This document shows positions 1 to 64,000 of a DNA stretch of 64,000 nucleotides, piece after piece (the stretch's first letter is position 1; every line of letters starts with the position of its first letter). Source of the DNA: Hirudinaria manillensis. Lineage: Eukaryota > Annelida > Clitellata > Hirudinida > Hirudinidae. The position numbers and the translations under genes are program-made. The notes below the pieces were generated by a model. The model was given only the letters and a program-made list of their open reading frames with translations, searched no databases and had not been told where the DNA came from. The DNA lies in assembly GCA_034509925.1 (NCBI GenBank), contig CM067529.1, positions 11,045,001 to 11,109,000 on the forward strand, given 5' to 3'.

Positions 1-9233
<9,233 letters not shown>

Positions 9234-9289
9234 TGGCGTCGGTCAGCTAGCCAGCCGATTGCATTAAGTTTACGTCTGACGTAATTTTG

Positions 9290-9295
9290 AATAAA
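9290..9295 (+). terminator. Polyadenylation signal of the esterase gene
   Basis: AATAAA 57 bp past the TAA stop. The following 9296-10522 contains no coding sequence I can support. Confidence 0.6.
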
Positions 9296-10522
9296 AATGT
9301 TATTTATGATTTGTATTTATACAAGCGATTGTTGTTGCATATTCGACAAAAGTCCTTCTTTATCTCATGACATGCTATTATTTATATCAACATTTGTCGA
9401 CATTTCTATGCTGTGTGACCCGAAGACATTGTGCGTGGACATAATGTTGTGGACGATGTATATCATTTCTTATTGTGTTTTTTAGTGAGCGTTGAAATCA
9501 TAACCTTTATAATGTCAATTGAAAGACAAATTATCCTTTGTAATTGCATGAATTTGTTAATGCTTCGAGTCCCACTCGTTAACAACGTTAACTTTTGGTT
9601 ATGATTTCTGTACTTTCAATACTCATCTTTACCTCAGTGGCATGCCGTCTGAGTGTGCCACAAGCGTTTTGACAACTTCATTGACTTCAATTGACACTTG
9701 ATCATGTTTTATCGAGCACATGAAAAGAGAGTTCATTAATAATAGTAATGAAGTAAATATTTTACAAAACTAATTCACGATAATAATAGTAATATTAATT
9801 GATTATCATCTGATAATAACCGGATTAAAAAGATCATCCCAAAAGAAAGAAGGCTGGCTTTCGATTTTGAAAAATTTTCATTGTAATTAGAATAAACAGA
9901 TATTAATTTCGATGCAGTTTTGATGAACACATGCATGTTCTCAGATGTTGTTTAAATAAAATTCTTGAATAATGAACTTATGGGATCAATAATGAACTCG
10001 ATAATTCGTTGGTCAGTGTTTAAATCAGAATTTCTTCATTAAGGAGCTTTAAAGTTGTTAAATGTGTTTGGCAATATTCTCGATGAAATTATTAGTCCAC
10101 GTTTAACAACATTATAAAAGTGTAACATGATTCAGGACGTCTTTATATGTCCATCTGGTAACATAGATGCAGAAGATTTCATAAAAAAATATTTTTATCA
10201 CAGTTTTGATACCATTTTATCAAGCCAAATTTTCATGAGCGTTTTCTCTTGACGCTATGAATTGGAAGCTTCCAGATAATCCCACATTAAAGATGTATGT
10301 ACAAGATTTCAAGTTGATGATCATAGTTTGAAAGTGCTACTTGTAAACACATTCAGGATTATCATTTGGGCATTAAAGTCACTATGTTAGGTATAACAAA
10401 TCATAGATGGAAATACAATATTAACAAATTTCATTATTCATTTCCAAATAATTTTTTTCAATTGTTATTTTTTATCGTAGGTGACTTTTCAAACGTCTTA
10501 ATCTTGCACATTGGTAAATGTT

Positions 10523-13500
10523 CTAGAAGTCGCTATCACTTTCATCATCGCCAACATCTTCCAAATCAGTGCATTCCGTTTCTGTGTCAGAGGCATAATC
10601 GAACTTTCTCAGCCTCCAATAAAATTCATCTTCTTCTTCGCCAACACAATACTGGGTGTTCATGGCAAAGAAAAGGGAATGCTGAGCAGCCTGTGCAAAG
10701 CATTTATTTGAAGTTATTATTAACGAGTTAATTATATTTAACCAGCAAAAACTTAGAACTAGAAAGTTGTTAAGGCGTTTTCATTATTCATTTCATCTAT
10801 TAAGTATTCTGGACATACTCTGCTGATTTTCTTTCCCAGCAGCATCCTGATCAGGTTTTCCATTTGGTCTGGTACTTGGTGTGCAAGAAATAAGAATGGA
10901 CTAAAGGAGAATTAACAAAATGTCATTAGATTTATTATTAAAATAAACGACCATCGCCTGAGTTACACCAGACGTTATCAGATAACTCACCAATTTCTAA
11001 GCAGTACTTGTAACCACCAGTGAACTCTGCCTCTTCTTTTTGGATAACGTAAAAGTGTTTTGATGTAGAGTTTGACTGGCGAACAATATGGCCTAAAGAT
11101 AATAGTTTCCATCACTGGATCCACATCATGCTCCTAAAATGAAACAAATGCAGAAATTAAATAATAAATGCATTAATTATTTTAAGATTAGTAAATGCTA
11201 ACCGGAATCAATTTTGGATACATGAGCCATATGGTATGAATAACATTTAATACTTGGATGCTTTCCATGAATTCAATGAAAAATATTGGCTTGTCATAGA
11301 TACAACAGTCATCTTTTGTTTCCAAGGATTTTTTGTTTTTCTCATTAGTTTTGAAATATATATCAGTTAATTCTGCAGTTTTTTCCTTAAACTTGAGATA
11401 AGCAGAACAATGGTAATCTTTAATAGGTGGGTATCGACCTATATCGCGGATGTGATATTTCTCTAATTTTCTCATGTGTATGTTTTTGTGGTGTCTTGTA
11501 TCCTAATATTCGATACAAAAGAAACAAATTTAAATAATCATATGTACTAAACATTTGATGATGGTATTTAAGAAATGGTCGTGAATGATAATGCAATAGA
11601 TGTATAATAGGAAAATTTAAGGTAATACATTTTGGATGATAATATTCAATACATAATGTCTTACCTCAGCAGCATGAGCAAAATTTGTGAGGAGGTGGCA
11701 TACAAGTTTTTGAATCAAAGTTATCATCTGATGGTTTGGTTCCCTATTGTTTACATTTGTTCCACTCAAAGTGAAAAGTGCATCTAAGAAGTCTCTGATT
11801 CGTTTGAGCTTATCAAGTTCATCATCTGCAGTTTTGAAGTATCGAAAGAGCATTCCAATTAAGAAATTATATCCTGTAGATCCGCTTTCAAAACTACGAG
11901 CATCACGCAGAAGAGTCTTTATAAAAGAAGCATCAAAACGTACCTATGAATCAAAACAGGTAATTAACTTTTTTTATATGAAAATCAATCATTGACGTGG
12001 AAAAAGTCATAGTTTAAACTTGAAGTAATTTTGTTGTGAATTAAATCATTTATGAAATATTGCTGGCAAGAATTCACTTAGTGATTAATTTAAAAGAAAA
12101 TAGCAATTAGTCTTACGTTTCGTAAAGGATAATAATCTGTCACGTAATCATCTCTGTAACACAATATACGTATTGGCAGAGATTTAAGATCAAATGTCTC
12201 AAAGATGGAGATGGCTGCGAAAGTGATTTCATTATTAAGTTAATTCATGGATGATTGTGTTCCTAACATCGACTTACATTGTTTCTTTAGCCACGCAATA
12301 ATTTTCTGACCGAACATATCTCTATCATCTTTGAGATTTGATAAATTTTCCAACCAGAGAAACAATAACCCGCCTGTAATGAAACAATATTTTATTTAAT
12401 TGAAGTTATAAAATTATTGAACTTTGAATAATGATATATTATAATATATATTACAATTTTCTCCATCATCTGCCAATTGCTCCCTCAGTAATTTCAGATG
12501 ATGTTTTACAACAACCTTCAGTATCTTAATGATTCGTTCTAAAGAGTCCCTTTGATAAGCCATATCATGTATCAAACTGTTGATGGGTAAATAAGTTTAT
12601 CAAGTCACAAAATTATAGTTTTAATCAACTCTAGTGAGACATTACAATGGTATATCGCGTTTAAAAAAACAACGGAATAATTCAAGGGCCTTTCGATTGC
12701 TATGTTCCAAGAGTTGAAGGTAGGTTGTGTCTACTTCGCGGTCTTTTTGTGAATTCTAAAATGCAATTTTGTTACATAAGCTGTTATTATTACCAACTAT
12801 TTAATTCTGATATATTTAAAAACAATTGACGTATTCAAGACATTACATATATGTCGTAAATGTAATTATAAAGTTCGAAACATCTTCCAGTCAGCTTTCT
12901 CACTTCTTCTTTGGAACACATTTCTAATGCACAAAAAAATAAGCATTAAATTAATAATTTATAATTATCAGATAATATTGTTGACATCGAATGAAGATCA
13001 CGACTAACTTGTCCCAGCAACGTCTTTGTAAGCAGCCCCACGGTAAATTATATCATCAATTTCAAAAAGCGTTCGATCGGAAACTTTGGGCAACAAAGAG
13101 CTGGAATTTAATTATCTTTTTAAATTTAACGTAAGAAAATAAAAAAATCCACTGATGATCGGAGATACTATTAACAATAATATTATAATATTATATAACC
13201 TTAATCCTTCCGATATCTTTTTGAATCTTTCGCAATGTTCCCTATCCTGATAATTATAAATTTGAATTTTTCAGAGCCGTCCATTAATGAAAAGTCTATT
13301 TAATTCAATTATTACCATCCAACGGCCATTTTCCATCACATCAGCATGTAAACTTTTTAAATTGATGAACACTGACTCTGGATCTGAATTTTTTTAAAGT
13401 TAATAGTAATTTAGATTTAACTAATTTTTAATGCCTGTTATTGAACGTTGTGTTTTATTATAGAATATGTATTTATTATAAAAGTATGAATCCAAAGTAC

Positions 13501-13569
13501 TTCCGCGAAATAGTTAAATTATAATGTAGTCCTACCGGTATTATGATCATCATTTGCTATTGGCTCCAT
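10523..13569 (-). CDS. Unrecognised 571-residue protein with acidic C-terminus (14 exons)
   Basis: Coding exons on the minus strand, in genomic order: 10523-10690, 10819-10900, 10991-11133, 11203-11502, 11665-11943, 12117-12214, 12278-12373, 12455-12576, 12646-12755, 12847-12923, 13009-13100, 13200-13246, 13316-13383, 13536-13569. All junctions are GT-AG and in phase, giving 571 residues from MEPIANDDHNT to ESDSDF. No signal peptide or membrane segment is seen. The body looks all-helical and rich in Leu, Lys and Arg, as in HEAT-like or scaffold proteins. The last 40 residues are strongly acidic (DTETECTDLEDVGDDESDSDF region) and offer likely CK2 sites. I do not recognise the family; a resemblance to the C-terminal region of giant ubiquitin hydrolases such as USP9X crossed my mind but no motif supports it. 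Its start lies about 0.6 kb from that of CDC45 in divergent orientation, so a shared promoter is possible. Confidence 0.85.
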
Positions 13570-14167
13570 GCTTGTTGAATAATTAGCTGAATATATGCTG
13601 ATTGTTACTAATACTGAGAAAGATTGTTGATGTAACATCAAAGCTTAAAACTACATGTTGAAAAAGAAAAGAATTTACTTGCATTAATATTTATAAATTT
13701 TAATTTTCAATTTGAAATAAATTTTAAATTTAAAAGCCAAAATGACCTCCAACTGACGAATCCACGGTAAAATTCTTTAGGATCATTCAGTTTTAATTAT
13801 TTTTTAAAGATTAATGGCCTGAAGTTTAAAATAGTTATTGCCTTAATTTAAGGTTGTACAAAGCCCCATTAAAAGTTTGTTCCGTTAATGTTGGCCCAAT
13901 TAATCACTGGATTCCCAACCTCCATTGATATTTCTTGTTTTAGACAAATTATTTAAAGTTTAAAATATGTTCTAAATGTTTGAATAACATCTAATCATTT
14001 TAAAATCAAATTTTTGTTTAAAAATTTTTGACTTCTTTGGTGGCGGGATGTCCAAAACGACTGGGTCAGATTTTAGAATGTTTACAATTTGAGAACAATA
14101 AAACTGATTGTCGGTTCAAAGTTTTAACATTGCCATTTCAACGTAATCGCATTTTTTAGAAATAAAG
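13570..14167. promoter_or_regulatory. Divergent intergenic region upstream of CDC45
   Basis: This 598-bp AT-rich spacer separates the start codons of two head-to-head genes. No TATA box is convincing. It contains the E2F-like site listed separately. A bidirectional promoter is inferred from position only. Confidence 0.5.
14042..14048 (+). promoter_or_regulatory. E2F-like site upstream of CDC45
   Basis: GGCGGGA, the core of E2F sites, stands out in AT-rich DNA 120 bp before the CDC45 ATG. CDC45 is an E2F target in other animals, so the match is plausible, but a 7-mer can occur by chance. Confidence 0.35.
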
Positions 14168-17100
14168 ATGGTTTTTGTATCAGACTTCAAAAGGGAATTT
14201 TACGATGTAGTAAATAATCAGGTAATATGCATTGAGTTAACTATGCATTAAAGTGCTCTTTCTATTGTTTAATACTTGCAAATATGGAGGCATTTGGAAT
14301 ACTTCAAAATTTTTAATTAAAGAGTAATTTGGCAGGCCGATATCATGTGATTACTATCCATATCATGAATCATAAACATTGAATAATACAACAAAGAGCA
14401 AAAATTATGCAACATTTAAATTTGACACACTGCTCAATACGATGTTGTCGAAATGATAAAATAGAATTGTTTTATGCAAAATAATTTAACTACTGAGGTT
14501 TTCACTTCCTTATTACTGAAGCTTTAATTCTTGCATAGCTTGCCTAAGATAACTGCATTTGCATTTATTAACATCTGCCATTGCTACCCTACTAATGGAT
14601 AACTGTGTAATATGACAATACAAGTAATCTTTGGTAATGATAAAAGAACAAATTGATTTTCATATCTCTCAACTTGTTTTTTAACAGGGAGTTCTTATCA
14701 TTTCTGCCCTGGATGTTGATGCCTTGTGTGCCTGTAGAATTCTTCAGGTTGGAATCATTATGTGGATATTTATTATTAATTACATGTTTTTATCGATAAT
14801 AATTTATTACTAAGGCATCATATTCTTAAGCAAATGTTTGTCTCACTTTACAATGATAACAATAGTTAACACTAATTTGTGTTTATTTATCTTTTTGGAT
14901 CAACTCATTTCTAAGTATTTCAATCGATTGTTAAATCTGGGAAAATACACCTAGTTTAGTATTTATTAATTAACATTTGTTAAGATTAAAAAAACAAATT
15001 GATACGAGTATCAGTCAATCCCTAAGTCACGATTGAGTCATCAATAAATTTGTTTTTGCCACTTTGTTTTATTTAACTGCTAAAATTTACAAATTCCCAG
15101 TAAATTCCTTCTCGTTTAAAGTATTTATTAATAAATTATAAATTCCAATCAAATTCCTTTATTTATTCCAGTATTTATTTCTATATTTATTCTTTTATTT
15201 AATTTATTCCTTTTTTTATTCCAGTATTTATTCAAATGCGACAACACCAGGTACTCGATGAAAGCCGCTCCTGACAAAACAACGTTGGAAAGGGTTTACG
15301 AGGAGAATTGCAACAGCGTAAGAGGCTCTGCTTGCCTTTGGGATGATTAACGACTTGTGAATATTTATTTATTAATTAACTAATTATAATCAATTAATTA
15401 TTATTCATTTATTAATTAATATAATTAATTATTATTCATTTGTTTTATTAATATAATTATTAATTTTAATTAGATTATAATTTTTGTTACATGTTAGTCA
15501 TTACCTTTAAAACATACAACATAATATACAATGATGATGATATTAGTAAGTTTTAGTCGAATTATCACACAAATTAAAAAATATAATTTTTATTTCTAAC
15601 ATTAATTATGTGTTACATGTTACCCTTGGTGATGTGCGTGTTGAATATCAATAATCTCATTATAATAATTGCATAAACAACACCGAGCTAATTAATATTA
15701 ACGCACAGTACCAGTACGTGGTCCTACTCAATTGCGGTGCTTCGATCGACATCGTGGAGATGTTCCAGCCGACTCCAGATAAAGTATTCTTCATCTGCGA
15801 TAGGTCGGTTATTTGCGGAACGATGACCCGATTTAGTTTCTCTTTCGTCTCATTGGTCGTGGCCCGCTGATAATTTTAATATTTCAAGTCCTACTCCATT
15901 TGACCTAAAAATTAACATGAGTTGCTTCAAATTTCCATTGGCTTCACAGAAATACATAGATTTAAAAAATAAATTTTGAATTTATAAATAAATATAATTT
16001 AATAATAACTTCTTTGAAATTTAAATGTGGCTAGCCATGTGTCCACAAATCCTTGTCGTTTTCTGACAGCCACAGACCAATAGACGTGCACAACGTCTAC
16101 AACCAGGTCCAGGTGAAGCTGCTCGTCAAGGAACACGAAGTCGAAAACATTCCCAGTTTTGACGACATCTTCAGAGATGAGGAGGAGGTGAGTTCCAAGG
16201 GTTATTGTTTACACTCGAAATTGTAATAATTATTAATGGTAATTATTATTATTATTATTATTAATGGTCATTATTATTATTAATTGCATTTATTATTTTG
16301 TTTATTTGATTTTATTAATAATATTATTCCACCCGGCATGGCATTATTGGGTCATCAGAAAACCCGAGATTATCATCTAATTATGAGATAATTTCTCGAA
16401 AAGTATTTTACTAGTCATTCCATCTCAACAGAATTGAGAATACAATTAGTTAATTATTAACATAATTTTATAAATTAATAATTATTAATCGTATTTCACT
16501 GCATTTAGTCGGACGAGGATGCCGGATCGGATGGCGACGAACGAGATCCAGAGTCGGAACCTTCCGGAAAGAGGCGGAGACTCGACGAAGACGCCCTGGA
16601 AAGGAGGAGGGAAAAGAGACTCTGGGAACAGAATCGGTTCGTTTGATTGACAGGCTTAACGTGTTGTTTACGTTTATGTCGAATATGTGATTAGTTTGAG
16701 TTAAAATTGCTTCGGAAAGAACGATTTGTTTTTTTCTTTAAATGTATTTTAAATTTAATCTGAAATTAACTTGGTTTTACAATTGTTTTCTGATAAATGC
16801 AGACAAAAGGCCATGTTTGAATATACAGAGTACTCGTGCTGGGGATCATCGGTGAGAGATTTCTACAGTTCTATCGTTGCGAAATAAGATATATTTATTA
16901 TTTCTAAATAAATAAATAGTATAAATGTTATTATAAATAAATATTTTAATTACATCTTACCATTTCTTAATTATGCAAACTATATTATTAAAATACAAGC
17001 AATACAATAAAGAAACATGTTAATGTATGGGCAACGGATTCCTTCCTCCTTGTGAATATATTATGCAGATGAGGTATCCAAAGAATATCAATTAATAATA

Positions 17101-20100
17101 ATCATGTAATTTCTTTTCCCAGTCTGCCCTTTTACTGTACGAGCTCTGCTGGAAGATGTCCAAGGAGAACAACGACTTGTTATGGTGGGTGACTGACATT
17201 ATGATAACTTATTTATATGTTAACTATTATCACATTAATATTAATTAATCAACAAAGGCTGGCCATTGTCGGAGTGACTGAGCAGTATATCATGGACAAG
17301 ATCGACAGGGATCTCTACATTGACAGCATATCCATTCTTCAGCCTCATGTCTTGAGGCTTAATCCAAAGTGAGACTTCATTAATATTCATTATCTGTTAA
17401 CGTTTAGTAATATTTGCAGTTGACTGACAACTTAATTATGTCATGCATAGATTATGTTAATCAGGAAACTATTACCATTGCTATTATTATTGTATTTGGT
17501 TGTTTATTATCATTGTATATTATTACATACACAATATACTATTATAAAGTATACTATTAGTTTTGTTATTTCTTAATTAAGATTAATAGGTTATTATTGT
17601 TGCTGTTACTGTTATCACTCTGAGGAGCTTTATTACTTGTAATATTTTCTAGTGAAGCAAGTATATCTTGTATTAGATTCAACATGACATTACCACATTC
17701 CCTCACTAACATAATTTAAACCGTCAGACCGTCGGACGGCGAGAACTGCAAGACCTCCGTTAGCAACCTGAGGATCAGCTTCAACCAGGAGATCCAGATG
17801 CCACTGTACAGACACTGGAGCATCATGGGCAGCTTCACCCACTCCAGGTACCTCGCCTGCAGATTCGTCGTCTGGTCTCTCAAGGGACGCAAGAGACTTC
17901 ACGAGTTCTTTGCCGACATGGGGTCAGTCGGTCGGATTTTTGGTTCGAGGTGGCTCGGGTGACGTGCGATTGCGAGCACCGTGTGATTTGGCTCCTTTTA
18001 AAACTTTGTAAATTTTCTTTACTTGAGTTTATTATTATTATTGTCGTTGTTGTTATTCCAAGTCAATCTACGAAACACTGCCAGAGATCTCTAGCTGAAA
18101 AACAAGCATTGTTATTATTATTACTATTATTGTTATTGTTATTATTGTGGTTATTAATACTATATATTATTGTTATTGTTGTGGTTATTAATATTATTAT
18201 ATTATATATTAATAACTTTGGTTTAATACCAAAGTTTTTGTGTGATATTGTGGTAGCCATTTGTTGACACTTTTGTTGCACATTTTAATAGGAACACATG
18301 GAAAAATTTTTTTTTGCTTAATTTCAGTCTCCCCATCTCATATTGCTCTCAGAATTACATAAACATCGAACCAAAGTTCAAAGAACCGTTCAAAGAGATT
18401 ATATCTAATTATGCCCCCAAATATGGGTCAGTTAGTTGTTTGATAATCTGTTTGACCAATCATATATAATGTACTTCATCTGACCTAATTACATATCAAA
18501 TAATTAGATATAATCAGACTAGTTATTAATTACCTTATTAGCTTAACTAATGATTGTCTAATTAGTAATCCAGTCGATTAATATTCATGACTCGATCGTC
18601 CAGGGTGAGCGACCAAGAGTTGCTCCTGCCATCTTTCCAGGCTCAGTTCGGATACAAGGACAAATACTGTGCTGCAGACATCGTCAGAGGGTGCGATGCT
18701 CTCCTACACTTTGTGGTAGGTACCAGTGGATCGTTGTTGTTATTGTTGTACATAGTACATGGATGTAGTTGTTGTACTACATGTAGTTGTATGTCGTACA
18801 TGGATATAGTTGTTGTCATACCCAAGGGTGTTTTGGGGGATAGAGTATTGAATTTGTCAAATACAGTAATGGGTCAAGATTAGGGTTAGTGGTTCATTCA
18901 GCCATAGATATTATTGGGGCTTAGATGCTTTAGACTTCATACGTCTAGTTTAGCATTTTTGTAAAAGTCTGGCTGGCAAAATACGGATCTGAAAGATTAA
19001 ACATTTGTCTTGTATTGTATATTCTGTTTGTAAATATGTTTGACTTAATTTCTTAAATATATAAAGTCAAATACTTACAAGAAACAAAACAAATTCTACC
19101 AGCTTATTATTATTATTATCAAAGTTGACTAATTGATAGATTATTAAAAGTTATCACTCGGCCATTTCTAGACTCCGTCGCAAGACAAGAAAGACACTGC
19201 AGAAGATCAGCTCTGTTCCAATTTCTTTGCCGCTCTCGATTCGCTGAGCAGGTAATAATAAGTCAACGTGAATAAATTAACATAATTACTGAATCAATTT
19301 ATCATTCTACATTTTAACTCGTTCAATGAAATCAAAGACACTCTTTGTTTGCCATCACGTTAAAACGCCAAAGACGGTCAAGAGTCAACGACTTTATAAC
19401 CAAATAATATATTCGTCAATAACCATTCCAATAAGCAAACAAAACAAATGAGATGCTTCAAAACCACAATGTCAACACCGCTGACCTTTGACCTCCGACC
19501 TCCAGGTACAACGGCGACATCCTCAGAAAGGGCATCGAGCAGGCCAAGCAGCAACTCACCGTCCTCGTGTCTCAGGTTCAAAGCTTTCTTGACATGAACC
19601 AAATCATCTGCGCCGGTCCATTTCTCTATTCGCTCGTCCAACAGGTGAACTGCCAATTTAAATATTAACCATAGCATAAATACCACAATATTAATAACAT
19701 ATAATATAGTAATTGGTAACAATAATATAATAATAAATATTTAACAATAAATATATAATAATAATAATATAATAAATTTTAATAATAATATAAATAACAC
19801 GTAGTATCAGTAACAATAATATTAATATTAGTAATAATAATAATAGGAGTACTAGTAATGGCTGTAGGTATTTGACACTATGGTTTAAAATGCCCTTTTG
19901 GCTTAGGGGCTTATTGGCCAGAGAATACTTTACCAGAGATCTGTTAATTTATGGGAATGCCATTTGAATAAATTAAAAACAAATTATAATATGTGGATTG
20001 TAGGCTGATCGATATTCTACGACGTGATTAATATTCATATTCTTAATTAAAGGGGTCACTCGAATCCCAGCTCTTCACGAGACCAAACTGCCTCCACCAG

Positions 20101-21451
20101 TTGGCCAAGTTCACACTGGAGGCCTACTGTGCCAATGTGAGTTTTGGCTGATTATAAGTTTATTATTCCCTAACCAATAATCATTAATTTTAATTAATTA
20201 TTTATTTATTAATTAATATTAAAAAATTGTCAAAACTGTTTAGATTTGCTTTGCTAATTCGTGAAAGTATCATTGTGTTTGATAGTGCTGGGATGTTAAG
20301 AATTATATAAATAAATAAATAAATAAATAAAGATAATCATGTAAAGATTAATTAAATTCATATTATATCTTATATCAGAAGTAGATATTGTTACATGTCG
20401 CGGTTTCTCCCGGCTTTTGTGGATATGATTTTCTTTAACACTTTGAGAATGTAATTAGTTTAGCTTATAAGAAATGTTAAACATTAAATGTTATCATAAC
20501 AAACATTAACGATAACACTAACCTAATGATAACCTAACAGTAACCTGATTATAATATCATAATGATAATGATAACATGATAATGTCATTATAATATATAT
20601 ATAACATTAACATTATAATCATCACATTATCACATTATAATGATAACATTAACATAGTGATAACCTTAACCATTCCATTAACATCATTAGAATCGAAGCA
20701 AGAAAGCCAAACAACTACCAATGGTTCTTGGAACCATCCTGAAGCAGAGGGAGGTGATGATACTCGTTGGTGTTTCACCAGTGCTCGATAAATCAATGAA
20801 GAAGTGAGTGGGATGTTTGTTGCTAAAGAAACATGATGCGATTAATCTAAATTAATCGGTTAATCAATCAATTAGTTAATTATATTATAATGTTGTTATA
20901 ATAATATTAAAAACTATGGAATTACCTGCCCAATGTTTGCATCAACTTGACATAAAAACTGATGTAAATAAATTATCTGTGAAGAAAATGAGGTTAATTG
21001 TATTGTGTATTTGCTTATAATGCCTTTTGCATGGCACATGTAATCCAAGCATTGCAGGATATAATAAGATAAGGATGTAATGATTGGATATCAGCTGGCA
21101 TAAAGAATTTGTTGATAATGATGATGACGATTATGATAATGATTATTTCTTGTGCAGTTGTTTTGGAAAGGCATTTGAACAGGCAGCCATTAGTACGGGA
21201 TCAAGGATAAACCAAACGTGCTTTGAGAATTTTGGTGAGTTTTTCAACTTATTTCTATTATTTTAATGCTATAATGTAATTAATGCCTGCTATTAAAGCT
21301 ATTTATTGTGCTTAATGCTATAACTAAGACTTTTTATGGTTGTATTTATCTAGTTTTGTTCATTAATTTTTATTTAATTTCAGTTGTGGAGCTTAAAATG
21401 GAGGACAAAAGTAGATTTTTTGACACCTTGATCAGCTTCTTGCAAGACTGA
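14168..21451 (+). CDS. CDC45: CDC45, CMG helicase subunit for DNA replication
   Basis: Eighteen in-phase exons: 14168-14221, 14688-14747, 15225-15317, 15709-15803, 16070-16187, 16509-16636, 16803-16851, 17123-17184, 17258-17368, 17728-17922, 18328-18426, 18604-18715, 19172-19251, 19506-19644, 20053-20136, 20691-20803, 21158-21234, 21384-21451. The product is 578 residues, close to human CDC45 (566). Family hallmarks: MVFVSDFKREFYDVV at the start, DVDALCACRIL (residues 27-37), LNCGA (76-80), CDSHRP (99-104) of the RecJ/DHH-like fold, FDDIFRDEEE then an acidic and basic linker (about 131-182), WSLKGRKRLHEFFADMG, GPFLYSL, and C-terminal VVELKMEDKSRFF. In the nucleus CDC45 binds MCM2-7 and GINS to form the replicative helicase; it has lost RecJ nuclease activity. 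The first exon starts at the only suitable ATG. Confidence 0.97.
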
Positions 21452-21754
21452 AGATGACGGAAGAAAAGAAGTGGAATTTTGTACATTGCCCGTGATGCCT
21501 CGTTAATGAATTTAAAAAAAAAGAAAAAAACTGACTCGAAAAATGTAGCTCTGTATTAGTCATTGTTTGATAAATTAGAACCTTGTTATGATTTACTGTT
21601 TCTGTGTTTCTATGTCGTATGTTTTTAGAAATCTTGTTAACTTTGCGTGTTTCCCACGTGCGCGTGTGCCTCTCTTGAACTCGAGACTCGTGTTTATACC
21701 GATATAAGGTTTTATTTATTCATTCATTTCATTTATTACTTGTGCATTGCTTAG

Positions 21755-21760
21755 AATAAA
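21755..21760 (+). terminator. Polyadenylation signal of CDC45
   Basis: AATAAA about 300 bp past the CDC45 stop. The spacer 21761-22156 before the convergent RPS3A gene has no other recognisable feature. Confidence 0.55.
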
Positions 21761-22156
21761 TGGTTTTAAGATTATCAAAGCGTCTCCATGCCAAGCCAGA
21801 TTTTCAAATAATTATTTCAAACAAGCATTGATTCAGCTTCATATTAATTCATTATTTTATGACATTAATATAATTCAATAATCAAACTTAATCCTGCATC
21901 ACCGCCACTAATTATGCCATTTCCTTCTGGGTCAAGTCCTAAAAACAACGTTTGATTGAAACCATGGCCCAATTCAACTCATACAATGCTTGATTACAAC
22001 CACTCAACCTCATAGCAAATCCAAACACTGAACCATCTTTAAATACGAGAACCAAATCCCACAGCAACAACTAACTTCTGAGTTTTGTATTAACACCCAA
22101 TGACTATTTCACATTCAACAACACAGCAACAAAACAATCAATAATGTTTTTTATAT

Positions 22157-22162
22157 TTTATT
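22157..22162 (-). terminator. Polyadenylation signal of RPS3A
   Basis: AATAAA on the minus strand, 37 bp past the RPS3A stop codon. Confidence 0.7.
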
Positions 22163-22198
22163 TGGCCCTTGATAAGGATTGACACGTCATCGGTTCAT

Positions 22199-23388
22199 TT
22201 AGACGCTATCAACTACTGGGGGCTCGAAGTTTCCTGGCCTGTCAATCTTCTCTGAGGCATCAGTGGCCTTTCCTGGCAGTTCACCGTGCAAATCCAAGAG
22301 CTTTCCGACTGGGAAAAAATAAAAATATTAATATTAATCATCCTGCTTGCAATCCATTTGTGCATCTTTCAGATACTTACTGTCAAACTTGGGCTTCTTG
22401 AGGACCTTGACCTTCCTGATGAAGACATCATGGAGTGGGTAGATGCCCTGGCAGAACTTCTCGATGTCCTTGCCGATGCTGTCTGGGATCAGCTTGGTGA
22501 CGACCTCCTTCAAGTCGCTCTTCTCGACCTCCTTCTTCATGATCTCGACCATCTTCTTCCTGATGGCTCTGACCTGAGTGCTCTGGGCGTAGGCGGTCTT
22601 CTTGGTTGAGGACTGCTTGCGGGCAGTGAAGGCGATGCAGAAGAGGCGGAGGAGGTATCCGTCGGTGGTCTTCACATCAACATGGGCTTCGATCAGAGTC
22701 TGTCAGATTATTGCACATTAAGATGTAATTAATTGGTTTGGATTCTATATCAGTTTATTATGGATTGTACCTGCCACTTCTTGACCATGGACCTGAGCTT
22801 ATCAGTGGTCATGTCCATTCCGTGGAAGTTGGTGAGCACTTGCTTTCCCTGGACTTCTTCAGAGATGAGCTTGAACTTCCTGAAGGAGACCTCATCGTTC
22901 TGGAGATCAGCCAAGGAGGTCTCGAACACACGTCCCTTCAGACCCTCAGAGGCAATCTCTGCAAGAAACATATTAACGTCAACACATATCGAATAAAAAT
23001 TCTTGGGAACGTTAAGTATCGTTCAAAAGTATCGTTTTATAAAATTCGATCTTACTGGTTCCGACTGTCCTTGAGACGATGGTCTTGCCGATGTTGCGGT
23101 TGTTGAACATGCATGGAGCCTTGACATCGTACCAGTCTTTCTTGGAGAAAGGATCAACGCTAAATTGGAATTAAAAACCTAGTTTTAAACTTTCCGTTTC
23201 ATCAGGCAGTATGAGTGTCAAGTTATCCATTTTCGGAGATCTTGGTTCGACACGTGTCTAATCACATTAGACGTATAAAAGTCGTATATTCGTAAAATTC
23301 AAAATAAACGTGTAAAAAATCCGTACATCTTCTTCTTTCCTCCTTTCTTTCCTCCCTTGGAGAGTCTCTTGTTTTTACCGACAGCCAT
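22199..23388 (-). CDS. RPS3A: 40S ribosomal protein S3a (eS1)
   Basis: Five minus-strand exons: 22199-22308, 22381-22699, 22771-22958, 23056-23159, 23327-23388, giving 260 residues against about 264 in human. Diagnostic stretches are [84 protein letters not shown] and [19 protein letters not shown]. eS1 is a structural protein of the small subunit on the platform near the mRNA exit. The sequence before the ATG reads CTTTCTGCAAGT, a pyrimidine-led start like the TOP elements of ribosomal protein genes (inferred). The gene is more GC-rich than its surroundings, as expected for a highly expressed gene. Introns are 62-167 bp; I found no convincing snoRNA in them. Confidence 0.98.
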
Positions 23389-25677
23389 ACTTGCAGAAAG
23401 ACCGAACAAAAAGGAAGTAAGGCGATAAAGACTTTCCTATTTCAGTAAATGTTAATCTTCGTTTTTCTAACTGGCAAAGTTTATGAAAAAAAATTTTATT
23501 GCTTTAAAATAATTTACAAATAAAAAATGATATTTTTATTTTTATTTTACAGAAAAATAGAAAAGTACGATAAATATCTTTAAAAAATGTTAACCTTATA
23601 ATTCAAATTTTGCGGCCTTTACTTTAGGAGATCATTTTGATACTTTCAGAAGCGATCACAAAAAGGGATATTTTGCTTATTGAGTGAGTATCATTAGTTC
23701 ACCGTTTTGCAATGGGGAAGTCTACATACAAATATTAATCGACCCTATACGAGACTGTCTACAACATGAAATTTTATAATAAATAATGAAAACCTTTGGT
23801 AAAAATCATTCTAGACTTCCAGAAGAAGCCACAATAAGAAATGTTTAAATGTATGAACGTTGTGTGAGAGTCATTTGGTTGTAGAACAGTATTTTGCTTA
23901 GGAAAGTTCATACAGATTAATTGATTGTATGCGTTTTTATGTTTGAGTAACCGGAAAATATTTTTTTGAATAATCCAATAAATAAGCAAAGATTTTAGCG
24001 AATTTTTTTCTCGTCGAAATATGATTGTTGAATCATGTGTGAAGTTGTACCCACTTATCGAATCTAAAAATATTTCATGTTTAAAAATGTATCGTTATAT
24101 GTATATGTTTTATATTAAATTTAGATTTTATTTTCATGGAGTTTTTTTATTTATAAATGCAAGTATTAATTTTGAAAATAATCATCTTAGTGTGAACTGT
24201 GCCCCCAGCGCCGAGTATTGTTATTTTGGCATTATTTTGATAAGGTCGATGCGCGACTGTTGGGTTTCTAAGCAAGTTAAATTCATTTAAGTATCACGTT
24301 TAAGATTGGTTTAAAAAACTGTCATCCTTCAATGAGAATTTTTTAAATTCATGTGCAAGTAGTGCATTACATGTGGTCAGCGGGAGGAGAACCGGGGAAT
24401 TATCCCCGGGGCCTGTGGATGGAGGGGTTCAGAGTATAAACGATGTCAACATCGACAGGACCACGGATCAGGATCAACTCCTTCAAAATTGCCTTGATTT
24501 TCTTCTATGGCAGTGAAGTTGACGGGGAAAAACTGCGCTCCGATTTTTGAAATTGGATGATAACGGAGATAATGATACGGATGTTTTGCTCTGGCGCAAA
24601 ATCTTTGGGTGGCATTATAAATTTTTGAACCATTGATATTTTGTGCCTTTCTGTAACTTAGTAGAGGTATCCAGAACTATCTGAGGCAATCATTTCAGGT
24701 ATATGTGTCTTAAAGTGTCTTGGGCAACACAAAGCTTTTCAGAAAAGTTTGCAAATTAGTTTTGGATTATAAGTTTTTATGTGAAACATTCTACCATTCA
24801 AGACTCAGAAGATCATTATGATATAAAAAAAAAACAACTGGTTGATAGGCATCACATCCTTGAAGCATCCATCATAGGGAGTAAAGAACAAAATTTTGAA
24901 GGAAGCAAGAACTTTGTGGCAAGTAAAATTAAATTAGATTATAAAACCCATTAAATGGAGATTTTTACATCCAGTAAGGAGATTATATCATACTTAGACC
25001 AAAAAATAAAGTACAGGCTTACTGTCCAATTGGTTTGGGAGTCTACCCAATTGTTAAAATGAAGAAAAGGCTCTTGGAATCAATTTCAAAAACAGCAACC
25101 AAGTCGACTTCTGAATCAGAGACTAATTTATATATTATCCATGGTTCTGATTGATGAGTTACTAATTCAAAATTCTAGTCCAAAAATACATCAGGCAATA
25201 CAAATCTTCAGCTTGGATTTCTCATGTGTTTGTTCCTGAAGAGATGATTTGGCTTGAGAAAACATAATAATTTTGTTTTGCTACTTAGTGCCTCAAATGC
25301 TGCAAATATGATTTATAATAATAAGCCTTGAAGTTATATTTTTAAAACTACTTATCTCTGATGATGTCAAATAATTATGACAATTTATTTAATAATTAAA
25401 TATCACTTAATTTTAATAAAATAAAGATTGCGACAAATGCATAAAGTCAGAGACGTGTCACAACTTCAATGAAATGCTTTTGCATTTTGTTTTCAACAAC
25501 TAGTCTGGACAAAATCTTGATCTAAATGGGCAAACAGCCCATATTTCTTGAATAAAAATGTCACCCTATCAAATTTGTTATTAGATTATTCCCATGTTAT
25601 TAATCAGTTTAATTATTAATAGTTATTAATCAGATTAATTCATCATATTAAAGAAATCGCTTTCCCTTCATACTGTG
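23389..25677. other. Gene-free AT-rich spacer with one GC-rich patch
   Basis: Between RPS3A and the kinase gene I see no supported gene. A GC-rich patch at about 24370-24560 includes a hairpin (CCGGGG and CCCCGG around a 5-6-nt loop, about 24392-24411) and several short open frames, none recognisable. Confidence 0.4.
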
Positions 25678-25683
25678 TTTATT
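25678..25683 (-). terminator. Polyadenylation signal of the kinase gene
   Basis: AATAAA on the minus strand about 93 bp beyond the stop of the kinase frame, which suggests that the gene is transcribed as a unit. Confidence 0.5.
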
Positions 25684-25775
25684 ACAAATTGCAATCGCTA
25701 AAGATTTTTATAAAATGTTGTTAAAATGTATAAATTGATGAATGATAGTGTGTTCCTAAATGGAGTGTATGATCT

Positions 25776-26756
25776 TCATATGTCTTCTCCAGTGTTTTCC
25801 AGGATCCACGGATGGTTCAAAACTTGATCGGCCGTGTATCGTATCTTTGGATCTGTCACCAAGAGTTTTGAAATCAGGTCTTTTGCTCCTTCTGATACTG
25901 AATGCTCAGGTTCATTGTATTCGCCTCTCACAATGGATTCCAAAAGGGAACTCTTACATTCAATACAAGCTCCTTTGGGACAGCCACAATCAGCATTTAC
26001 CATGAAGGGCATTTTTCCATGGATCAATGTGAACAAGACAACTCCCAAACTCCACATATCACACATGAATGTGGCATGGGTTGCTTTTCCCATGCGTGTC
26101 TGGGCAATTTCTGGAGCCATATAAAGTAGAGTTCCGACCGATGAAATGAAAGTATCGTGGCCGTGATTGTCACAGCATCGTTTCCTCGATGCTCCAGACG
26201 ATAATCCAAAGTCTATGAGTTTGACAGGAAATATATCTTTGCTCGATAACATGATATTCCTTAATTTCAAGTCTCTGTGTGCCACGCCGAATTGGTGAAG
26301 ATATCGCAGGGCCACTGCAACGTCTCTTATAACTCTTGCAACGTGCTTTTCTTCCATCAATTCGTTGCTTGAAATATCGTACAAAGATCCGTGGTTTAGT
26401 TTGTCCATGACTATTTTCATTTGGCAGTTTTCCTCGTAATAATCCACTATTTGTGCAAAGTTTAGATGACCTTTTACCATTAATAATACGTCCAATTCTG
26501 CGTTTGCATCCTCGAGCCAATTTGGGTAATTGGTCTTCAAGGTTTTGAGAGCGTATTCGCAATTCGTATGTTTGTTGACAACAGTTCTAATGCAACCGTT
26601 AATGCCATTACCTAAGACTTCTTTCGTGATTTCGTACTTTGAACTAAACCCCTTGTCGACGCGGGCACAGTTTCCAAGGTTTGCGAGAGGCTTTGCTCCG
26701 TCAAGAATTTGATGGGACATGATCAATCCCAAATTCGTGTTGTCACCGAAACCCAT
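25776..26756 (-). CDS. Intronless MNK-like CaMK-group Ser/Thr protein kinase
   Basis: A single 326-residue frame covers a whole protein kinase domain: Gly loop GNGING (49-54), catalytic Lys in EYALK (71), HRDLKLRN (160-167), DFG (182-184), APE (214-216), DMWSLGVVLF, and the C-lobe SKLLVTDP to NHPWI. A Cys cluster (257, 259, 264, 267) between the C-lobe helices, then LLESIVRGEY, matches the cysteine insert typical of MAPK-interacting kinases (MNK1/2), as does RVIRDVAVAL. MNKs phosphorylate eIF4E. Differences are notable: MNKs carry DFD where this has DFG, and the usual LKPEN is LKLRN. The N-terminal eIF4G-binding and C-terminal MAPK-binding parts of MNKs seem absent or very short. With no introns among intron-rich neighbours, it is likely a retrocopy that stayed open. 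Frame integrity and all catalytic residues suggest that it is functional. MAPKAPK is a less likely assignment. Confidence 0.88.
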   Translation of the reverse strand: MGFGDNTNLGLIMSHQILDGAKPLANLGNCARVDKGFSSKYEITKEVLGNGINGCIRTVVNKHTNCEYALKTLKTNYPNWLEDANAELDVLLMVKGHLNFAQIVDYYEENCQMKIVMDKLNHGSLYDISSNELMEEKHVARVIRDVAVALRYLHQFGVAHRDLKLRNIMLSSKDIFPVKLIDFGLSSGASRKRCCDNHGHDTFISSVGTLLYMAPEIAQTRMGKATHATFMCDMWSLGVVLFTLIHGKMPFMVNADCGCPKGACIECKSSLLESIVRGEYNEPEHSVSEGAKDLISKLLVTDPKIRYTADQVLNHPWILENTGEDI

Positions 26757-28819
26757 TTTGTAATTTTCAAGTTGAAGAATTGTTCAGATCGATTAGAACT
26801 AGGATTCAATTTGACAGATGGAGCTACGGATTTCTGTTTTGTTTCTATTGGTTTTTTCCTGATCAATTTCGTCGAGGTTGAAATTTGCTGGCGGAAAAGA
26901 TTCTGAATATAATAATCTAATTTAATGCGAAAATTAATTAAATTTCTATAGCAGCGAATTTATCTTCGACAAATAAATTTAATAATAATTTTAATAAAAA
27001 TTATAAATTAAATTATATTTAATAATAATTTTAATAAAAAGTATATAATATTTATTAATAGTAACTTTAACAAAAAATATATAATATTTATTAATAATAA
27101 TTTTAATAAAAATTGTATAATATTTATTAATAATTTTAATAAAAATTATATGCTAAATTTATCTGACTTGTTGAATAAATATTTTGTTTTTCATTTTAAA
27201 GCCACTCTTAAAGCTATTAATTGATTTAACCGTCCAAAATCATTTGCTTTGCGTCCATAAAAAACAGTTAAACGTAGTCAAGTAAGTAATCTCGATTTAT
27301 GGCTTCAATGTTGTGACAAAGAAAGCTGTCAAGACTTTGTAAATAATGACCAAATAAATAAATAAAATAAATAGATAAATAAATAAAAGAGAATATTCTT
27401 TCGCGTTTTAAGAGTTTACAAGTTCCTTGCTCGCATGTGTTTTAAAAGATGACTGATCGATTAGATTATAATATATTTCCATCAATGGCTGACATCTGGA
27501 CGAGAAAATTAGCAAACCTAAAATTGAGTATTTTGAGAGATTAAGAAACATTTGGCAACTTAATTCGGATTTAATTTTATTCCTGTTGCGCTGGCTTTGA
27601 ATTTGACTTTGGTCGATACAATCAAATTACACGTGATGGATATATACTGCCCTCACACGACCCTAAACGTCGATACCCAAGTTATGGATGCATTGATTAT
27701 TTTAAAAATTTTAAAAAAGGAATTTTTTCAACGCCACTCAAAATTAAAAAAAAAAATTTATCCCATTTTTCTGGATGAGTTATTTTGAAATCAACTCAGA
27801 ATCAATGATTTATGGCGGATTCTTTTTTAGGAAATTTTGCTAAATGCAGCGCTCAGAAATATTTTGGAAGTTGTTCTTTTGGACTGAAAATTCATTCCTT
27901 TCAAGAGGGTTAAAGGTTAGGCTTTAGGGTTAGGATTAGGGTTACGAGATTAGGGTTAGGGTTAGGGTTAGAAATTGACCACTGATTAATTTGTCTCCAA
28001 AGTCAAAATTTGAAGCTGAATTCATATCCATTGACAGATTAGAAACTATTGAAGTGGAACTCACTAGCACATCCAATGATGACAATTATTTGTCTTTTTA
28101 TTGCTAGCAATTAATGGAAATAAATCGTAAAATCGTTAAAATCGTCTAATACTCCCAATTAAACAGTTATTTATTTATTTATTTGTTTATTTGGCTTCTA
28201 ACATCTATATTCAATAAGATAAATTAAACGACGACGCTTCTAAAATAAAAATAAATAAATAATAAATAAATAAGAAATCAAAATTGATTTCTGGAAGGAG
28301 TCGGGGAAAATCCATCCCGTTATTTCTTATATATACCATATAATAAATATATTATATTTTCATTATATATATTATTTATTTTATGTTATGTTATATATTA
28401 TATTTCTTATATATTATTATATTCTTAGACAAGTTATGTTTAACACTTAAATGTTGCTTAATCAGACCGTAATCCAAAATTCTAAGACGACTTCACACGT
28501 CGTCGGCCTGGATCAACCACGGATCAGAGGCTGCAAAATGTACGCTAAGCCAACGATGAGACGAACGATGACTGATTTTTTTTTTAAACTTTATTTTCCA
28601 TATTTAAAAAAACACCCATCCTACCAGCAGTCAATCTTTCCTTCTATCACTCCATCCGCCCATCCAGCCGCCCAGAAGAGGAGGGAAGAGTTGTAAATTC
28701 TCATACGTGGGCCATGAAAACACAACATTTTCAATTCTGCTTCGCCCAATTCTATTTCCTTTCCTTTATCCGTTTTTTTTTATCCAAAAATTTCTTCTTA
28801 TTACTATTTGTTATTTCAG
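26757..28819. other. AT-rich spacer without supported genes
   Basis: Mostly AT-rich DNA, with AATAATTTTAATAAAAATTATA-like irregular repeats at about 26985-27150 and the telomere-type block listed separately. Nothing else is recognisable. Confidence 0.5.
27915..27971 (+). repeat. Interstitial telomere-type (TTAGGG) block
   Basis: About 57 bp of imperfect TTAGGG-type units: variants such as GGTTAGGCTTTAGGG and GGATTAGGG come first, then four clean GGGTTA repeats. TTAGGG is the telomere repeat of most non-arthropod animals. Confidence 0.85.
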
Positions 28820-29260
28820 ATAATTCCTGGTTTAATACAATTCGTTTGCACGGCCATGAAGAGTCTCGTAAATGCCGCCAGCTTCCTGGAGATCAAGCTA
28901 CTGCAATTGAAGGTAATTTATCGTCTTATCAATTGCCCAGCTGAGACCAATGCATCTCTGAATGAATTTCATCCATCGACTCACGAAACCAACACGTGCA
29001 TGGATGCATGCATGCACGCCTCCTCCTCTTCCTCCTCCTCTTCCTCCTCCTCTTCACGATCTCCACTTTGAGGAGCGGAAGACGTGCAGATATGGAAATG
29101 AGAGACGCATAAAATCTCCAGTCTAGGACAACTTAAGCACGCAATTCCTCGTCAGAAATTTCCTGAAGATCATTGAAGAATTCTTGGCATCGTTTCACTT
29201 TCTAATTTTTTTGTCGGTGGCAACAGGTGGCAGTCTCTCGTGTAGAGAAGATACGGCAAG
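28820..29260 (+). CDS. Two candidate exons of an unrecognised gene
   Basis: 28820-28912 (31 codons, IIPGLIQFVCTAMK onward) is preceded by TTATTTCAG and followed by GTAATT. 29227-29260 (VAVSRVEKIRQ) is preceded by CAACAG and followed by GTTTGA, a weak donor. The two join in phase 0 and read as an amphipathic helical segment. No upstream exon was found, no family is recognised, and chance open frames remain possible. Confidence 0.25.
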
Positions 29261-30703
29261 GTTTGATGATGTTTTAGTTTAATTTATTAATTATTTAATC
29301 AATTTATTTATCACATTATCAGTTATTATAAAGATAAGTATATAAATATAAATATTATCATATTTATCAATTTATTTATTCATATCAGCATTATTATAAT
29401 GGTTTGTATTTCACGAGTTACAGAATAATGTCTTATAATATTAACATCCGATTCCAGCTAATTCTGTGTGATTTAATTTTAAAAATAAAAGTATAAATTA
29501 TTCCAAGAATGAATAGTGATGTACAATTTTTTTATGATCGGCTTATCAAAGCTTAAGATTAAAAATGACTTGCGTTTAATTTCCCTGTTTAAAAATCACA
29601 TCATGTTCCTTAAATGATTATCAATATCAATAATACAACATCCGTAACATTATTATTTCCATTTACAACAAAAACAAAAATCATTTAATAATGATAATAA
29701 TAATAATAATATTAATAATAAACAAATTATTTCAGGACATAATCAATAATCAACAGAACATAATAACTCCATCTCGTCCATGTATTTCGAAGGCTGATTT
29801 GATGTAATTTAATTTTTAAAAATACGATATAATAATAATAAGCTAATTAAATATTTATTTGTAAATTCATAATATTTAATTGCCTGGAATACTTATTGGT
29901 CAGTTCATACAATTACATAATAATTTGTTCACATAATAATAATAATTATCTGATATATACTTATTAATAGCTAATGTTATTATATATTACCTAATATATC
30001 AATAAAATATTTATTTATTTTTTATACTAAATAAAATAAATCTCACAACTTGGATCCCCCTAGCGACATATTCTGATTCATGACCTTCAGAATTCAAATG
30101 AACAAAACGTTAACGGCAGAACAATAATTCAAAATATTTTCAAAAGATTACAAATGTCCGTCGTCGTTAAAATTGTGCGGATTTAAATATTTTGAATTTT
30201 TTTATTTAATATATTTATTTAATTATTATTTTTAATTATTTAAAAATGATTTTCTTGAAAATCGAAAAATTATTTTAAAATCAGGAAACATTTTGAAGCG
30301 TGGAAAATTTCATATAAAAAATTATTTAATTTTAAATGCAATTTTTTTTTAGCACAAAGAAAGATTGTTGAAGTAATTATTATTGAAAAAATTTATTACG
30401 ATTTAAAAATAAATACGAACAATAAATTTAAATAAGTTTAATAAATTTATTTTAAAATAACGAAATAATTTCTTAAAATTTCGTGAACAAAACAAAAAAA
30501 AACTTTCAACAGTCACCATGGCAACGAATTGGGCGTCACCTCGAAGGAAAAGATTCCGTGACGTGACGATGACGTCATTCCTCACGTGACATTGAGGTGT
30601 CGAAATAATAATAATAATGATAATAATAATAATAATTATAAATAATAAATAATTTTATACAAGTTAGCATTGTATATGGAATTATATAATTATAACAATT
30701 GAC

Positions 30704-30734
<31 letters not shown>

Positions 30735-31262
30735 GTTTTATTTCGTAATTTTCGGCAAAATCAGTTTCTTGTTCCAGTCTGCCTGCGTGACCAGCATTAA
30801 AACTGCTAATTGAATCATCAAGCAGCGGAAAGTCCCCACGATTATTTTTTTCTTCTTCCAATTCCACGAATTTCAGAGGAAATTAAATTAATTTACTTTT
30901 AAAATATTTAAATTTACGTTTTGCTTAATTATTTTATTTATTTATTTTATTTATTCATTTATTTATTTATTTATGCTTAATTATTTTATTTATTTCACTT
31001 TTTCGGTCCGAAACGTTTTCATTTATTTTCGGTCTTGTTTAGTTTCATACGATTGTGTTTTAAATATTTCTTTTTGTTTTCACGAATATTAATAAATATT
31101 CTTAATAAAAGTTGAGCGTCACAAATAATTATAATATATTATAAATTATTTGAGCTTCAAATTAGTTCATAAATCAGGTACAATGAGTGTTAAGGACAAT
31201 TCCGGATTGAAAAATTACCGAAATAAAACTGAAGTTCTTGTTTTATTTTTTATTGTTCGTTT
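29261..31262. other. AT-rich spacer without supported genes
   Basis: Long AT-rich stretch with ATT/AAT triplet runs (for example 30609-30650 and 30703-30735). A CRE-like TGACGTCA (about 30566-30573) with a CACGTG nearby lies in a short GC-richer patch at 30515-30600; no gene is attached to it that I can see. Confidence 0.4.
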
Positions 31263-31640
31263 TAGAGAGAGAGGGAGATACATAGAAAGATATAGAGATA
31301 CAGAGAGAAGCATAGAGATACATAGAAAGATATAGAGATACAGAGAGAAGCATAGAGATACATAGAAAGATATAGAGATACAGAGAGAAGCATAGAGATA
31401 CATAGAAAGATATAGAGATACAGAGAGAAGCATAGAGATACATAGAAAGATATAGAGATACAGAGAGAAGCATAGAGATACATAGAGATACAGACTGAAA
31501 CATAGAGAGATATAAAGATACAGAGAGATACATAGAAATACATAGAGAGATATAGAGATACAGAGAGAAACATAGAGAGACATAGAGAGATATAGAGATA
31601 CAGAGAGAAACGTAAAGAGACATAGAGAGGAAGATAGCAA
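31263..31640. repeat. 40-bp minisatellite of GAGATACATAGA type
   Basis: A 40-bp unit starting CATAGAAAGATATAGAGATA repeats almost perfectly about five times from 31281, then decays into shorter ATAGAGA units up to about 31640. All three minus-strand frames are open through it, which is a result of the repeat. Confidence 0.9.
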
Positions 31641-31774
31641 GAGAGACAATCGTTAGAAGCAATAAACACTTAGAAATGTTTCTTGGGAGAATTTGGCGAC
31701 AAAGTGGTTAATCTCTGATAAATTTGTTTCTTACTACTGAAGAAAAGTAGCGAAAAAAAAATTATTCCGGACGA

Positions 31775-31836
31775 ATGTCATCATCATCATCATCATCTTC
31801 TTCATCACCATCATTATCAGCATCATCGTCATCTCG
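31775..31836. repeat. ATC triplet microsatellite
   Basis: Interrupted CATCATCATC repeat. Confidence 0.75.
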
Positions 31837-31989
31837 TCTGGCTTCTGACGTTTGCGATCAAAAATAGAATAATAATTGTATTCTACTAAATAATAAGGAA
31901 AAGTCAAAATAATTAGGCAAGCAATTTTTGCCTAATATCAAATGTCAACTGGAAATTCGATCCAGGGGCTTCATTAACTCGGTCATGAA

Positions 31990-32098
31990 ATGCACAAACA
32001 CAAACAATACACAAACAAAGCACAAACAATATACAAAGAAAGCACAAACAATACGCAAACAAAGCACAAACAATACGAAAACAAAGCACAAACACAGG
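31990..32098. repeat. 22-bp ACAAACAAAGCACAAACAATAC repeat
   Basis: About five irregular 22-bp units of an A/C-rich motif with almost no T on the plus strand. Frames open in several phases come from the repeat. Confidence 0.85.
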
Positions 32099-32408
32099 GC
32101 ACTGGCACAACGAGGCACAACGAATGGATGCAACCAAATAAAGTGAAGATAAACTTTAACGAGGGTGAGATGAGTTGATGCCGCCTCAAATTCGGTTTTG
32201 TATCAACTTTGTATCTATTTTGTCTCCAGTTTGTATTCACTTTTGTATCTATTTCGTCTCCAGTCAGAATCGAATCGAACGGTTATTCTATCTGGAGAAC
32301 ACGATGTCTTCATTCGTTCGGACTGATTGTGGATGAGATGCATTGCAGCTGAAGCGTTTAAGTCGAGTCTCATTTTAGTAGATGGATCAAGGACACTCCT
32401 TGGCAATG

Positions 32409-32490
32409 AAGATGAAGATGATGATGATGACGATGCTGTTCGATGACGACGACGACGATGATGATGATGATGATGACGACGACGACGATG
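32409..32490. repeat. GAT/GAC triplet microsatellite
   Basis: GATGATGATGACGATG-type repeat; a complementary ATC/GTC tract lies at 32853-32900, about 360 bp downstream. Confidence 0.8.
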
Positions 32491-33028
32491 GCGTCCAATT
32501 TTTCGACAATCACGTGTCTGCATTAACGAGGTGACCTTGTTCATCGACCGAAATTCGTCGTCGTCGTCGTTTGATTTCATTCTCGATGGTTGTCATGGAA
32601 ACGGTGTCTGAGAGTTGCCGTTGGATTTTTAATGGCGTTTGATTGCGGGTTTTTGTATTTATTGTATTTATTGTAAATATTGTATTTATTCGTTTTTATA
32701 TTTTTATGATTTTTAGAAAAAAAAACTGATAAACTGGAACGTACGTGTGTGTTCTTACAACAAGAAAAAACAGCAGAAAAATTATTAAATTCTTTAAATT
32801 ACGTTTTAAATTAATTTAATTTATGTTGTTTAATTATAAATATAATATATAGCCATCGTCATCATCGTCGTCATCTTCATCTTCGTCGTCTTCTTCGAAA
32901 CTCCCGACTATGGTCGTTGCACTGACACAGAGATAAGGCAGAACCGATGGCTGCGTCTCGCGCTTTCCCGGGCTTTTTCCACGAGACACGTACTCGTCAG
33001 ACGACATTCCGTTGAATGACGTCATGAT

Positions 33029-33276
33029 GGATGGTCGGATGGGCGGACGGATGGATGGATGGATGGATGGATGGGTGGATGGATGGATGGATGGATGGAT
33101 GGAAGGAAGGATGGATGGATGGATGGATGGATGGATGGATGGACGGACGGACGGACGGATGGATGGATGGATGGATGGATGGATGGACGGACGGACGGAC
33201 GGATGGATGGATGGATGGATGGATGGATGGATGGATGGATGGACGGATGGATGGATGGAGGGACGGATAGATGGAA
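33029..33276. repeat. (TGGA)/(CGGA) tetranucleotide array
   Basis: About 60 units of ATGG with ACGG variants in clusters. Two or more frames are open on each strand because 4-bp units repeat every 12 bp; none is a gene. Confidence 0.95.
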
Positions 33277-34110
33277 AAAACCGACTACCGTCCCCATCCA
33301 GCCACATCACCTTGGACGGCATCAACGTCCATCCATCAATCGCAAAAGTGAATCGATAGCAGATACAATCGCACACAGACGTCCAGATAGCAATCATTAA
33401 CGATGAAGGATATCAATTGAGATATCATTTCGTACGTCAATGACGTTTGGAGCTTCACTTTAATTCACTTCCGGTTGCTTGGCTACTATAAGTTTTATTT
33501 TGTTTCAATTAATTTTAACTGAATTTAATCATTATCATCCTAACATTTTATCGATTAACGCCTCATTAAATAAAAACAATTTTTATTATTAATAATTTAA
33601 AATTAATCAACTTATTGATTAGCTATTCTGATTTTTATAAGAGACACGCCACAACATTGCGTTGTACAGGAGGCTATAAATAACTTTCCAGGTGGAAATT
33701 TCCAGTCTTTAAAGTTTCGATTTCGTTTTCCTGTTCCAGTCTTAATTTGAGTTTTCAAAATGCTTTTGGAACGGAAAGTTAAGTTTGAGCTGAGTTTAGA
33801 AAGATTATGACAATTTAATGACGTCATCATTTGGGGAAAGGTCAATTGGTGCAGCGCAGTATTATAATACTAGTATTATGGTCAAACACTTTAAGAGAAA
33901 ACACCTGGTTTTTTTTTTGCATAGAATTAGAAATGAATTATTAATAATTGTTTATGGTTGAATTGTAAAAGAAATATAAAAGAAGTTTATTAATTATATT
34001 GTCCTCAATTTAAGCGCTAAATAAATTTAAAATCAATCGATATCTTGCTATGGTTTCATTGGTTTATTGTATCTCATTTCACCTTGCGACGCGGAAGAAA
34101 CACAGCAGAT

Positions 34111-34164
34111 GATGAAGATTATGATGACGATGACGACGGTGACGACGATGGTGACGACGACGAC

Positions 34165-34205
<41 letters not shown>

Positions 34206-34206
34206 G
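34111..34206. repeat. GAT/GAC triplet microsatellite
   Basis: Ends in about 13 uninterrupted GAT units. Confidence 0.85.
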
Positions 34207-34395
34207 GGTCCTAAAAGTAAAACCGTTTGTTAATTCCAATTCAACATTCTTTTCGTCTCCCAAACACCTCGCCTCCTGTTTTTCTTCATCGACAAAAGAA
34301 AAACCTTACTTAAGCAATAAAGGTGAGGGCTAAATAAAAAATTTTGGAACCAACACCTGTGAAAAACATACAAAAATCCTCAGTACAACATTTTC

Positions 34396-34500
34396 GTCTT
34401 CGTCGTCGTCATCATCATCGTCGTTGTCATTGACATCATCGTCGTCATCGTCATCATCATCGTATTTGTCATAAGCATTATCGTCGTCATCGTCACAGTC
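34396..34500. repeat. ATC/GTC triplet microsatellite
   Basis: Complementary in sense to the GAT tract about 200 bp upstream, so the two could pair as a hairpin with a 190-nt loop. Confidence 0.8.
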
Positions 34501-34653
34501 GTCAACACATCTTAAGACATCCCGAGACGTACTGAAAGACATATTAAGACCTTCCACACACAGTCGTCTATAATCCCTTATAAATCTTTGAAACCTTTAC
34601 AATCTCTTCATAATCTCCGGCACGATTTTTCCAATTTCAACTTGTCACTGCAG

Positions 34654-34718
34654 ATGCAGAGTTGATAAAAACACTTGTTAGCAGAACTCTTAAGAAGCGG
34701 CCATCTGGCGACCGGAGC
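34654..34718 (+). CDS. Candidate exon, unrecognised
   Basis: CTTGTCACTGCAG precedes a frame reading DAELIKTLVSRTLKKRPSGD, followed by GTAATT at 34719. Its entry phase fits the candidate exon ending at 29260. The donor choice is a guess; without one the frame runs to a stop at about 34868. Confidence 0.2.
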
Positions 34719-34895
34719 GTAATTGCGAGCCCGGAGGAAGTCGTGACCTTTTCCTTTAGGACGACGACGACGACGACGAGGGAACAAACTCCAGGAAGGA
34801 CTTTTCCAGGAGTCCTAAAGCGTTCAATTGTTCAGATATTTTTCAGAATTGCTTTTATTTATTTTTAATTGTTTATTTTTTATGCAGATGGAGGT

Positions 34896-35089
34896 TGTGG
34901 GAGTTCCCAATATTGAGATGGGTGGGGAGAGAAGTTATGCTCATGGTTTCGCTTTATTAATTAATTAATTAATTTTAATTTAATTTAATTTTTAATTAAT
35001 TAATTAATTTTAATTTAATTTAATTTTTTATTAATTAATTAAAAGCATAACTTCTCTCCCCACCCATCTCACTATTGGGAATTCCCACA
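34896..35089. repeat. Near-perfect inverted repeat, 45-bp arms
   Basis: The arm at 34896-34940 (TGTGGGAGTTCCCAATATTG onward) matches the reverse complement of 35045-35089 at 43 of 45 positions. The 104-bp spacer is pure A/T, made of TTAATTAAT units. The arms are much more GC-rich than the surroundings. It could be a foldback element, a MITE-like remnant or a source of long hairpin RNA. No clear target-site duplication was found. Confidence 0.9.
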
Positions 35090-35810
35090 ATTAATTAATT
35101 CATTTATTTAATTAATTAATTATTTATTTACTTATTTATTTATTAAGAAGTGCATTTTATTCCGGACACATATGGGAGCTATTAAAATGATTTGTATAAT
35201 TGAATGGAAAATTCCAATTTGAATAAATAATGTTTTTTCTATTAAATCGTTTTTCTTTTAAATTCTCAAATGGTTTAAGTTTAAATTTCATTTGCGAATT
35301 TAAAATTCATAGTTTTATTTTTTTTTTTATATAAAAAAGAATTAAAATAAAATTTAAAAAAAATTAAAAACCTTTCCTCAACGAACTAGACGGTTTCCTA
35401 TCTTTGCTGGATTTTGCGTTTTAGTTACTTTTTAGCAATTTTTTAGAAAAATCATTTTTATTTTAAAAGATTTTGTTCGAAATAATATTCATATTTCAAG
35501 GAAATCATCCGAGACAGAAAATATATTTACAGCGAAATGGTGGTGTCGCTGAGATGTTGTGAACATAAAAATCTTTTTTAGTGTTTCAAACGACCGTTAT
35601 ATTTTCAAATGTTTCAAATACACATTTTTGACGTATGTTAACGATTTTACAATTAATTACTTGCTCGAAATTGAACTAAATTCTATCAATTTATATTTAT
35701 TCAAAGCTATTGAAGGCCTATTTTGACTTGTTTAAAATTATTTTTATGTCACTCGGAACCAAAAATCAAAATACGGAAATGGGAAATCACAGAAAGTAAT
35801 ATTTATTTAG

Positions 35811-35908
35811 CGCCAACTTCTTCGCGCGACAAAATTCCCGCATCCGTTTATAACGCGCACACGACTATAACGTCGCCGGAGATTACGTCCGATTACAAAT
35901 ACGATTGA
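35811..35908 (+). CDS. Candidate terminal exon, unrecognised
   Basis: After ATTTATTTAG the frame reads APTSSRDKIPASVYNAHTTI and on to SDYKYD and a TGA. It is GC-richer than the flanks. It may be the end of a gene with the candidate exons upstream, but phases could not be reconciled. Confidence 0.2.
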
Positions 35909-36104
35909 TTGATGATTGAATGCTTACTGTTGCTATTGGTAACTAGACTGAAAGTTAAGATAAAGTGTTACCATTAAGTTCGAATATTTAATTAATTTTT
36001 AACCATTAATTTTGATAAATTAAATTTATATTTATATTAAATTTACATTTTTTACTTATTGTAAAACAACAAAAAAATATTTATACAATCGCCTGTCACC
36101 TCAG

Positions 36105-36233
36105 GGGTAGCCTCTGGGTTGTGATTCTGTCGAAACTCGTGAAACACAAAGAACGTTTGCATCTGCTAAAAAAGCCCGAAGACTTTTTATGGCTCCAACC
36201 TTTGCTCGGAGACAATAACGGTTCTCCAGCGTT
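36105..36233 (+). CDS. Candidate exon, unrecognised
   Basis: CTGTCACCTCAG precedes a 42-codon frame (GSLWVVILSKLVKHKERLHL and on) that meets a strong donor GTAAGT at 36234. Only this one of the three frames is open. The next acceptor-like site is just 24 bp on, too near for a usual intron, so the downstream partner is unknown. The GC-richer stretch continues to about 36600. Confidence 0.25.
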
Positions 36234-36599
36234 GTAAGTTTATGCCATTTATTCCAGACTGCAAATCAACGGACTTCTTTACTGCACCCCATTCACTGCT
36301 TCAGCTCGATTGTAAATTTCAGTCGCCGACGAGAAACTGACAAGAAAAATGCTTCCCTGGTGATTTTTCCAATTTCCCGGGCGATTCAACTCTTCAGCTT
36401 AAGAGAGTGACAAGCAAAAGAAAAGTGGGGAGGTCTTCGGTTAATTTGAAAAGACTTTTACGAAAGGTCCAACGACGTTTCTAGTTTTTCACTTAGCGAG
36501 GAAGAAACGAGGTTATGCCTTCGCTGGAGACGTGGTGAATTGTGTGGGCGTTGATGTGAGTTTTCCATGCAATTCCAGCTTGTGAGACTCGTGCTTGAA

Positions 36600-39500
36600 C
36601 AACTTCAGAGTTCAGAATAAAGAGTTAAGTTCAGAAAAAAAGTCATTTGCAATATAACGAGAAAATATACATTTTTGTCGAACTAACTCGAGTGGATCCG
36701 AGATGCTTATCTGAAATTTACGATGCCAATTTAGGATGTTTTTTTTATGTTTTTTACGAAAATTATTCTGCAAATTTTTTGCTACTTTTAAATGAGGCAT
36801 TTTGAGTTTTTTTTTTGGATTGATATTTCTTCTTTATGGTATGATTTTGCTGAATATTTTATTTGTATTTAACAAAAATATAACAAGTATTATTCAAAAA
36901 AATTTTAAAAATAGTTTCCGACTATTTTCATTAATTTATTAACAAATTATCTGATAATCCAGATTAGCAATTCTAACACGAATCGAGACCGCAAAGAATA
37001 TGCCATAATGTGCTTTTGAAGTAAAAATTAATTAAATAAATAATTTAAATAAATAAATAACTATTCTTTAAGGGAGGAATAATTTATAAACGAAATAAAT
37101 TCAAATTTAGAAACTATTGGAGCTATTATCCAGTTTTTTTTTATAATATATTTTATAATAATTTTGTATTTGATAAAAATATTTTTTTTACAATTTATTT
37201 TTCTTTCTAATGCCAGAGCTTTGAAGGACTTAAAATTACGACTTCTTAAAAAGAAATTTTCCCGGAAGCTAAACTTGAACATCTGCTTTGATTCTCGATT
37301 CCGTGACCAAACGATAAATCAGCAGGGAGACATCTTTTAGATTTACTGAACTTCCTTTTTTTTTTATTTTTATATATTTTCTTGAAAAAGACTTCCAAGA
37401 ATAATCTGAATAAAATATTATTATTATCTGAATAATGCAGAATAACGATAATGACAATAGGAATAATAAATGGTGATGGTGATGATGATGAAAATGATTG
37501 TGATAGAACAGGTGATGTCCTTCGGCATGTTGCTAAAGTAATGTATTTATTTATATTCTTTTAAATTTATTTAATTTATTTATTTATTAATCTCGAGAAG
37601 AAACTGATATTGCTCACCTGCTTGGCATACAATCATGAGAAGTTGAAACGATTGCTTAAGTCAGACGGACTCAGGTCATGATCACTAATAAGAGATCATT
37701 AGTAATCAATTGAATGTGGAAGATATGATGATGATGATGATGATGATGACGAAGATGATGACGATGCTGATGCTAGGAAGTCAGGTCCAGGCTTTAAATA
37801 TTAGGTTAGTGTAAAACTAGTTGGTTGAGTCTGTTGTGTTGAGTTCCGATCATAGTTTATAAGAGATGATGAACCTTTATATGAAAAAGTGGGTATTCTA
37901 TGAACTAAAATAATAATAATAATAACAATAGTAATAATAATAATAACAACAACAACACCAACAATAGATAAAACGTCTAATAACATGAAGAAAAAAGAAA
38001 CAACTAGACCAAAGATAAATCCAAGCAATCCCAGTCGTCAGTTCCATTCGGTCTCCTTCGAATTTGCATCTTCCAACGATGGTTGCGATGTCTCCAATAT
38101 TCACCGATACAACGGAGGCCCCTGCAAATGACTTCCCCAGGGTTGGGGATGTCGGAGGCATTCAAAAGATCGACTATTTACGAGTATCGGGTAACATTAA
38201 TTTACGACCTGCCAGGCAGCTCTGAATCACTGGACACGGCACTGGGATTATGAAAGCTTTTTGTCGGCTCCTCGCCGCTATTTGTTGATTATTTCTACAC
38301 CGATTTATTCAGATTTATTTCGTCGTCATTCTCCATTAATCTTATTGAATTTCTATGAAATATAAAAAAAAATAAAAGAAATTGGAATGCTAATAGAGGT
38401 GAATTGTAGCCTCTTAATTAATTTATTGAAGTACTGTATCAAATGATGACATCTAAAATTAGCTGATTATATTAAGTGCTTATTATGATGACCAATTGGG
38501 CCTAAGCGCACGGATGGGCAATTCATTTTTTATTGATGAATTAAACAAATTAATGCTAAACTCTCCTAAATTCAGACGAATTCTACAAAAATCCGTGCAA
38601 ATGTACTTCTCAATAGACATAAATCAACGCCCTCAGACGTTTCGGTCGCCAGGTTTTAGCATTTTTAAGTCATGGTGGTCCTACAAATCACCATTTGAGG
38701 TGATCTTCTGAGAAGCAAAAATGCAATCAACAGGGTCATCCATTCTTCTTTTTAGCTTCCATTTCCTGATAATGCTGAACTGTGATCTTCCACCCGGGAT
38801 TTTGAGAAAATTCAGATTTTTCTTTGTGCTGCAATCTCTTGATTTTCAATATAGCGTAATTAATATAGGTAAAGGTCTTTTTGAATTTTTGGGATCAACA
38901 AAGCTTCACAAATTTCTCAAACATTTATTTCTGGACCTAGAAATGTCTCCCGTGAACATGGTATATGATTGCAACAAAACATCGGTGCAATGGGTCAGCA
39001 AACCTTTACTTTTTCAAGAATCTTCGGTCCTATTGACATTTGGGTGCGTGCGGAGTTAATTAACTGCATGTAAAAGAAACTAAATTTCTCTCTCGGGAAC
39101 TCCAGGAGATAAAACATTCAATCATCGAGGAAAACATTTCGATTGCTTGTTGAAGAATCGAATCTTTCTGATAAGTACTGCCAGTGCTTTTTATCACAAT
39201 CCTCTTGTCATGGCATAGAGTTCCTGAGGGATGATGTTTTTTGGGAAATGATGGAAGTAGCATGAGCACCTCTGTGCCATTATGGACCATCCCTGACTGA
39301 ATGGTTGGATGGGTAAGATAATGGGTTGGATGGATGGAATCCGAATATTTTTTTTACAAATTCAACATTTGTCCATCGCATCTATTTATCATATAAATGT
39401 CTTTTAAATTTCTTGTTCTTAAAAATTTCAATTTAATTCATGTTTTGCAAAAATCCATTGTTATTATTATTTTTCATTTCGAATCAAAAACTTCAGTCTG

Positions 39501-39920
39501 GTAACTTTATGGTCCAACTATTGAATCAGCGCCCGACTCCATTGGACCGCACAGATGCAAATAATCCGATCTGACGATGCGGAACGATGGACATCCAGCA
39601 AAATCGCATTTGATCTTTTTAAAGATTTAAAAAAAAAAACAAACGAACGAACAAATGAACGAACGAACGAAAAACCTCGCTTGGCCCACAGATACAAGAA
39701 ATTCCACTTGTAAATTATCTCTAACCGTATCGTCCACGCTTGATTGAACGCGCTGCATCACGCTTCAGATAAAATAGGACACGGATGGATTTATCCATTT
39801 GTTCAGATACGCGAGGAACGAAAATTTACTGGATCCGGGACTTGTTATGGCAAATAATATTTGGTAATTTATCTTCCTGTTGTCCGTTAAAATTTTCCAT
39901 GACGGTTGACGTGATCGTGT
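36600..39920. other. Spacer without supported genes
   Basis: AT-rich DNA with GAT tracts at about 37470-37490 and 37726-37770. A GC-richer patch at about 38030-38165 reads on the minus strand as MPPTSPTLGKSFAGASVV and on, in frame into an ATT-type repeat; I cannot tell whether it is coding. Plus-strand frames at 38496-39059 have no recognisable features. Confidence 0.35.
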
Positions 39921-39992
39921 GGGGATGTAGCTCAGTGGTAGAGCGCTCGCTTCGCATGTGAGAGGCCACGGGTTCAATCCCCGTCATCTCCA
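39921..39992 (+). tRNA. tRNA-Ala (anticodon CGC), copy 1
   Basis: A 72-nt tRNA: acceptor GGGGATG pairs with CATCTCC plus discriminator A, anticodon loop TTCGCAT (CGC, reads GCG), T arm ACGGGTTCAATCCCCGT. The A box TAGCTCAGTGG and B box GGTTCAATCC are intact. A TTTT terminator follows within 10 bp. Confidence 0.97.
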
Positions 39993-40727
39993 CTCCTTTT
40001 CACCCGCTTGAAGTTTTCTCCAGATCTATATAACTCGTTGTTATGCTAGATACTTTAATGTTTGTAACGAAACACACTTTAATTTTTCTAGCTTTTAACA
40101 ATTTGTAATTAACAACACCTCAAAGAATAGGATCAAAGGCAAATCATTGTTGGCCTATCCTTGAAGTGTTGACACATTGGACAAAGCAAATATCGCGTTG
40201 ACAACAGTAAATGTGCGAAGGCAGATGAGGATGATGAAGATGATTATAGTGACTATTTTATTTAATTTCAAGTGTACCAAGGTTTCCCTTACTGATGATT
40301 TATATAGCGCCTGAAGTTCCACATGCGTTTATGTATATTTATAAAGGCTTATAGACTTTCGTCCCGAGGGATTAGGTGCGAGTTGGGCTGAAAATACATT
40401 GACCATAGTTGATTTATCCTTTTTACGTACGCAATCGCCTGAGTCAATTTACAATTTAGACTTTGAAGAGTCTAATATTCTGAAGCAATGCTTGTGTAAC
40501 TTGTATTAAAATAAATGAGCTGCAATTTGGTCTGCGGTCCATGACTTGCCTGAGTGAAAGGATGACTGACCTCACGTATTCTTACCGTGGCAATCCATTT
40601 TACGAGAGAGTAGAACTCTCTTTCTAAATGACCTGAAAACAGGTTTTGCATTTCAAATGAAATTTCTACTGAAGAAAATTTATTACTGGACATCTTTACC
40701 AATGCTGAGGTTTTCCCGCCTTCCGTG

Positions 40728-40799
40728 GGGGATGTAGCTCAGTGGTAGAGCGCTCGCTTCGCATGTGAGAGGCCACGGGTTCAATCCCCGTCATCTCCA
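40728..40799 (+). tRNA. tRNA-Ala (CGC), copy 2
   Basis: Identical to copy 1 over the tRNA; flanks unrelated. TTTT follows within 6 bp. Confidence 0.97.
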
Positions 40800-40899
40800 C
40801 GTTTTGGCGATGCTCGGTTTTGCCAAAGCACTTAAATTCAGCCTATATGAGTTGGGATATTATGTCCAATTGTTAATGGTCACAAAGATCCATTGTGCT

Positions 40900-40971
40900 G
40901 GGGATGTAGCTCAGTGGTAGAGCGCTCGCTTCGCATGTGAGAGGTCACGGGTTCAATCCCCGTCATCTCCA
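40900..40971 (+). tRNA. tRNA-Ala (CGC), copy 3
   Basis: One change (GGTCACGGG for GGCCACGGG) just before the T stem. Only TTT runs follow within 40 bp, so termination may be weak. Confidence 0.95.
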
Positions 40972-41607
40972 GATCTTTGCCCCTTTAGATTAGGAGTTTC
41001 CAACCTAGCCCTCGTGGCTGATTTGGGGTCAAATTTGTTATCGTGTATGGCTGTGACCCATTTTCTGATTTATTTATACAGCTCACTGAAGGCATTGACT
41101 TTATTTATTGAGTTTTTTCACAAATCCCAATCTTGATAGCTGAAAGGAAGGGGCGTTCTTCGAATACGTCTGAGAGGTTACGCGTTAATAAATCAAGTCC
41201 GTGGAGAGATTTCACGGCGGTTTATAGAACGATAAAGAAGGAATGATGTTGTTTCGTGTTGATGTGAAGCACTTCATAAAACTTCAAATAGCAAATTAGT
41301 TCAAAGCACGCTTGCACTAAAGCATGGAAACACATATTTTCATAATCATTTTCTTCTGTTGTGGGTTACTTTAAGATTTTATGCCACGTGCTTTTCAAAT
41401 GTAGGAGTAACTCGAAGATAACGTTATCATGTATCTCGATTTAAATCTCATATAAATATTATTATTTCAAATAAATTGAATACATAAAAATATTAATTCA
41501 AAGATCAATGTCAATCAATATCGTCATTTTCTTTCGAGGGTTTCTTTGATGGCATTGGTATTTGGACATTTTGTTCAGCCTTTAAGCGTCGGACGTGGAA
41601 TTCTGCC

Positions 41608-41679
41608 GGGGATGTAGCTCAGTGGTAGAGCGCTCGCTTCGCATGTGAGAGGCCACGGGTTCAAACCCCGTCATCTCCA
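41608..41679 (+). tRNA. tRNA-Ala (CGC), copy 4
   Basis: As copy 1 except TTCAAAC for TTCAATC in the T loop. TTTT follows within 10 bp. Confidence 0.96.
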
Positions 41680-42053
41680 GGCTCTTTTGGCAGTAGAAAT
41701 TCTATAATTTCTCAATTATCAGTTATTCCCCTCTTCGTTTTGAGTGGACTTCCTCGTCTAGCCATGACAATAAAATATTTTAATGTATTAATTATTAAAT
41801 ACAATTGTTTGCAGGTATTAATTTTTTTGCTTTTCCTTTTCGACGGGTTTATCTGTTTGACTAATTAACTTCTTGGATCAGCCTGCTAGCGGAGGCTTGC
41901 GTCTCCTTAAGGCTGATTCCCGAGTCTCTTTATTAACTGTCCTGAGTTGTTCGTTTTTGTTTTCTTGACTTAACGATTAATAAATTGGCTCAAAAGAAAA
42001 TGGTTAAAACCGTGATATAGCTTATTAAATCAAGTATTGGGGAACCAAATCAC

Positions 42054-42125
42054 GGGGATGTAGCTCAGTGGTAGAGCGCTCGCTTCGCATGTGAGAGGTC
42101 ACGGGTTCAATCCCCGTCATCTCCA
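42054..42125 (+). tRNA. tRNA-Ala (CGC), copy 5
   Basis: Same single change as copy 3, so these two are the closest pair. TTTT follows within 8 bp. Confidence 0.96.
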
Positions 42126-43875
42126 TACTTTTCGCATTTCGGAAATGTTCTTCCACCTAGGAAAATGTGTGCAATGTTCAAGATGCTTTTTAGGTTTCTG
42201 TGAAAACTAATCAGGAAAGAAAGCACATTAGGAATGCTTGTTGATTAGGTATTAGTTGGAATACCTGGTGGATTTAAGAAAAATTTTTAAAGCGCCAAAT
42301 TTCCAAACATTCTTCTGAAATCGTTGAAATTTGTTCTTGTCAGTGTCTTGAACTGAGAAGTATCAGATTCAAATTCCTCCAAAAGTAGATTCAGAATCAA
42401 GAATCATTGTCCTCTGATTGGACAGTATTTCATTTGTACTGATAAATAAAAAAAAAACATTGATATATTGAAATGGCGACCTTTCTTAAACAATTCGAAG
42501 AAAATCCAGCATCTTCATCAATTTTAACGTGCCTTTCTTAAAACGTTCGACCGTTTGTAACGCTGCGAGTAGTGGCTGATAAAAATTGATCTCTTTATCT
42601 TCTTTCGACTTGATCGATGGAAGAAGGAACATTTGCAAAGATAAGTCCTTATTGGCATTTAATTACCATTTAAGAGATCCCATGTCTGTCACTACAATGT
42701 CCCTTTTCTTGTGACTATGCCGAGGTAGCATTTTGTCAATTATTTAATTATGATGAATGTCTGAAAAGAAGGTTGTCTGATAACAGATCAATATCTAAAA
42801 TGTTTGGCAAACATATTTTTTAAAGACGAATTATTGTACCGAGAATATTTTCTGGTAAATTGTATATTTACTTTTGTAAATTATAAATAATTCAATAAAT
42901 TGCACCGGAAATCCGAGTACGTGTTATTCATACTCTTTGAACAGAGATTTATTTGCTATTGATTCACATCCTCTTGGAAGTTTACAACAAATAATGGCAC
43001 TTCTGAGATAAAATAAATTTTGCGAATAAAAATTTTTCTTTCGAAATCGTTTAATTTTAAATCTAGAGCAGATAATGGATAGGACGATCATTCATTCTCT
43101 CTAGAATTCCACAAGAGATTAAACATCCTTTTAATTTTATGTTTTAGATTAATTTTATCAGCAAGAAATTATGGACACCATTTAGAATGGCGTGGTTAAA
43201 AACAACTTAAATGTGATCGCTTGCTGCACTCATCATTTTATTGTTAAAATTATTTAAATTATTTTCACCGACTGAAATATTTACAAAAAAATCAATAAAT
43301 CATCCACTTCTATGTGCCATAAAAATCCGGCCCCGATAAGCGCAGGTTAACATCCCGAGAGCAGTAAAATAGCCGTCGGACAGACGGCGTGATTCGCTGC
43401 CGTGAAAAACGGGCTGCAGTTTCGATGAAGTTACAAATAGATTCGAGATGGATGGCGCCCTTTGACCTTTTCCAGCCCCGACCATAAAAATGCGACCACC
43501 ATAAAAGCAGGGATGGTGTGAAAACATGGACGGGGGAAAGGAAATGATTTTCGGCAGATTGCATACGTTGCATGTTGTGCAGCATTGCGTTCGACGAGTT
43601 CGATGTTCATGAATAGGGAATGCGAATTGGAGATACCCTTTTATCATCAAAACAAAGTTTATTTAATTCAATTTTATTTATTTAATTTATTTTTAAATCA
43701 TATTTTGATTTGCCTCTATATTTATGGCTATGATTTACAAAGAGTGATGATAAGCTTATTAATTGACCTCTTTCTAATTTTAACTTGCAGCTGACAATAG
43801 GGAAACTAAAGCAACGAATTTAACTGATCATAAATCAACTTAGGACAAGGAATATAATTCCCCAAATTTTCCGGA
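42126..43875. other. Spacer with a GC-rich patch
   Basis: No supported gene. 43310-43590 is distinctly GC-richer, with three CCATAAAA motifs (about 43316, 43491 and 43500) and a GCCGTC/GACGGC hairpin at about 43371-43387. It may be a regulatory element or an unrecognised exon. Confidence 0.35.
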
Positions 43876-45614
43876 ATGACGTCATACCCCCTGGCACCAC
43901 GTGATCAAAGCATCAGAGGAATCTTTGGATTCATGGCTTGGAAGGACAGACTTGTGAAGAAATTTGGTGAGTTCAAGGTGTTAGTAATTATTTCCGACCA
44001 TTAATTGTATTTTTTAAATAAAATAGCAATCACCTTTATTATAATAAATTTTCTGAAAATATGAAAATGATGCGGAAGCAGTGAAATGTAAAATTTAAAT
44101 ATCGAACATTATGTGGGTTTTTCAATAAAATGGATTTTTTTCGATCATACTGCTTTGGAGAATGATGATGACGATGATGATGGTAGTGATGATGGCGACG
44201 ACGATGATGACCTCTAATAACCAGGTAATGGCTGCAAAAGTGATGACGTTGTTTGACAGAACTGGTTGTTGACGGCTTGAACTCAAGCCATAATGGGCTC
44301 ATGCTGTGTAACATAATGACTTAAATTCTTGGTTGTCAGAACTTGTTAATGTCGGTACATTAAATAATTATTAAAATGTTTTGCGTTCTTTTAGCTAGAG
44401 TGTATTTACTAATAAAACATTATGCAGCTAATTAAGTTCCAAATAAACCACTTTTCAAATTTATATGTTGTAAATCAATGAATTAAAATGTGATATCGTA
44501 ATGAGATGTTCAAGATATATTTAAATAAACCAGTAGTATTATTATAGTACTGATATAAATTATTACTTATTGGTTAATATTATGAACTCTCATTAATGTA
44601 ACTGTAATTTCCATTGAATTGTACAAGCTATTCACTTGATGATCTATAATATTTGAAATTGATAAAAAAGTCACAATACGTATGTCTCGGTTTTGTTTAT
44701 AATTTGTTTTTTCGGAATTTCTAGCTTGATATTTTACGAATATTCGTTTCAAGCAACAAGACATTTCTGGTCGCTTTAAGCTATTAAGCTGATATTTAAT
44801 TATATAGGTATAGTTATATATGTACCATAATTAATAATTGCCGTTAATTATTAATCTATTACTGTCTAACATCATGATACCCATATCGTAGACATCATGC
44901 GCCAGAATAGAGAACAGACGACGGACAAGATGAAGAGAAGTTTAACCATGTCAACGATGTCATCTTCAGAAAATCAATTCAAATACTCTTCGCCGTCGTC
45001 GACGTCGTCGTCATCCATGAAGGTTTCCACGCCGATCGTCAGGAGCCTGTCGAGTGATGTAAACGGAAAATCAACGACAAAGCAGCCCGAGATGACCCCT
45101 GGAGTCTTGGAGTGTAGCGACAATGACCTAAGCGATAAGGACGACGACGACGATGACGATGACGAAGATGATGAAGACAACGAAGACGATGATGACGATG
45201 AAGAAGAAGAGGTCGGAGAGGAGCACGGAATGTTGACAGATGAGGAGGGTAAAGTCAAACTGATAAGATGAATAGATTGATTTGTTTATTGCCTCAAAGG
45301 CATAATTTTTATAGCACCTAATATTATGGGAAATCTAGAAAATATATTAAACGATTTTTCAGTAACAAAAGCGAACAAAATCGTGAAAATCGAATCAAAT
45401 AACAAACTTGGTAGAATTTGGAATTACACATATTAATACTATTAAAAGTTAATATAATTTGCATTGACTGTAATTAAAAACAGAAAAATATCATCAACAA
45501 GTCAATTTCAAATATTTCACAGAAAGCGAGTGTTCAGATTGCAGCGAGGAAGAGGAAGAAAGTGAAGAAAACGAAGACGAGGAAGACGATGAAACATGTA
45601 ACCTATTGGAATAA
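43876..45614 (+). CDS. Unrecognised Ser-rich, acidic 179-residue protein (3 exons)
   Basis: Exons 43876-43966, 44892-45248 and 45523-45614 join in phase (GT-AG both times) and give MTSYPLAPRDQSIRGIFGFM at the start and CNLLE at the end. An in-frame stop at 43831 supports this ATG. The middle part is Ser/Thr-rich (residues about 45-85), followed by a run of Asp and Glu with few other residues (about 120-150), then SECSDCSEEEEE. Such tails occur in nuclear chaperones and chromatin proteins, but no family is recognised and no function is claimed. The Asp run is coded by GAC/GAT triplets like the microsatellites all over this window. AATAAA signals at 45641 and 45652 would end the transcript about 200 bp before the tRNA array. 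Confidence 0.65.
44160..44215. repeat. GAT/GAC triplet microsatellite
   Basis: Interrupted GATGATGACGATG repeat inside the first intron of the acidic-protein gene. Confidence 0.75.
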
Positions 45615-45640
45615 ATTCAATGACCAAAACGCGACGAAGA

Positions 45641-45646
45641 AATAAA
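45641..45646 (+). terminator. Polyadenylation signal of the acidic-protein gene
   Basis: AATAAA 27 bp past the stop; further copies at 45652 and 45675. Confidence 0.5.
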
Positions 45647-45971
45647 TTGTAAATAAACAAATTCCGAGTGTAAAAATAAAAGCAAAGTAAAACCAATCTC
45701 CAGCACAAAATAACATTAGGCGCTCGGCGAACAGGAACAAACATTAGTCATCGTAGCGAAAATAATTTCAACAAAATAACGAAGCTTCAAAAGTAAAAAA
45801 TTAAAGGAAAAAAGAATTAGCTTCAAAGATGTAAAATGGATCACTAAAACGCGATTGTTTCGAACGGTCTCGTTCTTCGCCGCCCTTCAAAAGAAAACCT
45901 GCAAAACGCCCTTCATTCGCAATTGCCGAGACGAACGGTCGCTCGCAATTCCTTAAAACTCCAACGCCCTA

Positions 45972-46044
45972 CACCTCCGACGGGACTCGAACCCGCAATC
46001 CCCGGCTTAGGAGGCCGATGCCTTATCCATTAGGCCACGGAGGC
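45972..46044 (-). tRNA. tRNA-Arg (CCT), array copy 1
   Basis: Acceptor GCCTCCG pairs with CGGAGGT (G1-U72 wobble, as in other animal tRNA-Arg-CCT), discriminator G, D stem GCCT/AGGC, anticodon loop CTCCTAA (CCT, reads AGG), T arm GCGGGTTCGAGTCCCGT. A box TGGCCTAATGG and B box GGTTCGAGTCC are intact. The unit's spacer is truncated. 341 bp to copy 2. Confidence 0.97.
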
Positions 46045-46312
46045 GCGTTACATGGGATGCTCCGATCGTTTTACTCGATTCAGACTTCGCCAACGACTTT
46101 TCGCGTCCCGCACGAGCGAAACGTAGAGCTCACCTTTCTTGGCCTCCCTTCAAAAGAACGGCCGTCAGTCGGATCGCACGCTTCGAAGAGCGACGAATAG
46201 CGTCGTCAGAAAACCTTCAAAACGCCCTTCATTCAGCCTGGCTTTCTGCGTACGGAGCCGCAATTGCCGAGACGAACGGTCGCTCGCAATTCCTTAAAAC
46301 TCCAACGCCCTA

Positions 46313-46385
46313 CACCTCCGACGGGACTCGAACCCGCAATCCCCGGCTTAGGAGGCCGATGCCTTATCCATTAGGCCACGGAGGC
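46313..46385 (-). tRNA. tRNA-Arg (CCT), array copy 2
   Basis: Consensus tRNA; 340 bp to copy 3. Confidence 0.96.
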
Positions 46386-46652
46386 GCGTTACATGGGATG
46401 CTCCGATCGTTTTACTCGATTCAGACTTCGCCAACGACTTTTCGCGTCCGCACGAGCGAAACGTAGAGCTCACCTTTCTTGGCCTCCCTTCAAAAGAACG
46501 GCCGTCAGTCGGATCGCACACTTCGAAGAGCGACGAATAGCGTCGTCAGAAAACCTGCAAAACGCCCTTCATTCAGCCTGGCTTTCTGCGTACGGAGCCG
46601 CAATTGCCGAGACGAACGGTCGCTCGCAATTCCTTAAAACTCCAACGCCCTA

Positions 46653-46725
46653 CACCTCCGACGGGACCCGAACCCGCAATCCCCGGCTTAGGAGGCCGAT
46701 GCCTTATCCATTAGGCCACGGAGGC
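46653..46725 (-). tRNA. tRNA-Arg (CCT), array copy 3, T-loop variant
   Basis: T loop TTCGGGT instead of TTCGAGT, replacing the near-universal A58, which is also a B-box base; function may be reduced. 330 bp to copy 4. Confidence 0.93.
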
Positions 46726-46982
46726 GCGTTGCATGGGATGCTCCGATCGTTTTACTCGATTCAGACTTCGCCAACGACTTTTCGCGTCCGCACGAGCGAA
46801 ACGTAGAGCTCACCTTTCTTGGCCTCCGTTCAAAAGAACGGCCGTCAATCGGATCGCACGCTTCGAAAAGCGTCGTCAGAAAACCTGCAAAACGCCCTTC
46901 ATTCAGCCTGGCTTTCTGCGTACGGAGCCGCAATTGCTGAGACGAACGGTCGCTCGCAATTCCTTAAAACTCCAACGCCCTA

Positions 46983-47055
46983 CACCTCCGACGGGACTCG
47001 AACCCGCAATCCCCGGCTTAGGAGGCCGATGCCTTATCCATTAGGCCACGGAGGC
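46983..47055 (-). tRNA. tRNA-Arg (CCT), array copy 4
   Basis: Consensus tRNA; the upstream flank has TTTTCCTCGA where most have TTTTACTCGA. 331 bp to copy 5. Confidence 0.96.
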
Positions 47056-47313
47056 GCGTTACATGGGATGCTCCGATCGTTTTCCTCGATTCAGACTTCG
47101 CCAACGACTTTTCGCGTCCCGCACGAGCGAAACGTAGAGCTCACCTTTCTTGGCCTCCCTTCAAAAGAACGGCCGTCAATCGGATCGCACGCTTCGAAAA
47201 GCGTCGTCAGAAAACCTGCAAAACGCCCTTCATTCAGCCTGGCTTTCTGCGTACGGAGCCGCAATTGCCGAGACGAACGGTCGCTCGCAATTCCTTAAAA
47301 CTCCAACGCCCTA

Positions 47314-47386
47314 CACCTCCGACGGGACTCGAACCCGCAATCCCCGGCTTAGGAGGCCGATGACTTATCCATTAGGCCACGGAGGC
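47314..47386 (-). tRNA. tRNA-Arg (CCT), array copy 5, D-stem variant
   Basis: AGTC replaces AGGC in the D stem, breaking one base pair; possibly a pseudogene. 341 bp to copy 6. Confidence 0.9.
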
Positions 47387-47654
47387 GCGTTACATGGGAT
47401 GCTCCGATCGTTTTACTTGATTCAGACTTCGCCAACGACTTTTCGCGTCCCGCACGAGCGAAACGTAGAGCTCACCTTTCTTGGCCTCCCTTCAAAAGAA
47501 CGGCCGTCAGTCGGATCGCACGCTTCGAAGAGCGACGAATAGCGTCGTCAGAAAACCTGCAAAACGCCCTTCATTCAGCCTGGCTTTCTGCGTACGGAGC
47601 CGCAATTGCCGAGACGAACGGTCGCTCGCAATTCCTTAAAACTCCAACGCCCTA

Positions 47655-47727
47655 CACCTCCGACGGGACTCGAACCCGCAATCCCCGGCTTAGGAGGCCG
47701 ATGCCTTATCCATTAGGCCACGGAGGC
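47655..47727 (-). tRNA. tRNA-Arg (CCT), array copy 6
   Basis: Consensus tRNA; 330 bp to copy 7. Confidence 0.96.
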
Positions 47728-47984
47728 GCGTTGCATGGGATGCTCCGATCGTTTTACTCGATTCAGACTTCGCCAACGACTTTTCGCGTCCGCACGAGCG
47801 AAACGTAGAGCTCACCTTTCTTGGCCTCCCTTCAAAAGAACGGCCGTCAATCGGATCGCACGCTTCGAAAAGCGTCGTCAGAAAACCTGCAAAACGCCCT
47901 TCATTCAGCCTGGCTTTCTGCGTACGGAGCCGCAATTGCCGAGACGAACGGTCGCTCGCAATTCCTTAAAACTCCAACGCCCTA

Positions 47985-48057
47985 CACCTCCGACGGGACT
48001 CGAACCCGCAATCCCCGGCTTAGGAGGCCGATGCCTTATCCATTAGGCCACGGAGGC
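47985..48057 (-). tRNA. tRNA-Arg (CCT), array copy 7
   Basis: Consensus tRNA; 331 bp to copy 8. Confidence 0.96.
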
Positions 48058-48315
48058 GCGTTGCATGGGATGCTCCGATCGTTTTACTCGATTCAGACTT
48101 CGCCAACGACTTTTCGCGTCCCGCACGAGCGAAACGTAGAGCTCACCTTTCTTGGCCTCCCTTCAAAAGAACGGCCGTCAATCGGATCGCACGCTTCGAA
48201 AAGCGTCGTCAGAAAACCTGCAAAACGCCCTTCATTCAGCCTGGCTTTCTGCGTACGGAGCCGCAATTGCCGAGACGAACGGTCGCTCGCAATTCCTTAA
48301 AACTCCAACGCCCTA

Positions 48316-48388
48316 CACCTCCGACGGGACTCGAACCCGCAATCCCCGGCTTAGGAGGCCGATGCCTTATCCATTAGGCCACGGAGGC
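48316..48388 (-). tRNA. tRNA-Arg (CCT), array copy 8
   Basis: Consensus tRNA; 341 bp to copy 9. Confidence 0.96.
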
Positions 48389-48656
48389 GCGTTACATGGG
48401 ATGCTCCGATCGTTTTACTCGATTCAGACTTCGCCAACGACTTTTCGCGTCCCGCACGAGCGAAACGTAGAGCTCACCTTTCTTGGCCTCCCTTCAAAAG
48501 AACGGCCGTCAGTCGGATCGCACGCTTCGAAGAGCGACGAATAGCGTCGTCAGAAAACCTGCAAAACGCCCTTCATTCAGCCTGGCTTTCTGCGTACGGA
48601 GCCGCAATTGCCGAGACGAACGATCGCTCGCAATTCCTTAAAACTCCAACGCCCTA

Positions 48657-48729
48657 CACCTCCGACGGGACTCGAACCCGCAATCCCCGGCTTAGGAGGC
48701 CGATGCCTTATCCATTAGGCCACGGAGGC
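48657..48729 (-). tRNA. tRNA-Arg (CCT), array copy 9
   Basis: Consensus tRNA; flank variants CGATCGCTCG and GAACTCAACTT. 331 bp to copy 10. Confidence 0.96.
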
Positions 48730-48987
48730 GCGTTACATGGGATGCTCCGATCGTTTTACTCGATTCAGACTTCGCCAACGACTTTTCGCGTCCCGCACGA
48801 GCGAAACGTAGAACTCAACTTTCTTGGCCTCCCTTCAAAAGAACGGCCGTCAATCGGATCGCACGCTTCGAAAAGCGTCGTCAGAAAACCTGCAAAACGC
48901 CCTTCATTCAGCCTGGCTTTCTGCGTACGGAGCCGCAATTGCCGAGACGAACGGTCGCTCGCAATTCCTTAACACTCCAACGCCCTA

Positions 48988-49060
48988 CACCTCCGACGGG
49001 ACTCGAACCCGCAATCCCCGGCTTAGGAGGCCGATGCCTTATCCATTAGGCCACGGAGGC
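48988..49060 (-). tRNA. tRNA-Arg (CCT), array copy 10, broken terminator
   Basis: Consensus tRNA, but the downstream TTTT is TGTT here, so Pol III termination at the usual place should fail. 331 bp to copy 11. Confidence 0.95.
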
Positions 49061-49318
49061 GCGTTGCATGGGATGCTCCGATCGTTTTACTCGATTCAGA
49101 CTTCGCCAACGACTTTTCGCGTCCCGCACGAGCGAAACGTAGAGCTCACCTTTCTTGGCCTCCCTTCAAAAGAACGGCCGTCAATCGGATCGCACGCTTC
49201 GAAAAGCGTCGTCAGAAAACCTGCAAAACGCCCTTCATTCAGCCTGGCTTTCTGCGTACGGAGCCGCAATTGCCGAGACGAACGATCGCTCGCAATTCCT
49301 TAAAACTCCAACGCCCTA

Positions 49319-49391
49319 CACCTCCGACGGGACCCGAACCCGCAATCCCCGGCTTAGGAGGCCGATGCCTTATCCATTAGGCCACGGAGGC
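49319..49391 (-). tRNA. tRNA-Arg (CCT), array copy 11, T-loop variant
   Basis: Same A58G change as copy 3, from which it is 2666 bp away. 331 bp to copy 12. Confidence 0.93.
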
Positions 49392-49649
49392 GCGTTGCAT
49401 GGGATGCTCCGATCGTTTTACTCGATTCAGACTTCGCCAACGACTTTTCGCGTCCCGCACGAGCGAAACGTAGAGCTCACCTTTCTTGGCCTCCGTTCAA
49501 AAGAACGGCCGTCAATCGGATCGCACGCTTCGAAAAGCGTCGTCAGAAAACCTGCAAAACGCCCTTCATTCAGCCTGGCTTTCTGCGTACGGAGCCGCAA
49601 TTGCCGAGACGAACGGTCGCTCGCAATTCCTTAAAACTCCAACGCCCTA

Positions 49650-49722
49650 CACCTCCGACGGGACTCGAACCCGCAATCCCCGGCTTAGGAGGCCGATGCC
49701 TTATCCATTAGGCCACGGAGGC
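49650..49722 (-). tRNA. tRNA-Arg (CCT), array copy 12
   Basis: Consensus tRNA; shares the TTTTCCTCGA flank of copy 4. 331 bp to copy 13. Confidence 0.96.
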
Positions 49723-49980
49723 GCGTTACATGGGATGCTCCGATCGTTTTCCTCGATTCAGACTTCGCCAACGACTTTTCGCGTCCCGCACGAGCGAAAC
49801 GTAGAGCTCACCTTTCTTGGCCTCCCTTCAAAAGAACGGCCGTCAATCGGATCGCACGCTTCGAAAAGCGTCGTCAGAAAACCTGCAAAACGCCCTTCAT
49901 TCAGCCTGGCTTTCTGCGTACGGAGCCGCAATTGCCGAGACGAACGGTCGCTCGCAATTCCTTAAAACTCCAACGCCCTA

Positions 49981-50053
49981 CACCTCCGACGGGACTCGAA
50001 CCCGCAATCCCCGGCTTAGGAGGCCGATGCCTTATCCATTAGGCCACGGAGGC
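49981..50053 (-). tRNA. tRNA-Arg (CCT), array copy 13
   Basis: Consensus tRNA; 341 bp to copy 14. Confidence 0.96.
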
Positions 50054-50321
50054 GCGTTACATGGGATGCTCCGATCGTTTTACTCGATTCAGACTTCGCC
50101 AACGACTTTTCGCGTCCCGCACGAGCGAAACGTAGAGCTCACCTTTCTTGGCCTCCCTTCAAAAGAACGGCCGTCAGTCGGATCGCACGCTTCGAAGAGC
50201 GACGAATAGCGTCGTCAGAAAACCTGCAAAACGCCCTTCATTCAGCCTGGCTTTCTGCGTACGGAGCCGCAATTGCCGAGACGAACGGTCGCTCGCAATT
50301 CCTTAAAACTCCAACGCCCTA

Positions 50322-50394
50322 CACCTCCGACGGGACTCGAACCCGCAATCCCCGGCTTAGGAGGCCGATGCCTTATCCATTAGGCCACGGAGGC
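50322..50394 (-). tRNA. tRNA-Arg (CCT), array copy 14
   Basis: Consensus tRNA; 330 bp to copy 15. Confidence 0.96.
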
Positions 50395-50651
50395 GCGTTG
50401 CATGGGATGCTCCGATCGTTTTACTCGATTCAGACTTCGCCAACGACTTTTCGCGTCCGCACGAGCGAAACGTAGAGCTCACCTTTCTTGGCCTCCCTTC
50501 AAAAGAACGGCCGTCAATCGGATCGCACGCTTCGAAAAGCGTCGTCAGAAAACCTGCAAAACGCCCTTCATTCAGCCTGGCTTTCTGCGTACGGAGCCGC
50601 AATTGCCGAGACGAACGGTCGCTCGCAATTCCTTAAAACTCCAACGCCCTA

Positions 50652-50724
50652 CACCTCCGACGGGACTCGAACCCGCAATCCCCGGCTTAGGAGGCCGATG
50701 CCTTATCCATTAGGCCACGGAGGC
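50652..50724 (-). tRNA. tRNA-Arg (CCT), array copy 15
   Basis: Consensus tRNA; 341 bp to copy 16. Confidence 0.96.
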
Positions 50725-50992
50725 GCGTTACATGGGATGCTCCGATCGTTTTACTCGATTCAGACTTCGCCAACGACTTTTCGCGTCCCGCACGAGCGAA
50801 ACGTAGAGCTCACCTTTCTTGGCCTCCCTTCAAAAGAACGGCCGTCAGTCGGATCGCACGCTTCGAAGAGCGACGAATAGCGTCGTCAGAAAACCTGCAA
50901 AACGCCCTTCATTCAGCCTGGCTTTCTGCGTACGGAGCCGCAATTGCCGAGACGAACGATCGCTCGCAATTCCTTAAAACTCCAACGCCCTA

Positions 50993-51065
50993 CACCTCCG
51001 ACGGGACTCGAACCCGCAATCCCCGGCTTAGGAGGCCGATGCCTTATCCATTAGGCCACGGAGGC
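50993..51065 (-). tRNA. tRNA-Arg (CCT), array copy 16
   Basis: Consensus tRNA; shares both flank variants of copy 9. 331 bp to copy 17. Confidence 0.96.
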
Positions 51066-51323
51066 GCGTTACATGGGATGCTCCGATCGTTTTACTCGAT
51101 TCAGACTTCGCCAACGACTTTTCGCGTCCCGCACGAGCGAAACGTAGAACTCAACTTTCTTGGCCTCCCTTCAAAAGAACGGCCGTCAATCGGATCGCAC
51201 GCTTCGAAAAGCGTCGTCAGAAAACCTGCAAAACGCCCTTCATTCAGCCTGGCTTTCTGCGTACGGAGCCGCAATTGCCGAGACGAACGGTCGCTCGCAA
51301 TTCCTTAAAACTCCAACGCCCTA

Positions 51324-51396
51324 CACCTCCGACGGGACTCGAACCCGCAATCCCCGGCTTAGGAGGCCGATGCCTTATCCATTAGGCCACGGAGGC
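51324..51396 (-). tRNA. tRNA-Arg (CCT), array copy 17
   Basis: Consensus tRNA; 330 bp to copy 18. Confidence 0.96.
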
Positions 51397-51653
51397 GCGT
51401 TGCATGGGATGCTCCGATCGTTTTACTCGATTCAGACTTCGCCAACGACTTTTCGCGTCCGCACGAGCGAAACGTAGAGCTCACCTTTCTTGGCCTCCCT
51501 TCAAAAGAACGGCCGTCAATCGGATCGCACGCTTCGAAAAGCGTCGTCAGAAAACCTGCAAAACGCCCTTCATTCAGCCTGGCTTTCTGCGTACGGAGCC
51601 GCAATTGCCGAGACGAACGATCGCTCGCAATTCCTTAAAACTCCAACGCCCTA

Positions 51654-51726
51654 CACCTCCGACGGGACTCGAACCCGCAATCCCCGGCTTAGGAGGCCGA
51701 TGCCTTATCCATTAGGCCACGGAGGC
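51654..51726 (-). tRNA. tRNA-Arg (CCT), array copy 18
   Basis: Consensus tRNA; CGATCGCTCG flank as in copies 9, 11 and 16. 331 bp to copy 19. Confidence 0.96.
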
Positions 51727-51984
51727 GCGTTACATGGGATGCTCCGATCGTTTTACTCGATTCAGACTTCGCCAACGACTTTTCGCGTCCCGCACGAGCG
51801 AAACGTAGAGCTCACCTTTCTTGGCCTCCCTTCAAAAGAACGGCCGTCAATCGGATCGCACGCTTCGAAAAGCGTCGTCAGAAAACCTGCAAAACGCCCT
51901 TCATTCAGCCTGGCTTTCTGCGTACGGAGCCGCAATTGCCGAGACGAACGGTCGCTCGCAATTCCTTAAAACTCCAACGCCCTA

Positions 51985-52057
51985 CACCTCCGACGGGACT
52001 CGAACCCGCAATCCCCGGCTTAGGAGGCCGATGCCTTATCCATTAGGCCACGGAGGC
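51985..52057 (-). tRNA. tRNA-Arg (CCT), array copy 19
   Basis: Consensus tRNA; 331 bp to copy 20. Confidence 0.96.
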
Positions 52058-52315
52058 GCGTTACATGGGATGCTCCGATCGTTTTACTCGATTCAGACTT
52101 CGCCAACGACTTTTCGCGTCCCGCACGAGCGAAACGTAGAGCTCACCTTTCTTGGCCTCCCTTCAAAAGAACGGCCGTCAATCGGATCGCACGCTTCGAA
52201 AAGCGTCGTCAGAAAACCTGCAAAACGCCCTTCATTCAGCCTGGCTTTCTGCGTACGGAGCCGCAATTGCCGAGACGAACGGTCGCTCGCAATTCCTTAA
52301 AACTCCAACGCCCTA

Positions 52316-52388
52316 CACCTCCGACGGGACTCGAACCCGCAATCCCCGGCTTAGGAGGCCGATGCCTTATCCATTAGGCCACGGAGGC
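52316..52388 (-). tRNA. tRNA-Arg (CCT), array copy 20
   Basis: Consensus tRNA; shares the TTTTACTTGA flank of copy 5. 341 bp to copy 21. Confidence 0.96.
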
Positions 52389-52656
52389 GCGTTACATGGG
52401 ATGCTCCGATCGTTTTACTTGATTCAGACTTCGCCAACGACTTTTCGCGTCCCGCACGAGCGAAACGTAGAGCTCACCTTTCTTGGCCTCCCTTCAAAAG
52501 AACGGCCGTCAGTCGGATCGCACGCTTCGAAGAGCGACGAATAGCGTCGTCAGAAAACCTGCAAAACGCCCTTCATTCAGCCTGGCTTTCTGCGTACGGA
52601 GCCGCAATTGCCGAGACGAACGGTCGCTCGCAATTCCTTAAAACTCCAACGCCCTA

Positions 52657-52729
52657 CACCTCCGACGGGACTCGAACCCGCAATCCCCGGCTTAGGAGGC
52701 CGATGCCTTATCCATTAGGCCACGGAGGC
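52657..52729 (-). tRNA. tRNA-Arg (CCT), array copy 21
   Basis: Consensus tRNA; 330 bp to copy 22. Confidence 0.96.
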
Positions 52730-52986
52730 GCGTTGCATGGGATGCTCCGATCGTTTTACTCGATTCAGACTTCGCCAACGACTTTTCGCGTCCGCACGAG
52801 CGAAACGTAGAGCTCACCTTTCTTGGCCTCCCTTCAAAAGAACGGCCGTCAATCGGATCGCACGCTTCGAAAAGCGTCGTCAGAAAACCTGCAAAACGCC
52901 CTTCATTCAGCCTGGCTTTCTGCGTACGGAGCCGCAATTGCCGAGACGAACGGTCGCTCGCAATTCCTTAAAACTCCAACGCCCTA

Positions 52987-53059
52987 CACCTCCGACGGGA
53001 CTCGAACCCGCAATCCCCGGCTTAGGAGGCCGATGCCTTATCCATTAGGCCACGGAGGC
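52987..53059 (-). tRNA. tRNA-Arg (CCT), array copy 22
   Basis: Consensus tRNA; 330 bp to copy 23. Confidence 0.96.
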
Positions 53060-53316
53060 GCGTTGCATGGGATGCTCCGATCGTTTTACTCGATTCAGAC
53101 TTCGCCAACGACTTTTCGCGTCCGCACGAGCGAAACGTAGAGCTCACCTTTCTTGGCCTCCCTTCAAAAGAACGGCCGTCAATCGGATCGCACGCTTCGA
53201 AAAGCGTCGTCAGAAAACCTGCAAAACGCCCTTCATTCAGCCTGGCTTTCTGCGTACGGAGCCGCAATTGCCGAGACGAACGGTCGCTCGCAATTCCTTA
53301 AAACTCCAACGCCCTA

Positions 53317-53389
53317 CACCTCCGACGGGACTCGAACCCGCAATCCCCGGCTTAGGAGGCCGATGCCTTATCCATTAGGCCACGGAGGC
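53317..53389 (-). tRNA. tRNA-Arg (CCT), array copy 23
   Basis: Consensus tRNA; 341 bp to copy 24. Confidence 0.96.
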
Positions 53390-53657
53390 GCGTTACATGG
53401 GATGCTCCGATCGTTTTACTCGATTCAGACTTCGCCAACGACTTTTCGCGTCCCGCACGAGCGAAACGTAGAGCTCACCTTTCTTGGCCTCCCTTCAAAA
53501 GAACGGCCGTCAGTCGGATCGCACGCTTCGAAGAGCGACGAATAGCGTCGTCAGAAAACCTGCAAAACGCCCTTCATTCAGCCTGGCTTTCTGCGTACGG
53601 AGCCGCAATTGCCGAGACGAACGGTCGCTCGCAATTCCTTAAAACTCCAACGCCCTA

Positions 53658-53730
53658 CACCTCCGACGGGACTCGAACCCGCAATCCCCGGCTTAGGAGG
53701 CCGATGCCTTATCCATTAGGCCACGGAGGC
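53658..53730 (-). tRNA. tRNA-Arg (CCT), array copy 24
   Basis: Consensus tRNA; 331 bp to copy 25. Confidence 0.96.
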
Positions 53731-53988
53731 GCGTTACATGGGATGCTCCGATCGTTTTACTCGATTCAGACTTCGCCAACGACTTTTCGCGTCCCGCACG
53801 AGCGAAACGTAGAGCTCACCTTTCTTGGCCTCCCTTCAAAAGAACGGCCGTCAATCGGATCGCACGCTTCGAAAAGCGTCGTCAGAAAACCTGCAAAACG
53901 CCCTTCATTCAGCCTGGCTTTCTGCGTACGGAGCCGCAATTGCCGAGACGAACGGTCGCTCGCAATTCCTTAAAACTCCAACGCCCTA

Positions 53989-54061
53989 CACCTCCGACGG
54001 GACTCGAACCCGCAATCCCCGGCTTAGGAGGCCGATGCCTTATCCATTAGGCCACGGAGGC
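53989..54061 (-). tRNA. tRNA-Arg (CCT), array copy 25
   Basis: Consensus tRNA; 330 bp to copy 26. Confidence 0.96.
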
Positions 54062-54318
54062 GCGTTGCATGGGATGCTCCGATCGTTTTACTCGATTCAG
54101 ACTTCGCCAACGACTTTTCGCGTCCGCACGAGCGAAACGTAGAGCTCACCTTTCTTGGCCTCCCTTCAAAAGAACGGCCGTCAATCGGATCGCACGCTTC
54201 GAAAAGCGTCGTCAGAAAACCTGCAAAACGCCCTTCATTCAGCCTGGCTTTCTGCGTACGGAGCCGCAATTGCCGAGACGAACGGTCGCTCGCAATTCCT
54301 TAAAACTCCAACGCCCTA

Positions 54319-54391
54319 CACCTCCGACGGGACTCGAACCCGCAATCCCCGGCTTAGGAGGCCGATGCCTTATCCATTAGGCCACGGAGGC
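54319..54391 (-). tRNA. tRNA-Arg (CCT), array copy 26
   Basis: Consensus tRNA; 331 bp to copy 27. Confidence 0.96.
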
Positions 54392-54649
54392 GCGTTACAT
54401 GGGATGCTCCGATCGTTTTACTCGATTCAGACTTCGCCAACGACTTTTCGCGTCCCGCACGAGCGAAACGTAGAGCTCACCTTTCTTGGCCTCCCTTCAA
54501 AAGAACGGCCGTCAATCGGATCGCACGCTTCGAAAAGCGTCGTCAGAAAACCTGCAAAACGCCCTTCATTCAGCCTGGCTTTCTGCGTACGGAGCCGCAA
54601 TTGCCGAGACGAACGGTCGCTCGCAATTCCTTAAAACTCCAACGCCCTA

Positions 54650-54722
54650 CACCTCCGACGGGACTCGAACCCGCAATCCCCGGCTTAGGAGGCCGATGCC
54701 TTATCCATTAGGCCACGGAGGC
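54650..54722 (-). tRNA. tRNA-Arg (CCT), array copy 27
   Basis: Consensus tRNA; 331 bp to copy 28. Confidence 0.96.
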
Positions 54723-54980
54723 GCGTTACATGGGATGCTCCGATCGTTTTACTCGATTCAGACTTCGCCAACGACTTTTCGCGTCCCGCACGAGCGAAAC
54801 GTAGAGCTCACCTTTCTTGGCCTCCCTTCAAAAGAACGGCCGTCAATCGGATCGCACGCTTCGAAAAGCGTCGTCAGAAAACCTGCAAAACGCCCTTCAT
54901 TCAGCCTGGCTTTCTGCGTACGGAGCCGCAATTGCCGAGACGAACGGTCGCTCGCAATTCCTTAAAACTCCAACGCCCTA

Positions 54981-55053
54981 CACCTCCGACGGGACTCGAA
55001 CCCGCAATCCCCGGCTTAGGAGGCCGATGCCTTATCCATTAGGCCACGGAGGC
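54981..55053 (-). tRNA. tRNA-Arg (CCT), array copy 28
   Basis: Consensus tRNA; 341 bp to copy 29. Confidence 0.96.
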
Positions 55054-55321
55054 GCGTTACATGGGATGCTCCGATCGTTTTACTCGATTCAGACTTCGCC
55101 AACGACTTTTCGCGTCCCGCACGAGCGAAACGTAGAGCTCACCTTTCTTGGCCTCCCTTCAAAAGAACGGCCGTCAGTCGGATCGCACGCTTCGAAGAGC
55201 GACGAATAGCGTCGTCAGAAAACCTGCAAAACGCCCTTCATTCAGCCTGGCTTTCTGCGTACGGAGCCGCAATTGCCGAGACGAACGGTCGCTCGCAATT
55301 CCTTAAAACTCCAACGCCCTA

Positions 55322-55394
55322 CACCTCCGACGGGACTCGAACCCGCAATCCCCGGCTTAGGAGGCCGATGCCTTATCCATTAGGCCACGGAGGC
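55322..55394 (-). tRNA. tRNA-Arg (CCT), array copy 29
   Basis: Consensus tRNA; followed by the last 330-bp interval seen in the window. Confidence 0.96.
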
Positions 55395-55651
55395 GCGTTA
55401 CATGGGATGCTCCGATCGTTTTACTCGATTCAGACTTCGCCAACGACTTTTCGCGTCCGCACGAGCGAAACGTAGAGCTCACCTTTCTTGGCCTCCCTTC
55501 AAAAGAACGGCCGTCAATCGGATCGCACGCTTCGAAAAGCGTCGTCAGAAAACCTGCAAAACGCCCTTCATTCAGCCTGGCTTTCTGCGTACGGAGCCGC
55601 AATTGCCGAGACGAACGGTCGCTCGCAATTCCTTAAAACTCCAACGCCCTA

Positions 55652-55724
55652 CACCTCCGACGGGACTCGAACCCGCAATCCCCGGCTTAGGAGGCCGATG
55701 CCTTATCCATTAGGCCACGGAGGC
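55652..55724 (-). tRNA. tRNA-Arg (CCT), array copy 30
   Basis: Consensus tRNA; 331 bp to copy 31. Confidence 0.96.
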
Positions 55725-55982
55725 GCGTTACATGGGATGCTCCGATCGTTTTACTCGATTCAGACTTCGCCAACGACTTTTCGCGTCCCGCACGAGCGAA
55801 ACGTAGAGCTCACCTTTCTTGGCCTCCCTTCAAAAGAACGGCCGTCAATCGGATCGCACGCTTCGAAAAGCGTCGTCAGAAAACCTGCAAAACGCCCTTC
55901 ATTCAGCCTGGCTTTCTGCGTACGGAGCCGCAATTGCCGAGACGAACGGTCGCTCGCAATTCCTTAAAACTCCAACGCCCTA

Positions 55983-56055
55983 CACCTCCGACGGGACTCG
56001 AACCCGCAATCCCCGGCTTAGGAGGCCGATGCCTTATCCATTAGGCCACGGAGGC
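55983..56055 (-). tRNA. tRNA-Arg (CCT), array copy 31
   Basis: Consensus tRNA; 341 bp to copy 32. Confidence 0.96.
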
Positions 56056-56323
56056 GCGTTACATGGGATGCTCCGATCGTTTTACTCGATTCAGACTTCG
56101 CCAACGACTTTTCGCGTCCCGCACGAGCGAAACGTAGAGCTCACCTTTCTTGGCCTCCCTTCAAAAGAACGGCCGTCAGTCGGATCGCACGCTTCGAAGA
56201 GCGACGAATAGCGTCGTCAGAAAACCTGCAAAACGCCCTTCATTCAGCCTGGCTTTCTGCGTACGGAGCCGCAATTGCCGAGACGAACGGTCGCTCGCAA
56301 TTCCTTAAAACTCCAACGCCCTA

Positions 56324-56396
56324 CACCTCCGACGGGACTCGAACCCGCAATCCCCGGCTTAGGAGGCCGATGCCTTATCCATTAGGCCACGGAGGC
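56324..56396 (-). tRNA. tRNA-Arg (CCT), array copy 32
   Basis: Consensus tRNA; last flank variant (GCTCAACTTT) of the array lies about 90 bp to its right. 331 bp to copy 33. Confidence 0.96.
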
Positions 56397-56654
56397 GCGT
56401 TACATGGGATGCTCCGATCGTTTTACTCGATTCAGACTTCGCCAACGACTTTTCGCGTCCCGCACGAGCGAAACGTAGAGCTCAACTTTCTTGGCCTCCC
56501 TTCAAAAGAACGGCCGTCAATCGGATCGCACGCTTCGAAAAGCGTCGTCAGAAAACCTGCAAAACGCCCTTCATTCAGCCTGGCTTTCTGCGTACGGAGC
56601 CGCAATTGCCGAGACGAACGGTCGCTCGCAATTCCTTAAAACTCCAACGCCCTA

Positions 56655-56727
56655 CACCTCCGACGGGACTCGAACCCGCAATCCCCGGCTTAGGAGGCCG
56701 ATGCCTTATCCATTAGGCCACGGAGGC
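56655..56727 (-). tRNA. tRNA-Arg (CCT), array copy 33
   Basis: Consensus tRNA; 331 bp to copy 34. Confidence 0.96.
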
Positions 56728-56985
56728 GCGTTACATGGGATGCTCCGATCGTTTTACTCGATTCAGACTTCGCCAACGACTTTTCGCGTCCCGCACGAGC
56801 GAAACGTAGAGCTCACCTTTCTTGGCCTCCCTTCAAAAGAACGGCCGTCAATCGGATCGCACGCTTCGAAAAGCGTCGTCAGAAAACCTGCAAAACGCCC
56901 TTCATTCAGCCTGGCTTTCTGCGTACGGAGCCGCAATTGCCGAGACGAACGGTCGCTCGCAATTCCTTAAAACTCCAACGCCCTA

Positions 56986-57058
56986 CACCTCCGACGGGAC
57001 TCGAACCCGCAATCCCCGGCTTAGGAGGCCGATGCCTTATCCATTAGGCCACGGAGGC
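56986..57058 (-). tRNA. tRNA-Arg (CCT), array copy 34
   Basis: Consensus tRNA; 331 bp to copy 35. Confidence 0.96.
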
Positions 57059-57316
57059 GCGTTACATGGGATGCTCCGATCGTTTTACTCGATTCAGACT
57101 TCGCCAACGACTTTTCGCGTCCCGCACGAGCGAAACGTAGAGCTCACCTTTCTTGGCCTCCCTTCAAAAGAACGGCCGTCAATCGGATCGCACGCTTCGA
57201 AAAGCGTCGTCAGAAAACCTGCAAAACGCCCTTCATTCAGCCTGGCTTTCTGCGTACGGAGCCGCAATTGCCGAGACGAACGGTCGCTCGCAATTCCTTA
57301 AAACTCCAACGCCCTA

Positions 57317-57389
57317 CACCTCCGACGGGACTCGAACCCGCAATCCCCGGCTTAGGAGGCCGATGCCTTATCCATTAGGCCACGGAGGC
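57317..57389 (-). tRNA. tRNA-Arg (CCT), array copy 35
   Basis: Consensus tRNA; 331 bp to copy 36. Confidence 0.96.
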
Positions 57390-57647
57390 GCGTTACATGG
57401 GATGCTCCGATCGTTTTACTCGATTCAGACTTCGCCAACGACTTTTCGCGTCCCGCACGAGCGAAACGTAGAGCTCACCTTTCTTGGCCTCCCTTCAAAA
57501 GAACGGCCGTCAATCGGATCGCACGCTTCGAAAAGCGTCGTCAGAAAACCTGCAAAACGCCCTTCATTCAGCCTGGCTTTCTGCGTACGGAGCCGCAATT
57601 GCCGAGACGAACGGTCGCTCGCAATTCCTTAAAACTCCAACGCCCTA

Positions 57648-57720
57648 CACCTCCGACGGGACTCGAACCCGCAATCCCCGGCTTAGGAGGCCGATGCCTT
57701 ATCCATTAGGCCACGGAGGC
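57648..57720 (-). tRNA. tRNA-Arg (CCT), array copy 36
   Basis: Consensus tRNA; 341 bp to copy 37. Confidence 0.96.
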
Positions 57721-57988
57721 GCGTTACATGGGATGCTCCGATCGTTTTACTCGATTCAGACTTCGCCAACGACTTTTCGCGTCCCGCACGAGCGAAACGT
57801 AGAGCTCACCTTTCTTGGCCTCCCTTCAAAAGAACGGCCGTCAGTCGGATCGCACGCTTCGAAGAGCGACGAATAGCGTCGTCAGAAAACCTGCAAAACG
57901 CCCTTCATTCAGCCTGGCTTTCTGCGTACGGAGCCGCAATTGCCGAGACGAACGGTCGCTCGCAATTCCTTAAAACTCCAACGCCCTA

Positions 57989-58061
57989 CACCTCCGACGG
58001 GACTCGAACCCGCAATCCCCGGCTTAGGAGGCCGATGCCTTATCCATTAGGCCACGGAGGC
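57989..58061 (-). tRNA. tRNA-Arg (CCT), array copy 37
   Basis: Consensus tRNA; 331 bp to copy 38. Confidence 0.96.
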
Positions 58062-58319
58062 GCGTTACATGGGATGCTCCGATCGTTTTACTCGATTCAG
58101 ACTTCGCCAACGACTTTTCGCGTCCCGCACGAGCGAAACGTAGAGCTCACCTTTCTTGGCCTCCCTTCAAAAGAACGGCCGTCAATCGGATCGCACGCTT
58201 CGAAAAGCGTCGTCAGAAAACCTGCAAAACGCCCTTCATTCAGCCTGGCTTTCTGCGTACGGAGCCGCAATTGCCGAGACGAACGGTCGCTCGCAATTCC
58301 TTAAAACTCCAACGCCCTA

Positions 58320-58392
58320 CACCTCCGACGGGACTCGAACCCGCAATCCCCGGCTTAGGAGGCCGATGCCTTATCCATTAGGCCACGGAGGC
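58320..58392 (-). tRNA. tRNA-Arg (CCT), array copy 38
   Basis: Consensus tRNA; 341 bp to copy 39. Confidence 0.96.
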
Positions 58393-58660
58393 GCGTTACA
58401 TGGGATGCTCCGATCGTTTTACTCGATTCAGACTTCGCCAACGACTTTTCGCGTCCCGCACGAGCGAAACGTAGAGCTCACCTTTCTTGGCCTCCCTTCA
58501 AAAGAACGGCCGTCAGTCGGATCGCACGCTTCGAAGAGCGACGAATAGCGTCGTCAGAAAACCTGCAAAACGCCCTTCATTCAGCCTGGCTTTCTGCGTA
58601 CGGAGCCGCAATTGCCGAGACGAACGGTCGCTCGCAATTCCTTAAAACTCCAACGCCCTA

Positions 58661-58733
58661 CACCTCCGACGGGACTCGAACCCGCAATCCCCGGCTTAGG
58701 AGGCCGATGCCTTATCCATTAGGCCACGGAGGC
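58661..58733 (-). tRNA. tRNA-Arg (CCT), array copy 39
   Basis: Consensus tRNA; 331 bp to copy 40. Confidence 0.96.
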
Positions 58734-58991
58734 GCGTTACATGGGATGCTCCGATCGTTTTACTCGATTCAGACTTCGCCAACGACTTTTCGCGTCCCGC
58801 ACGAGCGAAACGTAGAGCTCACCTTTCTTGGCCTCCCTTCAAAAGAACGGCCGTCAATCGGATCGCACGCTTCGAAAAGCGTCGTCAGAAAACCTGCAAA
58901 ACGCCCTTCATTCAGCCTGGCTTTCTGCGTACGGAGCCGCAATTGCCGAGACGAACGGTCGCTCGCAATTCCTTAAAACTCCAACGCCCTA

Positions 58992-59064
58992 CACCTCCGA
59001 CGGGACTCGAACCCGCAATCCCCGGCTTAGGAGGCCGATGCCTTATCCATTAGGCCACGGAGGC
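58992..59064 (-). tRNA. tRNA-Arg (CCT), array copy 40
   Basis: Consensus tRNA; 331 bp to copy 41. Confidence 0.96.
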
Positions 59065-59322
59065 GCGTTACATGGGATGCTCCGATCGTTTTACTCGATT
59101 CAGACTTCGCCAACGACTTTTCGCGTCCCGCACGAGCGAAACGTAGAGCTCACCTTTCTTGGCCTCCCTTCAAAAGAACGGCCGTCAATCGGATCGCACG
59201 CTTCGAAAAGCGTCGTCAGAAAACCTGCAAAACGCCCTTCATTCAGCCTGGCTTTCTGCGTACGGAGCCGCAATTGCCGAGACGAACGGTCGCTCGCAAT
59301 TCCTTAAAACTCCAACGCCCTA

Positions 59323-59395
59323 CACCTCCGACGGGACTCGAACCCGCAATCCCCGGCTTAGGAGGCCGATGCCTTATCCATTAGGCCACGGAGGC
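59323..59395 (-). tRNA. tRNA-Arg (CCT), array copy 41
   Basis: Consensus tRNA; 331 bp to copy 42. Confidence 0.96.
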
Positions 59396-59653
59396 GCGTT
59401 ACATGGGATGCTCCGATCGTTTTACTCGATTCAGACTTCGCCAACGACTTTTCGCGTCCCGCACGAGCGAAACGTAGAGCTCACCTTTCTTGGCCTCCCT
59501 TCAAAAGAACGGCCGTCAATCGGATCGCACGCTTCGAAAAGCGTCGTCAGAAAACCTGCAAAACGCCCTTCATTCAGCCTGGCTTTCTGCGTACGGAGCC
59601 GCAATTGCCGAGACGAACGGTCGCTCGCAATTCCTTAAAACTCCAACGCCCTA

Positions 59654-59726
59654 CACCTCCGACGGGACTCGAACCCGCAATCCCCGGCTTAGGAGGCCGA
59701 TGCCTTATCCATTAGGCCACGGAGGC
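59654..59726 (-). tRNA. tRNA-Arg (CCT), array copy 42
   Basis: Consensus tRNA; 331 bp to copy 43. Confidence 0.96.
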
Positions 59727-59984
59727 GCGTTACATGGGATGCTCCGATCGTTTTACTCGATTCAGACTTCGCCAACGACTTTTCGCGTCCCGCACGAGCG
59801 AAACGTAGAGCTCACCTTTCTTGGCCTCCCTTCAAAAGAACGGCCGTCAATCGGATCGCACGCTTCGAAAAGCGTCGTCAGAAAACCTGCAAAACGCCCT
59901 TCATTCAGCCTGGCTTTCTGCGTACGGAGCCGCAATTGCCGAGACGAACGGTCGCTCGCAATTCCTTAAAACTCCAACGCCCTA

Positions 59985-60057
59985 CACCTCCGACGGGACT
60001 CGAACCCGCAATCCCCGGCTTAGGAGGCCGATGCCTTATCCATTAGGCCACGGAGGC
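59985..60057 (-). tRNA. tRNA-Arg (CCT), array copy 43
   Basis: Consensus tRNA; 341 bp to copy 44. Confidence 0.96.
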
Positions 60058-60325
60058 GCGTTACATGGGATGCTCCGATCGTTTTACTCGATTCAGACTT
60101 CGCCAACGACTTTTCGCGTCCCGCACGAGCGAAACGTAGAGCTCACCTTTCTTGGCCTCCCTTCAAAAGAACGGCCGTCAGTCGGATCGCACGCTTCGAA
60201 GAGCGACGAATAGCGTCGTCAGAAAACCTGCAAAACGCCCTTCATTCAGCCTGGCTTTCTGCGTACGGAGCCGCAATTGCCGAGACGAACGGTCGCTCGC
60301 AATTCCTTAAAACTCCAACGCCCTA

Positions 60326-60398
60326 CACCTCCGACGGGACTCGAACCCGCAATCCCCGGCTTAGGAGGCCGATGCCTTATCCATTAGGCCACGGAGGC
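60326..60398 (-). tRNA. tRNA-Arg (CCT), array copy 44
   Basis: Consensus tRNA; 331 bp to copy 45. Confidence 0.96.
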
Positions 60399-60656
60399 GC
60401 GTTACATGGGATGCTCCGATCGTTTTACTCGATTCAGACTTCGCCAACGACTTTTCGCGTCCCGCACGAGCGAAACGTAGAGCTCACCTTTCTTGGCCTC
60501 CCTTCAAAAGAACGGCCGTCAATCGGATCGCACGCTTCGAAAAGCGTCGTCAGAAAACCTGCAAAACGCCCTTCATTCAGCCTGGCTTTCTGCGTACGGA
60601 GCCGCAATTGCCGAGACGAACGGTCGCTCGCAATTCCTTAAAACTCCAACGCCCTA

Positions 60657-60729
60657 CACCTCCGACGGGACTCGAACCCGCAATCCCCGGCTTAGGAGGC
60701 CGATGCCTTATCCATTAGGCCACGGAGGC
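60657..60729 (-). tRNA. tRNA-Arg (CCT), array copy 45
   Basis: Consensus tRNA; 331 bp to copy 46. Confidence 0.96.
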
Positions 60730-60987
60730 GCGTTACATGGGATGCTCCGATCGTTTTACTCGATTCAGACTTCGCCAACGACTTTTCGCGTCCCGCACGA
60801 GCGAAACGTAGAGCTCACCTTTCTTGGCCTCCCTTCAAAAGAACGGCCGTCAATCGGATCGCACGCTTCGAAAAGCGTCGTCAGAAAACCTGCAAAACGC
60901 CCTTCATTCAGCCTGGCTTTCTGCGTACGGAGCCGCAATTGCCGAGACGAACGGTCGCTCGCAATTCCTTAAAACTCCAACGCCCTA

Positions 60988-61060
60988 CACCTCCGACGGG
61001 ACTCGAACCCGCAATCCCCGGCTTAGGAGGCCGATGCCTTATCCATTAGGCCACGGAGGC
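60988..61060 (-). tRNA. tRNA-Arg (CCT), array copy 46
   Basis: Consensus tRNA; 341 bp to copy 47. Confidence 0.96.
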
Positions 61061-61328
61061 GCGTTACATGGGATGCTCCGATCGTTTTACTCGATTCAGA
61101 CTTCGCCAACGACTTTTCGCGTCCCGCACGAGCGAAACGTAGAGCTCACCTTTCTTGGCCTCCCTTCAAAAGAACGGCCGTCAGTCGGATCGCACGCTTC
61201 GAAGAGCGACGAATAGCGTCGTCAGAAAACCTGCAAAACGCCCTTCATTCAGCCTGGCTTTCTGCGTACGGAGCCGCAATTGCCGAGACGAACGGTCGCT
61301 CGCAATTCCTTAAAACTCCAACGCCCTA

Positions 61329-61401
61329 CACCTCCGACGGGACTCGAACCCGCAATCCCCGGCTTAGGAGGCCGATGCCTTATCCATTAGGCCACGGAGG
61401 C
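61329..61401 (-). tRNA. tRNA-Arg (CCT), array copy 47
   Basis: Consensus tRNA; 331 bp to copy 48. Confidence 0.96.
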
Positions 61402-61659
61402 GCGTTACATGGGATGCTCCGATCGTTTTACTCGATTCAGACTTCGCCAACGACTTTTCGCGTCCCGCACGAGCGAAACGTAGAGCTCACCTTTCTTGGC
61501 CTCCCTTCAAAAGAACGGCCGTCAATCGGATCGCACGCTTCGAAAAGCGTCGTCAGAAAACCTGCAAAACGCCCTTCATTCAGCCTGGCTTTCTGCGTAC
61601 GGAGCCGCAATTGCCGAGACGAACGGTCGCTCGCAATTCCTTAAAACTCCAACGCCCTA

Positions 61660-61732
61660 CACCTCCGACGGGACTCGAACCCGCAATCCCCGGCTTAGGA
61701 GGCCGATGCCTTATCCATTAGGCCACGGAGGC
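61660..61732 (-). tRNA. tRNA-Arg (CCT), array copy 48
   Basis: Consensus tRNA; 331 bp to copy 49. Confidence 0.96.
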
Positions 61733-61990
61733 GCGTTACATGGGATGCTCCGATCGTTTTACTCGATTCAGACTTCGCCAACGACTTTTCGCGTCCCGCA
61801 CGAGCGAAACGTAGAGCTCACCTTTCTTGGCCTCCCTTCAAAAGAACGGCCGTCAATCGGATCGCACGCTTCGAAAAGCGTCGTCAGAAAACCTGCAAAA
61901 CGCCCTTCATTCAGCCTGGCTTTCTGCGTACGGAGCCGCAATTGCCGAGACGAACGGTCGCTCGCAATTCCTTAAAACTCCAACGCCCTA

Positions 61991-62063
61991 CACCTCCGAC
62001 GGGACTCGAACCCGCAATCCCCGGCTTAGGAGGCCGATGCCTTATCCATTAGGCCACGGAGGC
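61991..62063 (-). tRNA. tRNA-Arg (CCT), array copy 49
   Basis: Consensus tRNA; 331 bp to copy 50. Confidence 0.96.
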
Positions 62064-62321
62064 GCGTTACATGGGATGCTCCGATCGTTTTACTCGATTC
62101 AGACTTCGCCAACGACTTTTCGCGTCCCGCACGAGCGAAACGTAGAGCTCACCTTTCTTGGCCTCCCTTCAAAAGAACGGCCGTCAATCGGATCGCACGC
62201 TTCGAAAAGCGTCGTCAGAAAACCTGCAAAACGCCCTTCATTCAGCCTGGCTTTCTGCGTACGGAGCCGCAATTGCCGAGACGAACGGTCGCTCGCAATT
62301 CCTTAAAACTCCAACGCCCTA

Positions 62322-62394
62322 CACCTCCGACGGGACTCGAACCCGCAATCCCCGGCTTAGGAGGCCGATGCCTTATCCATTAGGCCACGGAGGC
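62322..62394 (-). tRNA. tRNA-Arg (CCT), array copy 50
   Basis: Consensus tRNA; 331 bp to copy 51. Confidence 0.96.
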
Positions 62395-62652
62395 GCGTTA
62401 CATGGGATGCTCCGATCGTTTTACTCGATTCAGACTTCGCCAACGACTTTTCGCGTCCCGCACGAGCGAAACGTAGAGCTCACCTTTCTTGGCCTCCCTT
62501 CAAAAGAACGGCCGTCAATCGGATCGCACGCTTCGAAAAGCGTCGTCAGAAAACCTGCAAAACGCCCTTCATTCAGCCTGGCTTTCTGCGTACGGAGCCG
62601 CAATTGCCGAGACGAACGGTCGCTCGCAATTCCTTAAAACTCCAACGCCCTA

Positions 62653-62725
62653 CACCTCCGACGGGACTCGAACCCGCAATCCCCGGCTTAGGAGGCCGAT
62701 GCCTTATCCATTAGGCCACGGAGGC
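62653..62725 (-). tRNA. tRNA-Arg (CCT), array copy 51
   Basis: Consensus tRNA; 331 bp to copy 52. Confidence 0.96.
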
Positions 62726-62983
62726 GCGTTACATGGGATGCTCCGATCGTTTTACTCGATTCAGACTTCGCCAACGACTTTTCGCGTCCCGCACGAGCGA
62801 AACGTAGAGCTCACCTTTCTTGGCCTCCCTTCAAAAGAACGGCCGTCAATCGGATCGCACGCTTCGAAAAGCGTCGTCAGAAAACCTGCAAAACGCCCTT
62901 CATTCAGCCTGGCTTTCTGCGTACGGAGCCGCAATTGCCGAGACGAACGGTCGCTCGCAATTCCTTAAAACTCCAACGCCCTA

Positions 62984-63056
62984 CACCTCCGACGGGACTC
63001 GAACCCGCAATCCCCGGCTTAGGAGGCCGATGCCTTATCCATTAGGCCACGGAGGC
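62984..63056 (-). tRNA. tRNA-Arg (CCT), array copy 52
   Basis: Consensus tRNA; 341 bp to copy 53. Confidence 0.96.
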
Positions 63057-63324
63057 GCGTTACATGGGATGCTCCGATCGTTTTACTCGATTCAGACTTC
63101 GCCAACGACTTTTCGCGTCCCGCACGAGCGAAACGTAGAGCTCACCTTTCTTGGCCTCCCTTCAAAAGAACGGCCGTCAGTCGGATCGCACGCTTCGAAG
63201 AGCGACGAATAGCGTCGTCAGAAAACCTGCAAAACGCCCTTCATTCAGCCTGGCTTTCTGCGTACGGAGCCGCAATTGCCGAGACGAACGGTCGCTCGCA
63301 ATTCCTTAAAACTCCAACGCCCTA

Positions 63325-63397
63325 CACCTCCGACGGGACTCGAACCCGCAATCCCCGGCTTAGGAGGCCGATGCCTTATCCATTAGGCCACGGAGGC
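63325..63397 (-). tRNA. tRNA-Arg (CCT), array copy 53
   Basis: Consensus tRNA; 331 bp to copy 54. Confidence 0.96.
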
Positions 63398-63655
63398 GCG
63401 TTACATGGGATGCTCCGATCGTTTTACTCGATTCAGACTTCGCCAACGACTTTTCGCGTCCCGCACGAGCGAAACGTAGAGCTCACCTTTCTTGGCCTCC
63501 CTTCAAAAGAACGGCCGTCAATCGGATCGCACGCTTCGAAAAGCGTCGTCAGAAAACCTGCAAAACGCCCTTCATTCAGCCTGGCTTTCTGCGTACGGAG
63601 CCGCAATTGCCGAGACGAACGGTCGCTCGCAATTCCTTAAAACTCCAACGCCCTA

Positions 63656-63728
63656 CACCTCCGACGGGACTCGAACCCGCAATCCCCGGCTTAGGAGGCC
63701 GATGCCTTATCCATTAGGCCACGGAGGC
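63656..63728 (-). tRNA. tRNA-Arg (CCT), array copy 54
   Basis: Consensus tRNA; 331 bp to copy 55. Confidence 0.96.
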
Positions 63729-63986
63729 GCGTTACATGGGATGCTCCGATCGTTTTACTCGATTCAGACTTCGCCAACGACTTTTCGCGTCCCGCACGAG
63801 CGAAACGTAGAGCTCACCTTTCTTGGCCTCCCTTCAAAAGAACGGCCGTCAATCGGATCGCACGCTTCGAAAAGCGTCGTCAGAAAACCTGCAAAACGCC
63901 CTTCATTCAGCCTGGCTTTCTGCGTACGGAGCCGCAATTGCCGAGACGAACGGTCGCTCGCAATTCCTTAAAACTCCAACGCCCTA

Positions 63987-64000
63987 CACCTCCGACGGGA
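63987..64000 (-). tRNA. tRNA-Arg (CCT), array copy 55, cut by window edge
   Basis: Only the last 14 nt of the tRNA 3' side are inside the window; they match consensus. Confidence 0.9.

Follow-up and report, generated by a model that had tools for sequence, protein, structure and literature searches.

A 177-unit tandem array of tRNA-Arg(CCT) genes, one of several tRNA gene arrays in the genome of the annelid Hirudinaria manillensis

The window analysed here is a 64,000-nucleotide stretch of contig CM067529.1 of the leech H. manillensis. Both ARAGORN and Rfam RF00005 detected 59 tRNA genes in it, 54 of them tRNA-Arg(CCT) and five tRNA-Ala(CGC). The 54 tRNA-Arg(CCT) genes, in agreement with the "at least 54" of the first-pass annotation, all lie on the minus strand and span positions 45971-63729. 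Tandem Repeats Finder reported a repeat over 45918-64000 with a period of 331, 54.2 copies, 97% matches and a score of 34424, values that exclude a chance origin of the array; no short tandem repeats of the kind found in Entamoeba were listed inside it. Among 53 unit-to-unit distances in the window, 331 bp occurred 30 times, 341 bp 14 times, 330 bp eight times and 340 bp once, the last being an addition to the three unit lengths already described. Fifty-one of the 54 genes were identical and scored 64.8 bits each against a gathering score of 29. Two others carried an A-to-G substitution inside the B box and one a change in the D stem, so that the description of every gene as having intact A and B boxes applied to nearly all copies only. 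Coordinates are given in Table 1.

Table 1. Features in and beside the tRNA-Arg(CCT) array, in window positions.
Feature	Position	Strand	Basis or remark
Five tRNA-Ala(CGC) genes, starts 39921, 40728, 40899, 41608, 42054	39921..42125	+	ARAGORN, Rfam RF00005
Two acidic-protein frames, 44870-45268 and 45522-45614 (with stop)	44870..45614	+	gene model inferred
tRNA-Arg(CCT) tandem array, window part	45874..64000	-	54 of 177 units; full array extends to C4:11150018
Left edge, shortened and diverged unit remnant	45874..45970	-	edge set by eye; Tandem Repeats Finder starts at 45918
TTTT, candidate Pol III terminator of first gene	45955..45958	-	sequence
Outermost (first) tRNA-Arg(CCT) gene	45971..46045	-	ARAGORN, Rfam RF00005, 64.8 bits
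tRNA copy with A-to-G in B box	46653..46725	-	59.6 bits
tRNA copy with D-stem substitution	47314..47386	-	55.3 bits
tRNA copy with A-to-G in B box	49319..49391	-	59.6 bits
Final complete tRNA-Arg(CCT) of window	63655..63729	-	ARAGORN, Rfam RF00005

The array was located between two reading frames, each of which ends toward it. The left neighbour consists of the acidic-protein frames, taken from a list of open reading frames that left out low-complexity frames and those below 45 aa and showed those of at least 75 aa. The tRNA-Ala(CGC) genes flanking the array were irregularly spaced and not tandem.

The full array comprises 177 units in 59 kb. Both ends were reached and no N was encountered, either in the array or across the 110 kb made up of the array and both flanks. 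As the first-pass annotation had noticed, the array was still going at the window edge; unit similarity stops at C4:11150018, which is internal to a 13.64-Mb contig. The tRNA was exact in 166 of the 177 units, carried one to three substitutions in 10 and had an altered anticodon arm in one, and the possibility that most copies would be called pseudogenes thus found no support at the sequence level. A TTTT beginning 14 bases past the gene, previously described in nearly all units, was conserved along the full length of the array (173 of 174 aligned units).

No copy of tRNA-Arg(CCT) within three mismatches was found in the assembly outside the array: 176 matches were counted both in the whole genome and in the array. 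The identity of the two counts suggests that tRNA-Arg(CCT), if produced, probably comes from this array. An origin as a SINE or other mobile element was rejected on the same counts, dispersed tRNA-derived copies being absent at up to three mismatches. The spacer pattern matched the genome 149 times, on a single strand, and all matches listed (about 100 of the 149) were inside the array, so that nothing indicates that the spacer has spread elsewhere.

Four further tRNA arrays were found in the genome, for Gly-TCC, Thr-AGT/Leu-CAG, Ser-AGA/Ser-TGA and initiator Met (iMet), so that five arrays of different isoacceptors occur in one genome. The massive expansion of a single isoacceptor proposed earlier is real for Arg(CCT) but is not an isolated event, with at least four other tRNA arrays present. 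Only weak spacer matches were seen between different arrays, the best one lying over the tRNA itself. The iMet pattern gave 80 arrayed and three dispersed matches, and the one dispersed gene examined had a single difference, in the T loop, over its 72 bases. Few copies and no array were found for Sec (3), Ala-CGC (11) and Arg-ACG (8 pattern matches, 5 with the usual arm, from a pattern that may overlook genes whose loop length differs), and universal arraying of tRNA genes was rejected on these three. For U6, 47 of 13108 candidates were scored and 3 of these matched; no array was seen, nor, for this RNA, the general arraying of small RNAs known from Hydractinia. The 5S genes were arrayed, but their array had decayed in part (of 2886 candidates, 47 were scored). 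The Arg-TCT pattern gave one match, as did its control, and no tRNA was called; an intron or another loop length is possible.

The 174 aligned Arg(CCT) units formed 40 haplotypes. Singleton haplotypes were found in 17 of 24 edge units and 13 of 150 interior units (p = 1.5e-10), and 7 of the 11 damaged tRNAs lay within 12 units of an array end (p = 2e-4). Diverged ends around an alike interior appear to be the signature of unequal exchange, and they bear out the satellite-like behaviour ascribed to the expansion; satellite DNA is defined by homogenised tandem repeats with diverged ends but also by the lack of gene content, and each unit here holds one tRNA gene. That unit similarity in the Arg array drops little with distance counts against the reading favoured below, and no clear lag indicating higher-order repeats was found there. 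In the iMet array, identical haplotypes of units at lag 24 (10 of 55 pairs, the largest share at any lag from 1 to 39; lag 23, 1/56; lag 25, 5/54; lag 4, 12/75) and two pairs of tRNA mutations spaced exactly 4440 bp, or 24 units, show that a block was duplicated inside this sister array.

Variable sites in the Arg array were as frequent in the tRNA (8/73) as in the spacer (25/270; p = 0.66), which suggests that single Arg(CCT) copies are redundant. Redundancy is not general, since the tRNA was less variable than the spacer in the iMet array (6/72 vs 29/113, p = 0.0036); with both arrays pooled, p was 0.19.

Spacer GC was 53-57% in all five arrays sampled, whereas the flanks of the Arg array had 33% (left) and 38% (right) and the sequences beside the non-arrayed Sec and Ala genes 33% and 36%. 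Among rare variants of the pooled Arg and iMet arrays, with the rarer base taken as the newer, 31 changes were GC-to-AT and 12 AT-to-GC; the predicted equilibrium GC is 0.34 (0.19-0.48) against 0.57 observed, the counts for iMet alone being weak (14 vs 8). GC-rich spacers together with variants pointing to about 34% GC make GC-biased gene conversion likely in the arrays, although the right flank, closer in GC to the arrays than the left, speaks against it.

We consider it probable, at about 0.7, that this is a genuine 177-unit tRNA-Arg(CCT) array, one of several, which is homogenised and supplies the tRNA-Arg(CCT) of the cell from mostly redundant copies. Every unit would carry an internal Pol III promoter of its own and a T run as candidate terminator, and the array would lie between two protein-coding genes. 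Units may be kept alike by unequal crossing-over and GC-biased gene conversion, and recombination would govern copy number to a greater extent than codon demand does. A false expansion in the assembly is extremely improbable: the copy number does depend on one assembly, but the haplotype diversity, the diverged ends and the absence of N argue against an artefact. Selection of copy number by high AGG decoding, a function put forward in the first-pass annotation, is also improbable. AGG is in use, at 9 of 39 Arg codons in the window exons, a tiny sample that includes the eS1 pieces with four of their eight; yet CGT, CGC and CGA together account for 10 of the same 39, about equal to AGG, with 177 Arg(CCT) genes against 5-8 for Arg-ACG. 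Codon demand thus appears to fit the copy numbers poorly, and in the Entamoeba arrays codon use and gene number are described as unlinked (PMC2652664).

It is possible, though unlikely, that the arrays are a developmental bank feeding massive synthesis in the oocyte and early embryo, with dispersed genes of low copy number providing for other cells. The model would be 5S rRNA and the oocyte-specific tandem tRNA genes of Xenopus (PMC11500080), by analogy; iMet has both arrayed and dispersed matches, and developmental supply has been put forward as a hypothesis for the zebrafish Chr4 tRNAs (PMC11075544). Arg(CCT), however, has no dispersed gene within three mismatches, so its array would need to serve all tissues. 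More doubtful is a mostly silent satellite, neutral or selfish, in which the tRNA sequence is simply carried along. Its homogenisation and the Arg tRNA sites, no less variable than the spacer, would agree with such a satellite, as would the Arabidopsis Ser/Tyr tRNA cluster, silent in most tissues (PMC12308677). Against it stand the exactness of most genes, the position of the array as the only CCT locus found, the constraint on the iMet tRNA and the confinement of the listed spacer matches to the array. A putative role as a Pol III-bound boundary or insulator that separates the neighbouring genes is very unlikely: both frames end toward the array and the human 1q23.3 tRNA repeat binds CTCF (PMC4041453), but such a role would not account for arrays of different isoacceptors at several unrelated locations. 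We also entertain, as a speculative extension that we rather doubt, that a subset of tRNA genes sits in recombination-driven arrays, self-homogenising GC islands in a two-class tRNA system, with the arrayed genes giving the bulk supply, perhaps germline or embryonic, and dispersed genes of low copy number covering the remainder; if so, isoacceptor copy number would be decoupled from codon demand in this annelid.

The two Arg isoacceptors, at 177 and 5-8 genes, offer a natural test of whether tRNA gene number tracks codon demand. The arrays offer another, of how concerted evolution shapes base composition, because the five sampled reach 53-57% GC and mutations in two point to about 34%.

The array was compared with known systems on passages of the cited papers. 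The comparison took in the leech genome papers PMC7303139, PMC10087013 and PMC11134150, and at title and abstract level, with subscription journals mostly outside the search, no report of nuclear tRNA arrays in an annelid was found; the passages on Drosophila (PMC7919458) and seabass (PMC4833346) held no closer parallel. In Hydractinia, also an animal, many tRNAs are present in tens to hundreds of regularly spaced copies, both copies and spacers being near-identical, but its arrays cover all 20 amino acids and also U1, U2, U5, U6 and U3, and the passages mention neither GC bias nor edge divergence (PMC11067881), whereas in this annelid, unlike that cnidarian, U6 (3 copies), Sec, Arg-ACG and Ala-CGC are un-arrayed. 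The protist Entamoeba has tandem units of up to five tRNA genes, with concerted evolution proposed and no function proven for the arrays, and for some tRNAs it has dispersed genes of low copy number; it differs in arrays that make up more than 10% of the genome and in short tandem repeats between genes (PMC2652664). The human 1q23.3 macrosatellite is likewise a GC-rich tandem repeat with tRNA genes, but with CTCF-bound 7.3-kb units numbering 9-43 per allele (PMC4041453). In Nematostella and teleosts, tRNA genes form clusters with fifty or more members, mostly heterogeneous pairs in Nematostella and zebrafish, against units of one or two tRNAs here (PMC2888827). In Xenopus tandem tRNA genes serve as a tRNA supply and expression timing was studied, while the present array is known from sequence alone (PMC11500080). 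With 177 head-to-tail units, near-identical spacers and structurally intact genes, the array is a further case of a known kind, the tandem tRNA gene array, and the annelid joins a short list of organisms that carry them.

Two methods agreed on 54 tRNA-Arg(CCT) genes in the window, every one on the minus strand, in line with the first-pass annotation's count of at least 54. Tandem Repeats Finder gave a period of 331 with 54.2 copies and 97% matches for this part of the array, and the tRNA sequence was identical in 51 of the 54 copies. The unit lengths of 330, 331 and 341 bp read earlier accounted for 52 of the 53 spacings between genes (8, 30 and 14, respectively), with one further length of 340 bp found once. 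Sequence beyond the window, which occupies C4:11045001-11109000, confirmed that the array runs past the window edge. The full array spans 59 kb within a 13.64-Mb contig, and the 110 kb containing it and both flanks include zero N. Over its whole length 176 genes were found at ≤15 mismatches, of which 166 were exact, nine had one substitution and one had three; an additional unit, its tRNA altered in the anticodon arm, was concealed in a 672-bp spacing. A pattern search of the whole 148-Mb assembly (23 contigs) at ≤3 mismatches also returned 176 matches, on a single strand. As the two counts are equal, no second close tRNA-Arg(CCT) locus was found at this threshold.

Positions of the arrays and of other features mentioned in the text
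Feature	Position	Unit	Remarks
Arg(CCT) genes in window	window 45971-63729		
Full Arg(CCT) array	~C4:11090874 to 11150018		
Array-unit tRNA	C4:11118386-11118458		beyond window; different sequence in place of anticodon arm, remainder intact
Gly(TCC) array	C1:3362167 onward	293 bp	regular first, irregular past ~3379000
Thr(AGT) + Leu(CAG) array	C1:5585951 onward	585 bp	
Ser(AGA) + Ser(TGA) array	C2:3784740 onward	452 bp	
Initiator-Met (iMet) array	C6:2218565-2233251	185 bp	80 genes; plus 3 dispersed matches elsewhere
Dispersed initiator-Met gene	C2:7587530 region (1484-1555 of that piece)		one T-loop base differs from array version
5S rRNA array	C6:6120088-6139823	~200-bp spacing	
tRNA-Sec matches	C2:12130402-12132157		three within 1.8 kb; both genes read identical
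tRNA-Ala(CGC) matches	window 39921-42125; C4:11156999-11157509; C4:11358953-11371014		opposite strands left and right of Arg array; partly duplicated spacers
Kinase-like frame	window 25779-26783 (-)		intronless, 335 codons; ~40% identity to MAP kinase-interacting kinases
ACTC repeat	window 4060-4194		perfect, 33.8 copies

The proposal of a single-isoacceptor expansion did not hold, as arrays were also present for Gly(TCC), Thr(AGT)/Leu(CAG), Ser(AGA)/Ser(TGA) and initiator Met. The B-box patterns GGTTCRANTCC and GGTTCRANCCC occurred 3298 and 565 times, versus 271 and 163 times for their reversed controls, and from this excess we roughly estimate 3400 tRNA-like loci in the genome. Ahead of the Gly array on C1 there were 22 B-box matches; 15 of the 16 scanned had no tRNA and one was a single Gly(TCC) gene. 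No arrays were seen for tRNA-Sec (three pattern matches in the genome, two read and called as tRNA), Arg(ACG) (eight putative pattern matches, five of them on C13 with the usual arm), tRNA-Ala(CGC) (11 genome matches to a 23-base pattern at ≤1 mismatch, all in C4:11084943-11371014) or U6 (three matches among 47 scored of 13108 candidates). The 5S copies in the C6 array scored from 120 down to 39 bits, most far under the best (among 47 scored of 2886 candidates), and this range indicates that part of the array has decayed.

Alignment of 174 units of the Arg array distinguished 40 haplotypes, or sequence versions of the whole unit, the two commonest comprising 66 and 38 units. Singleton haplotypes made up 17 of the 24 units in the outer 12 at each end versus 13 of the 150 inside (p=1.5e-10), and seven of the 11 damaged tRNAs were within 12 units of an array end (p=2e-4 against uniform placement). 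Diverged ends and an alike interior are the outcome expected from unequal crossing-over, which would homogenise the middle of the array and leave its ends behind. Unit similarity dropped little with distance, and no lag was outstanding among the 174 aligned units. For the iMet array, 10 of the 55 pairs at lag 24 had equal haplotypes, a larger fraction than at any other lag from 1 to 39, and tRNA mutations occurred in two pairs with a separation of exactly 4440 bp; this is a block duplication.

Variable sites were as frequent in the tRNA (8/73) as in the spacer (25/270) of the Arg array (p=0.66), and individual copies therefore look redundant. The tRNA was more conserved in the iMet array (6/72 vs 29/113, p=0.0036); pooling both arrays gave p=0.19. 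Collectively, the copies of the Arg array are probably needed, because they form the only CCT locus found. High AGG decoding, one function put forward earlier, fits poorly as the driver of copy number: in a very small exon sample AGG made up 9 of 39 Arg codons and CGT, CGC and CGA together 10, as against 177 Arg(CCT) genes and 5-8 Arg(ACG) pattern matches.

Spacer GC was 53-57% in all five arrays sampled (54 Arg units; 3.1, 3.0, 1.4 and 0.4 kb from the other four). It was 33% beside the Sec genes, 36% beside the Ala genes, 27% in a 3-kb piece around a dispersed iMet gene, and 33% and 38% in the 46 kb left and 5 kb right of the Arg array. Taking the minor base as new, 31 GC-to-AT versus 12 AT-to-GC changes were counted among the rare variants (≤6%) of the Arg and iMet arrays (Arg 17 vs 4, iMet 14 vs 8); these changes alone predict 34% GC (95% 19-48%) versus 57% observed. 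This is most simply read as G and C being favoured at fixation in the arrays, a bias usually caused by GC-biased gene conversion.

To the left of the Arg array is a plus-strand reading frame for an acidic protein; to its right, a minus-strand frame with many arginines and serines, which we read as SR-like, stops before the array. Both neighbouring frames thus end toward the array that separates them. Eight of the 11 tRNA-Ala(CGC) matches flank the array, five on the left (plus strand) and three on the right (minus strand), and left and right copies share 90% identity over 247 bp, spacer included. Ribosomal protein eS1 in the window had its top named match in the leech Helobdella robusta (84%), with named millipede and lancelet proteins at 83%, a margin that by itself says little about affinity. 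The best named matches of a neuroligin-like esterase were both from annelids, Helobdella at 38% followed by the tube worm Ridgeia at 28%, and an unnamed entry reached 77%. The source is likely an annelid and possibly a relative of leeches. The kinase-like frame, perhaps a retrogene, was uninformative about affinity.

Earlier reports of tandem tRNA arrays concern Entamoeba (PMC2652664), Hydractinia and, partly, Nematostella (PMC11067881), and one human locus (PMC4041453); Xenopus has tandem oocyte tRNA genes (PMC11500080), and clusters of fifty or more occur in Nematostella and teleosts (PMC2888827). The Hirudo draft assembly is reported to have 429 tRNA genes and 116 pseudogenes, and the portion of that report consulted does not mention arrays (PMC7303139). 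No report of nuclear tRNA arrays in annelids or leeches was found in the literature searched. The arrays are thus of a kind already known; what seems to be added is its occurrence in an annelid, together with the GC islands and the pattern at the array edges.
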